This document shows positions 1-64,000 of a stretch of DNA of 64,000 bases, in pieces. The DNA comes from Actinotalea alkalitolerans (GTDB lineage: Bacteria; Actinomycetota; Actinomycetes; Actinomycetales; Cellulomonadaceae): assembly GCF_023369855.1 (NCBI RefSeq), contig NZ_JAMBPP010000005.1, positions 124,001 to 188,000 on the forward strand. The letters run 5' to 3'. The notes beneath the pieces are model-generated. The model saw nothing but the letters and a program-made list of their open reading frames with translations, was not told the origin of the DNA and searched no databases. Position numbers and translations under genes: made by a program. Within the stretch, counting starts at the first letter, position 1. Every line of letters starts with the position of its first letter.

Positions 1-683
1 CCGACGCCGCCGAGCTCGCCGAGGATGGCGCGCTGGTGGGTGTCGAGCTCGGCCAGGCGCGGCCCGACCTCGACACCGTTGCGCAGGTCGGCCGCGATCC
101 CGTCCAGGAGGGCGAAGACCGAGGCCGCACCCTCGCCGAATATCTTGCTGCCGTCAGCGTCGGCCCGGACGGTGATGTCCGGGGCGATGCGCCGCTCGAC
201 GGTGCCGGAGGATCCGTTGAAGTCGTAGGTGCCCGAGGCGAAGGCGGTCGCCGCGCTCGAGGTGCCAGCGAAGACCGACCGCCCCAGGTAGGAGGTGTTG
301 GCCTGGCTGAGCATCGCGTCGCGGATGCCCTCGATCTCGATCGCGATCGCCTCGCGGCCGGTCTGGTTCAACGCACCCGAGTTGGCACCTTGGACGGTGA
401 GGTCGCGTGCGCGGCGCAGCGAGGCCAGCGAGGTGTTGAGGGTCGAGTCGATGGTCGCGAGCCACGCGGCGCCGTCGTCGGCGTTGCGAGCGAACTGCTC
501 GGTGGCGCGCTGGCTCGCCCTCAGCTGCAGGGCCTGTGCGGTGCCGCCCGGGTCGTCCGAGGGCTTGGTGATGACCTTGCCGCCCGACATCTTGTTCTGC
601 AGGTCGGACATCTTGCCGAGGTTCATCTGCAGGTTCGCCAGGCTGGTGCGCTGCACCGTCTGGTGGGTCACGCGGTTGATCAT
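1..683 (-). CDS. flgL: Flagellar hook-filament junction protein FlgL (partial)
   Basis: Hook-associated protein 3, exported by the flagellar type III apparatus and placed between FlgK and the filament. Only the N-terminal 227 residues are visible; the gene runs off the left edge, so the C-terminal D0 helix is not seen (family usually near 300 residues). The visible part starts with the amphipathic D0/D1 helices shared with flagellin (MINRVTHQTVQRTSLANLQ; later LRRARDLTVQGANSG). The ATG is preceded by GGGAG at the end of flgK and begins 3 bp after the flgK stop, making it the third gene of a leftward flgN-flgK-flgL operon. Any fliW further left cannot be seen. Confidence 0.93.
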   Translation of the reverse strand, partial: MINRVTHQTVQRTSLANLQMNLGKMSDLQNKMSGGKVITKPSDDPGGTAQALQLRASQRATEQFARNADDGAAWLATIDSTLNTSLASLRRARDLTVQGANSGALNQTGREAIAIEIEGIRDAMLSQANTSYLGRSVFAGTSSAATAFASGTYDFNGSSGTVERRIAPDITVRADADGSKIFGEGAASVFALLDGIAADLRNGVEVGPRLAELDTHQRAILGELGGV

Positions 684-686
684 GGC

Positions 687-2102
687 TTATCTCCCGACCA
701 CGCCGGTGCGATTGATGAGGACGTCGAGCATCTGGTCGATCGTGGTGAGCACGCGTGCCGCGCCCTCGTAGGCCCGCTGGTAGGCCAGCATGCTCACCAT
801 CTCCTCATCCAGATCGACGCTCGACTGGGAGAGTTGAAGGTTCTGGGCCGTCGCGCGTGAGACCTCGCTGACGTCGGCCCGCTGGCCGGCCGCTCGGGTC
901 TGCACCCCGAGGTCGACGACGAAGCTGCGCCAGGCCTCGTCCGGGCCGCCGGTGACGGTGGAGAGCTGGGAGATCTTGTCGGCGATCGAGCCGTCGTAGT
1001 CGCCTTCGCCGACGGCGCCGGCGCCGATGTGGTCGGGGTCGGTGATCGCCACCGAGAGGCTGATCGCCTCGGGCTCGCCCACCACGAGGGCGAAGAACTG
1101 ACGGCCGGCCGCGCCGTCCAAGCCGTGGCCGGTCATGTGGACCGGATTGACGGTCTCGTGCAGCGCCTTCGCGATGCCGTTCCACGACTTCGCGGCCTTG
1201 TCGAGCATGCCGTCGGGAGCCAAGTTGGCGACGTGGCTCGCGAGCTTGCCGCCCTCGAGGGTGAGCGACGTCGGGGGCGTACCCGTCCAGGCGAGCCTGA
1301 CCTGCTGAGCGGTGTCAGCGGTCGCGGCGCTCATGGTGAACGCCCCGGCGGCCTCGATCGCGTTCGCCTTGACCCCACGGACCAGGGCGTTGCCCGCGAC
1401 CATGACGTCCATGGTGCCGTCCGCGCGCTCACGCCCGGTGGCGCCGACCAGGGCCGAGAGCTTGGTGACGAGCTCGTTGCGCTGGTCGATCAGCTCGTTG
1501 GCCGAGCCGCCCGAGACGGTGATCCCACGGATGCTCTCGTTGAGCCGTGCGACGGCCGAGGCGGTGGTGTTGACCTCGGTGACGAGGGTCTCGGTCTCGG
1601 TGCGCAGCTGGTTCCACTGCGTCTCGACCGCGCGGTAGCCGCTGGCGATCTGGTCGACGAGGGCGTTGGCGTCGCCGAGCAGCACGTTGCGGGCCGCGGC
1701 GTCGTCGGTCTTGTTGCCGACGTCCTGCCACCCGGTCCAGAACCGCTGGAGCTGGGAGGCCAGGCCCGTCGAGGTGGGCTCGCTGATGGTCGACTCGAGC
1801 CGGCTGAACGCGGTGGCGCGTGCGGCCTGGAAGCTGGCGTTGGAGGTCTCGGCGCGCACCCGGGCGTCGAGGAACACGTCGCCCATGCGGGTCAGGCTGG
1901 TCACGTTGACGCCGTTGCCGGCCATGGTCCGCGAGGAGTGCATGGACGGGGCGGAGAGCGCCTGCACAGCGGTCAGGTTGGCCCGCTGGCGGGTGTACCC
2001 CGCGGTGTTGACGTTGCTGATGTTCTGGCCGGAGACCTCGAGGGCCTGGCGTTGGGCGACCAGCGAGGACAGGGCGGTCGACAGACCGGAGAAGCTGCTC
2101 AC
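687..2102 (-). CDS. flgK: Flagellar hook-associated protein FlgK
   Basis: HAP1, the junction protein that caps the hook before FlgL and the filament are added. The 471-residue product begins MSSFSGLSTALSSLVAQRQA and carries the rod/hook signature SGQNISNVNTAGYTRQR near residues 24-40. The C terminus (MLAYQRAYEGAARVLTTID) is the conserved D0 helix shared by FlgK, FlgE and FlgC. It is shorter than enterobacterial FlgK (about 547), as expected if outer domains are reduced. The start is GTG with GAGGA about 5 bases upstream. The gene follows flgN by 7 bp and precedes flgL by 3 bp, so co-transcription is likely. Confidence 0.96.
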   Translation of the reverse strand: MSSFSGLSTALSSLVAQRQALEVSGQNISNVNTAGYTRQRANLTAVQALSAPSMHSSRTMAGNGVNVTSLTRMGDVFLDARVRAETSNASFQAARATAFSRLESTISEPTSTGLASQLQRFWTGWQDVGNKTDDAAARNVLLGDANALVDQIASGYRAVETQWNQLRTETETLVTEVNTTASAVARLNESIRGITVSGGSANELIDQRNELVTKLSALVGATGRERADGTMDVMVAGNALVRGVKANAIEAAGAFTMSAATADTAQQVRLAWTGTPPTSLTLEGGKLASHVANLAPDGMLDKAAKSWNGIAKALHETVNPVHMTGHGLDGAAGRQFFALVVGEPEAISLSVAITDPDHIGAGAVGEGDYDGSIADKISQLSTVTGGPDEAWRSFVVDLGVQTRAAGQRADVSEVSRATAQNLQLSQSSVDLDEEMVSMLAYQRAYEGAARVLTTIDQMLDVLINRTGVVGR

Positions 2103-2109
2103 GGGGTCC

Positions 2110-2592
2110 TCACAGTGACTGGTCGAGCAGCTGCACGCTGCCGGTGGCTGAGGTCGCGCTGCCCCGGGGGTCGTAGGTCTGGACGTTCTCCTGGAGGCTC
2201 ATCAGGGTCTCCTGGGTGGCCCGGTGGGAGGTCGCGAGCAGGTCGCGGTTGCCCTCGGCCAGGTCGTTGATCTGGTCGGTGAGGGAGACGAAGGCCTCGT
2301 GGTGCGCGAGCAGCAGGTCGTCCCAGGGTGCGGGCGCCTCCTGGGCGAGCACCATGAGGCTGCTGCCCTCGGGCACGCCGACCTCGCGGGCTGCGTCGTC
2401 GGCCTCCATGGCACGGCCGAGCTCGGCGGTGCGGATCTGGTCCAGCACGCTCTCGACCTCCCGGGTCGCGTGGCCGAGCCACTGCGTGCGACCGCTCGTG
2501 AGGAGGAGCTGCTCCTCCTCCAGCTTGAACAGCAGGAGCTCGAGGAGCTGGCGTTCACGCCACAGCACCCCCGAGAGCTCGTTCAGACCCAT
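2110..2592 (-). CDS. flgN: FlgN-like export chaperone for FlgK/FlgL
   Basis: Probable cytoplasmic chaperone that escorts FlgK and FlgL to the export gate. The 160-residue product is almost entirely helical and Leu/Glu-rich (LWRERQLLELLLFKLEEEQ near residues 10-28), as in FlgN proteins, and lies directly upstream of its presumed clients. I place the start at ATG 2592 because GAGGGG sits about 8 bases upstream and the protein then begins MGLNELSG; a longer frame starting at 2640 has no such site and would begin at the predicted transcription start. Assigned from position and helical character; sequence conservation of FlgN is low. Confidence 0.82.
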   Translation of the reverse strand: MGLNELSGVLWRERQLLELLLFKLEEEQLLLTSGRTQWLGHATREVESVLDQIRTAELGRAMEADDAAREVGVPEGSSLMVLAQEAPAPWDDLLLAHHEAFVSLTDQINDLAEGNRDLLATSHRATQETLMSLQENVQTYDPRGSATSATGSVQLLDQSL

Positions 2593-2646
2593 CTCCACTA
2601 CCCCTCGGTCCGTGCGGCGCAGGGTTCTCGCACCAGTCATGTGTCG

Positions 2647-2676
2647 CTCATCGGCCTGTGCCCGGCCATTGTGACG
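2647..2676 (-). promoter_or_regulatory. Sigma-28-type promoter of flgN-flgK-flgL
   Basis: Read leftward: CGTCA, 17 bases, CCGATGAG. This matches the TCA-N17-YCGAT pattern found at ten other motility transcription starts in the window. The predicted start near 2640 leaves a leader of about 48 bases before flgN. The -35 element is the less common CGTCA form, shared with mcp4. Confidence 0.75.
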
Positions 2677-2722
2677 GTTTTGGCTAGGGGAGTTCTTTGC
2701 CCGCCGCGGCGAGACGCACAGA

Positions 2723-2738
2723 TGTGACGTGGATCACA
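2723..2738. promoter_or_regulatory. Crp/GlxR-type palindrome upstream of fliA
   Basis: TGTGA, six bases (CGTGGA), TCACA: a perfect match to the Crp-family half-site arrangement. It lies between the divergent flgN and fliA genes. A CATTGT hexamer at 2760-2765 could be the -10 element of fliA; that puts transcription start near 2772 and the palindrome centre at about -41.5, the class II activator position. The start site is inferred; no other good promoter for fliA is visible. Confidence 0.55.
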
Positions 2739-2900
2739 CTCCCAAAGGGCGGCAGTGGCCATTGTCCTGATTTGGCACGGGCCGAAACGGGCATCTGCAT
2801 CGATGTCGTCCAGTGCCCAGGAACGCCCCTTCGGGAGCCCCGGCGTCTTCACCCGCACCGCCCCCTCAAGTGCGCTAGCAGGCCCACCGAAACCCCGTTC

Positions 2901-3791
2901 GTGACCGCAACAGAGCACCCCACCAACGCGATGGTCGTCGAGCACATGGCGCTCGTCGGCTACCACGTCAACGCGATGCTGGCCCGCGTCCCCTCGTACG
3001 TCTCACGCAGCGACCTCGCCTCGGCCGGTGCGCTCGCCCTGGTGCGGGCGGCCCGTGCGTACGACGAGACCACCGGGGTGCCCTTCGGCCGCTACGCGAC
3101 CCTGCGCATCCGGGGCGCGCTGGTCGACGAGCTGCGCGGCATGGACTGGGTCTCCCGCGGTGCCCGGCAGCGCGCCCGCCGGATGACCGCCGTCGCCGAC
3201 CAGCTCACCGGCAGCCTGGGTCGCGCCCCGTCCCGCACCGAGCTGGCCGAGGCGATGGGCGTCCCGGTCGACGAGATCGACACCGCCCGCAGTGACGCCG
3301 ATGTGCGCATCCTGAGCATCGAGGGCTTCGACGGCTCGATCGCCGAGACGGTCGTGGAGACCGGCGCCGGCCCCGAGGAGTCGCTCATCAACTCCGAGAA
3401 GCTGACCTACCTGCGTGCCGGTGTCGAGAGCCTGCCCGAGCGGCTGCGGCACGTGGTCGAGCAGCTCTTCTTCCACGACCGTCCCGTCGTCGAGCTCGCC
3501 GCCGAGCTCGGGGTGACCCAGTCGCGGATCAGCCAGCTGCGCACCGAGGCCCTCGCGCTGCTCAAGGACGGCATGAACGCCAACCTCGACCCCGAGCTCG
3601 TCACCACCACCCAGCGCCCCGAGGGCGTCGCCGAGCGTCGCCGGCAGGCGTACTTCGCCTCGGTCGCCGCACGAGCCGCCGCGGTCTCGCAGGCCTCGAC
3701 CGCCGCGACGGTCCCCGCCCAGCGCGGCGGGGAGCACGACCTGCCGGTGTCCGCCGGACGGCCGCGCGAGCTCGACCTCGCGGTCGGCTGA
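2901..3791 (+). CDS. fliA: RNA polymerase sigma factor FliA (sigma-28 / WhiG type)
   Basis: Alternative sigma factor of the flagellar family. With the GTG start at 2901 the product has 296 residues. Region 2 is visible at about residues 25-95 (ASAGALALVRAARAYDE, RYATLRIRGALVDELR, then DWVSRGARQRARR, the FliA/WhiG signature), region 3 follows with a TELAEAMG segment, and region 4 has the helix-turn-helix ELAAELGVTQSRISQLR. About 60 residues rich in Ala follow region 4, longer than usual. The start is uncertain: no clear Shine-Dalgarno site precedes GTG 2901 or ATG 2931. It faces away from flgN. It probably reads the eleven TCA-N17-YCGAT promoters. No FlgM anti-sigma gene is seen in the window. 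Confidence 0.92.
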   Translation: MTATEHPTNAMVVEHMALVGYHVNAMLARVPSYVSRSDLASAGALALVRAARAYDETTGVPFGRYATLRIRGALVDELRGMDWVSRGARQRARRMTAVADQLTGSLGRAPSRTELAEAMGVPVDEIDTARSDADVRILSIEGFDGSIAETVVETGAGPEESLINSEKLTYLRAGVESLPERLRHVVEQLFFHDRPVVELAAELGVTQSRISQLRTEALALLKDGMNANLDPELVTTTQRPEGVAERRRQAYFASVAARAAAVSQASTAATVPAQRGGEHDLPVSAGRPRELDLAVG

Positions 3792-3799
3792 CGCACTCA

Positions 3800-3821
3800 C
3801 CGCGCGCCCTCGTGCGCGCGG
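3800..3821 (+). terminator. Hairpin after fliA
   Basis: CCGCGCGC and GCGCGCGG arms around a short loop, 8 bp after the fliA stop. No T-tract, as usual in such GC-rich genomes. A second hairpin follows at 3838, so the pair may form a two-part terminator. Confidence 0.5.
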
Positions 3822-3837
3822 CACAGAGCAAGGCCTT

Positions 3838-3865
3838 GGTGGCTCACCCGGCAGGGTGGGCCACC
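3838..3865 (+). terminator. Terminator hairpin between fliA and fliC
   Basis: GGTGGCTCACCC and GGGTGGGCCACC pair over 12 positions with one G-T wobble and a 4-base loop. It sits between fliA and the fliC promoter and would insulate flagellin transcription. Confidence 0.6.
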
Positions 3866-3901
3866 GTCGTCGTTCCCGGCGAAAAAGAAGTTCTGAGAAA
3901 A

Positions 3902-3931
3902 CCTCATCGTCGGCCCAGGGGGGCCGATCAG
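3902..3931 (+). promoter_or_regulatory. Sigma-28-type promoter of fliC
   Basis: CCTCA, 17 bases, CCGATCAG. Predicted transcription start is near 3937, giving a leader of about 55 bases that begins almost at the CATGGA hairpin (3941-3956). One of eleven sites with identical spacing. Confidence 0.8.
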
Positions 3932-3940
3932 ACAGGTGCT

Positions 3941-3956
3941 CGCCCATGGATGGGCG
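3941..3956 (+). promoter_or_regulatory. CATGGA hairpin in the fliC leader (candidate CsrA site)
   Basis: CGCCCA and TGGGCG form a perfect 6-bp stem with loop TGGA, so GGA is presented in the loop; CATGGATG fits the CsrA/RsmE consensus CANGGANG. Further GGA triplets lie in the Shine-Dalgarno region (3977-3982). This two-site layout, upstream hairpin plus ribosome site, resembles the Bacillus hag leader controlled by CsrA. Binding is inferred. Confidence 0.6.
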
Positions 3957-3990
3957 GCAGTTCCGACCCGAATCAAGGAGGAGTTCCATC

Positions 3991-4824
3991 ATGGGTCTCT
4001 CGATCAACCAGAACATCGCGGCAGTCAACTCCTACCGCAACCTGTCCAACACCCAGAACGACCTCGGCAAGTCGCTCGAGAAGCTCTCGTCCGGCTTCCG
4101 GATCAACCGTGCGGCCGACGACGCCGCCGGTCTCGCGATCTCCGAGGGACTGCGCTCGCAGGTCGGTGGCCTCAAGGTCGCTGCCCGCAACGCTCAGGAC
4201 GGCATCTCGGTGGTCCAGACCGCTGAGGGCGCCCTGACCGAGGTGCACGCGATCCTGCAGCGTGTTCGTGACCTGGCCGTCCAGTCCGGTAACGACTCGA
4301 ACAACGACAAGGCTCGGGAGAACATCGACACCGAGGCGACGAGCCTGGTGGCCGAGCTCGACCGGATCTCGAAGTCGACGAACTTCAACGGAACGCAGCT
4401 CTTGGACGGCAGCAACGCGACCCTGACGTTCCAGGTCGGCGCCGGCTCCACCGCCGCCAACGACCAGATTTCGGTCGATCTGAGCGACGCAAACGTCGGT
4501 GACGTCGCCACGGCGCTCGGCGCGCTCGACTTCAGCTCAGCCTCGGCTGCGCTCACATCGATCGAGCTGGTCGACACCCAGATCGAGGCTGTCTCGACCG
4601 CGCGTGCCGGGCTCGGTGCGATGCAGAACCGGTTCGAGCACACGGTCAAGAACATCAACGTCGCGGTGGAGAACCTGTCCGCGTCGGAGAGCCGGATCCG
4701 CGACACGGACATGGCGTCGGAGATGGTCAGCTTCACCCGGGCGCAGATCCTGTCCCAGGCGGGCACCGCGATGCTCGCCCAGGCCAACCAGATCCCGCAG
4801 GGCGTCCTGTCGCTCCTGCGCTGA
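3991..4824 (+). CDS. fliC: Flagellin
   Basis: Main filament subunit, exported and polymerised under the FliD cap. The 277-residue product has the N-terminal flagellin core (MGLSINQNIAAVNSYRNL; LEKLSSGFRINRAADDAAGL at about residues 30-49) and the C-terminal core (ESRIRDTDMASEMVSFTRAQ, ending QIPQGVLSLLR). Almost nothing separates the two conserved blocks except a short D1/D2 loop, so this is a small flagellin built nearly of D0/D1 only. The start is fixed by AAGGAGGAG at 3975-3983. It has its own sigma-28-type promoter, a candidate CsrA leader hairpin and a strong terminator, so it can be transcribed alone. Confidence 0.98.
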   Translation: MGLSINQNIAAVNSYRNLSNTQNDLGKSLEKLSSGFRINRAADDAAGLAISEGLRSQVGGLKVAARNAQDGISVVQTAEGALTEVHAILQRVRDLAVQSGNDSNNDKARENIDTEATSLVAELDRISKSTNFNGTQLLDGSNATLTFQVGAGSTAANDQISVDLSDANVGDVATALGALDFSSASAALTSIELVDTQIEAVSTARAGLGAMQNRFEHTVKNINVAVENLSASESRIRDTDMASEMVSFTRAQILSQAGTAMLAQANQIPQGVLSLLR

Positions 4825-4889
4825 TCTGATCAGCCGTAGCACCACGCAGCACCTGCACCACCAGCAGTACACGTAGCACCAGCTGCACA

Positions 4890-4936
4890 CCGGCCGGCGG
4901 CGGGATGACCTGGACCGTCACCCCGCCGCCGGCCGG
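4890..4936 (+). terminator. Terminator of fliC
   Basis: A 15-bp perfect stem of CCGGCCGGCGGCGGG with its complement, extended by TGAC/GTCA past one mismatch, around a 7-base loop. It follows fliC by 65 bp. It would stop most flagellin transcripts before fliD, leaving read-through for fliD-fliS. Confidence 0.8.
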
Positions 4937-4989
4937 AGCTGTCTGCGGCGCACAACGCGCCGCAACCCTCGCACCACAAGGAGAGCCCG

Positions 4990-6390
4990 ATGGCAGGGAT
5001 GAGCGTCGACGGTCTGGTGAGCGGCCTGAACACCACCGCGCTGATCAGTCAGCTGATGCAGGCCGAGGCCATGCCGCAGACCCTGCTCAAGCAGAAGTCG
5101 TCGACCGCCCAGACCTTCGTGACCGCCCTCCAGGGGCTCAACACCCGTATCGCCTCGCTCACGGACGCTGCGACCAATGCCGCCAAGCCCGCCTCGTGGC
5201 AGGCCTGGCAGGCCACCAGCTCGACCCCGGGCGCCACCGCGACCGCCGGGGCGGGCGCGCAGCCCGGGACGGTCACCTTCTCCGTCGACGCCGTCGCGAC
5301 GAGCCGTGTCTCGATCACCGCGCCCGTGGCCGACGACGGCAGCCTGCTGACCGGCGAGCCGCCATCTCTCACCATCCTCAGGAAGTCCGACAACACCCTC
5401 GTCACGGTCTCGCCGGCGTCCGGCAGCCTGAGCGACATCGCCAAGGCGATCAACGACAGCCCTGACGCCGGCGTCAAAGCCACGGTCGTCCGTGTCTCGC
5501 AGGAGCCTCCGACCTTCCGCATGCAGCTCACCGGCACCACGACCGGCAGCGCCGGAGGCTTCGAGGTTCACGCCGGCACGCACACCGACGTGGCGGACCT
5601 GACGCCCGCCAGCCGGATCGACGCAACGACCGTCCGCGAGGCCGCGAACGCACAGATCACCCTGTGGAAGGGGGTTGAGGGGCTAGAGCAGACCTTTTCC
5701 CAGTCCTCCAACACCTTCACCGGCCTGATGACCGGCGTCGACGTCACCGTCTCCAAGGTCACCGCCGCTGGTGAGGACCCGACCACCATCACCGTCGATC
5801 GCGACACCGAGGCCCTCAAGAAGCTCGCCTCGGGCCTGGTCGGTGCCCTCGGCGTCGTCTTCTCCGAGATCGCCTCGAAGACAGCGACCACGACCAAGAC
5901 GAACGCCGACGGCACCACCTCGGTCACCGGCGGGATCTTCTCGGGGGACAGCGCGATCCGTGGGATCTCTCAGTACCTCTCCGACGCGGTGTCGCGCCCG
6001 GTCGACGGCTACTCCCCCGCGGAGATCGGCATCGTGCTGGGCCGCGACGGGAGCTTCACCTTCGACGAGGAGAAGTTCAGCGCAGCCCTCGCTGCCGACC
6101 CTGCCAAGGTCCAGTCGATGCTGACCCAGATCGCCGACCGCGTGGCCACCACCGGCACGAGCATCTCTGACAAGTACGACGGCAGCCTGACCAACAAGAT
6201 CAAGGGCCAGGAGACGCTGGTCAAGGACTACGGCAACCAGATCGACTCATGGGACCGCCGTCTGGACCTGCGGCGTGCGGGCCTCGAGCGGACCTACTCG
6301 GGCCTCGAGGTCATGCTCTCCAAGATGAACTCGCAGTCCAGCTGGCTCGCCGGTCAGCTCTCCTCCCTGCCCTCCTGGTCGAACTCGTGA
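4990..6390 (+). CDS. fliD: Flagellar filament cap protein FliD
   Basis: Filament cap (HAP2) under which flagellin folds at the growing tip. The 466-residue product starts MAGMSVDGLVSGLNTTALIS, the typical FliD N terminus, with a coiled-coil C terminus (KGQETLVKDYGNQIDSWDRR, residues about 400-420). AAGGAG lies 7 bases before the ATG. No TCA-N17-YCGAT promoter is found between the fliC terminator and this gene, so fliD, fliS and the FliT-like gene probably depend on read-through from fliC or on a promoter I cannot recognise. fliS follows after 19 bp. Confidence 0.96.
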   Translation: MAGMSVDGLVSGLNTTALISQLMQAEAMPQTLLKQKSSTAQTFVTALQGLNTRIASLTDAATNAAKPASWQAWQATSSTPGATATAGAGAQPGTVTFSVDAVATSRVSITAPVADDGSLLTGEPPSLTILRKSDNTLVTVSPASGSLSDIAKAINDSPDAGVKATVVRVSQEPPTFRMQLTGTTTGSAGGFEVHAGTHTDVADLTPASRIDATTVREAANAQITLWKGVEGLEQTFSQSSNTFTGLMTGVDVTVSKVTAAGEDPTTITVDRDTEALKKLASGLVGALGVVFSEIASKTATTTKTNADGTTSVTGGIFSGDSAIRGISQYLSDAVSRPVDGYSPAEIGIVLGRDGSFTFDEEKFSAALAADPAKVQSMLTQIADRVATTGTSISDKYDGSLTNKIKGQETLVKDYGNQIDSWDRRLDLRRAGLERTYSGLEVMLSKMNSQSSWLAGQLSSLPSWSNS

Positions 6391-6409
6391 CTCCGGACGT
6401 GAGGTCCCG

Positions 6410-6856
6410 ATGAACTACTCAGCAGTCCGCACCCGCTACGTCGACGACACCGTCGCCACGGCGAGCCCGGCCAAGCTCCTGACCATGCTCTACGACCGTC
6501 TCGTCCTGGACCTGCAGCGCGCCGAGGCCGCTCAGCGCGGCGGCGACCGCGCCGCCGCGGGGGTCCAGCTCAACCACGCGCAGGACATCGTCGGCGAGCT
6601 CGTCTCGACCCTCGACGTCGACGCCTGGGACGGCGCCAAGCAGCTCATGTCGGTCTACACCTTCCTGCTCACCGAGCTCATCTCCGCCAACGTGGCCGGC
6701 GACGCCGAGCGCACCGCCGCGTGCCGCGAGCTGGTCGAGCCGCTGCGCGACGCCTGGCACCAGGCCGCGCAGGAGGTCTCGGTGACGGCCACACCGCTCG
6801 AGAACATCACCGTCGGAGCCCCGGGCCGGTCGCTCGGCGAGCTCGGTGTGGGCTGA
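6410..6856 (+). CDS. fliS: Flagellin export chaperone FliS
   Basis: Cytoplasmic chaperone that binds the flagellin C terminus and prevents early polymerisation. The 148-residue product has the family core: YVDDTVATASPAKLLTMLYD near residues 10-29, an all-helical body, and LNHAQDIVGELVSTLD near 49-64. The length is slightly above the usual 125-135, with a short tail. It sits between fliD and a FliT-like gene, the classical Gram-positive order. Confidence 0.94.
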   Translation: MNYSAVRTRYVDDTVATASPAKLLTMLYDRLVLDLQRAEAAQRGGDRAAAGVQLNHAQDIVGELVSTLDVDAWDGAKQLMSVYTFLLTELISANVAGDAERTAACRELVEPLRDAWHQAAQEVSVTATPLENITVGAPGRSLGELGVG

Positions 6857-6863
6857 GACCACG

Positions 6864-7214
6864 ATGAACCGGCCACCGCAGGGCTCGGCCCGGCAGGACA
6901 CCACCCAGCAGTGGGACGCCGCCTGGGAGACCGCGCTCACCGCGCTCGAGATGGACGTGGCCACCGCCGAGCACATGCTGACCCTGGGGCACATCGCCCA
7001 GGACCCACCCGCCGACCCATGGGCACCCCCGGTCGGTCTGGGCCCGCTGCCGGTCGCCATGGTCGAGCGCGCCCAGAGCGTGCTGGACCGGCAGATCGAG
7101 CTCGCCCGCCGGCTCTCCGAGGCCGCCGACCTGAGCCGCCGCCACAGCCGGGCGGCGCAGGCGCTGCGCTCGGCGGCCCCCTCGGTGCCGGTCTACGTCG
7201 ACACCCCCGCCTGA
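6864..7214 (+). CDS. FliT-like helical protein downstream of fliS
   Basis: A 116-residue helical protein (WETALTALEMDVATAEHML at about residues 19-37; MVERAQSVLDRQIELARRL at about 64-82) with no signal or membrane segment. Its place directly after fliS is where FliT, the FliD chaperone and regulator, or an equivalent small chaperone is found in many bacteria. Sequence alone does not prove FliT. ATG 6864 lies 7 bp after the fliS stop; an in-frame GTG at 6846 inside fliS is an alternative start. Confidence 0.6.
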   Translation: MNRPPQGSARQDTTQQWDAAWETALTALEMDVATAEHMLTLGHIAQDPPADPWAPPVGLGPLPVAMVERAQSVLDRQIELARRLSEAADLSRRHSRAAQALRSAAPSVPVYVDTPA

Positions 7215-7285
7215 GCCGACTCGCCGGACCCGGCCGGAGCCGATCCACGACGCCGACCTTTCACCCGATCGGACGTCGCCGAACT

Positions 7286-7315
7286 CCTCACGCAGCCCTG
7301 ACCACGGCCGATGGG
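7286..7315 (+). promoter_or_regulatory. Sigma-28-type promoter of the flgB-flgE operon
   Basis: CCTCA, 17 bases, CCGATGGG. Predicted start near 7321, leader about 76 bases. This would place the rod, MS ring, ATPase and hook genes under the same sigma factor as flagellin. Confidence 0.75.
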
Positions 7316-7343
7316 CAACCCGAGCAGGGATCGCTCACCCCGA

Positions 7344-7358
7344 GGCCATGGATCGGCC
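7344..7358 (+). promoter_or_regulatory. CATGGA hairpin in the flgB leader (candidate CsrA site)
   Basis: GGCC and GGCC pair around the loop ATGGATC, again exposing GGA. A GGAGGA run follows at 7364-7369. The stem is only 4 bp, the weakest of the group. Binding is inferred from its likeness to the fliC and flbD leaders. Confidence 0.4.
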
Positions 7359-7396
7359 GACCAGGAGGACCTCGACTGGGTGAGGTGTGTCCGGCT

Positions 7397-7735
7397 GTGT
7401 TCAGCTCCGTGACCTTCATGACGATGAGCAGCGCGCTCGACGGGCTCGCCCTGCGTCAGCGCGTCATCGCCGACAACGTCGCCAACGTGCAGACCCCCGG
7501 CTTCCGGGCCGGGCGGGTCTCCTTCGAGGCCTCCCTCGCCGAGGCCGTCAAGGGCGGGTCCGGCGCCGTGATCCCCCAGGTCCAGAGGTCCCTCGAGCCC
7601 ACCCGGCTCGACGGCAACAACGTCAACCTCGACACCGAGACGCTGCTGAACATCGACACGAACCTGCGCTACCAGCTCGCCACGCAGGCCATCGACGGCA
7701 CCTTCTCCAAGCTGCGCACCGCGATGAGGGGCTGA
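7397..7735 (+). CDS. flgB: Flagellar proximal rod protein FlgB
   Basis: Rod subunit next to the MS ring. With GTG 7397 the product has 112 residues, beginning MFSSVTFMTMSSALDGLALRQ, with the rod signature RQRVIADNVANVQTPGFR (residues about 20-37) and a C-terminal helix. The start is chosen because FlgB proteins begin a few residues before the SALDGLALRQ block; TGAGG lies about 11 bases upstream, and GTG 7424 or ATG 7433 are alternatives. First gene of a long operon; flgC follows after 2 bp. Confidence 0.9.
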   Translation: MFSSVTFMTMSSALDGLALRQRVIADNVANVQTPGFRAGRVSFEASLAEAVKGGSGAVIPQVQRSLEPTRLDGNNVNLDTETLLNIDTNLRYQLATQAIDGTFSKLRTAMRG

Positions 7736-7737
7736 CC

Positions 7738-8139
7738 ATGACGACCTTCGGCGCCATCGGCACCGCCGCGAGCGGGCTCACCGTCTACCGCAAGTGGCTC
7801 GACGCGATCAGCGACAACATCTCCAACATGAACACCGTCCGTGCCACGGACGAGGAGGCCTTCCAGGCCCGGTACGTCATCGCCCAGGCCGTCGAGAACG
7901 GGACCCAGGGCGGCGTGCAGGTGGCCGGCATCGCCTACGGCAGCGCCGAGGGCCGGATGGTCTACGAGCCCGGCCACCCCCTGGCCGACCCCGAGGGCTA
8001 CGTGCGCTACCCCGACATCGACATGGCCAGCCAGATGACCCAGATGATCATGGCCCAGCGCGGCTACCAGGCGAACGCCGCCATCGTGGACCGTGCCAAG
8101 GAGACCTACCAGGCCGCACTGCAGATCGGACGTAGCTGA
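7738..8139 (+). CDS. flgC: Flagellar rod protein FlgC
   Basis: Rod subunit stacked on FlgB. The 133-residue product shows the N-terminal rod motif (AISDNISNMNTVRAT near residues 21-35) and the C-terminal hallmark QMIMAQRGYQANAAIVDRAK (about 102-121). Length matches the family. The stop overlaps the fliE start as TGATG, so the genes are translationally coupled. Confidence 0.95.
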   Translation: MTTFGAIGTAASGLTVYRKWLDAISDNISNMNTVRATDEEAFQARYVIAQAVENGTQGGVQVAGIAYGSAEGRMVYEPGHPLADPEGYVRYPDIDMASQMTQMIMAQRGYQANAAIVDRAKETYQAALQIGRS

Positions 8140-8465
8140 TGAGCATCCAGCCCGTCGCCGGAGTGCTCTCCGGCGTGACACCCACCGGCTACCTCGACGC
8201 GGTGGGTGGCGCCGCCTCGACGTTCCAGGTCAACCCCGGGGGGAGCGCGGCCTTCGGGACCCAGCTCGCCGGGTCGATCGACGCGCTGCAGGGCATGCAG
8301 TCCACCTCGGACGCCCTCGCGGTCAAGGCCGTCACCGGTGACCTCGACGACATCCACGACTACACGATCGCCTCGGCCCAGGCCGGCGTGGCCCTCGAGC
8401 TGACCGCGGCGATCCGCAACAAGGCCATCGAGGCCTTCTCCGAGATCATGAGGATGCAGGCCTGA
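8139..8465 (+). CDS. fliE: Flagellar hook-basal body protein FliE
   Basis: Small protein joining the MS ring to the rod. The 108-residue product has a variable, Gly/Ala-rich first half and the conserved second half (DDIHDYTIASAQAGVALELT, then IRNKAIEAFSEIMRMQ) seen in FliE. It overlaps flgC and fliF at TGATG junctions, placing it in the usual flgB-flgC-fliE-fliF order. Confidence 0.94.
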   Translation: MSIQPVAGVLSGVTPTGYLDAVGGAASTFQVNPGGSAAFGTQLAGSIDALQGMQSTSDALAVKAVTGDLDDIHDYTIASAQAGVALELTAAIRNKAIEAFSEIMRMQA

Positions 8466-10042
8466 TGCCCACCCAGATCAGCGGTGCCCTCGGCCGCCTG
8501 CAGGAATCGATCCGCCAGTTCACCGTCGCCCAGCGCACCCTCGGCCTGATCGGGGTGGCCGTGCTCGTGCTCGGGGTCGCTGCGCTGTCGTCGTGGCTGG
8601 CCAAGCCGACCATGAGCCCGCTCTTCGCGAACATCTCGACCACCGACGCGAGCGCCATCGTCGACCAGCTCCAGGCCGAGGGCGTGCCCTACGAGCTGAC
8701 CGACGGCGGCTCGACCATCCTGGTCCCGGCCGACCGTCTCTACGCGATGCGCCTGGCCGCCGCGGCGGCCGGCCTGCCCAAGGGGTCCGACGGCGGCTAC
8801 AGCCTGCTCGACGACATGGGCATGACCTCCTCGGAGTTCCAGCAGCAGGTCACCTACCAGCGCGCCCTCGAGGGCGAGCTCGCCAAGACCATCGGCTCGA
8901 TCACCGGGGTCGAGGCCGCCACGGTCCGCCTGGCCCTGCCCGAGAAGAGCGTCTTCGTCTCCGAGACCGCCGACCCCACCGCCTCGGTGTTCGTCAAGAC
9001 CGCCCCGGGCGGCGGCCTCAGCGGTGACAAGGTCCAGTCGATCGTGCACCTCGTCTCGGCCGGCATCGAGGGCATGGCCCCCACCGACGTCGCCGTGATC
9101 GACGCCGACGGCAAGGTCCTCTCGGCCGTGGGCGGCGCGGGCAGCACGGGCATGCAGGACGGGCAGGTCGGCGAGTACGAGGGCCGGGTCGCCTCCAACG
9201 TCCAGGCGATGCTCGACCGGATCGTCGGCCCGGGCAACGCCGTGGTGAGCGTCAGCGCCGAGCTCGACTACGACCAGACCAACCGCACCAGCGAGACCTT
9301 CGCCGTCGAGGGAGAGGTTCCGCCGTTGTCCTCGGCCACGACCCTCGAGGAGTACACCGGCGGCGCGGGAGCGACCGGCGGGGTGCTGGGTCCGGACAAC
9401 ATCATGGTCCCGGCCGGGGAGCAGGGCACCGGTGAGTACCGCAAGGAGACAGCGACCGAGAACAACGCGGTCAACAAGGTCACCGAGCAGCTCGTGAGCG
9501 CCCCGGGCAGCGTGCGTCGGCAGTCCGTGTCGGTGGTGGTCTCCCAGGAGGCTGCCGCCGGGCTCGACCTGGTCGAGGTCCAGGGCATGGTCGGCGCGGC
9601 GGCCGGTGTGGTCGAGGAGCGCGGCGACGTGGTCTCTGTCTCGCGGATGGTCTTCGACGCCTCGGGTGCCGAGGTGGCCCAGGAGGCCCTTGCCGCGGCC
9701 GCCGCTCAGCAGGAGGCCGTCGAGCGATCCGAGCTGATCCGCACGGGCATCCTCGCCGGCGTGGTGCTGCTGACCTTCATCCTCGCCCTGGTCACCGCGG
9801 CACGCCGCAGTCGCCGGGCCCGCCGCCAGGCCCTGGACCTGGGTGCCCTGGAGATCGTCGAGTCGCGTGCGCCGGAGGCCATCGAGGCCGAGAAGGTGAC
9901 ACTCCCCGTGCTCGAGGCTCCCGTCGCCACGATCCAGGACGGCATCACCGCCAAGCGTGAGGACGTCATGGCCCTGGCCGCCGAGCAGCCGGCCGAGGTC
10001 GCCGAGATGCTCCGTGGCTGGCTCGTGGAAGGGAAGCGCTGA
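8465..10042 (+). CDS. fliF: Flagellar MS-ring protein FliF
   Basis: Inner-membrane ring on which the rotor and export gate assemble. The 525-residue product has a first membrane segment at about residues 23-42 (LGLIGVAVLVLGVAALSSWL), the two ring-building domains (LYAMRLAAAAAGLPKGSDGG near 95-115; then EFQQQVTYQRALEGELAKTI), a second membrane segment at about 424-444 and a C-terminal cytoplasmic tail that in the family binds FliG. Length is close to the usual 530-560. It shares a TGATG overlap with fliG. Confidence 0.97.
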   Translation: MPTQISGALGRLQESIRQFTVAQRTLGLIGVAVLVLGVAALSSWLAKPTMSPLFANISTTDASAIVDQLQAEGVPYELTDGGSTILVPADRLYAMRLAAAAAGLPKGSDGGYSLLDDMGMTSSEFQQQVTYQRALEGELAKTIGSITGVEAATVRLALPEKSVFVSETADPTASVFVKTAPGGGLSGDKVQSIVHLVSAGIEGMAPTDVAVIDADGKVLSAVGGAGSTGMQDGQVGEYEGRVASNVQAMLDRIVGPGNAVVSVSAELDYDQTNRTSETFAVEGEVPPLSSATTLEEYTGGAGATGGVLGPDNIMVPAGEQGTGEYRKETATENNAVNKVTEQLVSAPGSVRRQSVSVVVSQEAAAGLDLVEVQGMVGAAAGVVEERGDVVSVSRMVFDASGAEVAQEALAAAAAQQEAVERSELIRTGILAGVVLLTFILALVTAARRSRRARRQALDLGALEIVESRAPEAIEAEKVTLPVLEAPVATIQDGITAKREDVMALAAEQPAEVAEMLRGWLVEGKR

Positions 10043-11058
10043 TGTCCGCCGTCGCCCTGCTGACCGGGACCCAGAAGGCCGCGATGATCCTCATCCAGCT
10101 CGGCCGTGAGCAGGCCGGCCGCGTCATGGCGCAGCTCGAGGAGTCCGAGATCGAGGAGCTCACCACCGAGATCGCCCGCCTCGAGCGGATCGACCCGACG
10201 ATGGCCGACGACGTGCTGGAGGAGTTCTACGAGGTCTCGATGGGGGGCTCGAGCTTCAGCGGACGCGGCGGCATGGGCTACGCCCAGCAGCTCCTCGAGG
10301 GGGCCGTGGGGCGCGAGCGTGCCGTCGGGATGCTCGAGCGCCTGGCCACCTCGATGCAGGGCCAGCCCTTCGAGTTCCTGCAGTACGCCGACGCGCGCCA
10401 GGTGGTGTCCCTGCTCAACGGGGAGCACCCCCAGACGGTGGCGCTGGTGCTCGCGCACCTGCGGGCCGACCACGCCTCGGCGATCATGACCGGGCTGCCG
10501 CCCACCACCCAGGCCGAGGTCGCGCACCGCATCGCCCTGATGGAGCGGGCCTCGCCCGACGTCGTCGCGGTGGTCGCCGAGAGCCTGCAGCGCAAGGCCT
10601 CCGCGGTGCTGACCCCTCAGGAGATGTCCGCGATCGGTGGCGTGCAGCCCCTCGTGGAGATCATCAACCGGGCTGACCCGACCACCGAGAAGCTCATCCT
10701 CGAGGGGCTCGCCGCCCGCGACCAGGCCCTGGCCGACGAGGTCCGCAGCCGCATGTTCGTCTTCGGTGACCTCGTGCTGCTCGAGGAGCGCGCCATCCAG
10801 CTCGTGCTGCGCGGTGTGGAGATGTCCACCCTGGCCACCGCCCTCAAGGGTGCCGACGAGGAGGTGCGCGAGAAGATCCTGCGCAACCTCTCCGAGCGTG
10901 CCCGGGAGAACCTCGAGGAGGAGATCGAGCTCATGGGCCCGGTCCGCCTGTCGATGGTCGAGGACGCCCGCGCCGGTGTGGTGCAGGTCATCCGCCGCCT
11001 CGAGGAGAGCGGCGAGATCGTCATCCGCCGCGAGGGCGAGGACGAGTATGTCTCCTGA
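10042..11058 (+). CDS. fliG: Flagellar motor switch protein FliG
   Basis: Rotor protein that contacts the stator and converts ion flow into torque. The 338-residue product contains FliG-N (AAMILIQLGREQAGRVMAQL at about residues 13-32), the middle domain with the EHPQ motif (LLNGEHPQTVALVLAHL near 126-142) and the C-terminal torque helix with charged residues (RSRMFVFGDLVLLEERAIQL). Length is typical. fliH overlaps its last 11 bases. Confidence 0.97.
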   Translation: MSAVALLTGTQKAAMILIQLGREQAGRVMAQLEESEIEELTTEIARLERIDPTMADDVLEEFYEVSMGGSSFSGRGGMGYAQQLLEGAVGRERAVGMLERLATSMQGQPFEFLQYADARQVVSLLNGEHPQTVALVLAHLRADHASAIMTGLPPTTQAEVAHRIALMERASPDVVAVVAESLQRKASAVLTPQEMSAIGGVQPLVEIINRADPTTEKLILEGLAARDQALADEVRSRMFVFGDLVLLEERAIQLVLRGVEMSTLATALKGADEEVREKILRNLSERARENLEEEIELMGPVRLSMVEDARAGVVQVIRRLEESGEIVIRREGEDEYVS

Positions 11059-11677
11059 GCAGGCGGTCACGGCGTTCCGCCCTTCGGCCCTGGCGGGGTC
11101 GGGGCAGCGTCCCGCGGGGGTCGACGAGCGCGCCCGCGCGGCGGGGTACGCCGCCGGGTGGGCGGCCGGCACCCGTGCCGCCGCCGACGCCGCGGTCGCC
11201 CACCAGCAGCGGCTGGCCGACGACCACCTGCGCCGCGAGGCGGTGCGTGACGCTGCGATCGACGACGCGCTGGCTGTGCTGGGACGTGCGGCCCAGGCGG
11301 TCGCCGCCCGTGAGGCCCCCGTCGTGACCGACGCCCGGGCCACCCTGCACGCCGCTGCCCTCGACCTCGCCGCGGCGGTGCTGCAGCACGAGCTGACCCC
11401 CGGGCCGGCATCGGCCGTGTCCATCCTCGACCGGGCGCTGGCCCTGCCCGCCGAGCTCGGCGTGCACACCGTCCGGGTCAGCCCGGCCGACCTGGCGCAC
11501 GTGCGGACCCTGCTCGAGGCCACGTCCCGTCGGCTGCCCGCCGGCCTGCAGGTCGTGGCCGACCAGGGCCTGCGACCGGGGGACGTCGTGAGCGAGCACG
11601 CCACCGGACAGCTCGACGGTCAGATCGCCTCGGCCCTGGACCGTGCTCGTCGGGCCCTGCTCGAGGACGACGCATGA
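11048..11677 (+). CDS. fliH: Flagellar export ATPase regulator FliH
   Basis: Stator-like partner of the FliI ATPase. The 209-residue product has an Ala-rich helical N-terminal half with GxxxG-like spacing (AAGYAAGWAAGTRAAADAAV near residues 32-51) and a C-terminal FliH/V-ATPase-E-like domain (VLQHELTPGPASAVSILDRA, near 114-133). The start at ATG 11048 lies within the fliG end and no better start exists. The identity is supported mainly by position between fliG and fliI and by the GxxxG-type segment. Confidence 0.86.
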   Translation: MSPEQAVTAFRPSALAGSGQRPAGVDERARAAGYAAGWAAGTRAAADAAVAHQQRLADDHLRREAVRDAAIDDALAVLGRAAQAVAAREAPVVTDARATLHAAALDLAAAVLQHELTPGPASAVSILDRALALPAELGVHTVRVSPADLAHVRTLLEATSRRLPAGLQVVADQGLRPGDVVSEHATGQLDGQIASALDRARRALLEDDA

Positions 11678-13071
11678 GCCTGACCGCCCCGCCGCGCCTG
11701 TGGTCCGACGCCGCCGACCCGACCGCGGGAACGCAGCTGCGGACCGACTCCCGGATGCGTCGCGCCCTCGAGGTCGCCGCGCCCCAACGGGTGGGGACCG
11801 TCAGCGCGGTGGTCGGCCTGTCGATCGACGTGGCCGGCCTTCCCGGTGCGGTCGGCGATCTGCTCACCCTGGGCGACCCCGCCGACCCGGCCGGGTGCGT
11901 CGCCGCCGAGGTCGTGGCGGTGACCGCCCGCACGTTGCGCTGCATGCCGCTCGGCGCCGTGCACGGCCTGCACGTGGGCCTGCCCGTGCGCAGCACCGGT
12001 CGTCCGCTCCTGGTGCCCACCGGACCTCAGCTGCTGGGCCGCATCCTCGACGGGCTGGGCCGGCCGATCGACGGCAAGGGCCCGCTGCTCGACGGCCCCG
12101 GTGCCCGCCGTCGACCGGTCAACGGCGCGTCACCCTCCGCGCTGGGACGGGCCCGGGTCGACACGCCCCTGTCGTTGGGCGTGCGCGCCCTGGACACCAT
12201 GGCGACCGTGGGGCGCGGCCAGCGCATCGGCCTGTTCGCCGGCTCGGGCGTCGGCAAGTCCAGCCTGCTCTCGATGGTCGCGCGCGGCACCGAGGCCGAG
12301 GTCTCGGTGATCGCCCTGGTCGGTGAGCGCGGCCGTGAGGTGCGCGAGTTCATCGAGGACGACCTCGGCCCGCAGGGTCTGGCCCGCAGCGTCGTGGTGG
12401 TCGCGACCTCCGACGAACCGCCCCTGGTCCGTCTGCGCGCCGCCTTCGTGGCGACTCGCATCGCCGAGGGTTTCCGGGACGAGGGCCGCGACGCGGTGCT
12501 GATGATGGACTCGCTGACCCGGGTCGCGATGGCCCAGCGCGAGATCGGCCTGTCGGTGGGCGAGCCCCCCGCGACCCGCGGCTACCCGCCGTCCACCTTC
12601 TCGCTGCTCGCCCAGCTGCTCGAGCGTGCCGGCACCGCCGAGCGGGGCTCGGTCACCGGGATCTACACGGTGCTGGTCGACGGTGACGACCACAACGAGC
12701 CGATCGCCGACTCGGCCCGTTCGTTGCTGGACGGGCACGTGGTGCTGACCCGTGACCTGGCCGTGGCCGGGCACTTCCCGAGCATCGACGTGCTGTCCTC
12801 GGTGTCCCGTGTGGCCGGCCGGGTCACCACCGCCGAGCAGGCCGCACTGGCCGTCCGGCTGCGTCAGGTGATGGCTGCCCGACGTCGGGCACAGGACCTC
12901 CTGGACGTCGGCGCGTACGCCGCGGGGACCAACCCGCTGGTCGACGCCGCGGTGACCCACGGCGCGGCCATCGAGTCCTTCCTGCAGCAGTCGATGGGTG
13001 AGGTCGCAGCCTCGGGCGAGTCCTGGGCGCACCTGGCCCGGCTCGTCGACGCGATGGGTGGCCCCCGATGA
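11674..13071 (+). CDS. fliI: Flagellar protein export ATPase FliI
   Basis: Hexameric F1-beta-like ATPase of the export apparatus. The 465-residue product has Walker A GLFAGSGVGKSSLLS (around residue 187), Walker B AVLMMDSLTRVAMAQ (about 272) and the export-ATPase signature GEPPATRGYPPSTFSLLAQL. Length is as in the family. It overlaps fliH by ATGA and fliJ in the same way. Confidence 0.98.
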   Translation: MSLTAPPRLWSDAADPTAGTQLRTDSRMRRALEVAAPQRVGTVSAVVGLSIDVAGLPGAVGDLLTLGDPADPAGCVAAEVVAVTARTLRCMPLGAVHGLHVGLPVRSTGRPLLVPTGPQLLGRILDGLGRPIDGKGPLLDGPGARRRPVNGASPSALGRARVDTPLSLGVRALDTMATVGRGQRIGLFAGSGVGKSSLLSMVARGTEAEVSVIALVGERGREVREFIEDDLGPQGLARSVVVVATSDEPPLVRLRAAFVATRIAEGFRDEGRDAVLMMDSLTRVAMAQREIGLSVGEPPATRGYPPSTFSLLAQLLERAGTAERGSVTGIYTVLVDGDDHNEPIADSARSLLDGHVVLTRDLAVAGHFPSIDVLSSVSRVAGRVTTAEQAALAVRLRQVMAARRRAQDLLDVGAYAAGTNPLVDAAVTHGAAIESFLQQSMGEVAASGESWAHLARLVDAMGGPR

Positions 13072-13532
13072 CGCCCCCGCTGTTCCGCCTGGGCGGGCTG
13101 CTGCGTCTGCGCAAGATGCAGGAGGACGAGGCCGCTGCCGAGGTCGCGCGCGCCTACGCCACGCACAAGGACGCGGCCGACCGCCGCCAGCAGACCGCCG
13201 AGCTGCTCCACGGCGCGGCGCTGCCGCTGCGCGGTGACGACCTCACCTGGCAGGCGGCGATCGCCGGCCGGGCCGCGCTGCGGACCATGCTGCACGACTC
13301 GCTCACCGCGGTCGAGGTCGCCCAGACGCGGGTCGACCAGGCCTCGGCGCACTGGGCCGACGCCCGGACCCGCGCCGCGACCCTGGGCAAGCTCGAGGAG
13401 CGCCACGACCAGGAGGTCCGTGTCGAGGCCGACCGCGCCGAGCAGGTCGTGCTCGACGAGGCCGCCTCCCGGCGGCACCACCAGGCCGACACCGAACTCG
13501 CTGACGTCGATCCCACCGAGGGAGACTCATGA
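13068..13532 (+). CDS. fliJ: Flagellar export protein FliJ
   Basis: Helical-hairpin protein, comparable to the gamma subunit of F1, that links FliI to the export gate. The 154-residue product is a continuous coiled coil rich in Ala, Glu and Arg (RKMQEDEAAAEVARAYATHK near residues 12-31). FliJ is poorly conserved; length, coiled-coil character and the place between fliI and fliK support the call. Overlaps both neighbours by 4 bp. Confidence 0.85.
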   Translation: MTPPLFRLGGLLRLRKMQEDEAAAEVARAYATHKDAADRRQQTAELLHGAALPLRGDDLTWQAAIAGRAALRTMLHDSLTAVEVAQTRVDQASAHWADARTRAATLGKLEERHDQEVRVEADRAEQVVLDEAASRRHHQADTELADVDPTEGDS

Positions 13533-14893
13533 CCACCATCACCACGTTGCCGGCCCCCGCCCCCACCCGGGTGACGGCAGGTGGCTCACGCGGCGGCACC
13601 AGCGGTGGCGACTTCGCCTCGGCCCTGGACGCCGAGGTCACCGGCCGGGGCAGTGCACGCCCCGCCGTCGGCTCGCCGGGTGCGCCCGGAGAGGGAGCAC
13701 CCGGCGAGCGTGCGCCCGCGGAGGGCGCACCGGTCACCGTCGAGCAGATCCTGCGCGCCGCCGCGACGGTGCTGCGCGACGCGGCCACACCTGCGCTGAC
13801 CCTCGTGACCGACGCCGAGGGCATGGTCGACGAGGCCACGGCCACGGACATGGACGACGAGCTCGCCACGGTCCTGCCCGAGCAGCGCACGGCAGGCAGC
13901 GCGGCACCGGACCTCGCGCTGCAGGTCGACCCGGCCGCCGCGCCGCAGGGTGAGGCTGCACGGGGTGCGACGTCCACCGTCGCTGCCACCGCTGCCACCG
14001 CTGCAGCACCGGCGGTCCCCGGCACCCTCACCCAGGAGGGCCGCGCGGCGCCCGCCGAGACCCGCCCGACGACCGTGGCGACTGCCGAGACCCGCCCGAC
14101 GGTCGCGGTCGCAGCACCCACCATCACCGCAGAGGGATCCGTCGGCCAGGGCACGGTCAACCAGGGCACCGGGGACCAGGAGGCCGCACCGGGCCGCTCC
14201 GAGAGTCAGGGCTCCGGCCGTCCCGCCACCGAGACGCCCGCCGGCACGGTGACCGGGGCGGGATCCCCGGCCGCGGCCGCGGTGGCGCAGCAGGCCGGCG
14301 CCACCGGCGCCGACACCCGCGAGGTCGCCCCGACCCCCGCGACGACCACCCCCGGGGTCGCCCCCGCGATCAGCGGGGTCGCTGCACCCGCCGCTCCGGC
14401 GGAGACCTCAGCCCCCAGCGCAGCACCACCGCCCGCCGCCCCGGCGGCCCCCGAGCCGCGGCCCCTCGCCGAGCAGATCGGCGTGCGTCTCGCCGCGCTG
14501 CGAGGTGCGGGCGACGGGCAGCACGTGCTGACCCTGCGCGTCGACCCGGACACCTTCGGTCCGGTGCGCGTCGTGGCGCACATCGGGCCCGAGGGGATGC
14601 GGATCGAGCTGCTCGGTGGCAGTGACCAGGCCCGCGAGGCCCTGCGCGCGGCCCTGCCCGACCTGCGGCGCGACCTCGCCGCGACCGGCCTCACCGCTGA
14701 CCTGGGCCTCGGCCAGGGCACCGGGGGTGGCGCCGAGAAGGGCAACGGCTCGGCGTCCGGCACGGGTGAGGGCTCCACGGGTGGCACCGACGGCCCGGTC
14801 GACGAGCGCACCGACGTCGAGCGCCGCGCCGCAGCCCTCGCCGACCTGACCCAACCCTCACGCCGGCACTCCGGCCTCGACCTGATCGCCTGA
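13529..14893 (+). CDS. fliK: Flagellar hook-length control protein FliK
   Basis: Molecular ruler that switches export from hook to filament subunits. The 454-residue product has a long low-complexity region of Ala, Pro, Thr and Gly (residues about 30-305) followed by the conserved C-terminal switch domain at about 310-400, with LRVDPDTFGPVRVVAHIGPE and RIELLGGSDQAREALRAALP. The final 60 residues are again Gly/Thr-rich. The layout, variable ruler plus compact C domain, is typical of FliK. Nearly all codons end in C or G, which creates long meaningless reading frames on the other strand. Confidence 0.9.
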   Translation: MTTITTLPAPAPTRVTAGGSRGGTSGGDFASALDAEVTGRGSARPAVGSPGAPGEGAPGERAPAEGAPVTVEQILRAAATVLRDAATPALTLVTDAEGMVDEATATDMDDELATVLPEQRTAGSAAPDLALQVDPAAAPQGEAARGATSTVAATAATAAAPAVPGTLTQEGRAAPAETRPTTVATAETRPTVAVAAPTITAEGSVGQGTVNQGTGDQEAAPGRSESQGSGRPATETPAGTVTGAGSPAAAAVAQQAGATGADTREVAPTPATTTPGVAPAISGVAAPAAPAETSAPSAAPPPAAPAAPEPRPLAEQIGVRLAALRGAGDGQHVLTLRVDPDTFGPVRVVAHIGPEGMRIELLGGSDQAREALRAALPDLRRDLAATGLTADLGLGQGTGGGAEKGNGSASGTGEGSTGGTDGPVDERTDVERRAAALADLTQPSRRHSGLDLIA

Positions 14894-14902
14894 GAGGCAC
14901 GC

Positions 14903-15406
14903 ATGAGCATCGCCCCGACCCAGTCCAGCACCGCGACCAGCCTCTACACGACGGGCACCGCCTCCACCGACGCCAAGAAGGAGCTCGACAAGGAGGTCTT
15001 CCTGGCCCTCCTGGTCGCGCAGCTGCGCAACCAGGACCCCACCGCCCCGATGGACACCAGCGCGATGATGGCGCAGTCCACCCAGCTGGCCTCGATGGAG
15101 CAGCTCACCGGCCTGGCCGACACCAGCCGTGAGCAGTTCGGCCTGCAGATGAGGATGGCGGCCTCCAACCTCATCGGCCAGGAGGTCACCTTCGTCGACC
15201 AGGACGGCGTCAAGCAGTCCGGCCGGGTGACCGGGGCGGCCTTCGACGGTGCCGTACCGACCGTGAACGTCGGCGAGTGGACCGTCCCGCTCGACGCGGT
15301 CTCCTCGATCAACCCGGCGACGATCGCCGCGCCGCCCACCACGACCGCACCGCCGACCGACGACTCCACCGACGACCCCACCAGCTCTGCCGACCCTGCT
15401 GCCTGA
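14903..15406 (+). CDS. flgD: Flagellar hook assembly protein FlgD
   Basis: Scaffold that caps the growing hook and is absent from the finished structure. The 167-residue product has the family core LDKEVFLALLVAQLRNQDP (about residues 27-45) followed by PMDTSAMMAQSTQLASMEQL. A short beta domain (VTFVDQDGVKQSGRVTG) and an acidic Thr/Pro-rich tail complete it. GAGAGG precedes the ATG; the gene follows fliK by 9 bp. Confidence 0.95.
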   Translation: MSIAPTQSSTATSLYTTGTASTDAKKELDKEVFLALLVAQLRNQDPTAPMDTSAMMAQSTQLASMEQLTGLADTSREQFGLQMRMAASNLIGQEVTFVDQDGVKQSGRVTGAAFDGAVPTVNVGEWTVPLDAVSSINPATIAAPPTTTAPPTDDSTDDPTSSADPAA

Positions 15407-15439
15407 CCAGGCCGCGACACCACTCGAAGGGAAACTCCC

Positions 15440-16621
15440 ATGCTTCGCTCGCTCTTCTCCGGTATCAGCGGTCTCCGCGCCCACCAGACGATGCTCGACG
15501 TCACCGGCAACAACATCGCCAACGTCAACACCACGGGGTTCAAGGCCTCCCAGACGCAGTTCCAGGACACGCTGTCCCAGGTGCTCACCAACGCCGGTGG
15601 TGGCCAGGAGGGCATCGGTGGCACCAACCCCGCCCAGGTCGGCCTGGGCGTGCGGGTCGCGGGCGTCACGACCAACTTCCAGCAGGGCGCCGCCCAGCTC
15701 ACCAACCGCAGCACCGACATGATGATCTCGGGCGACGGCTTCTTCATGGTGCGCAAGGGTGCCGAGCAGTTCTACTCCCGCGCCGGTGCGTTCGACTTCG
15801 ACGCCAACGGGCAGCTCGTGACCCCCGACGGTGGGCTGGTGCGCGGCTGGGCCGCCGCGGGCGACGGATCCATCGACACCAACGGCCCGCTGACCGACCT
15901 GCGCCTGCCCATCGCGACCCTGATGGGTGCGCGGGCCACCACTGGGGCGACCTTCGAGGGCAACCTGCCCACCGACGCCGTCGCGGGCACCGTGCTGAAC
16001 CGTGAGGTCGACGTCTACGACGCCGCGGGCACCCTGCAGTCCCTGTCGCTGGCGTTCACCCGGACGGCCGCCGGCTGGGACGTGTCGGCGATGCGCGGTG
16101 GCGTGCCCGTCGGGACGGTGAGCCCGCTGACCTTCAACGCCGACGGGACGCTCGCCTCGGGCGGGACCATGGCCGCCGGCGGGGTCGACGTCGACCTGAG
16201 CACCCTGACCGGTTACGCGGGCCTGACCACGGTCGAGGCCTCCGCGCAGGACGGTCGCTCGGCCGGCACGCTGCAGTCCTTCACCATCAACGCCGACGGC
16301 ACCCTGCTCGGCCAGTTCAGCAACGGCCTCAAGCAGGCCGTGGGCCGTGTCGCGCTGGCGACCTTCACCAACCCGGCCGGCATGGAGAAGGCAGGGGGCT
16401 CGCTCTACCGCACCACGGTCAACTCGGGCGACCCGCAGGTCGGTGCGGCCGGCACGGGTGGCCGCGGCGAGCTCACCGGTGGCGCGCTCGAGATGTCGAA
16501 CGTCGACCTCTCGGCCGAGTTCACCAACCTGATCATCGCCCAGCGTGGCTTCCAGGCGAACTCCCGCGTCATCACCACCTCCGACGAGCTGCTCCAGGAG
16601 CTCGTCAACCTCAAGCGCTGA
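15440..16621 (+). CDS. flgE: Flagellar hook protein FlgE
   Basis: Hook subunit. The 393-residue product starts MLRSLFSGISGLRAHQTMLD and has the rod/hook signature GNNIANVNTTGFKASQTQF (about residues 23-41), a central D1/D2 region and the C-terminal motif SAEFTNLIIAQRGFQANSRV (about 361-380). No separate flgF or flgG is present in the window, so this is the only FlgE/F/G-type gene here. GAAGGG lies about 10 bases before the ATG. A terminator follows. Confidence 0.96.
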   Translation: MLRSLFSGISGLRAHQTMLDVTGNNIANVNTTGFKASQTQFQDTLSQVLTNAGGGQEGIGGTNPAQVGLGVRVAGVTTNFQQGAAQLTNRSTDMMISGDGFFMVRKGAEQFYSRAGAFDFDANGQLVTPDGGLVRGWAAAGDGSIDTNGPLTDLRLPIATLMGARATTGATFEGNLPTDAVAGTVLNREVDVYDAAGTLQSLSLAFTRTAAGWDVSAMRGGVPVGTVSPLTFNADGTLASGGTMAAGGVDVDLSTLTGYAGLTTVEASAQDGRSAGTLQSFTINADGTLLGQFSNGLKQAVGRVALATFTNPAGMEKAGGSLYRTTVNSGDPQVGAAGTGGRGELTGGALEMSNVDLSAEFTNLIIAQRGFQANSRVITTSDELLQELVNLKR

Positions 16622-16630
16622 CCGTGCGCG

Positions 16631-16661
16631 CGGTCCCTGTCCCGCTGCGGGGCAGGGACCG
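16631..16661 (+). terminator. Terminator after flgE
   Basis: CGGTCCCTGTCCC pairs with GGGGCAGGGACCG across 13 positions (one G-T wobble) with a GCTGC loop. It lies 10 bp after the flgE stop and ends the flgB-flgE operon before the next sigma-28-type promoter. Confidence 0.75.
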
Positions 16662-16681
16662 GCGTCGGGCAGGACAGAACC

Positions 16682-16711
16682 ACTCACACCGGCCCACCTG
16701 CGGCCGATCAG
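16682..16711 (+). promoter_or_regulatory. Sigma-28-type promoter of flbD-motA-motB-fliL
   Basis: ACTCA, 17 bases, CCGATCAG. Predicted start near 16718, so the transcript begins almost exactly at the CATGGA hairpin that follows. Confidence 0.78.
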
Positions 16712-16720
16712 TCCGGTACG

Positions 16721-16738
16721 GGGCTCATGGATGGGCCC
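16721..16738 (+). promoter_or_regulatory. CATGGA hairpin in the flbD-motAB leader (candidate CsrA site)
   Basis: GGGCTCA pairs with TGGGCCC over 7 positions (one wobble) with loop TGGA, nearly the same structure as in the fliC leader. Two more GGA triplets lie at 16751-16757, just before the GTG start of flbD. This is the second-best CsrA-type leader in the window. Confidence 0.55.
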
Positions 16739-16763
16739 AAGGCACACCAGGGATGGACCAGCC

Positions 16764-17069
16764 GTGATCGTCGTGACGCGCCTCAACGGACCGCAGTTCG
16801 CGGTCAACCCCGATCTGCTCCAGCGCATCGAGAGCACGCCGGACACGATCCTCACGCTCATCGACGGCACCAAGTACATCGTCGCGGAGTCGATGGAGAC
16901 CGTGACCGAGCTGGTCATCGAGTACCGCGCCAAGGTCGTCTCGCGGACCATGGACCTCACCGGCCCCCTGAACGACCGGGCAGTCGCCGCCGATCCCGCC
17001 GTCGCCGCCGTGACCGCCCTGCGCCCTGCGTCCTCCCGCCCCCTCACGTCCGTACCGGAGGCCGACTGA
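16764..17069 (+). CDS. flbD: FlbD family flagellar protein
   Basis: Small protein of the FlbD/SwrD family, which in Bacillus raises stator power and lies before motA-type genes. The 101-residue product contains the conserved core MIVVTRLNGPQFAVNPDLLQ and DTILTLIDGTKYIVAESM within its first 50 residues; the last 40 residues are variable. GTG 16764 gives the typical N terminus. It is the first gene of the motor operon, and its stop overlaps the motA start as TGATG. Its mechanism is not established. Confidence 0.88.
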   Translation: MIVVTRLNGPQFAVNPDLLQRIESTPDTILTLIDGTKYIVAESMETVTELVIEYRAKVVSRTMDLTGPLNDRAVAADPAVAAVTALRPASSRPLTSVPEAD

Positions 17070-17833
17070 TGGATCCGGCAACCCTGGCGGGTCTCGCGCT
17101 CGCCTTCGGGATGGTGCTCATGGGCATCCTCGTCGAGGGTGCCAGCCCGATGTCCGTGGTGCTCCCGGCCCCGATGATCCTGGTGATCGGCGGCACGCTC
17201 GGAGCCGGTCTGGCCAGCAGCACGCTGCGTGACGCCGTGCGTGCCTTCAAGACGCTGCCGAAGTGGCTCACCTTCAAGCAGCCCGACATGGACAGCACGG
17301 TCGACACCGTGGTCGGCCTGGCCGACCGCGCCCGTCGGGAGGGCCTGCTCTCGCTCGAGGACGCGGCCCGCGACGTCGACAACGAGTTCCTGCGCGCGGG
17401 GCTGCAGGCCGCGATCGACGGCACCGACCCCGACGACCTGCGCGAGATGCTCGAGGACCGCATCGCCAGCAAGCGGGCGATGGACAAGATCACCGCGAAG
17501 TACTGGAACACCATGGGTGGCTACGCCCCCACGATCGGCATCATCGGCACGGTCGTCTCGCTGGTGCACGTGCTCGAGAACCTCGCCCAGCCCGACGAGC
17601 TCGGGCACATGATCGCCGCGGCCTTCGTCGCGACCCTGTGGGGCCTGCTCAGCGCCAACCTGGTCTTCCTGCCCATCGGTGCCCGCATCGCCCGCGCCTC
17701 CGAGCTCGAGTGCGCTCACATGTCCATGGCCGTCGAGGGCCTGCTGGCCATCCAGTCGGGGGCCAACCCGCGCCTGGTCGGCCAGCGTCTGCGTAGCCTC
17801 ATGCCGCCCGACCAGGTCAAGGACGCCGCGTGA
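17069..17833 (+). CDS. motA: Flagellar motor stator protein MotA
   Basis: Membrane stator subunit forming the ion channel with MotB. The 254-residue product has four membrane segments: two near the N terminus (LAGLALAFGMVLMGILVEG; VVLPAPMILVIGGTLGAGLA) and two in the second half (YAPTIGIIGTVVSLVHVLE; AAFVATLWGLLSANLVFLP). The cytoplasmic loop between them carries conserved charged residues that face FliG. Length is typical of Gram-positive MotA. It overlaps flbD and motB. Confidence 0.96.
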   Translation: MDPATLAGLALAFGMVLMGILVEGASPMSVVLPAPMILVIGGTLGAGLASSTLRDAVRAFKTLPKWLTFKQPDMDSTVDTVVGLADRARREGLLSLEDAARDVDNEFLRAGLQAAIDGTDPDDLREMLEDRIASKRAMDKITAKYWNTMGGYAPTIGIIGTVVSLVHVLENLAQPDELGHMIAAAFVATLWGLLSANLVFLPIGARIARASELECAHMSMAVEGLLAIQSGANPRLVGQRLRSLMPPDQVKDAA

Positions 17834-18744
17834 GTGCGGGCCACGGCTCGGGCGGGCACGGCCGCAAGGGTGGTCGGCGCGGTGGTGCGCACGAGGAGGA
17901 GGAGCACGAGAACCACGAGCGGTGGGCGGTCAGCTACGCCGACATGATGACCGTGCTCGTGGGCCTGTTCATCGTCATGTACGCGATGAGCAGCGTCGAC
18001 GAGGTCAAGTACGAGCAGCTGCGCGACTCCCTGGCCGCCGGGTTCGGCAACCGCGCCCCCTCGATGCTCGAGGGCAGCAGCGGTGCGCTCACCGGGACCG
18101 AGAGCTTCCAGATCACCCCGGACATCGCCAAGGACACCGGGATCCTGTCCGAGCAGATCCGTACGCTGACCGCGACCCCGACCACCACCGACCTCACGCT
18201 CACCGAGCAGGAGCGCACGGCCCTGCGGGCCGACGCGGAGTTCGAGCGCCTCGAGGCCATCGCCGACCAGATCTCCGCGGCCCTGACCGAGCAGGCCCTG
18301 GCCGACAGGGTGCGTTTCCGGGTGACCGAGCGGGGACTGGTGATCGGCATGGTCGCCGACGACGTCTTCTTCCAGGCCGATGCCGCCACGCTCACCGAGA
18401 CCGCGCAGCGGGTGCTGGACACCATGGCACCGGTCCTGGTGGGGATCACCGACGAGATCTCGATCGAAGGGCACGCCAACGTGCTGCCCACCGCCCGCTA
18501 CCCCACCAACTGGGAGCTGTCCTCCGACCGCGCCACCCAGGTGCTCCGGCGCCTGGTCGAGACCGGGGGTCTGCCCGCCCAGCGCGTCGCGGCCGTCGGC
18601 TTCGGTGAGGCCCGGCCCCTCGAGGAGGCCGGGGGCGTCGCCGCCCTCGACGCCAACCGCAGGGTCGACCTCGTGGTGCTCAGCGCCGCCCCCGAGACCG
18701 TACGCGCCCTCCTGCCCGCCATCGCCGCCAGAGAACCGAGGTGA
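17830..18744 (+). CDS. motB: Flagellar motor stator protein MotB
   Basis: Peptidoglycan-anchored stator subunit. The 304-residue product has a Gly/His/Glu-rich cytoplasmic N terminus, one membrane helix at about residues 35-55 (SYADMMTVLVGLFIVMYAMS) containing the ion-binding Asp (D38), and a C-terminal OmpA-like domain (about 195-290) with the peptidoglycan-binding segment NWELSSDRATQVLRRLVE. The start is GTG overlapping the motA stop. Whether it uses protons or sodium cannot be decided from this alone. Confidence 0.96.
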   Translation: MSAGHGSGGHGRKGGRRGGAHEEEEHENHERWAVSYADMMTVLVGLFIVMYAMSSVDEVKYEQLRDSLAAGFGNRAPSMLEGSSGALTGTESFQITPDIAKDTGILSEQIRTLTATPTTTDLTLTEQERTALRADAEFERLEAIADQISAALTEQALADRVRFRVTERGLVIGMVADDVFFQADAATLTETAQRVLDTMAPVLVGITDEISIEGHANVLPTARYPTNWELSSDRATQVLRRLVETGGLPAQRVAAVGFGEARPLEEAGGVAALDANRRVDLVVLSAAPETVRALLPAIAAREPR

Positions 18745-19268
18745 CCCCGATGCCCACCGAGCAGCGCATCATCGCCAGCAAGCCCAAGATCGGCGCCCGC
18801 CCTGCACCGGGCGCGCCGGCCGTCGAGGCCGAGCCCGAAGCCGCACCGAAGAGCAAGAAGAAGCTCGTGATCATCGTGGTCGCCGCCCTGCTGCTCGTCG
18901 GGGGTGGGGGCGGCTACTGGTTCCTGCTGGGACCGGGCGCCGGGGCGAGCGAGGCCCAGGAGGCCGAGCCGCCACCCGAGCCCGGTGAGGTCCTCACGGT
19001 CGACCCGGTCAACCTCAACCTCGCCGGTGGCCACTACCTGCGCCTGGGGCTCGGTCTGCAGATGACGGCCGACGCCGGCGGGCACGGGAAGGTCGACACG
19101 GCCCGGGCCCTGGACCTCGCGATCGCCCTGTTCTCGGGACGTACGGTCGAGGAGGTGTCGGACGCGGAGACGCGCGACGCCCTCAAGGCCGAGCTCCTGC
19201 ACCAGCTCGAGGAGGCCTATCACGGGGAGGTGATGGGGCTCTACTTCACCGACTACGTCACCCAGTGA
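18741..19268 (+). CDS. fliL: Flagellar basal body-associated protein FliL
   Basis: Single-pass membrane protein that rings the stators. The 175-residue product has a cytoplasmic N terminus, one membrane helix at about residues 43-65 (KLVIIVVAALLLVGGGGGYW), a Pro/Glu-rich linker and a stomatin-like C domain (VDPVNLNLAGGHYLRLGLGL; ending GLYFTDYVTQ). GTG 18741 overlaps the motB stop; ATG 18750 is an alternative three codons downstream. Last gene of the motor operon. Confidence 0.93.
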   Translation: MTPMPTEQRIIASKPKIGARPAPGAPAVEAEPEAAPKSKKKLVIIVVAALLLVGGGGGYWFLLGPGAGASEAQEAEPPPEPGEVLTVDPVNLNLAGGHYLRLGLGLQMTADAGGHGKVDTARALDLAIALFSGRTVEEVSDAETRDALKAELLHQLEEAYHGEVMGLYFTDYVTQ

Positions 19269-19277
19269 GGTGACCTG

Positions 19278-19295
19278 ACCGGCACGGATGCCGGT
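19278..19295 (+). terminator. Hairpin after fliL
   Basis: ACCGGCA and TGCCGGT form a 7-bp stem with a CGGA loop, 9 bp after the fliL stop. Together with the hairpin at 19304 it probably ends the motor operon before the fliM promoter. Confidence 0.5.
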
Positions 19296-19303
19296 GGTCT
19301 CAC

Positions 19304-19321
19304 GGCGCCATGGAGGGCGCC
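19304..19321 (+). promoter_or_regulatory. CATGGA hairpin between fliL and fliM
   Basis: GGCGCC and GGCGCC pair around the loop ATGGAG. It has the same CATGGA core as the fliC, flgB, flbD and cheA elements, but lies upstream of the fliM promoter, so it would be in the 3' end of the motAB-fliL transcript, or in a longer fliM leader from an unseen promoter. Confidence 0.4.
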
Positions 19322-19423
19322 ACATCGTCCCGGGGATGACCCGGGGAGCAGTGCCGCGAGCCGTCCGTGAGGGGCTCTCCGGGTGAAAGACCTGGTCCGG
19401 ACCCGTGTCGGTCGCACCACAAT

Positions 19424-19453
19424 CCTCAGGACCCCTGCGGCCCTGCCGATGGG
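19424..19453 (+). promoter_or_regulatory. Sigma-28-type promoter of fliM-csrA export operon
   Basis: CCTCA, 17 bases, CCGATGGG. The expected transcription start is about 19458-19461, coinciding with the GTG start of fliM at 19460, which suggests a leaderless first gene. Confidence 0.7.
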
Positions 19454-19459
19454 CTGCAC

Positions 19460-20392
19460 GTGACGGTCCAGGACACCATGCAGCCCCCCGCGCGGCGCAA
19501 GCGCTCGGCAGAGCCCGAGCCCTACGACTTCCGCCGCCCGATGACCCTCGCCCGTGAGCACGGGCGGGTGCTCGAGATGGCCTTCGAGACCTTCGCCCGC
19601 CAGTGGGGCACGCAGCTCACGTCGCGGCTGCGCGTCGTGGCGCAGGTCGGGCTCGAGTCGGTCGAGATGCGCTCCTACGACGAGTACGTGCGCAGCCTCG
19701 AGCCGATGACCACGATGGTGCTGTGCTCGGTCGAGAACGGCCGCAGCACCGCCGTCCTGCAGCTGCCGATCGACTCGACGATGCTGTGGATCGACTACCT
19801 GCTGGGTGGCCCCGGCATCGTGGTCGAGGCCCCCGACCGCGAGCTCACCGAGATCGAGTGGCACCTGCTGCGCGAGCTGCTCCAGCACGCGCTCGCCGAC
19901 CTCACCTACGCGTTCGCCTCGGTGTGCCCGCTGGACGTCGCGGTCAAGACGGTCCAGTACAACCCGCAGTTCGTGCAGGCCGTCGCGGCCTCCGAGCCGG
20001 TGATCATCGCGACCTTCGAGCTGCACGTCGGTGACCGCACGAGCATCGCGACGCTGATGGCCCCGGCCGAGGTGATGCTCTCCTCGATGCGCGCCGGGGA
20101 GAAGCTCGACAACCGCTCCGCCGAGGAGGTCCGGGCGCACCGCGTCGCCCTCGAACGGATCTCCGACCAGGTCCACGGCGTCCCGGTGGACGTCTCGGTG
20201 CGCTTCGCCGGGCAGAGCGTCACCGCCGGCGTCGTGAGCCGGCTCGCCGTGGGCGACGTGCTGCCCCTGCACCACCGCGCCGACAAGCCCCTGGACATCG
20301 TCGTCGACGACGTCGTGCTGGGACGCGCTGCCATCGGGGCCAACGGGTCCCGCCTTGCCTGCCTGGTCGTCACCTCCGAGGAGAAGTCCTGA
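19460..20392 (+). CDS. fliM: Flagellar motor switch protein FliM
   Basis: C-ring protein that binds phosphorylated CheY and reverses rotation. With GTG 19460 the product has 310 residues and starts MTVQDTMQPPARRKRSAEPE; PYDFRRPMTLAREHGRVLEM follows. The middle domain has LLGGPGIVVEAPDRELTEIE and the C-terminal SpoA domain is at about residues 225-305. The short N-terminal CheY-binding peptide usual in FliM is not obvious here. ATG 19478 is an alternative start, but the promoter position favours GTG 19460. Confidence 0.95.
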   Translation: MTVQDTMQPPARRKRSAEPEPYDFRRPMTLAREHGRVLEMAFETFARQWGTQLTSRLRVVAQVGLESVEMRSYDEYVRSLEPMTTMVLCSVENGRSTAVLQLPIDSTMLWIDYLLGGPGIVVEAPDRELTEIEWHLLRELLQHALADLTYAFASVCPLDVAVKTVQYNPQFVQAVAASEPVIIATFELHVGDRTSIATLMAPAEVMLSSMRAGEKLDNRSAEEVRAHRVALERISDQVHGVPVDVSVRFAGQSVTAGVVSRLAVGDVLPLHHRADKPLDIVVDDVVLGRAAIGANGSRLACLVVTSEEKS

Positions 20393-21123
20393 TGAGTACC
20401 CTGCCTGCCACCCGCACCGCGGACGAGGACACCCTGACGATCGGCCGCGCGGCCGCGTCGGAGCTCGCCCGGCTGCTGCCCTCGACCGTCCCGCTCCAGG
20501 TCGTGCCGTTCACCCCGGGTGACGCGCCGGCCGCCGGTGCGGTGGCCGTGCGCGCCTCGTTCGTCGGGGCAGCGAGCGCCGACCTGGTGGTCGTCGCCGA
20601 CCAGGCGGCCGCGGTCGCGCTCGAGGGCGCCGACGCCTCGATCTCGCTGGCCGACGCCCTGCGTCCCGCCCTCGAGGCCGCGGCCGCGACCCTGGGGGCC
20701 GGTGTCCTGGACGCCGCGGTCGCCGGACCGGTCGGCTCCGCGCTCGTGGACGACGGCATCGTGTCCTTCGGGCTCGTCCCGGCCGACGGCGGTCCCGCCC
20801 AGGCGTGGTTCGCGCTGCGCCTGCGCCCGCGGCCCGGCTCGGTGCCCAGCCCGCGTGGTGGCGCGACGCACCACGAGCGGTCCAGCCTGCGCCTGCTGCA
20901 CGACGTCGAGATGACCCTCACCGCCGAGATCGGTCGCACCCGGCTCCCTGTGCGTCAGGTGCTCGAGCTCGTGCCGGGCACCGTGCTCGAGCTCGACCGT
21001 GCGGCGGGCTCCCCGGCCGACGTCATGGTCAACGGGCGTCTGGTGGCCCGCGGTGAGGTGGTCGTCGTCGACGAGGACTACGGCATCCGGATCACCGAGA
21101 TCGTCGCGACCGAAGGCATCTGA
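20392..21123 (+). CDS. fliN: Flagellar motor switch protein FliN (long form)
   Basis: C-ring protein. The C-terminal SpoA domain is clear at about residues 165-240 (HDVEMTLTAEIGRTRLPVRQ, then LVPGTVLELDRAAGSPADVM and NGRLVARGEVVVVDEDYGIR). The first 150 residues form a second alpha/beta domain, so this resembles FliY-length proteins rather than the 100-130-residue FliN of enterobacteria. I do not see a clear CheC-type ExxN motif in that domain. TGATG overlap with fliM. Confidence 0.93.
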   Translation: MSTLPATRTADEDTLTIGRAAASELARLLPSTVPLQVVPFTPGDAPAAGAVAVRASFVGAASADLVVVADQAAAVALEGADASISLADALRPALEAAAATLGAGVLDAAVAGPVGSALVDDGIVSFGLVPADGGPAQAWFALRLRPRPGSVPSPRGGATHHERSSLRLLHDVEMTLTAEIGRTRLPVRQVLELVPGTVLELDRAAGSPADVMVNGRLVARGEVVVVDEDYGIRITEIVATEGI

Positions 21124-21128
21124 GCCCC

Positions 21129-21758
21129 GTGGACACCTCGGCCTTCGAGCTCGGACTGCGCGTCGCCCTGTCGCTCGCGTGCGTGCTGGGCGTCATCTGG
21201 TTCGCCGGACGACGCATGGCGGGCACCGCGACGGCGCGCAAGCAGCGTGCCTCGACCCTGTCCGTCGTCGGGCGCCAGTCGCTCGGCGGCAAGACGGGTG
21301 TGGCGCTGGTCGAGGTCTCGGGTCGTCGGCTGCTGCTCGGGGTCAGCGAGCACGGCGTGAACCTGCTCGCCGAGGTCGAGATCCCTGTCGAGGAGCTTGC
21401 GTCGGCCGTCGAACGGGTCGAGCTGGACCCCGCCGAGCTGGTGCTGGCCGACCTCGGCGTCCCGTCCGACTTCGAGGTCGCGCCGACCCTGTCGGCCTTC
21501 GACGACCCGTCCGAGGTCGACGTCCCGTTCGACCTCTCGGGCCTGGACGGCCTCGCCCCGCACGACGAGACGGTGCACACCGTCCGCCCCACGGTACGGC
21601 CCGCCCCGGCGGTCCGCGGCACTGCCCCCACGTCGACCCCCGCGGCACGGATGCCCGCGGTTCCCACGCCCCGCAGCCCTCTCGAGGGATCGATCCTGGA
21701 CGCCGCCACGTGGCGCCGGGCGATGGCTGCGGTGCAGGAACGGACCATCCGGCGTTGA
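21129..21758 (+). CDS. fliO: Flagellar biosynthetic protein FliO
   Basis: Helper for assembly of the FliP-FliQ-FliR gate. The 209-residue product has one N-terminal membrane helix (VALSLACVLGVIWFAGRRM, about residues 12-30), followed by the FliO domain (STLSVVGRQSLGGKTGVALV and GRRLLLGVSEHGVNLLAEVE). The last 90 residues are variable and Pro-rich. The GTG start lies 5 bp after fliN. The fliP start overlaps its stop. Confidence 0.9.
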   Translation: MDTSAFELGLRVALSLACVLGVIWFAGRRMAGTATARKQRASTLSVVGRQSLGGKTGVALVEVSGRRLLLGVSEHGVNLLAEVEIPVEELASAVERVELDPAELVLADLGVPSDFEVAPTLSAFDDPSEVDVPFDLSGLDGLAPHDETVHTVRPTVRPAPAVRGTAPTSTPAARMPAVPTPRSPLEGSILDAATWRRAMAAVQERTIRR

Positions 21759-22609
21759 CGCTGCCCCTGACACCTCCCACCTCCCCCCTCACCCCCACCC
21801 CGAGCCGTGCCCCGCGGACGGCACTGGTGGTCCTGCTGGCACTGGTCCTGACGGTCCTGGTCCTCATGCTGGGCGCCGGAGCGGCCGCAGCCGCCCCCGT
21901 CCCGCCCACCGACCCGGTCGCCCCGGCGGACCCGGCGACCACCGACCCGACCGTCTCGATCGACCTCAACGGCGTCAACGGGACGCCCAACAGCTCGATC
22001 GTGGTGCTGCTGACCATCACGCTGCTCTCGGTGGCCCCGTCGCTGCTGCTGATGATGACGAGCTTCACCAAGATCTTCGTGGTCCTCGCGCTGACCCGGA
22101 ACGCGATGGGTCTGACGGGTGTGCCACCCAACCAGGTGCTGGCCGGGCTGACCCTCTTCCTCAGCCTGTTCATCATGGCGCCGGTCATCAGCGACGTGAA
22201 CGAGACGGGCGTCCAGCCTTACCTCGCGGGTGACGCGACCTTCGCCGAGGCCGTCGAGGTGGGCTCGGACCCGCTGCGGACGTTCATGCTCGGCCAGACC
22301 CGTGAGGCCGACCTGGCCCTGGTGACCCGCACCGCGGACCTGCCCAACCCCGAGACGCCCGAGGCCGTCCCGATGACCAGCCTCATCCCGGCCTTCATGC
22401 TCTCCGAGCTGCGCTCGGCGTTCATCATCGGATTCGTCATCTTCGTGCCGTTCCTGGTGATCGACCTGGTCGTGGCCGCCTCGCTGATGAGCATGGGCAT
22501 GATGATGCTGCCCCCGGTGATGGTCTCCCTGCCGTTCAAGCTGCTGCTCTTCGTCCTGGTCGACGGGTGGGGCCTGATCGTCACCGCGCTGGTGGGGAGC
22601 TACGCCTGA
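21755..22609 (+). CDS. fliP: Flagellar biosynthetic protein FliP
   Basis: Core subunit of the export gate. I choose TTG 21755, overlapping the fliO stop, giving 284 residues with a signal peptide (TALVVLLALVLTVLVLMLG, about residues 22-40, then an Ala-rich cleavage region). The conserved body has SVAPSLLLMMTSFTKIFVVL, GVPPNQVLAGLTLFLSLFIM and the C-terminal GMMMLPPVMVSLPFKLLLFV. The rare TTG start matches the frame and keeps the signal peptide; no ATG or GTG exists before the signal, and GTG 21826 would cut into it. Confidence 0.95.
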   Translation: MTLPLTPPTSPLTPTPSRAPRTALVVLLALVLTVLVLMLGAGAAAAAPVPPTDPVAPADPATTDPTVSIDLNGVNGTPNSSIVVLLTITLLSVAPSLLLMMTSFTKIFVVLALTRNAMGLTGVPPNQVLAGLTLFLSLFIMAPVISDVNETGVQPYLAGDATFAEAVEVGSDPLRTFMLGQTREADLALVTRTADLPNPETPEAVPMTSLIPAFMLSELRSAFIIGFVIFVPFLVIDLVVAASLMSMGMMMLPPVMVSLPFKLLLFVLVDGWGLIVTALVGSYA

Positions 22610-22881
22610 TGGACACCACCGCAGTCCTGGACATCGGGTACGCCGCCATGACCCTCGCGGCCAAGCTGGCCGCCCCCATCCTGATCACCGCCCTGGTGGT
22701 GGGCTTCACCGTGTCCCTCCTGCAGTCGATCACCCAGGTCCAGGAGGTGACGCTGAGCTTCGTGCCCAAGGCCGTGGGGGTGGGTGTCGCCCTGCTCGTC
22801 GCCGGGCACTGGATGATCTCCGAGACGGTGGCCTTCACCCACGAGATGTTCGAGCGCATCCCGAACCTGCTGGGCGGGTGA
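22609..22881 (+). CDS. fliQ: Flagellar biosynthetic protein FliQ
   Basis: Small export-gate subunit. The 90-residue product is two membrane helices (LAAPILITALVVGFTVSLLQ and VGVGVALLVAGHWMISETV) joined by the conserved SITQVQEVTLSFVPK segment. Length is typical. It overlaps the fliP stop as TGATG. Confidence 0.97.
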   Translation: MDTTAVLDIGYAAMTLAAKLAAPILITALVVGFTVSLLQSITQVQEVTLSFVPKAVGVGVALLVAGHWMISETVAFTHEMFERIPNLLGG

Positions 22882-22888
22882 CCCGGAC

Positions 22889-23671
22889 GTGGGCATCACC
22901 CTCTCGCTGGCCTCCGTCGAGGTGGCCATGCTCGCCGGCGTGCGGGTCGCGGCCTTCCTGGTGATCGCCCCGCCGTTCTCCCACCGCGGCATCCCGAACC
23001 GCATCAAGGCGATGCTCGCGGTGGCCCTGGGTCTGCTCGCCGGGCCACGGGCCGCCGAGGCCGCCGGACCGCAGATCGGCACCGCGATGGCCTCGGGCAC
23101 CGCGATGTTCGTGGGGGACCTCGTGCTGCAGGTGGTGATCGGCCTGGCCCTGGGCTTCCTGGTGTCGCTGACCTTCGCCGCGGTGCAGGCCGCCGGGAAC
23201 CTGATCGACCTGTTCGGCGGCTTCCAGCTGGCCCAGGCCTTCGACCCGATGATGCAGACCAACGGTGCGCAGTTCTCCCGGCTCTACACGATGACCGCGA
23301 TCGTGCTCCTGTTCGCCTCGGACGCCTACCAGCTGGTGATCGCCGGTCTGGTCCGCAGCTTCGAGGCCCTGCCCCTGGGCACCCCGCTGAACCTGGCCGC
23401 CATGGCGCAGGCCGGGACCGAGGGGCTCACCCAGCTCTTCCTCGCGGCGCTGCAGGTCGCCGGACCGCTGATCGTGGTGCTCTTCCTGGCCGACGTCGGC
23501 CTGGGTCTGCTGACCCGGGTCGCACCGGCGCTCAACGCCTTCGCCCTGGGCTTCCCGCTCAAGATCCTGATGACGCTGACCCTCGGCGTGACCGCCTACA
23601 CGGCGTTGCCGACGATCGTCGCCGCCCTGACCGGCACCGCCGTGACGCGCATGCTGGAGGTGGGGCAGTGA
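22889..23671 (+). CDS. fliR: Flagellar biosynthetic protein FliR
   Basis: Export-gate membrane protein, 260 residues with about six membrane segments, starting at GTG (MGITLSLASVEVAMLAGVRV). Family features include RVAAFLVIAPPFSHRGIPNR near residues 18-37 and the central LIDLFGGFQLAQAFDPMMQ segment. It is 7 bp after fliQ and overlaps flhB by GTGA, the usual fliP-Q-R-flhB-flhA order. Confidence 0.96.
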   Translation: MGITLSLASVEVAMLAGVRVAAFLVIAPPFSHRGIPNRIKAMLAVALGLLAGPRAAEAAGPQIGTAMASGTAMFVGDLVLQVVIGLALGFLVSLTFAAVQAAGNLIDLFGGFQLAQAFDPMMQTNGAQFSRLYTMTAIVLLFASDAYQLVIAGLVRSFEALPLGTPLNLAAMAQAGTEGLTQLFLAALQVAGPLIVVLFLADVGLGLLTRVAPALNAFALGFPLKILMTLTLGVTAYTALPTIVAALTGTAVTRMLEVGQ

Positions 23672-24780
23672 GCAAGGACGCGCAGGAGAAGACCGAGGAG
23701 GCCACCCCGAAGCGCAAGACCCAGAACCGCAAGGAGGGGGCGCTCCAGCGCTCGCAGGACCTCTCGGCGTGGCTCGGCATCGGCTTCGGCGCGATCATGC
23801 TGCCCTTCGTGCTGCGCAACGCCTCGGGTGCGGGGATCGAGCAGCTCGACCTGGTGCGGGACGTCATCGCCTCGCCCGACCCCGAGCTCGCCGTGACCGC
23901 GCTCACCACCGGCCTGAGCTCGATCCTGATCTCCCTGGCGCCCCTGATGACGGTGGTGGTCCTGGCCGCGATCATCGGCTCGGCGCTCCAGGGCGGCATC
24001 CACGTCTCGCACAAGAAGCTCAAGCCCACCTTCAAGCAGTTCAACCTCCCCAAGGGCGTCAAGCAGAAGTTCGGCATGGAGGCCGTCTGGAACGGTGTCA
24101 AGGCCGCGCTCAAGGCCTTCGCGATCGGTGCGGTGCTCTACACGGTGGTGCAGAGCCTGATCCCGCTGATGCTCGGCTCGGGCATGCACTCGATGAGCTA
24201 CGTGCTGACCCAGGCGAGCGACGGCGTCAGCAACCTGATGCGGACCGCCGTGGTGGCCGGGCTGGTCCTGGCCGCGGCGGACGTCCTGGTGATCTCCAAG
24301 CGCAACCGCAAGAAGACGCGGATGAGCAAGAAGGAGGTCAAGGACGAGAACAAGCAGCAGGAGGGTGACCCGCTGCTCAAGGGCGCCATCCGCTCCAAGC
24401 AGATCGCGATGAGCCGCAACCGGATGATCTCCGAGGTCGCCAACGCCGACGTCGTGCTGGTCAACCCCACCCACGTGGCGGTGGCCCTGCGCTACGAGCC
24501 CGGGACCGGGGCGCCACGGGTGGTCGCCAAGGGCTCGGGGCACGTGGCGACACGCATCCGCGAGGTCGCGGCCGAGAAGCGCGTCCCGATGGTCGAGGAC
24601 GTGCCGCTGGCCCGTGCGCTGCACGCGGCCTGCGAGCTGGGCCAGGAGATCCCCGGACACCTCTACACCGCGGTCGCGCGCATCCTCGCCTTCGTCATGG
24701 CGCTGCGGCGCCGTGGCGCTGCGATGGGCATGCACAAGCCGCCCGGCGGGCCCACCGAGCTCCCCCCGGAGCCGACATGA
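23668..24780 (+). CDS. flhB: Flagellar export switch protein FlhB
   Basis: Export-gate protein that changes substrate specificity from hook to filament after self-cleavage. The 370-residue product starts MSKDAQEKTEEATPKRKTQN, has four membrane segments and the cytoplasmic domain with the self-cleavage motif NPTH at residues 266-269 (VVLVNPTHVAVALRY). The start is GTG overlapping the fliR stop. Confidence 0.97.
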   Translation: MSKDAQEKTEEATPKRKTQNRKEGALQRSQDLSAWLGIGFGAIMLPFVLRNASGAGIEQLDLVRDVIASPDPELAVTALTTGLSSILISLAPLMTVVVLAAIIGSALQGGIHVSHKKLKPTFKQFNLPKGVKQKFGMEAVWNGVKAALKAFAIGAVLYTVVQSLIPLMLGSGMHSMSYVLTQASDGVSNLMRTAVVAGLVLAAADVLVISKRNRKKTRMSKKEVKDENKQQEGDPLLKGAIRSKQIAMSRNRMISEVANADVVLVNPTHVAVALRYEPGTGAPRVVAKGSGHVATRIREVAAEKRVPMVEDVPLARALHAACELGQEIPGHLYTAVARILAFVMALRRRGAAMGMHKPPGGPTELPPEPT

Positions 24781-24844
24781 GAGCCCCCGCCACCCCACGC
24801 ACGACCCGCCCCGACACACTCAGCGAGACGATGGAGAACCAGCC

Positions 24845-26902
24845 ATGAACGGCAAGCAGATCGTCCAGCTCGCCGTCCCGGTGGGTGTGGTGGGGGTGGT
24901 CCTCCTGCTCGTGGTGCCGCTGCCGGCCGCGATGCTCGACTTCCTCATCGTCATCAACATCACGCTGTCCCTGGTGGTCCTGCTGACCAGCATGTACGTC
25001 AAGCGTCCGCTCGACTTCTCGGTGTTCCCCTCGCTGCTGCTGGTGCTGACGCTCTTCCGGCTCGGGCTCAACGTGGCCTCGACCCGTCTGGTGCTCGGCA
25101 ACGGCTACGCGGGCGAGGTCATCAACGCCTTCGGGAACATCGTGGTGGGCGGGTCGCTCATCATCGGTCTGGTCATCTTCCTGATCCTGGTGATCATCCA
25201 GTTCGCGGTGATCACCAGCGGTGCGGGCCGGGTGGCCGAGGTCGGGGCGCGCTTCACCCTCGACGCGATGCCCGGCAAGCAGATGGCGATCGACGCCGAC
25301 CTCAACGCCGGGCTCATCGACGAGGACACCGCCCGCACCCGTCGCGCCGAGATCTCGGCCGAGGCCGACTTCTACGGTGCGATGGACGGTGGTTCGAAGT
25401 TCGTCAAGGGCGACGCCATCGCCGGGATCGTCATCACCCTGATCAACCTGCTCGGCGGGTTCGCCATCGGGATGCTGCAGATGGGCATGTCGGCCGGGGA
25501 GTCCCTCGAGCGCTTCAGCCTGCTGACCATCGGCGACGGCCTGGTCACCCAGATCCCGGCCCTGCTGATGTCGGTCTCGACCGGTCTGATCGTGACCCGT
25601 GCGACCGCCTCGGCGGACATGGGCACCGCGGCGAGCGAGCAGCTCACCCAGAGCCGCACCGCGCTGCTGATCTCGGGCGGGGCGGCGATCGCGCTGGCCC
25701 TGGTCCCGGGGATGCCCAAGCTGCCCTTCGTGATCATCGGCCTGGCGCTGATCATCGTGTCGCAGCGGATCCGGGCGAACGAGGTCGCCGAGGCCGCGGG
25801 TGATGCGGCTGCCGCCGCCGGCTCGGCCGTGGCGCCCTCGGCCGACACCCCCGAGGCGCTGATCGAGCAGATGCGCGTGCACGCCCTGGAGATCCTGCTC
25901 GCCCCCGACCTGGTCGACATGGTGGGCTCGGGAACCGACCAGGACCTGCTCGCCCGGGTGCGTGGGCTGCGCCGCAAGATCGCGATGGAGCTCGGGGTCG
26001 TCGTGCCACCGGTGCGGACCCGTGACTCCGTGGACCTGCCCCGGTCGACGTACGCGGTGCGCATCGCCGGTGTCGAGGTCGGCCGCGGCCAGGCGCCGGG
26101 CGGCCGGCTGCTGGCCCTGGGGGACAACCTCGAGGGCATCGGCGGGACCAGCGTGGTCGAGCCGGTCTTCGGCCTGCCCGGCAAGTGGATCCCCACCGAG
26201 ATGCGGCACGCCGCCGAGATGGTGGGCGCCACCGTGGTGGACCGGGTCTCGGTGCTGATCACCCACCTGGGCGCGATCATCGACGCCAACGCCCCGCGAC
26301 TGCTCTCCCGCGAGGACGTGCGGGTGCTGACCGAGGGCGTCAAGGCCGTCAACCCGTCCGTGGTCGACGAGCTGGTCCCGGGCCTGCTGACCCTCGGCGA
26401 GGTGCAGCGGGTGCTCCAGGGCCTGCTCGCCGAGCGGGTCGCGATCCGCGACCTGAGCCGGATCTACGAGGGCCTGACCCTGCGCGCGAAGGTCGGTACC
26501 GACGTCGAGGGACTGGTCGAGGCGGCCCGGGCCTCGCTCGGCCCGGCACTGGCCGCCCCCTATGCGCAGGACGGCGTGCTGCGCGTGCTGACCCTCGACC
26601 CGACCCTCGAGCAGGGCCTGATGGAGGCCGTGCGTCCGGCGGAGGGCGGTTCGCAGATCGTGCTCGACCCGGCCCGCCTGGACCGGATGCTCCTGTCGCT
26701 GCGCAGCAAGGCGGCGCAGGGTGAGGCGAGCGGTCGGGAGGCAGTGCTGGTGTGCGCCCCGGGCCTGCGGCCCGCGCTGCGACGGACGGTGGCACTGGCG
26801 CTCCCGTCCCTGCCCGTGCTCTCCTACAGCGAAGTGACCGGAGCAGGCCTGCAGATCGAGACCGTGGGGGTGGTCAGCGATGCCCACGCGATTGCTGCTT
26901 GA
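24845..26902 (+). CDS. flhA: Flagellar export gate protein FlhA
   Basis: Largest export-gate protein, binding chaperone-substrate complexes. The 685-residue product has seven to eight membrane segments in the first 310 residues, the family signature GRVAEVGARFTLDAMPGKQ at about 125-145, and a large cytoplasmic domain ending near residue 685. The start is ATG 24845 (MNGKQIVQLAVPVGVVGVVL), preceded by GGAGAACC. It follows flhB after 64 bp. The flhF-like gene overlaps its last 23 bases. Confidence 0.97.
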   Translation: MNGKQIVQLAVPVGVVGVVLLLVVPLPAAMLDFLIVINITLSLVVLLTSMYVKRPLDFSVFPSLLLVLTLFRLGLNVASTRLVLGNGYAGEVINAFGNIVVGGSLIIGLVIFLILVIIQFAVITSGAGRVAEVGARFTLDAMPGKQMAIDADLNAGLIDEDTARTRRAEISAEADFYGAMDGGSKFVKGDAIAGIVITLINLLGGFAIGMLQMGMSAGESLERFSLLTIGDGLVTQIPALLMSVSTGLIVTRATASADMGTAASEQLTQSRTALLISGGAAIALALVPGMPKLPFVIIGLALIIVSQRIRANEVAEAAGDAAAAAGSAVAPSADTPEALIEQMRVHALEILLAPDLVDMVGSGTDQDLLARVRGLRRKIAMELGVVVPPVRTRDSVDLPRSTYAVRIAGVEVGRGQAPGGRLLALGDNLEGIGGTSVVEPVFGLPGKWIPTEMRHAAEMVGATVVDRVSVLITHLGAIIDANAPRLLSREDVRVLTEGVKAVNPSVVDELVPGLLTLGEVQRVLQGLLAERVAIRDLSRIYEGLTLRAKVGTDVEGLVEAARASLGPALAAPYAQDGVLRVLTLDPTLEQGLMEAVRPAEGGSQIVLDPARLDRMLLSLRSKAAQGEASGREAVLVCAPGLRPALRRTVALALPSLPVLSYSEVTGAGLQIETVGVVSDAHAIAA

Positions 26903-28124
26903 CGGTGAGGACCTGCGCAGCCTGATGCTGCGGGTCCGGCAGGAGATGGGCCCTGACGCACGCATCGTCAAGGCCGAGCGCATCCGCACGGGTGGCTTCG
27001 CGGGGTTCTTCGCCAAGGAGAGCTACGAGCTGACCGTCGAGGTGCCCGACGCGCGGCCCGCGGTCCGGGCCCGTCGTCGGCCGGCGGCGGCGCCGTCCGG
27101 GCCCGCGGCGGTGGGGATCGATGCCCTGCTGGCTGCCGCGGAGGCCGCCGAGGCCGACGGTGACGACCTGGCGGGGGCCCCGGCCCCGGTCGACGTCGGG
27201 GAGGTGCCGGTGGTCGCGGTCGCACCGTCGGGACCACCCGCTGCGCCTGAGCCGGCCGGCCCGACGGTGTCGACCTCAGGGGACAGCTTCGCCGAGGTGC
27301 TCGAGTCGATGCGCGCGATGGTGGGACCCCCGGGACCCGCTGTGGAGGTGCCCGACCCGGCAGCTCCGCCCACCCCCGACCCGGCGCCGCAGGACGGTAC
27401 CGGGGACGCGGCACCGGACCCCGCCGAGCCGGGCTACCCCTACCCCGAGCAGGACGCCGACCACCCGCGGTCCAGCGCCGCGGCCCTGCTCGAGCTCGGC
27501 ATCCCGACCCGGCTGCTCACCGGGTTCGCCGACCCGCACGCCGCGGTGCCGCTGTCCCAGCTGGTGCGGCGCTTCGAACGTCCGCCCACGGTGCGCCTCG
27601 AGCCCGGCACGGTGCTGGCCGTGGTCGGCGACGCCCACGCCGCACTGCGCACCGCGACGCAGATGGCCCACCGGGCCGGTCTGGACCCCCGCGACATCGT
27701 GCTGGCCGGTGACATCGACGCCGTCGCCGGCCACGGCCGCAGGCTGCAGACGACGTCGGCCGTGGCGCGGTACCGCAGCAAGCTCTCCCCGGAGGCGCTG
27801 TACATCGTCGTGGTGGGGGTCTCGCCGGCGCGTGACAGCTGGGCCGAGGGGGCGCTCTTCCTCGAGGCGCTGGCCCCCGACCAGGCGTGGGCTGCGGTCG
27901 ACGCCCGACGCAAGGCGATCGACCTGCGTCGCTGGATGCGGGTGGTCGGTGCGCACCGGCCGTTCGACGCGATCGCGGCCTCGTCGACCTTCGACGCGCA
28001 GGCCCCCGGCACGGTGCTCAACCTGGGTGTCCCGGTCGGCTGGGTCGACGGGCTGCCCGCGACCCCCGTGGTGTGGGCTGCGGTGCTCAGCGAGCGCCTG
28101 GCCGACGACGCCCGCTGGGACTGA
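26880..28124 (+). CDS. FlhF-like protein without a recognisable P-loop
   Basis: The 414-residue product has an N terminus like FlhF (LLLDGEDLRSLMLRVRQEMG and GPDARIVKAERIRTGGFAGF in residues 5-50), a variable Ala/Pro-rich middle (about 65-200) and a C-terminal alpha/beta domain (about 220-410) laid out like the SRP-type GTPase. However, the place where the GTPase P-loop should be reads TVLAVVGDAHAALRTATQMA, with no GxxxxGK[ST], so GTP binding is doubtful. Position after flhA is the normal FlhF position. FlhF normally acts in flagellar placement; here it may have a structural role. No flhG is present. Confidence 0.75.
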   Translation: MPTRLLLDGEDLRSLMLRVRQEMGPDARIVKAERIRTGGFAGFFAKESYELTVEVPDARPAVRARRRPAAAPSGPAAVGIDALLAAAEAAEADGDDLAGAPAPVDVGEVPVVAVAPSGPPAAPEPAGPTVSTSGDSFAEVLESMRAMVGPPGPAVEVPDPAAPPTPDPAPQDGTGDAAPDPAEPGYPYPEQDADHPRSSAAALLELGIPTRLLTGFADPHAAVPLSQLVRRFERPPTVRLEPGTVLAVVGDAHAALRTATQMAHRAGLDPRDIVLAGDIDAVAGHGRRLQTTSAVARYRSKLSPEALYIVVVGVSPARDSWAEGALFLEALAPDQAWAAVDARRKAIDLRRWMRVVGAHRPFDAIAASSTFDAQAPGTVLNLGVPVGWVDGLPATPVVWAAVLSERLADDARWD

Positions 28125-28238
28125 CCCCTGCCGCGACTGGCGCCTGCCGCGACGGTTCCATGGTCATCGCTGCCGGTGGCGTCCCACGGCGGCAGGTCGA
28201 TCGGGGGCTGCGCCGCCGGAGCGGATAGTCTCACCAGC

Positions 28239-28478
28239 ATGCTGGTCCTGAGTCGACGCGTCGGCGAACGCCTGATCATCGGTGACAACATCGTCATCAC
28301 GGTGATCGACGTGCGCAGCGACGGCGTGCGCATCGGCATCGACGCCCCCCGCGACGTGCGCGTGAACCGGGCAGAGGTGCTCGAGGCCGTCAAGCAGGCC
28401 AACCTCGAGGCGGCCTCGGCCGACGACGACGCCGTCGACGGTCTGCGAGCCCTGCGCCCGCCCACACCCGAGGCCTGA
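28239..28478 (+). CDS. csrA: Carbon storage regulator CsrA
   Basis: Dimeric RNA-binding protein that blocks or stabilises target mRNAs at GGA hairpins. The 79-residue product is a clear CsrA: MLVLSRRVGERLIIGDNIVI, then VRSDGVRIGIDAPRDVRVNR, with an acidic tail. It follows the flhF-like gene by 114 bp. A TAGTCT hexamer at 28226-28231, 7 bases before the ATG, could be a -10 box of a leaderless promoter, or csrA may be carried by the export operon. In motile Gram-positive bacteria CsrA represses flagellin translation and is titrated by FliW; fliW is not in the window. Candidate targets are the CATGGA hairpins. Confidence 0.97.
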   Translation: MLVLSRRVGERLIIGDNIVITVIDVRSDGVRIGIDAPRDVRVNRAEVLEAVKQANLEAASADDDAVDGLRALRPPTPEA

Positions 28479-28487
28479 CCGGCCGCG

Positions 28488-28697
28488 TCATTCTGCCGGT
28501 GTACGGAGCGCGTAGCCGAGGAGTCCGAGCGCGGCCAGCACCATCGCGCCGTTGAGGAGCAGCGGGGGCCACACGTACGCCGCGCCCAGCGCGAGGTGGC
28601 GGTAGACCTGCCACCCGATCCCGGCGAGGCCGAGGAGCAGGATGACGGTGTTGAGCACCACGACACGGATCCGCTGCCACCGACTCATGGCCGCCAC
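28488..28697 (-). CDS. Hypothetical two-helix membrane protein
   Basis: A 69-residue protein with two membrane segments (VVVLNTVILLLGLAGIGWQV, about residues 12-31, and LLLNGAMVLAALGLLGYAL, about 46-64) and short polar ends. Family not recognised. It converges on csrA with a 9-bp gap. ATG 28688 is an alternative start. Codon use matches the neighbours, which supports a real gene. Confidence 0.6.
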   Translation of the reverse strand: MAAMSRWQRIRVVVLNTVILLLGLAGIGWQVYRHLALGAAYVWPPLLLNGAMVLAALGLLGYALRTPAE

Positions 28698-28744
28698 CGT
28701 AGGCCAGCATGACCGTCAGCACCGGGCCGTCCGTCAGCGTCGGG

Positions 28745-29059
28745 TCAGTCGAGCAGCGGCAGATCGAGGTCGTACGCCAGGACGACGGCTCGGGCGAGCT
28801 CGGCCTCCTGCTGGACGGTCAGGTACCCGACGGTGCGTCCGAGCATCGTGCGGGGGACGGTCACCACGTTGTCGAGTGCGACTGCGCACGTGTGGTCGAG
28901 GCCGTTGTGCGGCCCGAGCCGGACCTCGCTCGACAGACCCTTGACGGTGCTGGTGATGGGGGCGACGGTGACCTTCGTCATCGCACCTCGAGCCCCCTCA
29001 CGGGTGAGCACCAGAGCCGGTCGGGTCTTGTCGAGGTGGACCAGGCAGATCTCCCGCAC
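28745..29059 (-). CDS. mazF: MazF/PemK-type endoribonuclease toxin
   Basis: Toxin of a type II toxin-antitoxin pair, cutting mRNA at short sequences. The 104-residue product has the MazF core: MREICLVHLDKTRPALVLTR, then VTVAPITSTVKGLSSEVRLG and the conserved CAVALDNVVTVPRTMLGR. Length is typical. It starts 3 bp after the antitoxin stop, so the two are one operon read leftward. Confidence 0.93.
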   Translation of the reverse strand: MREICLVHLDKTRPALVLTREGARGAMTKVTVAPITSTVKGLSSEVRLGPHNGLDHTCAVALDNVVTVPRTMLGRTVGYLTVQQEAELARAVVLAYDLDLPLLD

Positions 29060-29062
29060 GTC

Positions 29063-29296
29063 TCAGTCCTCGACACCTGTGTGGGTGGCGGTCCACCTCA
29101 CGAGTCCGTCGAGGTCGTCCGTCGACCCGTGGCGACCGAGCGTCTGAGCGTCGTGCTCGGCGAGGAGTCTGCGCATCTCGCGCTCCACCGCGGACGCGAC
29201 GAGCGCCGCCCGGCTCGGTGCTTGACCGGCGGCGACGGCGCGGTCGAGGAAGGCCACCATCTCGTCCGGGAGGCGGACGGCGATCTGTGTGCTCAC
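29063..29296 (-). CDS. Ribbon-helix-helix antitoxin of the MazF pair
   Basis: Antitoxin and autorepressor, 77 residues. The N terminus (MSTQIAVRLPDEMVAFLDRA) is a ribbon-helix-helix DNA-binding fold; the C-terminal half should bind the toxin. The start is GTG 29296, only 6 bases after a TACGTT -10 box, so the mRNA is probably leaderless. A perfect 13-bp inverted repeat lies just upstream and is a likely operator. Confidence 0.9.
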   Translation of the reverse strand: MSTQIAVRLPDEMVAFLDRAVAAGQAPSRAALVASAVEREMRRLLAEHDAQTLGRHGSTDDLDGLVRWTATHTGVED

Positions 29297-29302
29297 GCAG
29301 CG

Positions 29303-29340
29303 AACGTACCACCGTGCATCCCGATGTGGGATGCACGGTG
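29303..29340 (-). promoter_or_regulatory. Operator palindrome and promoter of the mazF operon
   Basis: CACCGTGCATCCC (29310-29322) and its exact complement GGGATGCACGGTG (29328-29340) form a 13-bp inverted repeat with a 5-base centre. Reading leftward, TACGTT at 29303-29308 follows the repeat and can serve as -10 box, so the palindrome covers the -35 region. Consistent with antitoxin autoregulation. As RNA it could also form a hairpin. Confidence 0.7.
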
Positions 29341-29448
29341 AGGCGAGTCGTCACACGACGTGCAGCCCGCGGACACCGCACGGCCACCGGCGTCTCCTAG
29401 CGTGCTCGTGACGGTCGGCGCCGCGCCGGCCCGCAACCGGAGGTTCGC

Positions 29449-30093
29449 GTGGCCCTCACCCTCTCTCTCGTGCGGCACGGCCAGACGGTGTACAACGCCG
29501 AGGGGCGCCTCCAGGGCTGGTGCGACTCACCGTTGACGGCCCGGGGCCTCGCAGGTGTGCGCACGACCGCGGCCCACCTGGCCAGACGGCCGGTCACGGT
29601 CGCGTACGTCAGCCCGGCCGGCCGTGCCCAGACGACGGCGCACGAGATCATGGCGCACCACCCGGGCGCGCCGCTCGTCACCGACCCCGACCTGCGGGAG
29701 TTCGGCTTCGGCGACCTCGAGGCACGTCCCGAGACGGACCTGGCCGCCCGGTACGACCCGGACACGATGTTCGACGAGGTGCTCCGGGGGACCTTCGCGG
29801 GCATCCCCGGCGGTGAGACCGGCGCGCAGCTCCGGGCCCGGGTACGGTCGGCGTTCGCGCGGATCGAGCAGCGTCATCAGCGCGGCCACGTCCTGGTCGT
29901 GGGTCATGGGCTGACCCTGCGCGCGTACCTGATGATGATTGGCTCGGACCCGGCTGGGCCTCTGCCCAACGCGAGCGTGTCCACGGTGGAGGTGGACAGC
30001 GACGGCCGTCGGCGGGTGGTCGCCAGTGCTGTGGACGTCGCCGGTCAGGGTGTCCCCGACGTGGTCGGCGCCGCGCCCGCGCTGGCGCGATGA
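29449..30093 (+). CDS. Histidine phosphatase family protein
   Basis: Phosphoglycerate-mutase-like phosphatase, 214 residues. The catalytic motif LVRHGQTVYNAEGRLQGW is at residues 7-24, with the second histidine in HVLVVGHGLTLRAYL (about 144-158) and the acid/base Glu region near DLREFGFGDLEARPE. Substrate unknown. The GTG start lies about 40 bases after a TAGCGT hexamer (29398-29403) that may be its -10 box. It stands alone between the two toxin-antitoxin operons. Confidence 0.88.
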   Translation: MALTLSLVRHGQTVYNAEGRLQGWCDSPLTARGLAGVRTTAAHLARRPVTVAYVSPAGRAQTTAHEIMAHHPGAPLVTDPDLREFGFGDLEARPETDLAARYDPDTMFDEVLRGTFAGIPGGETGAQLRARVRSAFARIEQRHQRGHVLVVGHGLTLRAYLMMIGSDPAGPLPNASVSTVEVDSDGRRRVVASAVDVAGQGVPDVVGAAPALAR

Positions 30094-30204
30094 CTCGAGC
30101 CGAGCGCCCTGGCCTGACGGTGCTCGAGGCAGCGGGAGGTGCTCACCGCAGATGGGCCACCGCGAGGTGCCCTTGGTGCATGGGCGTCGCCTCGCTCGGT
30201 CGCT

Positions 30205-31485
30205 CTACGCCCCTGCGGCACGTGGGTGGGCCGGCTCTCGGACGACGCCTCGGGCGTGCTCAGCGAGCGGGCCTTCCAGGCGCCGGCGCACCTGCTCGGC
30301 GTCCGGATCACCACCCAGCTCGTCGAGGGCGGTGCTCACGGCGCTGGGGACCAGCTGTGCGATCTGGCGGGCGCGAGCCAGGAGCTCGTCGCGGTCCACC
30401 CGGACCTCGTCGGCCAGTCGGTGCCATGCCGCGGCGTCCATCTGCGCGAAGGCGAACGTCCCGCCGATCCTCATGGACGCGACCCGCTGCTCCGCGGGCT
30501 GGTCGTACGCCAGGCCGGTCGCGACGTCGTACAGCGGGGCGAGAGTCACCTCCTCCCCGTCGAGGAGGACTGCGTAGTTGCGTGCGTGCGCATCCGGTGC
30601 GCCGATCACGGAGTTGAAGATCAGGCCGTCGAGGAACCGGGAGACGTTGGCCCTGGCGGCGGCTGGTCGCGGTGACGCCTCGCGCAGCAGTCGGACGACC
30701 TCGGCGGCCGACGGGCCCGCGTACTGCTCGTACTTGGCCTCGGTGCCGAGCGCCTGGCACAGGTCCTCCTGGTGCCGGCGCTGGACGGTGCCCGCGGCGT
30801 CGGTGAAGCGGTCGAACCGGGTCACCACGATCGCGTTCTGCGACCTGAACGCGGCGTACTCGGTTCCGGCCACGTCCAGGCCCACCAGGTGCGCGGCACG
30901 CATGCTCACGTGCTCGATCAGGGCTTGCGCTCGCAGGCGACGGATGCCGGGCTTGAGGATGTGGGTCGTGGGTTCGGCGCCGTGCGCGACGAACCACGCG
31001 CCGTCCTGCCGGCGCAGCGCGACCTTGCCCTGGGTGCCGCCGAGCGACCAGTGCTCCCCGGGCATGGACCACGACGAGTCCTCGTCGAGCTCCATCGCGT
31101 CCAGGCGCACCTCGATCTCCCCGTCCGGGCACAGCTCGAGCGACCCGCTACGGGCCAGCGTGGCCGCGACGTCAGCCGGTGGGCACAGCTGCACCGCCCC
31201 GGCGCAGTCCCTGCCGACTGCGCCGAGCAGGTCCAGCAGCTCGCCGGGATCCACGCCGTGGGCGCGCCCGATGGCGGCGCGGACGCCGTTGCTCTCGGGC
31301 AGGAGTGCGTCGAGGAACGAGTGGACCGGCGCCCCGGTGTGTGTGACCTCTCCCGGTGGCAGTGACAGCGACAGCGGGGTGCCGTCACCGTCACCGGTGT
31401 ACGTCAGGCGGAGGGTCCCGGCCCGGGTGCGTTCGACTGTCGCCACGGCGTGCCCGCCGAGCAGCACCGCGAGCTCGCGTCTCAC
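30205..31485 (-). CDS. hipA: HipA-type serine/threonine kinase toxin
   Basis: Toxin kinase that in Escherichia coli phosphorylates glutamyl-tRNA synthetase and causes dormancy. The 426-residue product has the HipA N-terminal domain (about residues 1-110), the central substrate domain and the C-terminal catalytic region with NSVIGAPDAHARNYAVLLDG and LAPLYDVATGL. The start is GTG 31485, overlapping the hipB stop as GTGA; length then matches HipA (about 410-440). Reading further upstream would run through hipB. Confidence 0.92.
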   Translation of the reverse strand: MRRELAVLLGGHAVATVERTRAGTLRLTYTGDGDGTPLSLSLPPGEVTHTGAPVHSFLDALLPESNGVRAAIGRAHGVDPGELLDLLGAVGRDCAGAVQLCPPADVAATLARSGSLELCPDGEIEVRLDAMELDEDSSWSMPGEHWSLGGTQGKVALRRQDGAWFVAHGAEPTTHILKPGIRRLRAQALIEHVSMRAAHLVGLDVAGTEYAAFRSQNAIVVTRFDRFTDAAGTVQRRHQEDLCQALGTEAKYEQYAGPSAAEVVRLLREASPRPAAARANVSRFLDGLIFNSVIGAPDAHARNYAVLLDGEEVTLAPLYDVATGLAYDQPAEQRVASMRIGGTFAFAQMDAAAWHRLADEVRVDRDELLARARQIAQLVPSAVSTALDELGGDPDAEQVRRRLEGPLAEHARGVVREPAHPRAAGA

Positions 31486-31739
31486 CGGTCTGGCTCCGTG
31501 TCGTCCCGGATCATCAGGCTCGCGTCGAGAGCATCCAGGACGCGCATGAGACGGCCGACCTCCAGGCCCTCGGTCTGCCCCTTCTCGAGTGCCACGACCC
31601 ACTGCCGGGACACCCGCGCCACCTGCGCGAGCTCGGCCTGGGACCACCCTCGGCGTCGACGCAGCGTCCTGGCGGCCGTGCCGAGCTTTGACAGCGACCG
31701 CGCGTTGAGCAGAACTGAGCTAGTCGTCACGGATGTCAC
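31482..31739 (-). CDS. hipB: HipB-type helix-turn-helix antitoxin
   Basis: Antitoxin and repressor of the hip operon, 85 residues from GTG 31739. A Cro/C1-type helix-turn-helix is visible (TLRRRRGWSQAELAQVARVS, about residues 24-43, then RQWVVALEKG). A TTGACA-N17-TACGGT promoter predicts transcription start at about the in-frame GTG 31730, so the protein may begin there, three codons later, from a leaderless message. Confidence 0.9.
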   Translation of the reverse strand: MTSVTTSSVLLNARSLSKLGTAARTLRRRRGWSQAELAQVARVSRQWVVALEKGQTEGLEVGRLMRVLDALDASLMIRDDTEPDR

Positions 31740-31805
31740 CGTACGGCGACAGGTCAGCTATGTCAATGTATTCTGACATTGCTGTCATGTCGCTGTACCC
31801 TGACA
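31734..31805 (-). promoter_or_regulatory. hipBA promoter with three operators spaced 27 bp
   Basis: Three palindromes TGTCR-N8-YGACA start at 31734, 31761 and 31788, exactly 27 bp apart. Reading leftward, TTGACA (31761-31766) lies in the middle operator and TACGGT (31738-31743) in the operator nearest hipB, with 17 bp between. Repressor bound at the two inner sites would cover both promoter elements. Confidence 0.8.
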
Positions 31806-31943
31806 TGCCCTAGCCCCCTTCGGGCACGCCTGGCGGTTGCGCCGTTCGCTGACAGTCACGTGGGGGAGCGCCGCCGCGAGCCGCTGGACGTCCTCGAGAT
31901 CCGTCGCGTCGACCCGAACGCGGCGAACGCAGGCTCGTGGCCG

Positions 31944-32321
31944 TCAGTCGCCGATGTCCCCGGAGATCCACGACGTGATGTTCGGGTTCTTGGGGGAGAA
32001 CACCACGCGGAGCACCTGCGGCGGTGAGGTCCCTTGCTCGGGTAGCTCGATGCGGGTGCGACCGCGACGCGATGCCGGTCGCCGGTCAAGGGTCTCCCAG
32101 GTCCCGTCGGCGCCTCGACGCTGCAGGCTCACGCTGCCCGGGAGCGCGGTGAGCAGCAGGAGGTCGGCCGTCCCTTCCCGGAGCAGGGACGTCCTGCGCG
32201 CGCGCTCCCGGTCCTTGCGGCTGACGGCACCGATCGGTGCCGCGACGCCGATGGAGCCGTTGATGCCAGCGCCCGGATCCATCGACGCCGCCATGCTCGC
32301 CCGTTCCCGACGGTCGTCCAT
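31944..32321 (-). CDS. Hypothetical protein
   Basis: A 125-residue protein of unknown family. The first 40 residues are Arg/Ala/Gly-rich; residues about 45-125 alternate hydrophobic and polar residues (LLLLTALPGSVSLQRRGADG; PPQVLRVVFSPKNPNITSWI), suggesting a beta-sheet domain. No signal peptide or membrane segment. The ATG is preceded by GGAGGGGG at a good distance, which supports a real gene. It lies between hipB and cheA on the opposite strand to cheA. Confidence 0.6.
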   Translation of the reverse strand: MDDRRERASMAASMDPGAGINGSIGVAAPIGAVSRKDRERARRTSLLREGTADLLLLTALPGSVSLQRRGADGTWETLDRRPASRRGRTRIELPEQGTSPPQVLRVVFSPKNPNITSWISGDIGD

Positions 32322-32391
32322 CGGTCCCCCTCCACGTCGGTGTGGTCCTGGGACGAGGCTAGCGGGGCGTGATCAGTCACCCACGCGCATT

Positions 32392-32421
32392 CCTCACATC
32401 GCGGGGCGCAGGACCGATCAG
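32392..32421 (+). promoter_or_regulatory. Sigma-28-type promoter of cheA-cheW-mcp1
   Basis: CCTCA, 17 bases, CCGATCAG. Predicted start near 32427; leader about 45 bases, which contains two hairpins. Confidence 0.78.
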
Positions 32422-32428
32422 TGGGGCA

Positions 32429-32457
32429 ACACGTGACGGACCAACCGTCACCCGTGT
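32429..32457 (+). other. Hairpin in the cheA leader
   Basis: ACAC-GTGACGG pairs with CCGTCAC-(CC)-GTGT around an ACCAA loop: 11 bp with a two-base bulge, starting at the predicted 5' end of the message. It may stabilise the transcript or control access to the start. As DNA it could be an operator. Confidence 0.45.
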
Positions 32458-32471
32458 GCCATGGAGGGCGC
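32456..32471 (+). promoter_or_regulatory. CATGGA element overlapping the cheA ribosome site
   Basis: GTGCC and GGCGC can pair (one wobble) around ATGGAG; the GGAGGG part is also the Shine-Dalgarno site for GTG 32473. Same CATGGA core as the fliC and flbD leaders; here occupation by CsrA would directly block the start. Stem shorter and weaker than in fliC. Confidence 0.4.
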
Positions 32472-32472
32472 T

Positions 32473-34980
32473 GTGGAGGACATGGACGAGATCGTCCACG
32501 AGTTCCTGGTCGAGAGCCACGAGAACCTCGACCAGCTGGACTCCGACCTGGTCGCCCTCGAGGTGACGCCAGGCGCGCGGGACCTGCTGAGCAGCGTCTT
32601 CCGGACGATCCACACGATCAAGGGCACGAGCGGCTTCCTCGCGTACAACAAGCTCGAGAAGGTCACCCACGCCGGGGAGAACCTTCTGGTCGAGCTGCGT
32701 GACGGGCGCCGGACCATGGACCAGCCCACCACCAACGTGCTGCTGCGGATGGTCGACACGGTCCGCGCGATCCTCGGGGCGATCGAGGCCGGTGGCACCG
32801 AGGGAGACGTCGACGTCGCCCCCGTGGTCGCCGAGGTGCTCGCCGTCCTCGAGGGACGAACCGTGACCGACGACGTCGTGGAGCCCGCCGTGGCCGCGCC
32901 TGCTGAGCCCGCCCCCGCTGAGCCTGCCCCCGCTGAGCCTGCCGTCGTCGTCGCCGCCGCACCTGTGCCGCCCGCCGCCCCCGCGCCGGCACGCAAGAAG
33001 ACCATCAACGCCAAGGCGGTGGCGGCCAGGACCGCGGCCGCCAAGGCCGTCCCGACGAAGGGTGTCACCATGCCAGCGAGCACCGACGGCGCTGCGCCCC
33101 AGCCACCCGCGGCTGAGCCCGCTGCCCTCCCGGCCACCGCCTCTCAGCCACCCGCCGCGCCCTCCGGAGCGGGCCTGCCCAGCCCCCGCACCTCGGGCGA
33201 GCCCCAGCCGGTCGAGGCCCCCGCCGAGGCGGCGCCCGCAGCCGAGGTCGCGATCACCCGCTCGGCCGCCGACGGTTCGATCCGGGTCGACGTCGACCTC
33301 CTGGACGCCCTCATGCGACAGGTCGGCGAGCTCGTCCTGGCGCGCAACGCGATCACCCGCCTGGCTGACGGCGCGGTCAACATCGACCTCGTGCGAGCCT
33401 CCCAGCGGCTCAGCCTCATCGCCTCGGAGCTGCAGGAAGGCGTCATGAAGACGCGCATGCAGCCCATCGAGCACGTCTGGTCGAAGGTGCCGCGCATGGT
33501 CCGCGACCTCGCGGCCGCCTGCGACCGTCAGGTCAGGCTCGAGATGCTCGGTGGCGACACCGAGCTGGACCGCAGCCTGCTCGAGGCCATCAAGGACCCG
33601 CTGACCCACCTCATCCGCAACGCGATCGACCACGGCATCGAGCCGGGCGAGGACCGCGCCGCGGCCGGCAAGCCCGCGCAGGGCAAGGTCACCCTGCGGG
33701 CCTCGCACGCCGGCGGGCAGGTCGTCGTGGAGATCATGGACGACGGTCGTGGCATCGACACCGAACGGGTCGCCGCGAAGGCCGTCGAACGGGGGCTGCG
33801 GACCGTTCAGCAGGTCACCGCGATGTCCTCGGCCGAGCTGCTCCAGCTGCTCTTCCTGCCGGGGTTCTCGACCGCGGAGGCCGTCACCAACGTCTCCGGG
33901 CGCGGGGTCGGCATGGATGTCGTGCGCACCAAGATCGAGGCGATCGGCGGCACGGTCGACGTCGAGTCGGTGCTGGGCAAGGGCACCACGTGGCGTCTGC
34001 GGATCCCCCTGACCCTGGCGATCATGCCCGCGCTGACCATCGAGTGCGACAAGGAGCTCTACGCGATCCCGCAGGTGAGCCTGCTGGAGCTCGTCGCCCT
34101 CGACGCGCAGACCAACGCCGGCGCGATCGAGTACATCCGTTCGGCGCCGGTCTACCGGTTGCGCGGCGAGCTGCTCCCGCTGGTCGACCTGCGCGAGGTC
34201 TTCGGTGTCGCTGCACGGCCCGAGGGCGGGCGGACGGTCATCGCCGTCCTCCAGGCCGACACCCAGCGCTTCGGCCTGGTGGTCGACCGCGTGCTGAACA
34301 CCGAGGAGATCGTCGTCAAGCCGCTCTCCGCCCGGCTCAAGGCGATCGGCCTGTACGCCGGGGCGACGCTGCTGGGTGACGGACGCGTGTCGTTGATCCT
34401 CGACGTGCAGGCGATCGCGCGCCGTTCGATGGCCGGCGAGCTCGGCGAGGCGGACCGTTCGAGCGTGAGCGACCGGGACGTGGTGGTCCGCGAGGTCCTC
34501 CAGGTGCTCGTCGCGGGCATCGGTGGTGGCCGCCGTGTGGCGATCCCGCTGGCCGCGGTCACCCGGCTGGAGACGCTGGCCGCATCGAGCGTCGAGCACG
34601 TCGGCGGCCGGGAGGTCGTGCAGTACCGCGGCAGCATCACCCCGGTGGTGCGGCTCTCGCGGATGCTCGGCGGCCAGGAGCGCGACAGCGAGCACCTCAC
34701 GGTGGTCGTGTACACCCGCGGTGTGCGCAGCGTGGCCATCGTCGTCGACGAGATCATCGACATCGTCGACGACGAGTCCGCGCACCACAGCGACCTGGGC
34801 GACCCGGGCCTGACCGGCTCGACCGTCCTCAAGGACCGGGTCACCGAGCTCCTCGACGTCGAGGCCGTCGTCGCCTCGGCCGACCCGCTGTTCTTCGCCA
34901 CGGCGGCCGACGCCGCGGACCTCGACGGCAGTGTCGAGCGCGCGGCGCTCAACGGGATCAGCGAACTGGTGGGAGTCTGA
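32473..34980 (+). CDS. cheA: Chemotaxis histidine kinase CheA with two CheW-like domains
   Basis: Receptor-coupled kinase that phosphorylates CheY and CheB. With GTG 32473 (GGAGGG 6 bases upstream) the product has 835 residues; ATG 32461 has no ribosome site. Domains: P1 with the phosphorylated His47 in TIHTIKGTSGF (1-105); an Ala/Pro/Lys linker (about 118-262) where a P2 domain would normally be; P3 dimer helices (about 270-335); P4 kinase with N box HLIRNAIDHGIEPG (about 381), DDGRGID and GRGVGMDVV (about 475); P5 (about 513-650); and a second CheW-like domain (about 669-805). First gene of cheA-cheW-mcp1. Confidence 0.95.
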   Translation: MEDMDEIVHEFLVESHENLDQLDSDLVALEVTPGARDLLSSVFRTIHTIKGTSGFLAYNKLEKVTHAGENLLVELRDGRRTMDQPTTNVLLRMVDTVRAILGAIEAGGTEGDVDVAPVVAEVLAVLEGRTVTDDVVEPAVAAPAEPAPAEPAPAEPAVVVAAAPVPPAAPAPARKKTINAKAVAARTAAAKAVPTKGVTMPASTDGAAPQPPAAEPAALPATASQPPAAPSGAGLPSPRTSGEPQPVEAPAEAAPAAEVAITRSAADGSIRVDVDLLDALMRQVGELVLARNAITRLADGAVNIDLVRASQRLSLIASELQEGVMKTRMQPIEHVWSKVPRMVRDLAAACDRQVRLEMLGGDTELDRSLLEAIKDPLTHLIRNAIDHGIEPGEDRAAAGKPAQGKVTLRASHAGGQVVVEIMDDGRGIDTERVAAKAVERGLRTVQQVTAMSSAELLQLLFLPGFSTAEAVTNVSGRGVGMDVVRTKIEAIGGTVDVESVLGKGTTWRLRIPLTLAIMPALTIECDKELYAIPQVSLLELVALDAQTNAGAIEYIRSAPVYRLRGELLPLVDLREVFGVAARPEGGRTVIAVLQADTQRFGLVVDRVLNTEEIVVKPLSARLKAIGLYAGATLLGDGRVSLILDVQAIARRSMAGELGEADRSSVSDRDVVVREVLQVLVAGIGGGRRVAIPLAAVTRLETLAASSVEHVGGREVVQYRGSITPVVRLSRMLGGQERDSEHLTVVVYTRGVRSVAIVVDEIIDIVDDESAHHSDLGDPGLTGSTVLKDRVTELLDVEAVVASADPLFFATAADAADLDGSVERAALNGISELVGV
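32896..32940 (+). repeat. 15-bp tandem repeat in the cheA linker
   Basis: GCCCCCGCTGAGCCT occurs twice exactly (32911, 32926), preceded by one imperfect copy (32896), encoding APAEP units. It lies in the Ala/Pro linker where length can vary without harming the kinase. Confidence 0.8.
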
Positions 34981-34981
34981 G

Positions 34982-35401
34982 ATGAGCCGACAGCTGGCGA
35001 CCTTCGTGCTCGACGGCGCGCGCTACGGCGTCGACGTCCTGCGGGTCCAGGAGGCCCTGCGCTCGCAGGTGCGCACCCCCGTCCCGCTGGCCCCGGCCGG
35101 GGTCGCGGGACTGGTCAACCTGCGCGGCCAGGTGGTGGTCACGGTGGACCTGCGGGTCCGTCTGGGGCTGCCGCCACTGGCCGAGGACGCCGACCCGATG
35201 ATGGTCGTCGTGCTGGTCGACGGCGAGCCGATCAGCCTCCTGGTCGACGAGATCGGCGACGTCATCGACGTCGAGGACTCGCAGTTCGAGACCCCGCCCG
35301 ACACCCTGGACGCCGCCCTGCGCGACGTCATCGTGGGCGCCTACAAGCTCGACGCGGGGCTCCTGCTGGCCCTCGACGTCGAACGAGCCACCGCGGCCTG
35401 A
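34982..35401 (+). CDS. cheW: Chemotaxis coupling protein CheW
   Basis: Adaptor linking receptors to CheA. The 139-residue product is one CheW domain: [20 protein letters not shown] at the N terminus, then [20 protein letters not shown] (about residues 43-62) and [16 protein letters not shown] (about 81-96). The ATG follows the cheA stop by 1 bp. Together with the two CheW-like domains of CheA, this operon encodes three such domains. Confidence 0.96.
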
Positions 35402-35441
35402 CCCACCCCCGAGCCGCCGGACCTCACAGCCGAGGAGCACC

Positions 35442-37271
35442 GTGACCACCCAGACGCCGCACCGGCCGTCACCCGAGCCCGTCCCCGCACCCCAGGACGC
35501 CCCGGGCAGCCCCGGCGGGCTGTCCGGCGCCTCGGCGCGGGCCCGCCTGATCGGCGGGCTGGTCGGTCGTGGCGTGGGACGAGCGGTCGGCAGCGCGGCC
35601 GACGTCGTGCGGCGCACGCAGGAGCGTGCGGGCGGCGACAGGTCCGGCGCAGACCGCGCCGGCACCCCAGGTGGCCGCGCGTCGTGGTTCGCCGACCGCT
35701 CGATCCGGACCAAGATCCTCGGCCTGGTCGCCGTCTTCACCGTGATCCTCTCGGCGGTGGCGGGTGCCTCGGTGCTCACCCTGCAGACCGTCGGCGGGAG
35801 CGCCCAGGACCTCGTCTCGCTGCGCGCCGGTGTCGACGGGCCGTTGGCCGAGATCCGCGAACGGCGTACCCGCTCCGAGCTGTACGTCTCCGAGATCAGC
35901 ACCGCCACCACGGCGGGCCTCCAGGGTCAGTGGATCGAGCGGGTCGAGGCCAACGACGTCGAGATCCAGGCCGCGATCGACGCGTTCGAGGCGGGGGTCG
36001 GGCAGACCGGGTCGTTGCCGGCCTCGTGGGCGACCTTCACCGCCTCGTGGCAGGAGTGGTCCGACCTGCGCGACTCGAGCCTGATCCCGGCGATCCAGGG
36101 TGGCAAGCTCGAGCAGTACGCCCAGATCCGCAACATGCGCGGTGTGCCCATGGTCGAGAAGATGACCACGGCGCTCGACGAGACCCAGGCGGCCGTGGGC
36201 GAGTTCGCCACCGGCGTGGCCGACGACGTGTCGTCCCAGGCCCGCCAGGCACCGCTCGTGATCGCACTCGTCTCGCTGGCCGGCCTGGCGCTGGCCGTGG
36301 TGATCGGCTTCGCCACCGCCGGGATGGTGCGTGGTTCGCTCGCCAAGGTCGAGCGGGCACTCCGGGCGATGGCCGAGGGAGACCTGACGGTGCGCGCGCA
36401 GGTGGGCAGCGCCGACGAGGTCGGTCGGATGGCCAGCGCCCTGACCTCAGCCCAGGAGTCGCTGAGCAGCACCCTGCGGGGGGTGGGCGAGGCGTCCGCG
36501 GCCGTCGCCACGGCGAGTGACGAGATGCTCGCCGTCGCGCAGAGCATCCTGGTGGCCTCGCAGGAGACCAGCGCGCAGAGCGGGGTCGTGGCGGCGGCCG
36601 CCGAGGAGGTGTCCCGCAACGTCCAGGCGGTCGCGGCGGGCACCGAGGAGATGGGCGCCTCGATCCGTGAGATCGCCCAGAACGCCAACGACGCCGCGCA
36701 GGTCGCGGGTCGGGCGGTGCAGACCTCGCAGTCCACGGCCGCGACCGTCGCCGAGCTGGGCGCCGGCGCCGAGGCCATCGGCAACGTGGTCAAGGTCATC
36801 ACGACCATCGCGGGGCAGACCAACCTGCTGGCCCTGAACGCCACGATCGAGGCTGCCCGGGCCGGGGAGGCCGGCAAGGGCTTCGCGGTGGTCGCGGGCG
36901 AGGTCAAGCAGCTCGCCCGCGAGTCGGCCGCTGCCGCCGAGGACATCGCCGAGCGGATCGCCGCCAACCAGGCGCAGACCGCCTCCGCGGTGACCGCGAT
37001 CGGCGAGATCTCCGCGGTGATCACGACGATCAACGACTACCAGCTGACCATCGCCTCGGCCGTCGAGGAGCAGACCGCGACGACCAACGAGATGAGTCGC
37101 AGCGTCACCGAGGCGGCGACCGGCTCGGGGGAGATCGCGCGCAGCATCGTCGGGGTCGCGGACTCCTCGGCGTCGGCCACGCAGATGCTCAGCCGGGTGG
37201 ACGACTCGGCCCACGACCTCGCGCGGCTCTCGGCGGAGCTGCGCGCCCGTGTGGACGCCTTCCGGTACTGA
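35442..37271 (+). CDS. Methyl-accepting chemotaxis protein (mcp1)
   Basis: Membrane chemoreceptor, 609 residues. It has an unusually long cytoplasmic N terminus (1-80, rich in Pro, Gly, Ala and Arg), membrane helix 1 at about 91-114, a helical ligand-binding region at 115-270, helix 2 at about 271-295, a HAMP domain and the signalling hairpin with tip [20 protein letters not shown]. It ends RARVDAFRY with no CheR-tethering pentapeptide. GTG start after GAGGAG; 40 bp after cheW, so part of the cheA operon. Ligand unknown. Confidence 0.94.
37027..37105 (+). repeat. 79-bp repeat shared by mcp1 and mcp3
   Basis: This stretch is identical, base for base, to 41077-41155 in mcp3, although surrounding codons differ. 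It encodes part of the signalling domain. Identity at third codon positions suggests recent gene conversion between the receptors. Confidence 0.8.
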
Positions 37272-37311
37272 CCGCCACGACCGGGCCGTCCGGGTGTGCA
37301 CTTCACCCTTT

Positions 37312-37332
37312 CGGCCCAGGACTGCTGGGCCG
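37312..37332 (+). terminator. Hairpin after mcp1
   Basis: CGGCCCAG and CTGGGCCG form an 8-bp stem with loop GACTG, 40 bp after the mcp1 stop and just before the mcp2 promoter. Likely end of the cheA-cheW-mcp1 message. Confidence 0.55.
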
Positions 37333-37337
37333 TTGGT

Positions 37338-37367
37338 CCTCACCGCAACCACCGGACGGTCGATAGG
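37338..37367 (+). promoter_or_regulatory. Sigma-28-type promoter of mcp2
   Basis: CCTCA, 17 bases, TCGATAGG. Predicted start near 37373; leader about 40 bases. Confidence 0.75.
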
Positions 37368-37412
37368 TGGGGCAGATCCACCCCCTGTTGTGATCGCCCC
37401 TGAGGAGCACCC

Positions 37413-39059
37413 ATGTCCAGCACCACCACCGTCCCGACCTCCGCGGGCAGCGCGTCCGGAGGGAAGGCCTCCTGGTTCGCCAACCTCTCGATCCGCACCA
37501 AGCTGCTGGGTGTCATCGGGATCCTCGCGGCCTCAGCCGCGGTCACCGGCATCACCGCGGTCGTGGCGCTGGGAGACACCGAGGAGGACGTCGACTCGAT
37601 CGCCTTCGCGAACGTCGAGCTCGCCCGGCCGTTGCAGATGATCCACCAGAACCAGCTCAAGGCGCGCATGATCATCGCTCAGGTCGCCGCGGCCGACACC
37701 CCGGGGCAGAAGCAGGCCTGGATCGACGAGCAGGTGAGCAACGACGCCGAGATCGAGGGCGACATCGCGGCCTTCGAGGCGGCTGCTGCGGGTGTCGAGA
37801 GCGGCTCGGACTCATGGGCCACGTTCTTGACGAACTGGGGCGTCTGGAAGGACATCCGCGACACGCAGCTCGTGCCCGCAGCCCTGGAGGGTGACGCCGC
37901 GGCGTACGAGCGGGCACTGACCACGGCCGCGGAGCCCGCCAAGGGTGAGTACGTCGACGCCCTGGACGCCATCGCCGAGGAGATCATCGTCTACTCCGAG
38001 GGCGTCGTGGACACGGCGCACTCGGAGGTCCGCTCCGCCACCACCCTGGTGATCGGGCTGCTGATCGGCTCCCTGGTCCTGGTCCTGGCGCTCGGGTTCG
38101 CCCTGGCCGCCTCGATCCGCTCGTCGCTGACCAAGGTCAAGGAGTCTCTCGAGGCCATGGCGACCGGTGACCTGACCGTCGTCCCGCAGGTGCACAGCAC
38201 CGATGAGATCGGGCAGATGGCTGCCGCGCTGGTGACCGCGCAGACGGCTCTGCGTTCGACGTTGCGGGGTGTGGGTGAGGCGTCGGTGACGATCGCTGCT
38301 GCTTCGGAGGAGCTGTCGGCTGCGGGGTCGCAGGTCTCGGCGGGTTCTGAGGAGACCAGTGTGCAGGCGGGGGTGGTGGCGGCTGCTGCGGAGCAGGTGT
38401 CGCGCAATGTGCAGGCGGTGGCTGCGGGGGCGGAGCAGATGGGTGCGTCGATCCGGGAGATCGCTCAGAATGCCAATGAGGCGGCTCGGGTGGCGGCGCA
38501 GGCCACGGGGGTGGCCGCGTCGACCAATGAGACGGTCTCGAAGCTGGGGGTGTCGTCGCAGGAGATCGGGAACGTGGTCAAGGTGATCACGAGCATCGCT
38601 GAGCAGACGAATCTGCTGGCTCTGAATGCCACGATCGAGGCGGCTCGTGCGGGTGAGGCGGGCAAGGGGTTCGCGGTGGTGGCTGGTGAGGTCAAGGAGC
38701 TGGCGCAGGAGACCGCGCGGGCGACCGAGGACATCGCGCGTCGGGTGGAGGCGATCCAGGCTGATACGACCGGGGCGGTGGCGGCGATCGGTCAGATCAG
38801 CGAGATCATCGCGAGCATCAACGACTACCAGCTGACGATCGCCAGTGCGGTGGAGGAGCAGACGGCCACGACCAACGAGATGTCGCGGGGTGTGGGTGAG
38901 GCGGCGACCGGGTCGGGGGAGATCGCGGTGAACATCACCGGGGTGGCCACGGCGGCGTCCTCCTCCAGTGAGGTGCTGTCCCAGATGGGGTCCTCGATCA
39001 CCGAGCTGGCCCAGCTCTCGGCCGACCTGCGTACCCGGGTCGGCGCCTTCACCTACTGA
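37413..39059 (+). CDS. Methyl-accepting chemotaxis protein (mcp2), mosaic codon use
   Basis: Chemoreceptor of 548 residues: membrane helices at about 28-53 and 209-234, a four-helix-type sensor region between, HAMP at about 235-287 and the signalling hairpin with tip [20 protein letters not shown]. From about base 38225 to 38945 (signalling domain) codons switch from mostly C-ending to many G- and T-ending (GCT, GGT, AAT, TCG), unlike its own first half and the three other receptors. This points to replacement of the signalling half by recombination. GAGGAG precedes the ATG. Ends RTRVGAFTY. Strong terminator follows. Confidence 0.94.
38628..38683 (+). repeat. 56-bp repeat shared by mcp2 and mcp3
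   Basis: Identical to 40880-40935 in mcp3, including the unusual codons GCT, CGT and GGT of the mcp2 style, which stand out in mcp3. Encodes the hairpin tip ([19 protein letters not shown]). Suggests transfer from mcp2 into mcp3 by gene conversion. Confidence 0.8.
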
Positions 39060-39070
39060 CCCCCGCCTAC

Positions 39071-39109
39071 CACGAACGCCCCCGCTCTCGCCGAGCGGGG
39101 GCGTTCGTG
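39071..39109 (+). terminator. Terminator after mcp2
   Basis: CACGAACGCCCCCGCTC and its exact complement form a perfect 17-bp stem with a 5-base loop (TCGCC), 11 bp after the mcp2 stop. The strongest hairpin in the window. Confidence 0.85.
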
Positions 39110-39194
39110 CGTCCCGGAACCCCCGCTGCGCCGCGGTGGTGCGGTGTACTGTGCGCGCGACGGAGGACCGACCCTCGTCCCCTGAGGAGCGCCG

Positions 39195-39578
39195 ATGAAG
39201 CGTCTGGCAGCCACGGTCGCCGTCGTCGGCGTCGCCACCCTCGGCGTCCTGCTCCTCGGCCACTACCTGGGAGCAGATCGCAACAGCGGGGTGATGGGGA
39301 TCATCGTGGTGATCGGCGTCGTCGAGGGCGCGATCCTGTGCGCGGCGTGGGCCGTCGCGAGTCACCGCAGGGCCAGCGCCGCCGGGCTGGTCGCCTGCAC
39401 GATCCTCATGGCGCTGAGCGTCGCCGGGGTGCCGCCGTTCGTGGCCTTCAGCCGGATCACGATCACCTGGGCACTGCTCACCGTCCTTGCTGCACGGTTC
39501 GTCTTCCCTGCTCGGGGTGCGAGTGGCGGTGCCCCTGAGCAGCCACGTCTCGCGACCCTCCACCGCGGAGCCCACTGA
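39195..39578 (+). CDS. Hypothetical membrane protein
   Basis: A 127-residue protein with about four membrane segments ([19 protein letters not shown] at about 9-27; [20 protein letters not shown] at 33-52; a third near 60-80; a fourth near 88-105). Family not recognised. It lies between two receptor genes, after a strong terminator and ahead of the mcp3 promoter, with GAGGAGC before the ATG. No sign that it is a chemotaxis protein other than position. Confidence 0.7.
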
Positions 39579-39601
39579 GGGGTCGTTCGTCAGGCGGAAG
39601 T

Positions 39602-39631
39602 CCTCACACCCGGGCCTTCGGATCCGATAGG
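39602..39631 (+). promoter_or_regulatory. Sigma-28-type promoter of mcp3
   Basis: CCTCA, 17 bases, CCGATAGG. Predicted start near 39637; leader about 34 bases with a small GACCC-CGAG-GGGTC hairpin at 39638-39651. Confidence 0.78.
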
Positions 39632-39670
39632 ACGGACGACCCCGAGGGGTCTCGCACCGATGGAGGAGCC

Positions 39671-41311
39671 ATGGCACGGACGCCACGCACAGACACCGCC
39701 GTACCGTCGACGCGACGCCGGGGGTTGCGCGCCTGGTACGGGGACCGCGCCGTCCGGACCCGGATCCTGCTGCTGGTGGTGATCTTCGTGCTCGTCGGCA
39801 TCGTGCTGGGTGTTCGGTCGGTCGAGGGCATGCGGACCCTCGCCGGGGGGACGGAGTCGCTCGCCCGGATGCAGGCGGAGATCGCGGAGCCGGTGGCGCG
39901 GATCCGCGAGCACCAGGCCGACGCGGGGATGATCACCGCCCAGATCGCCGCGGCGAACTCGGACTTCGTCATGGCGCCGTGGATCGTCGAGCTGGGTGTC
40001 AACGACGGTGCGATGACCGAGAGCATCGCGGCGGTCCAGGATGCCGGAGGAGCCGACCTGGCGGGCTGGCCCGAGTTCGTCGCCGGCTGGGAGCAGTGGC
40101 TCGCCGTCCGCGACGCCGAGCTCCTGCCGGCTGCCCGGAAGAACGACCAGGCCGCGTACGAGCAGGCGCTGACCCGGTCCGCCGAGCCGCTGCGCACCGA
40201 GTACCTGGCGCAGCTGGACCGTGTCGGCGAGGACATCACCGCTCGGATGACCGCGACGGCCGATGCGGCCGCGGCGCGCGCGGCGATGTCCATGACGATC
40301 CTCGTGACGGGCCTGGTCGTGACGATCCTGCTGATCGGGGTGCTCGGCCTGAGCACCGCGAACGGCGTCCGGCGGTCGGTCGGGCGGGTCCGCGACTCCC
40401 TCGAGGCGATGGCGGCGGGTGATCTGACGGTCACCGCTGAGGTCGACAGCGCCGACGAGATCGGTCAGATGGCCCGGTCGCTGCACGCCGCCCAGACCGC
40501 CCTGCGCAGCACCCTCGCGGGTGTCGCCGAGAGCGCCGTGGTGCTCGCCGCCGCGAGTGCCGAGATGTCGGCCAGCGGGTCCCAGGTCAGCGCCGGCGCC
40601 CAGGAGACCAGCGTCCAGAGCGGGGTCGTCGCCGCAGCGGCCGAGCAGGTCTCGCGCAACGTGCAGGCGGTCGCGGCCGGGGCCGAGCAGATGGGCGCCT
40701 CGATCCGCGAGATCGCCCAGAACGCCAACGACGCCGCCCAGGTGGCCGCCCGGGGGGTGTCCACCTCGCAGGCGACCGCGGCGACCGTGGCCGCGCTCGG
40801 TGCGAGCGCCGAGGAGATCGGCGCAGTCGTCAAGGTGATCACGAGCATCGCGGAGCAGACCAACCTGCTCGCGCTCAACGCCACGATCGAGGCGGCTCGT
40901 GCGGGTGAGGCGGGCAAGGGGTTCGCGGTGGTGGCGGGCGAGGTCAAGGAGCTCGCCCGCGAGTCGGCCCGGGCAGCCGAGGACATCGCTGTGCGCATCG
41001 CGGCCAACCAGACGCAGACCGCCTCCGCGGTGACCGCGATCGGCGAGATCTCCGAGGTCATCACGGCGATCAACGACTACCAGCTGACCATCGCCTCGGC
41101 CGTCGAGGAGCAGACCGCGACGACCAACGAGATGAGTCGCAGCGTGACCGAGGCGGCCACCGGATCGGGGGAGATCGCCGTCAACATCACGGGCGTCGCC
41201 ACCGCCTCGGCGGCCGCGACCGAGATGCTCGACCGCATGCAGGTGTCGATCGCGGACCTGGCGCAGATGTCGGCCGACCTGCGTGACCGGGTCGACGCCT
41301 TCACGTACTAG
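39671..41311 (+). CDS. Methyl-accepting chemotaxis protein (mcp3)
   Basis: Chemoreceptor of 546 residues: membrane helices at about 31-48 and 207-228, sensor region 49-206, HAMP, and signalling hairpin with tip [20 protein letters not shown]. Ends RDRVDAFTY, with no CheR-binding pentapeptide. The signalling domain carries stretches identical to mcp1 (79 bp) and mcp2 (56 bp), so it is a patchwork. GGAGGAG precedes the ATG. Own sigma-28-type promoter. Ligand unknown. Confidence 0.94.
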
Positions 41312-41346
41312 CAGCCGGGCACGAGTAGAACCGGCGACCAGGCGAA

Positions 41347-41369
41347 TTGTGACGTCAGGCACGTCACAA
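41347..41369. promoter_or_regulatory. 9-bp inverted repeat upstream of the mcp4 promoter
   Basis: TTGTGACGT and ACGTCACAA, perfect arms with a 5-base centre (CAGGC). It ends 8 bp before the -35 element of mcp4. Too AT-balanced for a typical terminator here, so more likely a regulator site; a role as mcp3 terminator cannot be excluded. Confidence 0.5.
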
Positions 41370-41377
41370 GTCGGACC

Positions 41378-41407
41378 CGTCATGGGTGGGGGGCCTGAGT
41401 CGATCCT
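41378..41407 (+). promoter_or_regulatory. Sigma-28-type promoter of mcp4
   Basis: CGTCA, 17 bases, TCGATCCT. The most divergent of the eleven sites, next to an inverted repeat, so mcp4 may need an activator. Predicted leader about 39 bases. Confidence 0.55.
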
Positions 41408-41451
41408 TCCTGGTGGGGGCACATCCGAACGATCAGACACCTGGAGCCCCC

Positions 41452-43095
41452 ATGCCCAGCACCGCCACCGTGATCACCGCACAGCCCCCTCGCCGTCGCA
41501 CCCCGGCAGTGCTGGGCCGCGCGTCCGTCCGGACGAAGATCCTCTCCCTGGTTGCTGTGTTCACGGTGTTCAGCGCCGGGCTGAGCCTCCTGGCCATCAC
41601 GTCGATGACCACCCTCAAGGACGACGCCGAGCTGATCGCCACGACCCAGGCGTCGGTGGGCACCTCGCTCACCGCCCTGAAGGACGGCATGTGGAACGTC
41701 CGCATGTACATCCCCCTGGTCGCCGCGTACGAGGGGGACGGCAAGGACGACCAGCTCGCCCGCCTGCAGGCCGCGTACGACCAGCTCGACACCGCCTCCG
41801 CCGCGTTCGTGACTGCCTTCGAGGAGGCCAACGGTCGCCAGCCGGAGCGCTGGCAGGACTTCGTCTCCTCGCTCGCGAGCTACCGCCAGATGGTCGACGG
41901 GGAGCTGATGGACGCCGCGATGTCCGACGACCGCGAGACGTTCGCCGCGATCCGTGCCGGCGGGGCCGCCGACCTCGGCGCCGCGATGATCGGGAACCTC
42001 ACCGAGCTCGAGGCGGAGGTTGTGACCCTCTCGGCCGCCCTCGCGCAGGAGACCGACGACGACGCCCACCAGGCGATCGGGGTCGTCATCGTCCTGAGCG
42101 TGACGGGTGTGCTGGTCGCCGCGGCGCTGGGCGTGGCCCTCGCAGGCGTCATCCGCCGGTCCGTGGTCGACGTCAAGCGCTCGGTCGACGCGATGGCCAC
42201 GGGTGACCTGACCGTCCGGCCGGTCGTCCGCTCCCAGGACGAGATCGGGCAGATGGCCCAGGCCCTGGTCCTCGCCCAGGACGCGCTGCGGGCCCTGGTC
42301 CTGGGCGTCGTCGACTCCTCGTCGATGGTGGCGGCCGCCGCCGAGGAGCTCTCCGCCGCGAACACGCAGGTCGCGGGCAGCGCGCAGGAGTCCTCCGCAC
42401 AGGCCGGTGTGGCCGCTGCCGCCGCCGAGCAGGTCTCGCGCGACGTCCAGACCGTGGCTGCGGGCGCGGAGCAGATGGGTGCCTCGATCCGGGAGATCGC
42501 GCAGAACGCCAACGACGCCGCCCGGGTCGCGGCGCGCGCGGTGCAGATCTCGGACACCGCAGCGGGGACCGTCAGCGCCCTGGGCGACAGCTCCCAGGAG
42601 ATCGGGAACGTCGTCAAGCTGATCACCAGCATCGCCGAGCAGACGAACCTCCTCGCGCTGAACGCGACGATCGAGGCCGCCCGTGCCGGTGAGGCCGGCA
42701 AGGGGTTCGCCGTCGTGGCCGGTGAGGTCAAGGAGCTCGCCCAGGAGTCGGCCCGGGCCGCGGAGGACATCGGCGCACGGATCGCGACCAACCAGGGTCA
42801 GACCGCTGCAGCGGTGGGTGCGATCGGGGAGATCGGCCAGATCATCGCCTCGATCAACGACTACCAGCTGACCATCGCCAGTGCCGTGGAGGAGCAGACG
42901 GCCACCACCAACGAGATGTCCAGGGGTGTCACCGAGGCCGCGACGGGCTCGAACGAGATCGCCGTGAACCTCACCGGCATCGCCGCAGCGGTGGCCTCCT
43001 CGCACGACGTCCTGGCACAGATGGGTGGCTCCACGGACGAGCTGGCGCGGATGGCTGCGGACCTCCGGGTCAAGGTCGCCGCGTTCACCTGCTGA
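41452..43095 (+). CDS. Methyl-accepting chemotaxis protein (mcp4)
   Basis: Chemoreceptor of 547 residues: membrane helices at about 29-50 and 208-232, sensor region between, HAMP and signalling hairpin with tip [20 protein letters not shown]. It ends [10 protein letters not shown]. The ATG at 41452 follows GGAGCCCCC; an in-frame extension to 41386 would start upstream of the predicted transcription start and is rejected. Sensor sequence is the most different of the four, so it probably senses another ligand. Confidence 0.94.
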
Positions 43096-43153
43096 GCCCC
43101 GAGGGTCTGGCGTCGAGGGTGGTGCCGTCGGGGTCGGCGGCGCCACGGCAATG

Positions 43154-43183
43154 GCTCACATCCCCCGGCCGACGGTCGATCTG
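43154..43183 (+). promoter_or_regulatory. Sigma-28-type promoter of the cheB operon
   Basis: GCTCA, 17 bases, TCGATCTG. Predicted start near 43189; leader about 33 bases, beginning with a GCGCG-ACAC-CGCGC hairpin (43190-43203). Confidence 0.7.
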
Positions 43184-43221
43184 ACATCTGCGCGACACCG
43201 CGCGAATCACGTGGAGGCGAT

Positions 43222-44337
43222 GTGTCACGCATCAGGGTGCTGGTGGTCGACGACTCGGTCGTCGTGCGCCGCCTCGTGACCGACGCGTTGTCCTCCGACC
43301 CGGCGATCGAGGTCGTCGGGGTCGCCGCGAACGGCCAGATCGCGCTGGCCAAGGTCGAGCAGCACGCCCCGGACGTCATCACCATGGACATCGAGATGCC
43401 CGTGATGAACGGCATCGAGGCGGTCCGTGCGCTGCGCAGGTCGGGCAACCGGACGCCCATCATCATGTTCTCCACGCTCACCGAGCGGGGTGCGTCGGCC
43501 ACCCTCGACGCGCTCGCCGCAGGAGCGACGGACTACGTCACCAAGCCCGCGAACGTCGGCAGCGTGCAGCAGTCGTTGGCCCAGGTGGCCGATCAGCTGC
43601 TGCCACGGATCAAGGCGTTCGTCCGCCGGGTCGACGTCCCCACGGCGGTCACCACCGCCGTCCCGTCCGGCGCGAGCACGGACCGCCGTCCCGCGCGGCC
43701 GACCGTGCAGCTGCGCCCCCGGCCCGAGAGCCGGTCCAAGCCGATCCGCGCCGTGGTGATCGGGTCCTCGACCGGTGGGCCCGAGGCGCTGTCGCGGGTG
43801 CTCACCGGGCTGAGCGCGCCGCTGCCGGTGCCCGTGGTCGTGGTGCAGCACATGCCGCCGGTCTTCACCCGTCAGCTCGCCGCCCGGCTGGACCGGTCGG
43901 GGCCGAGCACGGTCGTCGAGGCGGTGGGCGGTGAGTCGCTCAAGCCCGGCACGGTGTACATCGCCCCGGGGGACTTCCACCTCGAGGTCGCGCGCAGCGC
44001 GGTGGGCGGTCGCACGGTCGTGACCCAGGGCCCACCGGTGAACTTCTGCCGGCCCTCGGTCGATGTCATGTTCCGCTCAGCGGTCGCCGTCTACGGCGGT
44101 GAGCTGCTCGGGGTGGTTCTGACGGGCATGGGCTCCGACGGCAGGTCGGCGTGCGAGGACCTGGTCACCGCCGGCGGCACGGTCATCGTCCAGGACGAAC
44201 CCACCAGCGTGGTGTGGGGGATGCCCGGGGCCGTGGCCATGGCCGGCCTGGCCCACTCGATCCTCCCGCTGGACGAGATCGCCGCGACGGTGACACGGAC
44301 CGTCCTGCACCAGCACGAGAACGGAGGTCTGCGATGA
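43222..44337 (+). CDS. cheB: Chemotaxis protein-glutamate methylesterase CheB
   Basis: Removes methyl groups from receptors during adaptation and is activated by CheA phosphorylation. The 371-residue product has a receiver domain (phospho-acceptor Asp56 in MDIEMPVMNG), a linker (about 135-170) and the methylesterase domain with Ser183 in IGSSTGGPEA, the catalytic His in VVQHMPPVFT and Asp in TGMGSDG. GTG start after GTGGAGGCG. First gene of cheB-cheR-cheY-cheX and followers. Confidence 0.97.
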   Translation: MSRIRVLVVDDSVVVRRLVTDALSSDPAIEVVGVAANGQIALAKVEQHAPDVITMDIEMPVMNGIEAVRALRRSGNRTPIIMFSTLTERGASATLDALAAGATDYVTKPANVGSVQQSLAQVADQLLPRIKAFVRRVDVPTAVTTAVPSGASTDRRPARPTVQLRPRPESRSKPIRAVVIGSSTGGPEALSRVLTGLSAPLPVPVVVVQHMPPVFTRQLAARLDRSGPSTVVEAVGGESLKPGTVYIAPGDFHLEVARSAVGGRTVVTQGPPVNFCRPSVDVMFRSAVAVYGGELLGVVLTGMGSDGRSACEDLVTAGGTVIVQDEPTSVVWGMPGAVAMAGLAHSILPLDEIAATVTRTVLHQHENGGLR

Positions 44338-45167
44338 CACTGGCACCTGACACCTTCGCCTTCGTCGCGGACCTGGTCCGACGACGCAGCGCGATCCAGC
44401 TCGAGCCGGGCAAGGAGTACCTCGTCGAGAGCCGGCTGCTGCCGCTGGCCCGGACTGCCGGGCTGCTCGACGTGGACAGCTACGTGCGTGGCATCCGCGC
44501 CGCGCCCCACCCCACGACCCTCGAGGCGGTCGTCGAGGCGCTGACGACCAACGAGACGTCGTGGTTCCGTGACGCCCTGCCCTTCCGCGCGCTGGTCGAC
44601 CACGTCGTGCCCGAGATGCTCACGGCGACCACGAGCGGCATGTTCGCCCCGCAGCTGCGCATCTGGTCAGCGGCGTGCTCGAGCGGTCAGGAGCCGTACT
44701 CGATCGCGATGGCCCTGGCTGACGTCCTCGCCCCGAGCCGGATGAAGATCACCGCCACGGACCTCTCGGACCAGATGCTCGAGCGCGGCCGCTCGGGCCG
44801 CTACAGCCAGCTCGAGATCAACCGGGGGCTGCCCGCCCCCATGCTCGTCAAGCACTTCACCCGTGCCGGCGCCGACTGGGAGATCGCCCAGCCGTTGCGC
44901 TCGGCGGTGACCTTCCAGCGGCACAACCTGCTGGACGCACCCCCGGTCGGCGGTCCGTTCGACGTCGTCTTCCTGCGCAACGTCCTGATCTACTTCGACC
45001 TGGCGACCAAGCGTGACGTCCTGCGCCGGGTCCAGCAGGCCATGCGTCCCGGCGGCTTCCTGCTGCTGGGCGCTGCCGAGACCACCATCGGTGTTGATGA
45101 CGGCTGGGAGAGGGTCTCCGTCGGCCGCAGCTCCGTCTACCGCCTCGCTCCCCGGAGGGCAGCATGA
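44334..45167 (+). CDS. cheR: Chemotaxis protein methyltransferase CheR
   Basis: Adds methyl groups from S-adenosylmethionine to receptor glutamates. The 277-residue product has an N-terminal helical domain (residues 1-75), the segment TTNETSWFRDALPFRALVDH, the SAM-binding motif IWSAACSSGQEPYSIAMAL and FDVVFLRNVLIYFD. Length is typical. Overlaps cheB by ATGA. Since no receptor here ends in a tether peptide, CheR should act directly on the receptor helices. Confidence 0.97.
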   Translation: MTLAPDTFAFVADLVRRRSAIQLEPGKEYLVESRLLPLARTAGLLDVDSYVRGIRAAPHPTTLEAVVEALTTNETSWFRDALPFRALVDHVVPEMLTATTSGMFAPQLRIWSAACSSGQEPYSIAMALADVLAPSRMKITATDLSDQMLERGRSGRYSQLEINRGLPAPMLVKHFTRAGADWEIAQPLRSAVTFQRHNLLDAPPVGGPFDVVFLRNVLIYFDLATKRDVLRRVQQAMRPGGFLLLGAAETTIGVDDGWERVSVGRSSVYRLAPRRAA

Positions 45168-45547
45168 GAGCACTTGTGATCGACGACTCCCGGACGATGC
45201 GCCGGATCATCGTGGGTGTCCTGACCGCGCTGGGCTTCGAGACGGTCGAGGCGGCCGACGGCCGACAGGCCCTGGACGTGCTCGAGCAGGGCATCGAGGT
45301 GGACCTCGCGTGCATCGACTGGAACATGCCGGTGATGAACGGGCTCGAGTTCGTGGTGGCCGTCCGCGAGCGCAAGGACTGGCGGGGCGTGACGCTGATG
45401 ATGGTCACCACCGAGAGCGAGCACGGGCAGATCGTGCGGGCCCTGGCGGCCGGCGCCCACGAGTACATGATCAAGCCCTTCACCCCCGACGCGGTGAAGG
45501 AGAAGCTCCAGCTCCTCGGGCTGGTCGAGATTGAGGAGCTCGTATGA
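45164..45547 (+). CDS. cheY: Chemotaxis response regulator CheY
   Basis: Single-domain response regulator that binds the flagellar switch when phosphorylated by CheA. The 127-residue product has the acidic pocket (DD at 7-8), phospho-acceptor Asp52 in IDWNMPVMNG, the conserved Thr in MVTTESEHG and Lys in IKPFTPDAVK. Overlaps cheR and cheX by ATGA-type junctions. Confidence 0.96.
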   Translation: MRALVIDDSRTMRRIIVGVLTALGFETVEAADGRQALDVLEQGIEVDLACIDWNMPVMNGLEFVVAVRERKDWRGVTLMMVTTESEHGQIVRALAAGAHEYMIKPFTPDAVKEKLQLLGLVEIEELV

Positions 45548-46014
45548 GCATGCAGGTGGACACGACGGCCTTCGCGGGCACCGACCCCGTATACGTGATC
45601 GCCGAGGAGGTCTTCTCCTCGATGATCGACGGCGAACCGGGGTTCCTGCGGCACTGGGACGGCGACCCGCCGCCCATCGTCGACGCGATGCACGCCTGGG
45701 TCGACGTCCACGGCGCGACGAACGGCCGGGTGCTGCTGAGCACCGAGCGCTCGACCGCCGACGACCTGGCCCGCGCGCTGCTGCAGATGGGGCCGACCGA
45801 GCCGGTCAGCGACGAGGACTTCGCCGACGCCCTGGGTGAGGTCGCGAACATCGTCGGCGGCAACGTCAAGGCGCTCGTCCCCGACCCCGGGGTGCTCACC
45901 CTGCCCCAGGTCACCCACGAGAGGCCGCACACCGACCCCGAGGCGCTCATCTACGAGCTGCCCCTGGACTGGCGCGGGTCCCTCGTCGTGATCGGCCTCT
46001 GGAGGCTCCTGTGA
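45544..46014 (+). CDS. cheX: CheX-family CheY phosphatase
   Basis: Probable phosphatase that ends the CheY signal. The 156-residue product has the CheC/CheX/FliY catalytic ExxN motif: E99 and N102 in DALGEVANIVGGNVKAL, with further Asn at 107. N-terminal part (residues 1-60) is an alpha/beta region as in CheX. Its start overlaps the cheY stop, matching the partner relation. Confidence 0.88.
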   Translation: MSMQVDTTAFAGTDPVYVIAEEVFSSMIDGEPGFLRHWDGDPPPIVDAMHAWVDVHGATNGRVLLSTERSTADDLARALLQMGPTEPVSDEDFADALGEVANIVGGNVKALVPDPGVLTLPQVTHERPHTDPEALIYELPLDWRGSLVVIGLWRLL

Positions 46015-46072
46015 GCCAGGGCCAGTCGCTCAGCACGGTCAGTGAAGGCACAGCACGGGCAAGGTGGTACTG

Positions 46073-46435
46073 ATGAGAGTCCTGGTCGCCGACGACAGCC
46101 GCGTGATGCGGCAGATCGTCATCCGCACCCTGCGTCAGGCGGGCTACGACTGGTGGGAGATCACCGAGGCCGCCGACGGCGCGGTCGCCCTGGACCTGGT
46201 GCGCTCCGAGCAGCCCGACCTGGTGCTCTCGGACTGGAACATGCCCGAGATGACGGGCATCGACCTGCTGCGCCGGATGCGCGCCGAGGGCATCGAGATC
46301 CCGTTCGGCTTCGTCACCTCGGAGGGTTCGAACGAGATGCGTGAGGCCGCCGACGCCGCGGGTGCCCTGTTCCTCATCGCGAAGCCCTTCACGGCCGAGG
46401 TCTTCAGCGACACCATCGACCCCTTCCTCGCATGA
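46073..46435 (+). CDS. Second CheY-like response regulator
   Basis: Single receiver domain, 120 residues. DD at 7-8, phospho-acceptor Asp54 in LSDWNMPEMTG, Thr/Ser in FVTSEGSNEM, Lys in IAKPFTAEVF: all key residues kept. ATG 46073 is chosen because AAGGTGG lies about 6 bases upstream; GTG 46064 in the same frame is possible. It follows cheX by 58 bp and overlaps the next gene. It may be a CheY paralogue acting as phosphate sink or on another target. Confidence 0.9.
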   Translation: MRVLVADDSRVMRQIVIRTLRQAGYDWWEITEAADGAVALDLVRSEQPDLVLSDWNMPEMTGIDLLRRMRAEGIEIPFGFVTSEGSNEMREAADAAGALFLIAKPFTAEVFSDTIDPFLA

Positions 46436-46932
46436 GCGCCCAGGTGACGCGGCCGACGCCGCTGCCCGCGGCCCTCGAGGTGCGTGAGCTGATCGAGGGG
46501 CTGCTCGGCCGGGACGTCGGCGGGACCGTCGGCACCGGTGCGGTCGACCCGGCCCAGCACCCGGGAGCGGTGGTGGGTGTGTACGTGGACAACCTGCTCA
46601 AGCTCAAGGCACTGGTGGTCCTGGACATGCCGCTCGCCGCGCACGTCGGCGCCGCGATCGCGCTCATCCCCGCCACGGGTTCCCGTGCCGCGGTCGAGGA
46701 CGGTCTGCTCACCCCCGCGCTGTACGACAACACCGCCGAGGTCCTCAACGTGGCCGCGTCGCTGTTCAACGCCGACGGGGCGCCGCACCTGCGTCTCTAC
46801 GAGGCCTATGCGCCCCGTGAGGCTCTGCCCCCGGACGTCGCGAAGTGGGTGCTGGCCTACGTCCAGCGCCTCGACCTCGAGCTCGAGATCTCCGGCTACG
46901 GCTCGGGGCGGGCGTCGGTCCTGGTCCTCTGA
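46432..46932 (+). CDS. Divergent CheC/CheX-like protein (inferred)
   Basis: A 166-residue protein whose family I cannot name from sequence alone. It has an ExxN motif (E103, N106 in LYDNTAEVLNVAASLF) and a hydrophobic segment VVGVYVDNLLKLKALVVLDM before it, an arrangement like CheC/CheX phosphatases. Its start overlaps the stop of the second response regulator, just as cheX overlaps cheY. I infer a phosphatase or partner of that regulator. No membrane segment or signal peptide. Followed by a strong terminator. Confidence 0.6.
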   Translation: MSAQVTRPTPLPAALEVRELIEGLLGRDVGGTVGTGAVDPAQHPGAVVGVYVDNLLKLKALVVLDMPLAAHVGAAIALIPATGSRAAVEDGLLTPALYDNTAEVLNVAASLFNADGAPHLRLYEAYAPREALPPDVAKWVLAYVQRLDLELEISGYGSGRASVLVL

Positions 46933-46978
46933 CCGGTCCGGGGACGGGTCTGCGGGCTGCTCGCACCCGTCGCCGGTA

Positions 46979-47017
46979 CGAGAGCACCTGCCGGGACTCA
47001 ACCGGCGGGTGCTCTCG
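46979..47017 (+). terminator. Terminator of the cheB operon
   Basis: CGAGAGCACCTGCCGG pairs with CCGGCGGGTGCTCTCG over 16 positions with one wobble and a 7-base loop, 46 bp after the last che gene. It separates chemotaxis from the sigma factor operon. Confidence 0.85.
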
Positions 47018-47031
47018 TGCGTGTACACATC

Positions 47032-47703
47032 ATGAGCATGTCGATCACCGAGCACGGGTCACCGCCCGGCGGCACCGCCCCGGCCGACGGCGTCCTGCCG
47101 GTCGGCGTCGAGGCGGAGACCGTCACCGTCGACCTCGACCGACGCGGCGAGGCTGATCGCGAGTCGGAGTTCGCGGCCTTCATGGCCGGCTCGGCGCCGC
47201 AGCTCGCGCGGACGGCATGGCTGCTCTGCGGCGACGCGCACCTGGCGGACGAGCTCGTGCAGCAGGCGCTGGTGCGCACCTACCTGGCGTGGCCGCGTGC
47301 TCGTCAGGGCGACCCGTTGGCCTACGCACGACGCACCCTGGCGAACCTGCGCATCGACCTGTGGCGGCGGCGCCGTCGTGAGGTGCTGACGGCGCCGGCG
47401 GAGATGCCCGAGGGCGGTCACGCGTCGGGTGCCGACCGGCATGCCGAGCGTGACGAGCTGGTCCGCGCACTCGCGACCCTGAGCACGCGCCAGCGGCGGA
47501 TCGTCGTCCTGCGGCACTTCGTCGGGATGACCGACGCCGAGGTGGCCGACGACCTCGGCGTGTCGGTGGGCACGGTCAAGTCGACGGCCTCGCGGGGCCT
47601 GGTGCGTCTGCGGACGGTGCTGGACGGCGAGAGAGCGGACGGGCGCCACGACGGCGACCACGCGGTGGGAACCACGAAGGGAGCGACCGATGGCGCGCGA
47701 TGA
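47032..47703 (+). CDS. ECF sigma factor, SigE family
   Basis: Extracytoplasmic-function sigma factor, 223 residues. Region 2 is at about residues 45-110 (ARTAWLLCGDAHLADELVQQ; ARRTLANLRIDLWRRRRR) and region 4 at about 145-200 (LSTRQRRIVVLRHFVGMTDA, EVADDLGVSVGTVKSTASRG). This is the actinobacterial SigE/SigL-like type. ATG 47032 is chosen; GTG 47017 lies in the terminator stem. The next gene overlaps its end by 14 bp and is probably its regulator. Confidence 0.9.
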   Translation: MSMSITEHGSPPGGTAPADGVLPVGVEAETVTVDLDRRGEADRESEFAAFMAGSAPQLARTAWLLCGDAHLADELVQQALVRTYLAWPRARQGDPLAYARRTLANLRIDLWRRRRREVLTAPAEMPEGGHASGADRHAERDELVRALATLSTRQRRIVVLRHFVGMTDAEVADDLGVSVGTVKSTASRGLVRLRTVLDGERADGRHDGDHAVGTTKGATDGAR

Positions 47704-48724
47704 GGACCTGGGGTCGTTGAGCACCTGGTTCGACGAGACCTCGGCCGAGGGTCGAGCGGCGGACGCCCTGGCGCAGGAGCGTCGTGCAGCGCAGGCGGAG
47801 GCCGAGGAGGACTTCGCCCGCGGTCTGCGGGAGAGGGTCGACCTGGTGGCGCCGCCGGTCCCGGTGCGTCTGGACCGGGTGGTGCCGCGCGCACGCCGTC
47901 GACGCGCCTTGGTGCGCGGGGTCGCGTCGTGCGCGGCGGCTGCTGCGGTGCTCGGGGGGGTCGCGGTGGTGCAGGCGCTCCCGTGGGAGTCGACGGCCGT
48001 GGCGCCCGCGTCCCAGGAGACCGAGGACCCGTCGCAGGGGGCGGCGACCGACGACGTCGCGGAAGAGGTCAGCACCGGCGAAGAGGCCGTCAGCGCCACG
48101 GGCGGCACGTTCTGGTACGTCCTGAGCGAGAGTCGCGACCCCGGGACCACGGATGCCCCGGAGGTCATGGAGTCGTGGTCGAGCCTCGACCAGCCCGGTC
48201 TCCTGGTCTGGGGCGGTGACCTGTCGACCGCTGCGGGGAAGGGTCCCTCAGACGTCGTCGGGCGGTTCCGCATCGACGGGGAGTGGGTCGACATGCTGCG
48301 CGAGCCCGAGCGGCTGCCCACCGACGCCGCGGGCCTGGGTGAGGTGCTGCGGGCCAGCGTCGAGCCGGACCGCCGCAGCGGGTCCGACGACGAGAAGGTC
48401 TTCGGCATGGCCCGGGACCTGATGACGGCGGGCGGGTTGGTCCCCGACGCGCTGCGCCGCGCGGCCTGGGAGGTGGCGACCGGTCTGCCGGGTGCGCAGA
48501 TGGCTCCGGGCGAGGACTCCACCGGCCGGGCAGGTCAGGTCGTCGAGTACACGCAGGACGGCGCGCCCGTCAGGATCGTGTGGGACGAGGATGCGGCGCT
48601 GAAGCTCGAGGAGACGAGCGACGGGTGGACCTCGATCCTCCTGGAGCAGCGCTTCTCCACCGACCCGCTCCCGGTCGAGCCCACCCTGGAGAACGCCGGC
48701 TGCGCCCAGTGGTCCACCTGCTGA
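47690..48724 (+). CDS. Membrane protein paired with the ECF sigma factor
   Basis: A 344-residue protein with a charged cytoplasmic N terminus (1-70), one membrane helix at about residues 75-95 (GVASCAAAAAVLGGVAVVQA) and a large outside domain (about 120-344) with a Cys pair near the end. The overlap with the sigma factor gene suggests an anti-sigma or sensing partner, a common actinobacterial arrangement. I see no ZAS zinc-binding motif, so the anti-sigma role is inference. Confidence 0.72.
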   Translation: MARDEDLGSLSTWFDETSAEGRAADALAQERRAAQAEAEEDFARGLRERVDLVAPPVPVRLDRVVPRARRRRALVRGVASCAAAAAVLGGVAVVQALPWESTAVAPASQETEDPSQGAATDDVAEEVSTGEEAVSATGGTFWYVLSESRDPGTTDAPEVMESWSSLDQPGLLVWGGDLSTAAGKGPSDVVGRFRIDGEWVDMLREPERLPTDAAGLGEVLRASVEPDRRSGSDDEKVFGMARDLMTAGGLVPDALRRAAWEVATGLPGAQMAPGEDSTGRAGQVVEYTQDGAPVRIVWDEDAALKLEETSDGWTSILLEQRFSTDPLPVEPTLENAGCAQWSTC

Positions 48725-48735
48725 GCGGACGCCCG

Positions 48736-49746
48736 TCACCCTGGGTCGGTCGACGCCCGTCCGTAGCGTGCGGCGAGCCGTCGGGCGGCCTCGTGCAGCG
48801 GGGGCGGCCCGACGACGTCCAGGTCGCACCCGAACAGCCCGAACCAGGCGGCGAGCCCGTCCCACGACCAGGAAGCGGCGACCACCCGGCACCGGTCCTC
48901 GGCGAGGGGCTCGACCACGGCCTCGCGGCCGGCCCATCGGGCGATCGACTCGGCGGGGGCGTGCAGCACGGCTTCGCCGGTGCACGGCAGCGGGTCGTGG
49001 TGGGTGAAGCTCCGGGCGACGTAGGTCGCGACGTCGGGGTCGGGCAGGGTGCGGGGGGTGAACCGGGGGCCGGTCGGTGTGCGGGGAGTCATCCGGTCGA
49101 CCCGGAAGGTGCGCCAGTCGGCACGGTCCAGGTCCCAGGCGACCAGGTACCACCGCCCGCGCCAGGTCACCAGGTGGTGGGGCTCGACCCGGCGTGGGGG
49201 ACGCGGGGGCTGCTCGTCGGGCGGCGGGTCCTGGCCGGCCGCCGGTCCTGCGGACCCCGCGTAGTCGAACCGCAGCACCTCGCGGGCCCGGACGGCGCCG
49301 CCCACCGCGACGAGGCGCTCGCTGTCGACCGCCACGGCGTCGCGCCGGGTGCTCACCGAGGTGACCTGGAGGGCGTCGATCCGGGGTCGTAGCCGCGTGG
49401 GCATCACCTGGCGCACCGTGGCCAGGGCGCGCAGCGCGGCGTCGTCGACCCCGTCGACGCCGGTCGACGCGGTCTGGAGCACCACCGCCAGGGCCACGGC
49501 CTGCTCGTCGTCGAAGAGCAGCGGGGGCAGGTGCGTCCCGGCGTCGAGCCGGTAGCCGCCGTCGGGCCCCTTGGTGGCCAGCACCGGGTAGCCGAGCTCG
49601 CGCAGGCGGTCCACGTCCCGGCGCACCGTGCGGGGGGTGACCCCCAGACGGTCCGCGAGCACCGCCCCGGGCCAGTCCCGGCGCGCCTGGAGCAGGGACA
49701 GCAGCGTCAGCAACCTGCTCGACGGGTCGGTGCTCTCGGGGTGCAT
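48736..49746 (-). CDS. WYL-domain transcriptional regulator
   Basis: A 336-residue regulator: N-terminal helix-turn-helix of the HTH_11 type (LQARRDWPGAVLADRLGVTP, about residues 16-35, then TVRRDVDRLRELGYPV) and a WYL domain in the second half (HHLVTWRGRWYLVAWDLDRA, about 198-217). Such proteins bind nucleic-acid-like or small ligands. GGGAGG lies directly before the ATG. It is divergent from the ABC exporter operon and is the likely regulator of it. Confidence 0.9.
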   Translation of the reverse strand: MHPESTDPSSRLLTLLSLLQARRDWPGAVLADRLGVTPRTVRRDVDRLRELGYPVLATKGPDGGYRLDAGTHLPPLLFDDEQAVALAVVLQTASTGVDGVDDAALRALATVRQVMPTRLRPRIDALQVTSVSTRRDAVAVDSERLVAVGGAVRAREVLRFDYAGSAGPAAGQDPPPDEQPPRPPRRVEPHHLVTWRGRWYLVAWDLDRADWRTFRVDRMTPRTPTGPRFTPRTLPDPDVATYVARSFTHHDPLPCTGEAVLHAPAESIARWAGREAVVEPLAEDRCRVVAASWSWDGLAAWFGLFGCDLDVVGPPPLHEAARRLAARYGRASTDPG

Positions 49747-49839
49747 GCCTCCCAGGATGCCCCAGGTGGCGGACAGGATCTGACCTCTACCACCGACAGG
49801 CTCGGAGGGTCCGCAGCGACCACCCGAACTGGAGCACCC

Positions 49840-50880
49840 ATGATCCGCACCCGACAGCTGACCAAGACCTTCGAGGTGAGTCGCACCGAGACGGTGCACG
49901 CCGTCCGCGACCTCGACCTCGACATCGCCCCCGGGGAGCTGGTCGCCGTGCTGGGCCCCAACGGCGCCGGCAAGACCACGACCCTGCGCATGCTCACCAC
50001 CCTGATCCGGCCGACGGCGGGATCGGCGACCGTCGCCGGCCACGACGTCACCACGCACCCCGCGCAGGTGCGCCGCAGCATCGGCTACGTCGGGCAGGGC
50101 AACGGGGCGGGTCACACCCAGCGGGTGCTCGACGAGCTCGTCACCCAGGGCGTGGTCTACGGTCTGCCCCGCCGCACGGCCCGTGACCGCGCCCACGAGC
50201 TCGCCGACTCCCTGCACCTGACCGACCTGGCCCGGCGCAAGGTCAGCGACCTGTCCGGGGGACAACGTCGGCGGCTCGACGTCGCGCTGGGTCTGGTGCA
50301 CGCACCACGGCTCCTCTTCCTCGACGAGCCCTCGACCGGACTGGACCCGCACAGCCGCGCGAACCTCTGGGAGCACATCCTGCGGCTGCGGCGCGAGCAC
50401 GGGATGACCCTGGTGCTGACCACCCACTACCTCGACGAGGCCGACCAGATGGCCGAGCGCGTCGTGGTCGTCGACCACGGCCGGATCATCGCCGACGACA
50501 CCGCCGACGCCCTCAAGCGCGACCTGGCCGGGGACCGCGTGCACGCCGAGGTCCCGCCCGGACCGCAGGCCGCGGCCGACGCCTCCCGGCTCGCCGAGGT
50601 CGTGGGCCGGCTGCCCGGGGCACGCGAGGTGCAGGTCGAGGGCCACACCGTCCAGGCGCGGGTGACCGACGGCCCTGCAGGGGTGGTGGAGCTGGTCCGC
50701 GCGGCCACCGCCGGGGGCCTGGACCTGGCCAGGGTCCAGGCCGTCCAGCCGACCCTCGACGACGTCTTCCTCGAGCTCACCGGTCGCAGCCTGCGGGAGC
50801 AGGCCGTCACCGACCCCCTCACCACCGACCCACTCACCACCCAGGGCGACGCACCCGTCGCCGGGAAGGACGCAGCATGA
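49840..50880 (+). CDS. ABC transporter ATP-binding protein (DrrA-type exporter)
   Basis: ATPase of a two-gene ABC-2 exporter, 346 residues. Walker A GPNGAGKTT (about residue 46), Q-loop region, signature LSGGQRRRLDVALGL, Walker B RLLFLDEPSTGLDPHSRANL, and a C-terminal domain typical of the daunorubicin-resistance group (PTLDDVFLELTGR near 300). GGAGCACCC precedes the ATG. Overlaps the permease by ATGA. Substrate unknown: drug or lipid. Confidence 0.95.
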   Translation: MIRTRQLTKTFEVSRTETVHAVRDLDLDIAPGELVAVLGPNGAGKTTTLRMLTTLIRPTAGSATVAGHDVTTHPAQVRRSIGYVGQGNGAGHTQRVLDELVTQGVVYGLPRRTARDRAHELADSLHLTDLARRKVSDLSGGQRRRLDVALGLVHAPRLLFLDEPSTGLDPHSRANLWEHILRLRREHGMTLVLTTHYLDEADQMAERVVVVDHGRIIADDTADALKRDLAGDRVHAEVPPGPQAAADASRLAEVVGRLPGAREVQVEGHTVQARVTDGPAGVVELVRAATAGGLDLARVQAVQPTLDDVFLELTGRSLREQAVTDPLTTDPLTTQGDAPVAGKDAA

Positions 50881-51719
50881 CCGCCGAGACCACCCCCGTC
50901 GCCACCCGCAGGGGCGTCATGCCCGAGCCGACCACGCCCGACGCCCCGGACCGCAGGAGCTGGTTCGCCGACACCTGGACCGTGATGGTGCGTGAGCTGC
51001 GCCCCGTGGCCCGCGAACCCTTCAACCTCGTCTTCGGCCTCGTGCAGCCCCTGGTCTTCCTGGGGCTCTTCGGCCCGCTGCTCGCGGGCTCCCTGGGTGA
51101 CACCGGTGTGCTGGGGCCCGACGTCTGGCAGTGGTTCGTCCCCGCGATCCTGGTGATGCTCACCCTGTTCGGGTCCTCGACCACGGGGGCGAACCTGCAG
51201 CTCGAGATGCAGACCGGCGCCCACGAGCGGCTGCTGGTCACACCCTTGCCGCGCTCCTCCCAGCTGGTCGGCCGCTCGCTCAAGGAGATGGTGCCGATCG
51301 TCGCGCAGGCGGTCGTCATCGTCCTGGTGATGCTGCCGTTCGGGTTCGCCCTGCACGGGACGGGCGCCGTGCTCGGCCTGCTGCTCCTGGGGGTGCTCGG
51401 GGTGGGCCTCGGCTCGTTGAGCTACACCCTGGCGCTCGCGGTGCGCTCGCAGGAGTGGATGTTCTGGGCCGTCCAGCAGACCGTGCTCTTCCCCGCGATG
51501 ATCCTGTCCGGGATGCTGCTCCCGCTCGAGAACGGACCCGGCTGGATGCAGGTCGCGGCACGGGCCAACCCGGTCGCCTACGTCGTGGACGCCGAGCGGG
51601 CGCTCTTCGCCGGTGAGGTGTGGTCCTCGACGGTCGCGTGGGGCTGGGTCGCAGCCCTGCTGACCGCAGCGGTGGGGCTGGCGGCCGGGGTGCGGGCGAT
51701 CTCCCGCAGCACCGACTGA
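50877..51719 (+). CDS. ABC-2 type exporter permease
   Basis: Membrane partner of the ATPase, 280 residues with six membrane segments; the first 30 residues are cytoplasmic. Family features: EPFNLVFGLVQPLVFLGLFG (about 43-62), MQTGAHERLLVTPLPRSS near 110, and FPAMILSGMLLPLENGPGWM (about 207-226). Converges on the M15 peptidase gene with 3 bp between stops. Confidence 0.94.
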   Translation: MTAETTPVATRRGVMPEPTTPDAPDRRSWFADTWTVMVRELRPVAREPFNLVFGLVQPLVFLGLFGPLLAGSLGDTGVLGPDVWQWFVPAILVMLTLFGSSTTGANLQLEMQTGAHERLLVTPLPRSSQLVGRSLKEMVPIVAQAVVIVLVMLPFGFALHGTGAVLGLLLLGVLGVGLGSLSYTLALAVRSQEWMFWAVQQTVLFPAMILSGMLLPLENGPGWMQVAARANPVAYVVDAERALFAGEVWSSTVAWGWVAALLTAAVGLAAGVRAISRSTD

Positions 51720-51722
51720 GGA

Positions 51723-52361
51723 TCAGCTCGTGGGGCGGTAGGTCCAGTGCCAGGGTTCGCGGGGGACGTCCTCGACGAAGCCGTAGTCCTTGGCGTTGGA
51801 CCGCATCCACGCCTGCGCGGTGCTGTCGAGCTTGAGGTCAAGGGCGATGCCCCAGCCGTGGTTGCTCGTGCCGGGTGCGGCGGCGAGCCCACCCTGGGAG
51901 TACAGGCCCTTGCGCTTGACCAGGTCGACCTGGACGTCGAAGGGCCGGTAGGAGTCGGTGACACCGATGCTGACCCCGTCGCGGGCCGCCGCAGCCCTCA
52001 TGGCCTCGAAGGACCGGGCCGCGGGAGCCCACAGCGAGTGCCCGCTGACCCCGTCGATGGGGCTCAGCGCATGCCCCGGGACGGTGCCGTTGCCGTACTG
52101 GACCAGCTCGAGGGGCACGCCCTTGGCGTTGACCTGACCGGCGCCGGACCCGGGGGCCGACGGGGCCGTCAGGGTCGCGGTGGACATGCCGCCGATCGAC
52201 CCCTGGGCGGCGATCGCGTCGGTCAGGGCTGCGCCGAAGGTCGACGACGTGGACGCGGCAAGCGCGCTGACGGGTGCCACCACCGCAGGCTGGGGCGCCA
52301 ACGAGGCGATGGTCGACTGGATCTGCAGGATCCTCTGGCTGATGCCGGCGATCGCCTCCAC
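51723..52361 (-). CDS. M15 (VanY/DdcY-type) D,D-carboxypeptidase in the motility regulon
   Basis: Zinc peptidase acting on peptidoglycan stem peptides. From GTG 52361 (GGAAGG 8 bases upstream) the product has 212 residues. The M15 domain covers about 80-212: SYRPFDVQ (137-144), SNHGWGIALD with zinc ligands H168 and D175, and EPWHW with E202 and H205. No signal peptide; the first 55 residues are MEAIAGISQRILQIQSTIAS followed by an Ala-rich stretch and FGAALTDAI, like actinobacterial proteins exported by the flagellar system. Its promoter is a perfect sigma-28-type site. I infer it opens the wall for the rod, replacing FlgJ. Convergent with the ABC permease. Confidence 0.88.
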   Translation of the reverse strand: MEAIAGISQRILQIQSTIASLAPQPAVVAPVSALAASTSSTFGAALTDAIAAQGSIGGMSTATLTAPSAPGSGAGQVNAKGVPLELVQYGNGTVPGHALSPIDGVSGHSLWAPAARSFEAMRAAAARDGVSIGVTDSYRPFDVQVDLVKRKGLYSQGGLAAAPGTSNHGWGIALDLKLDSTAQAWMRSNAKDYGFVEDVPREPWHWTYRPTS

Positions 52362-52400
52362 ACGCACCACCTTCCGGCTCGGGATCTCACGCGTACCTGG

Positions 52401-52430
52401 CCTATCGGCCGGGCACGGTGGGGTGTGAGG
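52401..52430 (-). promoter_or_regulatory. Sigma-28-type promoter of the M15 peptidase
   Basis: Read leftward: CCTCA, 17 bases, CCGATAGG, identical in its boxes to the mcp3 promoter. Predicted start near 52395, leader about 35 bases. It ties this gene, 5.5 kb from the che operon, to motility. Confidence 0.78.
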
Positions 52431-52505
52431 TGCAGGCGGGTGAATTCGCTGAGCCGAACGGGTGGTGACGGCCCCGGATCCGGCCGCGTCGGCCCGGGGC
52501 GCGCC

Positions 52506-52511
52506 TAGTGT
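52506..52511 (+). promoter_or_regulatory. -10 box upstream of the c-di-GMP riboswitch
   Basis: TAGTGT, a TAnnnT hexamer, ends 9 bases before the aptamer, so the transcript would start at the aptamer. The -35 region is not obvious. Housekeeping type rather than sigma-28 type. Confidence 0.45.
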
Positions 52512-52516
52512 CGTGC

Positions 52517-52594
52517 TGTCAGCGAAAAGGGCAAACCCGTCCGTAAGGCGGGGACGCAAAGCCACGGGACCCTCAGGGTCAGCCGGGCCACCGA
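52517..52594 (+). ncRNA. Cyclic di-GMP-I (GEMM) riboswitch
   Basis: The conserved aptamer core is clear: AAGGGCAAACC at 52527-52537, a stem capped by a GTAA tetraloop (CC-GTAA-GG at 52541-52548), GGGACGCAAAGCCACGGG at 52551-52568, a second stem GACCC-TCA-GGGTC, and the closing AGCCGGG-CCACCG. Order, spacing and the GNRA loop match GEMM-I. The Shine-Dalgarno GAAGGA (52597-52602) of the next gene follows at once, so control of translation is likely, though the on/off direction is not clear. Confidence 0.92.
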
Positions 52595-52608
52595 ACGAAG
52601 GACTCCTC

Positions 52609-52782
52609 ATGGGTGACCACGCAGTCGCGAAGTCGACGTACTCCAGCACCGACATCTTCGGTGCGAGCGCACCGTCGGCCCCCGTCCCGCCGCAGGTCCT
52701 GGCCCGCTGGGCCGCCCTGGCTGCCGAGCGTGCCTCGATGGCCTTCCTGCCGCACCAGGTCCCGACCCGCGCCGCGAGCTGA
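52609..52782 (+). CDS. Small protein of unknown function under c-di-GMP riboswitch control
   Basis: A 57-residue protein, start MGDHAVAKSTYSSTDIFGAS, then a Pro-rich link and the helix LARWAALAAERASMAFL. No signal peptide, membrane segment or known motif. ATG 52609 is fixed by GAAGGA 6 bases upstream and by the riboswitch that ends just before it. The gene stands alone; divergent to the M15 peptidase and convergent with the lipoprotein gene. GEMM-I targets are often motility, wall or surface genes, so a role at the surface or in motility is possible but unproven. Confidence 0.75.
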   Translation: MGDHAVAKSTYSSTDIFGASAPSAPVPPQVLARWAALAAERASMAFLPHQVPTRAAS

Positions 52783-52813
52783 CCTCCCCACCGGCGGTGC
52801 CGAGGACCTCAGG

Positions 52814-54619
52814 TCACTGGTAGCTGACGAAGTCGGGGACCGGTTGCACCTGGAAGGTCTGCTCGGGGGTCAGCATCGGGGTGTCCTCGTCGAGGAAGTT
52901 CTTCCATCCCCACCACACGCGGGGCGGGGCGTCGCGACGCAACGCGTTCCAGGTGTCGGCCTTGGCCGGCTGGCTGCCCTGACCGTCGGCGTGGATGAGC
53001 ACCGCGAGCTCCTCGCGTGAGGTGTCGACCGAGGCGCGGTCGCTGATCATCCGCAGCGTGAACTGGTGCAGGATCAGCAGCTTCTGAGGCAGCTGGTTCT
53101 CCTTCGTCAGCTCGGCGAGGTAGTCCACGACGGTGTTGATCTCGGCGGCACCCACCGAACCGATCTGGCGCAGGTGCACCTGGTCGGGGGCGAGCCGCCA
53201 CTCCGGGTCGAGGGCGAGCCCGACGTTCGGGTACAGCAGCAGCTGCTCGTACAGGCGCGCCTGGGTCAGGAAGTCGGTGCGCCCCGGCTGGAGGTCGATC
53301 ACCACGTAGACCCCGGCCTCCTGCGCGGCCTCGACCCACGGCACGAACGTCTCGACCGGGAGCTTGTTCGAGTACGTCCCGTCCGCCCCGGCGTCGGCGG
53401 AGGCCACCGTCGCGATCATCTCGAAGGCGGGCACGACGACGTCGTCGGTCAGCGCCTGGTACTCCGCGGCGAGGGCCTGCGCGCGCGCGATGCTCGCGTC
53501 GACGTCCTGCTCGCCCAGCAGGCCCAGGGCCGGGAAGGTGGGCGTCCCGTAGAGAGCGACCATCCGACGTCCGGGGAAGAGCACCTGACCGCCGCCCGGG
53601 AGCTCGACACCGGTCGCGGCCGTCGCGGCCTTCCAGGCGAGGGACTGGCTGTGGCCGAAGGCGCTGGACAGGCCGATCACGGTGTCGGCGGAGATCCCGG
53701 CGAGGTCCTGGATCGTCGCGCTGTCCCGGCGGGGGTCGCCCGAGGGCGCCGTCAGCACGGGCAGGCCGACCGAGCGGGCCGTCGCGACGGCGGCGAGCTG
53801 CGTCTCCTCACCCGTGGTGAGGACCACGCCGCCCTCGACCGGCTCGGCGAGCTCGGTGAGCGGCACGGTGTTCTCGGGGTCTGTCGCGGTCGCGGCCGCG
53901 GTGTCGTCGGAGGCGCCGGTAGGCGACGGGGGCGGTGAGGGCTCGGCCGTGGGGCGCCCTGCGGTCGACCCGCCGAGCAGCACGGGGCGCCCGCGTTCGA
54001 GGGCCACGACCTCGGTGAGCACGTCGTCGGCGGGGGCGGGCTCGCCTGCGTCCGCTGCGTCGTCGTCCTCAGGTCGGTCGGTCGTCCCCGGTCCGGTGTC
54101 GGCCTCCCAGCCGAGCAGGTCCGCGAGCTGGTCGTCCTGCGCGGGGACCTCGACGACGTCCACGTCGCCCAGCCCGCCGACCGGGACGTCCCCGACGCTC
54201 AGGACCGTCAGGACCTCGAGCCGCTCGAGCTCGACCTCCGTCGGGTGCGGGGCTGAGGAGTCACCGTTCGGGTCGGGTGCGTCCCACAGGAGCATCGGTG
54301 CGCCCACGGCAACCGCGACCGACGCGGCCCGCCGCTGGGCGTCGACGTCGTCCGCGGGTGCGACCACCGCGAGCGGTGCGCTCAGGTAGAGGGCGGCGCT
54401 GGTGGCCGCGGCGAGCTCGACCGGGCCGTCCCCGGGGAGCACCACGGCGGGGTCATCGGGCAGGCGCACCTCGGCGACGTGGACGGTCGGCTCGGGAGTG
54501 GGCGTGGGGGACGGTGTCGCCCGCCCGCCGTCCGGGTCGCTGTCGGGCGTGCAGCCGAGCAGCAGACCACTGCCCAGCGCGAGGCACAGGGCTGCCGCCC
54601 GGAACGTCGTCGGTCGCAT
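52814..54619 (-). CDS. Large lipoprotein of unknown function
   Basis: A 601-residue protein with a lipoprotein signal (RAAALCLALGSGLLLGCTP, Cys at about residue 23), a Pro/Thr linker, and two regions. The first (about 45-390) has repeated alpha/beta units resembling cell-wall-binding repeat 2 proteins (PVLLGGSTAG, VVLTTGEETQLAAVATARSV), with an acidic Asp/Pro insert near 175-205. The second (about 400-600) looks like a beta/alpha barrel (VYVVIDLQPGRTDFLTQARL; VGLALDPEWRLAP), perhaps glycosidase-like. Function not recognised. No ribosome site stands out. Confidence 0.8.
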   Translation of the reverse strand: MRPTTFRAAALCLALGSGLLLGCTPDSDPDGGRATPSPTPTPEPTVHVAEVRLPDDPAVVLPGDGPVELAAATSAALYLSAPLAVVAPADDVDAQRRAASVAVAVGAPMLLWDAPDPNGDSSAPHPTEVELERLEVLTVLSVGDVPVGGLGDVDVVEVPAQDDQLADLLGWEADTGPGTTDRPEDDDAADAGEPAPADDVLTEVVALERGRPVLLGGSTAGRPTAEPSPPPSPTGASDDTAAATATDPENTVPLTELAEPVEGGVVLTTGEETQLAAVATARSVGLPVLTAPSGDPRRDSATIQDLAGISADTVIGLSSAFGHSQSLAWKAATAATGVELPGGGQVLFPGRRMVALYGTPTFPALGLLGEQDVDASIARAQALAAEYQALTDDVVVPAFEMIATVASADAGADGTYSNKLPVETFVPWVEAAQEAGVYVVIDLQPGRTDFLTQARLYEQLLLYPNVGLALDPEWRLAPDQVHLRQIGSVGAAEINTVVDYLAELTKENQLPQKLLILHQFTLRMISDRASVDTSREELAVLIHADGQGSQPAKADTWNALRRDAPPRVWWGWKNFLDEDTPMLTPEQTFQVQPVPDFVSYQ

Positions 54620-54748
54620 GGGGCCTCTCGGGTCGTCTCCCGTGGGGACGCGGGTGGTCGCGGCTCGGTGGGCGGTCGTCGGGCACGTCCACACTAGGGC
54701 TGAGCCGTGCCACCCGCACGACCGATCACGAGCAGGACGGGGAGCACC

Positions 54749-55141
54749 ATGGACGAGCCGATCCCGCTGGCAGCCAGGATCCTCGTCGGGGTGTGCCTGC
54801 TCGGTGGCGCGTGGACCGTGCGGACCATCACGCGGCGCGCGGCCGACGGGCGCCTGGGCCGCAACCAGCTGGCTGGCCTGCGGACCACGGCCACCCTGCG
54901 CAGCGACGAGGCGTGGCGGGCCGGACACCGCGCGGGACTGCCGTCCAACGAGATCGGTGCGACCGGGCTCGCGCTCGCAGGTCTCGCGATCCTCGTGCTG
55001 CCCGACGGCGTGGCCCTGATCGCGGTCTCCCTGGGCGGCGCGGTCTGGGCCGTCGGCTGGTTGCTGCACGCGATGGTCCTGGCGAACCGCGCGGCCCGGG
55101 TTGTCGAGCCTGACCGGCCCGCGGCAGACGACGAGAAATAA
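54749..55141 (+). CDS. SdpI/YhfL family membrane protein
   Basis: A 130-residue protein with an N-terminal membrane helix, the family core GRLGRNQLAGLRTTATLRSD followed by EAWRAGHRAGL (about residues 36-66), and two more membrane helices (about 73-110). The core matches the SdpI family, whose members give immunity to the Bacillus SdpC toxin; most homologues are of unknown role. GGGAG precedes the ATG. Confidence 0.75.
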   Translation: MDEPIPLAARILVGVCLLGGAWTVRTITRRAADGRLGRNQLAGLRTTATLRSDEAWRAGHRAGLPSNEIGATGLALAGLAILVLPDGVALIAVSLGGAVWAVGWLLHAMVLANRAARVVEPDRPAADDEK

Positions 55142-55145
55142 CCCC

Positions 55146-55175
55146 TTGGCAAGGCCGCGGATCGCGACGTAGCGT
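55146..55175 (+). promoter_or_regulatory. Promoter of the 12-codon gene
   Basis: TTGGCA (55146-55151), 18 bases, TAGCGT (55170-55175). Good match to a housekeeping actinobacterial promoter; start predicted near 55182, 27 bases before the tiny reading frame. Confidence 0.6.
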
Positions 55176-55208
55176 CTCTCGGACACGGGAAAGGAGGTGG
55201 TCCAGAAC

Positions 55209-55247
55209 ATGATTTCTTCTTGGACGCGTGAGGTGACTGCCCGCTAG
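55209..55247 (+). CDS. Very small gene encoding a 12-residue peptide
   Basis: ATG 55209 to TAG 55247 encodes MISSWTREVTAR. The evidence that it is translated is the ribosome site: AAAGGAGGTGG at 55190-55200, almost the full complement of the 16S rRNA 3' end, 8 bases before the ATG, and a promoter upstream. No gene follows on this strand for over 600 bp, so it is not an obvious leader of an operon. ATT and TCT codons are unlike the C-ending codons around it. Function unknown: signal peptide, leader or regulatory RNA with a short frame. Confidence 0.55.
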   Translation: MISSWTREVTAR

Positions 55248-55322
55248 TCGCCCGAGTGCATCGGACGGATTGCTCCGGTCCCGAGACCGCCACCGGCGGC
55301 AGCGAGACCCAGGCAGTCACCG

Positions 55323-55389
55323 CAGCCCGTGGGTGCCGTGAGTCGTCCGCACGGCACGCCGGTCACCCCGACCGGCAGCCCACGGGCTG
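55323..55389 (+). ncRNA. Possible three-way-junction RNA or terminator
   Basis: CAGCCCGTGGGT (55323-55334) pairs with GCCCACGGGCTG (55378-55389). Inside are two further stems: GCCGTG/CACGGC (55335-55340 with 55350-55355) and GCCGGTC/GACCGGC (55358-55364 with 55370-55376). All three are perfect or have one wobble. It lies after the 12-codon gene and before a converging gene, so it may be a two-way terminator. Confidence 0.45.
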
Positions 55390-55425
55390 TCGCACGCCCG
55401 GTCACCCCGGCACGCCCGGTCACCC
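55356..55425. repeat. Three copies of a 14-15 bp GGTCACCCC repeat
   Basis: ACGCCGGTCACCCC at 55356 is followed by ACGCCCGGTCACCCC at 55394 and 55412. The last overlaps the stop of the converging membrane-protein gene. Explains part of the stem formation at 55323-55389. Confidence 0.6.
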
Positions 55426-55857
55426 CCGGCGGGCGAACGGTGCGACGACGGCCCGCCCGGTCGCGGCCGCGACGCCGACCATCGCCCCCAGCAGCGCGGC
55501 GATCTCCAGGCCCCCGGTCACCGCCCCGCCGATCGCACCCAGGACCACCCCGGCGACACCGAAGGTGAGCACGTGCAGCGCCTGGTGGCGGACCCGGCGC
55601 AACGACCAGCCGAGCACCCACGCGAGGGTGGGGCCGACCACCATGAAGCCCATGCCGGCCAGCGCGGCGATCGGTATCGCCAGCTGAAGGACCCCTTCGT
55701 CGGCCCCCGTGCCGGCGAGCGCCCCGGGCGGCGCGCCCGAGAGCACCGCGACGGTCAGGGCCAGGAACGTCACGGACGCCGCGAGGCACCCCACCAGGAC
55801 CGCCGTGAGGCCGAAGCCGACCGCCCACGTGCTGCGGGGGGCGTCGTCGGCGGCCAT
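55420..55857 (-). CDS. Hypothetical four-helix membrane protein
   Basis: A 145-residue protein with four membrane segments (AVGFGLTAVLVGCLAASVTF at about 12-31; LAIPIAALAGMGFMVVGPTL near 59-78; HVLTFGVAGVVLGAIGGAVT near 94-113; ALLGAMVGVAAATGRAVV near 119-136), Gly/Ala-rich. Family not recognised. The ATG is preceded by GGCGGG. Divergent from the phosphatase gene. Confidence 0.72.
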   Translation of the reverse strand: MAADDAPRSTWAVGFGLTAVLVGCLAASVTFLALTVAVLSGAPPGALAGTGADEGVLQLAIPIAALAGMGFMVVGPTLAWVLGWSLRRVRHQALHVLTFGVAGVVLGAIGGAVTGGLEIAALLGAMVGVAAATGRAVVAPFARRG

Positions 55858-55905
55858 CCCGCCACTGTAGGTCGGGGGCGTGGGGCGACAGGTCACAATG
55901 GTCCC

Positions 55906-56421
55906 GTGACAGCGACCTACCGTGTGATGACCGTGTGCACCGGAAACATCTGCCGATCGCCGATGGCCGAGGTGGTGCTGCGTGACCGCCTCGAGTCCGC
56001 GGGCCTGGGCGACGTCGTCGAGGTCGACTCGACCGGGATCAGCGACGAGGAGCACGGCAACCCGCTGGACCGGCGCGCACGGGCCGTGCTCGCCGCCCAC
56101 GGGTACCCCACCCCCGACCACCACGCCCGTCAGGTCACCGCGGTGGACCTGGTCGCCCGGGACCTGGTGCTCGCGATGACCTCCGCGCACGCCCGTGCGC
56201 TGCGCACGCTGGCCCGCGGCGACCAGCGGGTGGCCGAGCGCATCCGCATGTTCCGCAGCTTCGACCCCGCAGCCCCCACCGACGGCCCCGAGCACGCGCT
56301 GGACGTCGACGACCCCTGGTACGGCGACCAGGCGGGCTTCGAGGTGACGCTCGCCGAGGTCGAGGCCGCCGCGGACGCGATCGTCGACCACGTGCGCAGC
56401 GCGCTCGAGGGCCGGGGATGA
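55906..56421 (+). CDS. Low-molecular-weight protein tyrosine phosphatase
   Basis: A 171-residue LMW phosphatase. The P-loop CTGNICRS at residues 11-18 (Cys11, Arg17) and the general-acid loop DVDDPWYGD near 123-131 are present. Length is typical. GTG 55906 lies 6 bases after a CACAAT -10-like hexamer, so the mRNA may be leaderless. The aminotransferase gene follows after 4 bp. Substrate unknown; in actinobacteria such enzymes act in tyrosine phosphate turnover, often of capsule systems. Confidence 0.92.
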   Translation: MTATYRVMTVCTGNICRSPMAEVVLRDRLESAGLGDVVEVDSTGISDEEHGNPLDRRARAVLAAHGYPTPDHHARQVTAVDLVARDLVLAMTSAHARALRTLARGDQRVAERIRMFRSFDPAAPTDGPEHALDVDDPWYGDQAGFEVTLAEVEAAADAIVDHVRSALEGRG

Positions 56422-56425
56422 GCTG

Positions 56426-57622
56426 ATGAAGGTCTCCCGCCGGTCCCAGGTCCCGCCGTTCGCGGTGATGGAGGTGCTCGCCGCGGCCAACGCCCGGCGG
56501 GACGCCGGAGAGTCGATCATCAACCTGTGCGCGGGGCAGCCGTCCTCAGGGGCCAGCGAGGTCGTGCGGGACCGGGCCACGGCGCTGCTGGCCTCGGGCG
56601 ACCTGGGCTACACCGAGGCCGTCGGCGCCCCGGCGCTGCGCCGGGCCATCGCGGGTCACTACGCCCACTGGTACGGCGTCGACGTCGACCCGGCCCAGGT
56701 GGCGGTGGCCACCGGCTCGTCGGGCGCCTTCCTGCTGGCCTTCCTCGCGGCCTTCGACCCGGGCGACCGGGTGGCACTGGCCCGGCCCGGGTACCCCGCC
56801 TACAAGAACATCCTCACCTCGCTCGGCTGCGAGGTGGTCGAGCTGGCCTGCGGGCCGCAGACCCGTTACCAGCCCACGGTCCAGCAGCTCACCCAGGCGT
56901 ACTACGAGGGCGGGCTCGACGGCGTGATCCTGGCCAGCCCCGCCAACCCGACCGGCACGATGGTCGAGCCGACCGAGCTCGAGGCGCTCGCAGCCTGGTG
57001 CGCGCAGTACGAGGTGCGCCTGATCAGCGACGAGATCTACCACGGCATCACCTACGACGGCGAGGTGCAGCAGGCCACCGCTGCGGGTCACGTCGGGCAG
57101 GGAGCCGTGGTGGTCTCGTCCTTCTCCAAGTACTGGGCGATGACGGGGTGGCGGCTGGGATGGCTCGTGCTGCCCCCTGACCTGGTGGCACCGGTCGACG
57201 CGCTCGCCGGGAACGTGGCGCTGTGCCCACCGGCCCTGGCGCAGCACGCGGCGGTGGTGGCCTTCAGCCCGCAGGGATACGCCGCGGCGGAGGCCGACGT
57301 CGCGCAGTACGAGGCGTCCCGGGCCCTGCTGCTCCGGCGGCTCCCCGAGCTCGGGTGGGGGCAGGTGGCCCCGCCCGACGGCGCGTTCTACCTCTACGCC
57401 GACATCTCCGCCTCGGGTCTGGACTCGGTGACCTGGTGCGCTCGACTGCTCGACGAGGCGGGCGTCGCCCTGACCCCCGGGACCGACTTCGACAGCGTCG
57501 ACGGGCGGGAGTGGGTGCGGCTGTCCTTCGCCTCGGCCCCCGACCTGATCGACCAGGCGGTCGACCGCATCGTCGCGTGGCAGGCGACGATCACCCACCA
57601 CGACCTGGGAGCCAGCCCATGA
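56426..57622 (+). CDS. Class I/II PLP-dependent aminotransferase
   Basis: Fold-type I aminotransferase, 398 residues. Shows LCAGQPSSGASEVV near residue 34, the substrate loop LASPANPTGTMVEP (about 171-184), ISDEIYHGITYDG, and the PLP lysine in SSFSKYWAMTGWRLGW (about residue 235). C-terminal domain ends RLSFASAPDLIDQAVDRIV. Resembles aspartate-type or valine-pyruvate-type enzymes; substrate not decided. Overlaps the DUF2200 gene start by 4 bp. Confidence 0.93.
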   Translation: MKVSRRSQVPPFAVMEVLAAANARRDAGESIINLCAGQPSSGASEVVRDRATALLASGDLGYTEAVGAPALRRAIAGHYAHWYGVDVDPAQVAVATGSSGAFLLAFLAAFDPGDRVALARPGYPAYKNILTSLGCEVVELACGPQTRYQPTVQQLTQAYYEGGLDGVILASPANPTGTMVEPTELEALAAWCAQYEVRLISDEIYHGITYDGEVQQATAAGHVGQGAVVVSSFSKYWAMTGWRLGWLVLPPDLVAPVDALAGNVALCPPALAQHAAVVAFSPQGYAAAEADVAQYEASRALLLRRLPELGWGQVAPPDGAFYLYADISASGLDSVTWCARLLDEAGVALTPGTDFDSVDGREWVRLSFASAPDLIDQAVDRIVAWQATITHHDLGASP

Positions 57623-57990
57623 CGCGGCACCGGATCTTCGGCATGAGCTTCGCCAGCATCTACCCGCTCTACCTGGCCAAGGTCGAGCGCAAGGGGCGAA
57701 GCAAGGACGAGGTGGACCAGGTCATCTCCTGGCTCACCGGCTACGACGCAGCCGGTCTGGAGGAGGCCATCAGCTCCGGGGTCGACCTGGAGACCTTCTT
57801 CGCCCAGGCCCCGGCGATGAACCCGAACACCTCGCTCCTCACCGGTGTGGTCTGCGGGATCCGGGTCGAGGAGATCCAGGACCCGCTGATGCAGCAGATC
57901 CGCTTCATGGACAAGCTCGTCGACGAGGTGGCTCGGGGCAAGAAGATGTCGTCGATCCTGCGGGGCGGCGGCGCCGTGGCCGCGACCTGA
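57619..57990 (+). CDS. DUF2200 family protein
   Basis: A 123-residue protein starting MTRHRIFGMSFASIYPLYLA, followed by KVERKGRSKDEVDQVISWLT, the core of the DUF2200 family; a hydrophilic C-terminal half contains the repeated MQQIRFMDKLVDEVARGKKM segment. Function unknown. Co-transcribed with the aminotransferase by overlap. Confidence 0.85.
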   Translation: MTRHRIFGMSFASIYPLYLAKVERKGRSKDEVDQVISWLTGYDAAGLEEAISSGVDLETFFAQAPAMNPNTSLLTGVVCGIRVEEIQDPLMQQIRFMDKLVDEVARGKKMSSILRGGGAVAAT

Positions 57991-58021
57991 ACCGCGTCCG
58001 TGACCTGAACGTCGCCGGTGC

Positions 58022-58639
58022 TCACAGGACGGCCACGACGAGGGACCCGGCCAGCGCGAACATGACCAGGGCGATGACGACGTCGAGCACCCGCCAGGCG
58101 CGGGGGGTGGCGAACACCGGGCGCAGCAGCGCCGCACCGTAGCCCAGGGCCGTGAACCACAGCGCGCTGCCGACGGCCGCGCCTGCGGCGAACCACCACT
58201 GCCGTCCGGGGTGGCTCTGCGCGATCGACCCGAGCAGCACCACGGTGTCGAGGTAGACGTGGGGGTTCAGCCAGGTCAGTGCCAGGGCCGTGCCGACGGC
58301 AGCGGCCATCGAGGCGGGTGGGGCCGTGGGCTCCGCGGTGAGGGCCTGCGGGCGCAGTGCCCGCCGCGCGGCCAGCAGGCCGTACCCGGTGAGGAACACG
58401 GCGCCGGCGACACGGACCACGTCCAGCAGGGCGGGTCGGCTCTCCACGACGGCGCCCGCTCCGGCCACACCGGTGGCGATGAGCGCGACGTCGGAGACCG
58501 CACACACCAGCACCACCGCGCCGACCCGCTGGCGGCGCAGTCCCTGGCGCAGCACGAAGGCGTTCTGCGAGCCGATCGCCACGATCAGCGACAGGCCGAG
58601 CCCGAGGCCGGAGAGGGCGGCAAGCAGATGGGGTTCCAC
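58022..58639 (-). CDS. LysE/ArgO family amino acid exporter
   Basis: A 205-residue membrane exporter of the LysE/ArgO family: LSGLGLGLSLIVAIGSQNAF near residues 8-27 and ALALTWLNPHVYLDTVVLLG (about 118-137) are hallmark segments, with about six membrane helices. GTG 58639 is chosen because a TTCACT-N17-TACGGT promoter places transcription start next to it (leaderless). Divergent from a LysR gene, the usual regulator of such exporters. Confidence 0.93.
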   Translation of the reverse strand: MEPHLLAALSGLGLGLSLIVAIGSQNAFVLRQGLRRQRVGAVVLVCAVSDVALIATGVAGAGAVVESRPALLDVVRVAGAVFLTGYGLLAARRALRPQALTAEPTAPPASMAAAVGTALALTWLNPHVYLDTVVLLGSIAQSHPGRQWWFAAGAAVGSALWFTALGYGAALLRPVFATPRAWRVLDVVIALVMFALAGSLVVAVL

Positions 58640-58702
58640 CCGGCGACCGTATGACCCCCTCAGTCTGAAGTGAAGCGCATGTTTCTGATGAACCATTAGC
58701 AT
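58634..58702. promoter_or_regulatory. Divergent promoters of the exporter and LysR gene
   Basis: Leftward: TTCACT, 17 bases, TACGGT, then GTG 8 bases later. Rightward: TAGCAT at 58697-58702, 8 bases before the LysR ATG. Both genes look leaderless; the shared 71-bp spacer should hold the LysR site. Confidence 0.55.
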
Positions 58703-58710
58703 CACTGTTC

Positions 58711-59592
58711 ATGGAGCTGGACGCGGGACAGCTGCGGGCGCTGAGCGCAGCGGTCTCCGAGGGGACCTTCGAGGCGGCAGCGCGGGCGCTGCACGTGACG
58801 CCCTCGGCGATCAGCCAGCGCCTGCGGGCCCTGGAGGTCGCGACCGGCCGGGTGCTCCTGGTGCGCAGCAAGCCGGTGCAGGTGACACCGTCAGGCGAGG
58901 TCGTCCTGCGTCTGGCCCGGCAGGTCGAGCTCCTGACCAGTGACACCCTCGCCGAGCTGGACGGCACCGCAGGGCGCGCGGTCCAGACGTTGCCCCTGGC
59001 CATCAACGCCGACTCCCTGGCCACCTGGGTGCTCCCGGCCCTGGCCTCGCTGACCGACACCTGCTTCGACATCCACCGCGACGACGAGGAGCACACCGCG
59101 GCACTCCTGCGCTCAGGCACGGTCGTGGCCGCGATCACCACCGACCCCGACCCGGTCGCCGGCTGCTCGGTCACCCGGCTCGGGACGATGCGGTACCGAC
59201 CGATGGCCGCGACCGCCTTCGCCCGACGCTGGTTCCCCGACGGTCCCACGGCGCACGCGCTCGCCCATGCCCCGGTCGTGGTCTTCGACCGCAAGGACGA
59301 CCTCCAGCACCGCTACCTGCGTGAGTGCGGGGCCGGGCCTGCACAGCCTCCGACCCACTACGTCCCGTCGTCCGCGGACTTCCTCACCGCCATCCGGCTG
59401 GGTCTGGGCTGGGGCATGCTCCCCGACCTGCAGAGCCACGCGGCCGAGGCCGACGGTCAGCTCGTCGAGGTCGACCCAGCCGGTGCGCTCGGTGTGACGC
59501 TGCACTGGCAGCAGTGGAGGCTGCGCTCCTCGTCGCTGGACCTCACCGCGGCCGCCGTCACCGCGGCCGCACGACAGCACCTGGCGCCGTGA
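58711..59592 (+). CDS. LysR-family regulator (ArgP/LysG type)
   Basis: A 293-residue LysR regulator. N-terminal winged helix: LDAGQLRALSAAVSEGTFEA then ALHVTPSAISQRLRALEVAT (residues about 3-50); the rest is the effector domain. The close ArgP/LysG resemblance and the divergent LysE/ArgO gene suggest it senses Lys or Arg and activates export. Its 3' end overlaps the converging methyltransferase gene by 35 bp. Confidence 0.93.
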   Translation: MELDAGQLRALSAAVSEGTFEAAARALHVTPSAISQRLRALEVATGRVLLVRSKPVQVTPSGEVVLRLARQVELLTSDTLAELDGTAGRAVQTLPLAINADSLATWVLPALASLTDTCFDIHRDDEEHTAALLRSGTVVAAITTDPDPVAGCSVTRLGTMRYRPMAATAFARRWFPDGPTAHALAHAPVVVFDRKDDLQHRYLRECGAGPAQPPTHYVPSSADFLTAIRLGLGWGMLPDLQSHAAEADGQLVEVDPAGALGVTLHWQQWRLRSSSLDLTAAAVTAAARQHLAP

Positions 59593-60208
59593 CCCCCGGC
59601 TTGCGCCACCGGACCAGGTACCGCCACATCGCCAGGCGTCGGTAGTCGCAGCCTGGGAGCGCGGCACGGGCCGACGCGCGTGCGTCGGACCACGTGCCCG
59701 AAGGCTCCGCCTTGGTCGTCGGCGGGTCCCAGGCCTGCATCCTGCGTGAGACCAGCCGGTGCGTGACCAGGTCACGGACCTCGTGCAGTCCGTCGCGCCA
59801 GCCCTCGGACCGCCCGTAGCCGAGCGCGAGCAGGACGCCGCCGGGGGCCAGGACCCGGGCGGCCTCGCCGAGTGCCCGCTCGGCCTCGACGTGGTGCAGC
59901 ACCATGGTCATCGTCACCGCGTCGAAGGCGGCGTCGGCGAAGGGCAACGCCTCGGCCGTGGCGAGGACCGGGTGCTGAAGCCTCGAGGCGGCCGGCACCG
60001 TGCTCGCGTCGACGTCGAGGTCGATCACCCTTCGGTCCTCGCGTGCGACGAAGCGGCCGAACGTGCCGTCCCCGCAGCCGATGTCGAGGACCGAGCCTGT
60101 CGTCGGCAGGAGCGAGGCGAGCAGCGGGTAGTAGTGGGTGTTGTGGTTCCACCGCGTCGCGAACGGGTGCGATCGACCTCGCCTCACGCGCCTCACCGTA
60201 CGGGTCAT
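59558..60208 (-). CDS. SAM-dependent methyltransferase (class I)
   Basis: A 216-residue methyltransferase: motif I VLDIGCGDGTFGRF (about residues 40-53), an acidic strand end LDVDAS, motif LPFADAAFDAVTMTMVLHHV (about 89-108) and ARVLAPGGVLLALGYG. Small-molecule type; substrate unknown. It overlaps the P-loop kinase gene by 4 bp and the LysR end by 35 bp, so the two operons converge. Confidence 0.9.
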   Translation of the reverse strand: MTRTVRRVRRGRSHPFATRWNHNTHYYPLLASLLPTTGSVLDIGCGDGTFGRFVAREDRRVIDLDVDASTVPAASRLQHPVLATAEALPFADAAFDAVTMTMVLHHVEAERALGEAARVLAPGGVLLALGYGRSEGWRDGLHEVRDLVTHRLVSRRMQAWDPPTTKAEPSGTWSDARASARAALPGCDYRRLAMWRYLVRWRKPGVTAPGAVVRPR

Positions 60209-60930
60209 GAGGACTGCCGGTCAGGCGTTCCCGGTGGTCGAGGTGCCCGCTCGCGCAGGATCCTCGGGGCGGTCGGTGTGCTGTTGTCGACCACCAGGTG
60301 CGCGGCGTCGAGCGGTGCGGCGACCGAGCGGTACAGGGCCTGACCGGGCAGGTACTTGGTCCGGTAGCGCAGCAGCACGGACCGTTCGTCGCCGAAGACC
60401 GCGACGTCTCGGCGCAGCGCACGGTCGATCGTCACCTCCTCGGGGACATGCAGGTAGATCGCGAGGTCCCAGTGGTGGCGCAGCTCGGGCCGTAGAAGGA
60501 AGACGCCGTCGACGAGCATCGCGGCCTCGCGCGGGACGGCACTGCGTCGGACCGTGGGTCGATCGGTCCTGTGGTCGAACACCTTCGTGGTGACCTCTCG
60601 GGCGCCCGCAGCGAAGTGCTCGAGCAAGGTCTGCACACGTTCGAGGTCGAAGGTGTCCTCGTAGTAGGCCTCGGGGGAGAGCGCGCCCCGCACGGCCCGC
60701 TCGGCCGACGGCCGGTGGAAGTCGTCGACCGACGCACGGAGTGCGGCGCCCCCGATCCGGGAGGCGGCGTCGTCGGCCAGCGTGGTCTTCCCGGCGGCGT
60801 CCGGCCCGTCGACGGCCACCAGCACCCGTGGGCGCCTCGTGAGGAGGTTGCGCACGTCGTCGGCGATGCGGGAGACGAGATCCACGGGCTCCGGGTCCCG
60901 CGGTCGTCGGTGCTCGTCGGCGCTCGCCAT
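60205..60930 (-). CDS. Uridine kinase-like P-loop protein
   Basis: A 241-residue P-loop kinase: Walker A VAVDGPDAAGKTTLADD (about residues 38-54), SVDDFHRPSAER near 66-77 like the uridine kinase/phosphoribulokinase group, and LVDGVFLLRPEL near 138. Substrate not decided; may act on a nucleoside, sugar or pantothenate-type compound. Starts at the stop of the upstream gene and overlaps the methyltransferase gene. Confidence 0.88.
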   Translation of the reverse strand: MASADEHRRPRDPEPVDLVSRIADDVRNLLTRRPRVLVAVDGPDAAGKTTLADDAASRIGGAALRASVDDFHRPSAERAVRGALSPEAYYEDTFDLERVQTLLEHFAAGAREVTTKVFDHRTDRPTVRRSAVPREAAMLVDGVFLLRPELRHHWDLAIYLHVPEEVTIDRALRRDVAVFGDERSVLLRYRTKYLPGQALYRSVAAPLDAAHLVVDNSTPTAPRILRERAPRPPGTPDRQSS

Positions 60931-61298
60931 CAGCGGTCGACCAGCGGAGGGTCGGCCCAGCTCTCCACGCCGAGATGGGTCTCGGCGCCCAAGACACCGA
61001 CTCGCGTCAGCTGCTCGACAGCCACAGCGAGATGCTCGGTCGCGACCTGTGCCTGAGCCGACCGTTCCTCGTGCCCGTCGTCGTCGAGCCGGCGCGCCAG
61101 CGCCGCGCGGACCTGGGTCGCGGCGGCCAGCCCCAGGGCGAGCCCCCTGGCTGCCTCGTGGACCTCGGCCGGGTCGGGCGCCTCGGGTCGGGGGCTCCAG
61201 CTCTCCGTCGATCGGCGCAGCTCGTCGAGGCTGCTGATCGCCGAGCTGCTGCCCTGGCGCGTCGAGGCGTACGGCGACGGAGTCCTGGCACTGCCCAT
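60930..61298 (-). CDS. Hypothetical protein
   Basis: A 122-residue protein, mostly helical (VHEAARGLALGLAAATQVRA near residues 48-67; VATEHLAVAVEQLTRVGVLG near 86-105). No signal or membrane segment. Family not recognised. ATG 61298 is chosen because it begins a non-repetitive, soluble protein; the frame upstream is Arg/Pro-rich and probably non-coding. Its stop touches the kinase start. Confidence 0.6.
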   Translation of the reverse strand: MGSARTPSPYASTRQGSSSAISSLDELRRSTESWSPRPEAPDPAEVHEAARGLALGLAAATQVRAALARRLDDDGHEERSAQAQVATEHLAVAVEQLTRVGVLGAETHLGVESWADPPLVDR

Positions 61299-61339
61299 GG
61301 GAGATGGTCGCACCCCGGTTCCCGCAGCGGAGCGGCCCG

Positions 61340-62224
61340 TCAGGTCCACGTCAGGCCGAGCGCCTCGACCCGGCGGGTGATGGTCGCGCTGCGGCGTCGA
61401 CGGTCGACCGGCTCGGTGCGGTAGACCGGGGCCACGCGTCGCGTGCCCAGCATCGGCCAGCCGCCGTCGGGGAGCCTCCACGAGCCGATGAGCTCGACGG
61501 CCTCAGCCATCGCCTCGGCCGGGACGTCGACGTCGACGGCCAGCTGCACCAGCTCGAGGAGGTCGATCGTGTAGTCGAGCGGGAAGGCAGGGACCACCCA
61601 TCGGGTGCCCTCGGGGTCGGCCCTGGTCCGCCCGGCCAGCGCCATGACCGCCCCCGACCTGTTGAGCATGACCCGCCTGTCGACCAGCAGGTCATGCATC
61701 GCGTCCACGTGGGCCTCGCTGTCGACCGCGATGCCGGCGCGCCGGGCGGTCACCAGGGCCGAGACCGCCGGGACCAGTCCGAGCAGGCAGGTGGTGGCAG
61801 CCATGCACCCGCCGTACCGCGTGCGCAGGTACTCGCCCCACAGCGGGCCGGTGGGCTGGTGGTAGGTCACGCCGCCGTACGCGACGGGCTGGTGGCGCAC
61901 GACCCACCGCAGCAACGGCAACGCTGCGTCTCCGCGACCCGCGCGCACCAGCAGGCGAGCGAGCATGCCCGTGTAGCACGGGACCACCGAGTCGCGGGTC
62001 CCGTGGATCGACCCGCCGCCGTCGACGATCGCGACCCGGGCCAGGAAGTCCAGCGCCCGTGCCAGGCACGGTGCGTCGTCCAGCCCGGCCTCCTGCACCG
62101 AACGCGCCGCGAAGATCGTGGGCACGATCCGGCCGGGTGCCGTGAGCTGGTGCCCCCACGAGCCGTCGTCCCGCTGCTGGCTCGTGAGCCGCTCGAGGTG
62201 GGTGCCTGCAGGATCGCCACCCAT
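61340..62224 (-). CDS. Prenyltransferase/squalene-cyclase-repeat protein
   Basis: A 294-residue alpha-toroid-like protein. QxxDGxW-type repeats are visible: QQRDDGSWGHQL near residues 16-27, GGSIHGTRDS near 69-78 and WRLPDGGWPML near 249-259. No DxDD or DxDDTA cyclase acid motif is obvious, so cyclase activity is doubtful. Related proteins are often listed only as terpenoid cyclase/prenyltransferase-like. It stands alone, preceded and followed by non-terpene genes. Confidence 0.7.
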   Translation of the reverse strand: MGGDPAGTHLERLTSQQRDDGSWGHQLTAPGRIVPTIFAARSVQEAGLDDAPCLARALDFLARVAIVDGGGSIHGTRDSVVPCYTGMLARLLVRAGRGDAALPLLRWVVRHQPVAYGGVTYHQPTGPLWGEYLRTRYGGCMAATTCLLGLVPAVSALVTARRAGIAVDSEAHVDAMHDLLVDRRVMLNRSGAVMALAGRTRADPEGTRWVVPAFPLDYTIDLLELVQLAVDVDVPAEAMAEAVELIGSWRLPDGGWPMLGTRRVAPVYRTEPVDRRRRSATITRRVEALGLTWT

Positions 62225-62296
62225 GTTCGCCCGCCCCCGCCCGGAGCCTGGAGCCGCACGCCTGTCGTGCGGGCCGCGTGGTCACCATCGTCCCAG

Positions 62297-62323
62297 CGGT
62301 CCCCCTGGTCCGCCGTGGGACCG
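62297..62323 (-). terminator. Hairpin after the TusA-like gene
   Basis: CGGTCCC and GGGACCG, 7 bp with a 13-base loop, 24 bp beyond the leftward stop of the TusA-like gene. Weak candidate. Confidence 0.3.
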
Positions 62324-62346
62324 TCGGCCCCGACCCCGACCCGCGC

Positions 62347-62679
62347 TCAGGCGGGAGACGGGCCAGGGTCGTGGGTGGTGTGCCAGGGCCTGTCGTCGAG
62401 GGTCGCCACCGCGGACGCAGCGATCCGGACGGCGTAGGTGGGGGCCCCGGTGTCGGACGTACGCCCGAAGTAGGTGTGCCCGGTCATCCGGCACCAGGCA
62501 GGGAGATCGATCGGCGCGACGGGGTCACGGGTCGTCAGATGCACGACGGTGCCGGCGGGCAGCCGGGCGGCATGGTTGCGCAGCAGGATGAGCAGACGGA
62601 TGCACTCGAGGTCGCCGCCGTCCAGGTGATGCACGGGGTCCACAGCGCTCCGGCCGACCTCGACCACCGGATCGGTCAC
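62347..62679 (-). CDS. TusA/SirA-like sulfur-carrier family protein
   Basis: A 110-residue protein with the TusA-type core: LDGGDLECIRLLILLRNHAA (about residues 19-38), with Cys26 in the place of the sulfur-carrying Cys, then PAGTVVHLTTRDPVAPIDLP and WCRMTGHTY. The family's CPxP motif is altered to CIRL, so activity is uncertain. Overlaps the desulfurase start by ATGA, matching a sulfur-transfer pair. Confidence 0.8.
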   Translation of the reverse strand: MTDPVVEVGRSAVDPVHHLDGGDLECIRLLILLRNHAARLPAGTVVHLTTRDPVAPIDLPAWCRMTGHTYFGRTSDTGAPTYAVRIAASAVATLDDRPWHTTHDPGPSPA

Positions 62680-63287
62680 GCTCGAGCGGCCAGTCCGTCG
62701 AACGCGGCGACCAGCGCCGCCGCCGCCTCTTCCACGTGCTGCTCGGTGGTGTCACGCCCCAGCGAGAGCCGCACCGCGCCACGGGCCTCGACCGGGTCCA
62801 GCCCCATGGCGAGCACCGCTCCGGAGGGGGTGTGGACACCGGAGTGGCAGGCCGAGCCCGTCGCGGTGGCCACTGTCGGGCACGCGTCGAGCAGGTCCCA
62901 CCCGGCGACCCTCGGGAAGGTGACCTCCCAGCCGCGGGAGGCCAGGTGCGCGAGGGGTTGAACGGTCGCCGGGTGCTCGACGGTCGAGGTCACGACCCGT
63001 CGCCGGTCGTCCGGTGCGACGGCTGCTGCACCGCGCAGGGCCAGGTTGTTCGACTCGGTGCCCCCCGAGGTGAAGACGACCTCGGCCGGCTCGGCCCCGA
63101 TCAGGGCAGCCACCTGCGCGCGTGCGGTCGTCACCGCCTGGGCGGCACGCCGTCCGAGGTCGTGAGGGCTGGAGGGGTTCCCGAACGCCTCGGTGAGGTA
63201 CGGCATCATCGCCGTGAGCACCTCAGGGGCGACCGGCGTGGTGGCGTTGTGGTCCAGGTAGATCACGTCGCGGTGGTTCACAGCCAT
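62676..63287 (-). pseudogene. Cysteine desulfurase with internal in-frame deletion
   Basis: NifS/IscS-like, 203 residues instead of about 380. The N-terminal part is normal: IYLDHNATTPVAPEVLTAMM (9-28), TSGGTESNNLAL (73-84) and the PLP-stacking His105 in STVEHPATVQ. At residue 123/124 (base 62918/62919) the text jumps from GWEVT, normally before the middle of the enzyme, to FPRVAGWDLL, normally near its end, then the active Cys147 in ATGSACHSG and the final helix. The missing ~175 residues include the PLP lysine. The frame is intact and joined cleanly, so it is either a fresh deletion or a reduced protein; it should not be an active desulfurase. Confidence 0.8.
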
Positions 63288-63526
63288 CTCCTCAGGACGT
63301 CCTTCTCGAGCATGATCGTGCCCGCGTGGAGGAGCCGGCCACGACCGCTGACGCGGAGGCGGGCGGCATGTCCTCCAGGACCGTCCGCCGAACGTAGCGG
63401 GTGAAACCGTTCACCCAGGTTGCGCGGTGCGGCACCTGCGGCCGAAGGTGGGGGATGGAAGGGTCGGGGACGACAACGGGACGGGTCGTCAGGGGGCGCC
63501 TCGATGAACAGCTCTGACGGTCACGC

Positions 63527-64000
63527 ATGACCGACCCCGACGCTGACGCACCCATGGTCGGTCGGGAGACGCTCACCCTTCCCGCCGAGCCCGCGAGCGC
63601 AGGCCTGGCACGAGCCCTGATCCGCAGGGTGCTGACCGCGGCAGGACGCGGCGAGCACCTCGACGCAGCCGAGCTCGCCTGCACCGAGCTGGTGACGAAC
63701 GCCATCCTGCACGCCCACACCGACATCGAGATCACGGTCGAGGTGCGCGGCGACGTCCGGGTCGAGGTGCGCGACTCCAGCCTGCTGCTCCCCGCGCAGC
63801 TCAACTACGACGTCGAGGCCACCACGGGCAGAGGGCTCGCCCTGGTCGCCGCGCTCAGCGACGAGCACGGGATCACCGACGCGGGACCTGACGGCAAGAC
63901 CGTGTGGTTCCGGCTCGGCGGCGACCAGCCGCGGCCCCAGGAGGACATCCTCTCGGCCTGGGACGACGGCGACTGGTTCGTCGACGAGCCGTCCGTGCCG
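63527..64000 (+). CDS. GHKL ATPase domain protein (RsbW-like), partial
   Basis: Only the first 158 residues are inside the window. They form a HATPase_c_2 domain as in anti-sigma kinases: N box AELACTELVTNAILHAHTDI (about residues 48-67), then VEVRDSSLLLP and TTGRGLALVAALSDEHGI (about 98-115). The segment after the ATPase (QPRPQEDILSAWDDGDWF) continues past the edge, so another domain may follow. Role: switch kinase or stress regulator. No upstream motility promoter is found. Confidence 0.85.
   Translation, partial: MTDPDADAPMVGRETLTLPAEPASAGLARALIRRVLTAAGRGEHLDAAELACTELVTNAILHAHTDIEITVEVRGDVRVEVRDSSLLLPAQLNYDVEATTGRGLALVAALSDEHGITDAGPDGKTVWFRLGGDQPRPQEDILSAWDDGDWFVDEPSVP

Follow-up and report, generated by a model that had tools for sequence, protein, structure and literature searches.

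A common TCA-N17-YCGAT promoter motif suggests a flat, FliA-read flagellar regulon with separately controlled fliA in Actinotalea alkalitolerans

The sigma-28 promoter of Escherichia coli has the form TAAA-N15-GCCGAT. For Actinoplanes missouriensis, Jang et al. 2016 (J Bacteriol 198:2219) reportedly mapped eleven transcription starts with a promoter CTCA-N15-17-GCCGAA and are said to have proposed a single sigma factor for all flagellar genes of this species. A flat flagellar regulon is previously known from A. missouriensis, a distant relative of A. alkalitolerans, 33 flagellar genes being described as transcribed simultaneously and without hierarchical coordination (PMC8306008). A further point of reference is the WhiG-RsiG system of Rubrobacter radiotolerans, whose description quotes the sigma-28 consensus as -35 TAAA and -10 GCCGATAA, uses TAAA/GCCGATAA with up to two mismatches in the search for WhiG promoters, links these to type IV pili and, of 12 promoters whose starts were mapped, places 5 in front of DGC/PDE genes (PMC8325347).

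The window analyzed here comprises 64,000 nucleotides of Actinotalea alkalitolerans (Cellulomonadaceae; contig NZ_JAMBPP010000005.1, positions 124,001-188,000, assembly GCF_023369855.1). A sequence-only reading had proposed eleven promoters in it, each consisting of TCA, exactly 17 bases and [CT]CGAT. A pattern check of the window found TCA-N17-[CT]CGAT exactly at 11/11 sites, the positions originally given being off by 2-3 bases. On the minus strand, a predicted FliA-type promoter (2650-2674) precedes flgN (2110-2640, Pfam FlgN 8.5e-21) and flgK (687-2102, TIGR02492 2.3e-88). On the plus strand, such promoters are located at 3904-3928 for fliC (gene 3991-4824), at 7288-7312 for flgB/flgC-fliE-fliF-fliG-fliI-fliJ-fliK-flgD-flgE, at 16684-16708 for flbD (16764-17069), motA, motB, and fliL, and at 19426-19450 for fliM, fliN, fliO, fliP, fliQ, fliR, flhB, flhA, and csrA. 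Chemotaxis units follow, with sites at 32394-32418 (cheA-cheW-MCP), 37340-37364 (MCP gene 37413-39059), 39604-39628 (MCP gene 39671-41311), 41380-41404 (MCP gene ~41452-43095), and 43156-43180 (cheB-cheR-response regulator-cheX-response regulator). The start codon stands 10 bases past the T of CGAT at two sites, namely ATG 2640 of flgN, which is possibly leaderless, and GTG 19460 of fliM. The assertion that every site precedes a motility unit holds for 10/11, the exception at 52404-52428 (-) having a VanY-type peptidase gene (51723-52370) downstream. The siteless genes fliD and fliS (4990-6856, +) would be reached by read-through from fliC; between fliC and fliD (4780-5010), no TCA-N15..19-[CT]CGA[TAC] was found.

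The -35 region of the 11 sites reads TCA in 11/11, CTCA in 9/11, TCAC in 8/11 and, just as had been claimed for seven sites, CCTCA in 7/11. In the -10 region, YCGAT is given by the site definition, preceded by G in 9/11 cases and mostly followed by NRG instead of the trailing AA. The asserted difference from the TAAA of E. coli was borne out, as no TAAA was found at gaps of 10-25 upstream of CCGAT or TCGAT within the window; a search of the A. alkalitolerans genome for TAAA-N15-GCCGATAA with up to two mismatches gave 12 matches, all at two mismatches and none of them containing TAAA. In total, the window holds 19 matches to TCA-N17-[CT]CGAT compared with a mean of 2.94 and a maximum of 8 in 100 dinucleotide shuffles. 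The eight matches beyond the earlier list are all intragenic, lying inside flgK (813, -), fliE (8427, -, antisense), fliF (9018, +), fliG (10931, +), fliI (11801, +), the putative N-terminal part of fliP (21975, +), fliQ (22706, +), and a response regulator gene (45314, -, antisense). Genome-wide (4.37 Mb, 72% GC), 430 matches correspond to ~6 per 64 kb; intragenic matches are consequently frequent, so that the position of a site counts. When restricted to the window, a blind dyad scan left the motif unranked.

Comparison with related genomes supported both motif and spacing, which are, like their conservation and gene context, read directly from the DNA. In 32 loci of named relatives, a gap of 17 between CTCA and CCGAT occurred 68 times versus a mean of 3.9 at other gaps. 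Two sets of 20 loci from the order gave 37 and 32 (means 3.1 and 2.4) and 22 non-actinobacterial loci gave 6 (mean 3.1), the named-relative and order sets overlapping in some contigs. Every locus was retrieved via FliA, so the presence of FliA in all of them carries no evidential weight. TCA-17-CCGAT was the top of all dyads (61 vs 4.0) in a blind scan of 15 named-relative loci. The same type of scan did not show the motif in 12 Actinoplanes-like loci, which lack the flagellar cluster and in which the Actinoplanes-type CTCA-N-CCGAA is thus unreadable. Three loci of FliA-bearing genomes in which WhiG was not found, i.e., no second match at E<=1e-20 (L082, L095, L098), hold 4, 3, and 4 sites versus means of 0.1-0.4; among 11 loci without WhiG, gap 17 reached 22, but gap 12 was also prominent (13). 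Reading frames viewed around 30 of 59 matches in six relatives are given no evidential weight. Whole-genome counts of CTCA-N16-GCCGATVR were dropped as evidence, since they failed to tell FliA-bearing from FliA-lacking genomes: matches occurred in 194/198 genomes, and counts above 20 were reached in at least three in which no FliA match had been obtained (G114, G139, G193).

The sigma factor gene itself departs from this common pattern. By profile search, a FliA/WhiG-family sigma gene was found within the flagellar cluster, its divergent product having TIGR02479 as best family (8.8e-46, 156-158 bits, under the cut-off of 189.6). This gene, fliA, spans 2901-3791 (+) with a predicted start at 2901, the protein query having started one codon upstream at 2898. 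A sense TCA-N17-YCGAT was found 5' of fliA in 0/66 loci, and the A. alkalitolerans fliA likewise lacks it. The claim that fliA, as well as fliD with its followers, is without the common site was correct; fliA is, however, not promoterless but preceded by a distinct conserved promoter-like element. This promoter-like element of a second class, CTCAAG-N16-CCGAA, lies at 2865-2891 (+), with GTG 2901 after 9 bases. Across the loci, CTCAAG-N16-CCGA[ACG] is present 5' of fliA in 22/66, always with N16 and with a start codon ~10 bases past it (background 0.019 per 720 bases), and absent from 44/66. In addition, a CRP-like palindrome, TGTGACGTGGATCACA, is located 5' of fliA at 2723-2738 (no strand assigned), and a corresponding box with at most one mismatch was detected in 36/66 loci (background 0.014). 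With 148-182 bases to the fliA start, it is too distant for classical activation of that start. Its use as activator site for the divergent flgN promoter was rejected on account of distances ranging from 52-185. A tie between the CTCAAG element and WhiG presence (8/21 vs 0/11 order loci, 8/40 being left out because region 2 was unreadable) is confounded by kinship and was rejected. The distinct conserved element and the CRP-like box point to a two-step scheme.

With regard to the recognition helix, an Arg follows SR[VI]SQ[LIM] in 35/35 FliA of named relatives, 13/13 Actinoplanes-like FliA and 32/40 FliA of the order, the remaining eight being without the SR motif. His occupies this position in 15/22 non-actinobacterial FliA (7 unmatched) and in the WhiG of A. 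alkalitolerans; Aquifex FliA has a Lys at the helix position, not His. The loci of the eight order FliA with altered helix still display a weak enrichment of the motif (11 sites vs ~3), showing that the coupling of helix and motif is not tight. FlgM was found over the cut-off in 0/198 genomes of the order, the A. alkalitolerans genome being without any match, and weak matches (E 0.003-0.01) appeared in five; in the search control, 4/14 genomes matched, three of them over the cut-off.

The skeleton reaches beyond motility. In the A. alkalitolerans genome, it is present 5' of most chemoreceptor genes and of 20/44 c-di-GMP enzyme genes, i.e., about half. The spacing, proposed to be rigid, is N17 at the 11 sites but N18 at 3/44 c-di-GMP genes. 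Upstream of signalling genes, 21/48 carry the skeleton in sense versus 1/48 in antisense orientation. The genome also encodes WhiG (C29:169777-170454; NF004935, 369 bits, cut-off 343), whose gene adjoins a tyrosine recombinase gene and whose joint-family score of 267.7 bits compares with 158.1 for the cluster FliA. Within one genus-level group (g17), TCA-N17-CCGAT precedes 4/20 GGDEF genes, all four homologous, in FliA-lacking relatives with WhiG, compared with 3/20 in FliA-bearing relatives. This absence of a difference weakens FliA as driver of the c-di-GMP promoters, and the motif by itself is no proof of FliA, since WhiG-bearing genomes without FliA carry it. Because of the 4/20 GGDEF genes in FliA-lacking relatives, we consider the c-di-GMP subset to be probably read by WhiG, a second sigma factor of the FliA/WhiG family. 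Positions +4 and +18 distinguish the flagellar sites from those of the c-di-GMP genes.

We favor, at a probability of roughly 75%, a joint model combining FliA-read TCA-N17-YCGAT sites for flagella and chemotaxis, separate control of fliA and a WhiG sharing the skeleton. TCA-N17-YCGAT would represent the promoter used by an actinobacterial lineage within the sigma-28 (FliA/WhiG) family, with TCAC taking the place of the E. coli TAAA at equal distance to the -10 core (TCAC-N15-GYCGAT vs TAAA-N15-GCCGAT). All flagellar units except fliA are most likely read by the divergent FliA of the cluster, as the chemotaxis units would be. In a first step, inputs would reach fliA via its CTCAAG-N16-CCGA[ACG] element with the CRP-like box upstream; in a second, FliA would turn on the whole machine at once, with no FlgM checkpoint. 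A large share of the c-di-GMP subset is probably read by WhiG. We infer the assignment of sigma factors to sites, the transcription starts and the role of the CRP-like box from genomic data. The earlier notion of one shared sigma factor is supported at the sequence level by the pattern common to basal-body, motor, hook, filament, chemotaxis and receptor units and conserved in flagellated relatives, and by the FliA-family gene in the cluster, and is curtailed by the skeleton not being FliA-only; likewise, the scheme appears flat compared with the tiered enteric one in its common promoter, but acquires two steps through fliA.

An artefact of composition or codon usage in a 72% GC genome would be in line with the 430 genome-wide and eight intragenic matches, but is hardly credible given 19 matches versus 2.94 in shuffles, the gap-17 spike, the sense bias at signalling genes and the coherent functions of the downstream genes. 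A more serious, though still unlikely, alternative is that the regulon is not flat, the early units possessing hidden housekeeping or activator promoters which the FliA sites merely boost. In the fla/che operon of Bacillus subtilis, a FliA-type site only boosts another promoter. The 11 sites leave room for additional starts, and the different element and CRP-like box of fliA imply at least one other input; the identical site at all units except fliA and fliD-fliS, together with FlgM not being found over the cut-off in 198 order genomes, argues the other way.

That WhiG rather than FliA reads all sites, including the flagellar ones, with the cluster FliA acting elsewhere or merely assisting, appears improbable to us. 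This reading gains from the clear WhiG outscoring FliA, from the GGDEF genes of FliA-lacking relatives and from the mapped WhiG-type promoters preceding c-di-GMP genes in Rubrobacter (PMC8325347). It loses from the divergence of flagellar and c-di-GMP sites at +4 and +18, from the location of fliA in the flagellar cluster and from the three loci that retain the flagellar motif without a second match at E<=1e-20, where WhiG may nevertheless be missed.

Building on the joint model, two paralogous sigma-28-type factors might split one skeleton, an idea we put forward tentatively and with the odds against it. FliA (helix Arg) would drive flagella and chemotaxis from CTCAC-type sites, and WhiG (helix His) about half of the 44 c-di-GMP enzymes from sites avoiding A at +4 and favoring T at +18 (TGYCGAT). 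Standing above the flagellar set, fliA would answer to a third, leaderless class of promoter (CTCAAG-N16-CCGA[ACG]) and to the CRP-like box. Such near-identical promoters would couple motility and c-di-GMP output, permitting cross-talk. If true, sister factors would govern both the flagellum and a large part of the c-di-GMP network, offering a direct test case for paralogous sigma factors that separate or share nearly the same promoter. Irrespective of this split, TCA-N17-YCGAT may serve as a usable predictor of motility and c-di-GMP genes in the order, and non-hierarchical flagellar control as in Actinoplanes would extend to the Cellulomonadaceae and, by motif, to other families of the order.

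As in the flat regulon of Actinoplanes, one promoter is common to the flagellar units except fliA and fliD-fliS, and the -35 CTCA of the reported Actinoplanes consensus is shared by 9/11 sites. Unlike the reported GCCGAA, the -10 ends in GAT here, with a gap of 17 to YCGAT at 11/11 sites, while the Actinoplanes-like CCGAA end is found at the fliA element. The FliA regulon of E. coli and Salmonella has in common a sigma-28-family factor, the -10 core CCGAT and the distance between the elements; it differs from the A. alkalitolerans set, in which the -35 is TCAC, the trailing AA is missing, FlgM was not found and the basal-body and hook units are included. As with Rubrobacter radiotolerans WhiG, a sigma factor of the same family would have promoters 5' of c-di-GMP genes; unlike there, the promoter is TCA-N17-YCGAT and covers flagella as well as 20/44 c-di-GMP genes.

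All 11 TCA-N17-[CT]CGAT sites listed by the sequence-only reading were recovered as exact matches in the window (G000:C31:124001-188000; genome of 4.37 Mb in 35 contigs, 72% GC). The pattern TCA-N17-YCGAT matches 19 times there, compared with a mean of 2.94 and a maximum of 8 in 100 dinucleotide shuffles, and 430 times genome-wide; intragenic matches are thus common, and the eight other matches in the window are of that kind. The proposal that each site precedes a motility unit holds for ten of them, located upstream of flgN, fliC, flgB/flgC, flbD, fliM, cheA, three chemoreceptor (MCP) genes and cheB, but not for the eleventh, which stands before a VanY-type peptidase gene. The start codons of flgN (2640) and fliM (19460) are found 10 bases past the T of CGAT, approximately where a sigma-28 start is expected, so that these two messages may be leaderless. 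The fliM-flhA unit contains csrA toward its end (28176-28478, plus strand). At 47017-48724 on the plus strand, directly after the chemotaxis unit, a SigE-family ECF sigma factor gene (TIGR02983, 3.7e-50) is followed by the gene of a protein with no Pfam match and one likely membrane segment, together perhaps forming a sigma/anti-sigma pair.

As a new observation, the spacing of 17 bases is conserved across families of the order. CTCA before CCGAT was counted at each gap from 10 to 25 in loci that were all fetched via FliA. At gap 17, the 32 loci with an organism name gave 68 matches (mean at other gaps 3.9) and two sets of 20 unnamed loci of the order gave 37 and 32 (means 3.1 and 2.4), the named and unnamed sets sharing some contigs. 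The count was 6 versus a mean of 3.1 in 22 non-actinobacterial loci and zero at gap 17 in 12 Actinoplanes-like loci, which are devoid of a flagellar cluster. A blind trimer-pentamer dyad scan ranked TCA-17-CCGAT first of all in 15 named Cellulomonadaceae loci (61 versus 4.0), and outside the top 12 in the window alone.

Extension of the analysis to the genome revealed 36 matches to CTCA-N17-YCGATNRG, eight of them in the window. All other 28 were examined, and 18 sit 3-62 bases upstream of a gene, as judged by distance and coding bias. The genes that follow comprise 16 with GGDEF, EAL or MCP domains, one FIST gene preceding a GGDEF-EAL gene, and one without Pfam match; for three, the domain lay beyond the scanned stretch and was taken from the genome's c-di-GMP/MCP gene set. 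The remaining ten are intragenic or have no convincing gene downstream. In total, the genome encodes 44 c-di-GMP and 11 MCP genes. Scanned from the gene side (all 44 c-di-GMP genes plus four of the seven MCP genes outside the window), 21/48 upstream intervals carry the core pattern in sense and 1/48 in antisense orientation; gap 17 accounts for 18/44 c-di-GMP and 3/4 MCP genes, every other gap from 10 to 24 for at most three. Adding L304 and L326, whose sites lie deeper in a long open frame, brings the c-di-GMP genes to 20/44, in a wider interval than the one covered by the antisense control. Of the MCP genes in the window, three have a site of their own and one lies within the cheA unit; outside, six of seven carry a site (L018, L019, L033, L322, L323, L325), and the seventh, L324, has one deep in its open frame. 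The same scan found a site in 6/20 genes of a Cellulomonas set (18 Cellulomonas genes plus two), and among relatives of one genus-level group in 3/20 with and 4/20 without FliA (antisense 0/20 each). The domain mixes of the 44 GGDEF/EAL genes in this 4.4 Mb actinobacterial genome include periplasmic-binding-domain GGDEF-EAL, TPR-GGDEF and EAL-DICT.

This newly found wide overlap of the skeleton with c-di-GMP genes probably runs through WhiG. The genome holds two good members of the sigma family: the cluster's FliA, whose 158.1 bits fall short of the cut-off, and WhiG, which scores 267.7 bits and also matches NF004935 above cut-off. The WhiG gene adjoins a tyrosine recombinase gene; a third match (113.6 bits) is on C2. 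Of the named FliA proteins found, that of Actinotalea subterranea comes nearest (80% identity), with further Actinotalea and Cellulomonas proteins next, so the bearer most likely belongs to Cellulomonadaceae. The FliA loci L082, L095 and L098, from genomes with no second family match at E<=1e-20, hold 4, 3 and 4 sites, and all 11 such loci gave 22 matches at gap 17, 13 at gap 12 and 1-6 at other gaps. TCA-N17-CCGAT also precedes 4/20 GGDEF genes (antisense 0/20) in FliA-lacking, WhiG-bearing relatives; the four are homologous to one another and to L302 of the own genome, the site of which begins alike (TCATGCG). As the motif occurs in genomes where one or the other factor was not found, both can probably use the skeleton. 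The 20 own c-di-GMP sites were compared with 55 flagellar sites, 11 from the window and 44 from Actinotalea relatives; these 44, extracted by applying a CCGAT-only pattern to entire loci, include chance matches. At two positions chosen post hoc, A at +4 occurs in 0/20 versus 21/55 (p 0.0008; 0.03 corrected for 40 tests) and T at +18 in 11/20 versus 7/55 (p 0.0004; 0.016 corrected for 40 tests). All four WhiG-only sites, which are homologous, show G at +4 together with T at +18. These differences agree with FliA serving flagella and WhiG serving c-di-GMP genes, and are no proof of it. Actinobacterial flagellar FliA carries an Arg in its -35 recognition helix at a position where WhiG and E. coli FliA have His, as do all 15 matched of 22 non-actinobacterial factors, and Aquifex has Lys; we infer that this residue decides between TCAC and TAAA. 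Another recognition helix is present in 8/40 FliA proteins of the order (L099, L101-L105, L108, L109, from some families), such as TH[SA]AVSQQR, with DEMR instead of DELR.

The claim that fliA lacks the shared promoter was borne out: among 66 loci including the window (8/74 dropped, region 2 unreadable; named and unnamed copies both counted), none has a sense TCA-N17-YCGAT before fliA. A separate promoter-like element, new here, is nevertheless present in 22/66, where CTCAAG-N14..17-CCGA (background 0.019 per interval) always reads N16 and never CCGAT, with the start codon about 10 bases downstream; in the window it spans 2865-2891, with GTG at 2901. Upstream of fliA, 36/66 loci have a TGTGA-N6-TCACA palindrome containing no more than one mismatch (background 0.014); at 2723-2738 it is the only match in the window, and a single match is within chance. 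Its distance is 148-182 to fliA versus 52-185 to the divergent flgN-type start, so that it seems to belong with fliA, perhaps serving a further upstream start, and it would be a putative site for a CRP-type protein. Several relatives share more short blocks between palindrome and element (window 2740-2860; fliA upstream regions of L110-L117), namely AAGTCGGAC and the partly palindromic TGTCCGGATT..AATCGGACA, which may constitute an operator. In another family of the order (L084, L094, L096, L097, L134), CTCAAG-N16-CCGA[AT] elements are also found ahead of additional genes, and in many cases a CACCCG..CGG box abuts the upstream side of the -35, placed as if it were an activator site.

By title, the literature gave nothing on point for Cellulomonas, either on FliA and sigma factors or on flagellar promoters and cAMP receptor protein; for FliA regulons and diguanylate cyclases in Actinobacteria, the relevant paper is PMC8325347, on the WhiG-RsiG regulon of Rubrobacter. 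FlgM had no match above cut-off, and five weak ones, in 198 genomes of the order. Together with a single promoter for all structural units, this makes an enteric-style hook checkpoint unlikely. In Actinoplanes missouriensis, a review (PMC8306008) describes 33 flagellar genes as being transcribed all at once, free of hierarchical coordination. The flat FliA regulon proposed earlier is plausible and has a precedent, with the exception of fliA itself, which has the separate promoter-like element. For that precedent, Actinoplanes, Jang et al. in 2016 reportedly gave the consensus CTCA-N15-17-GCCGAA.
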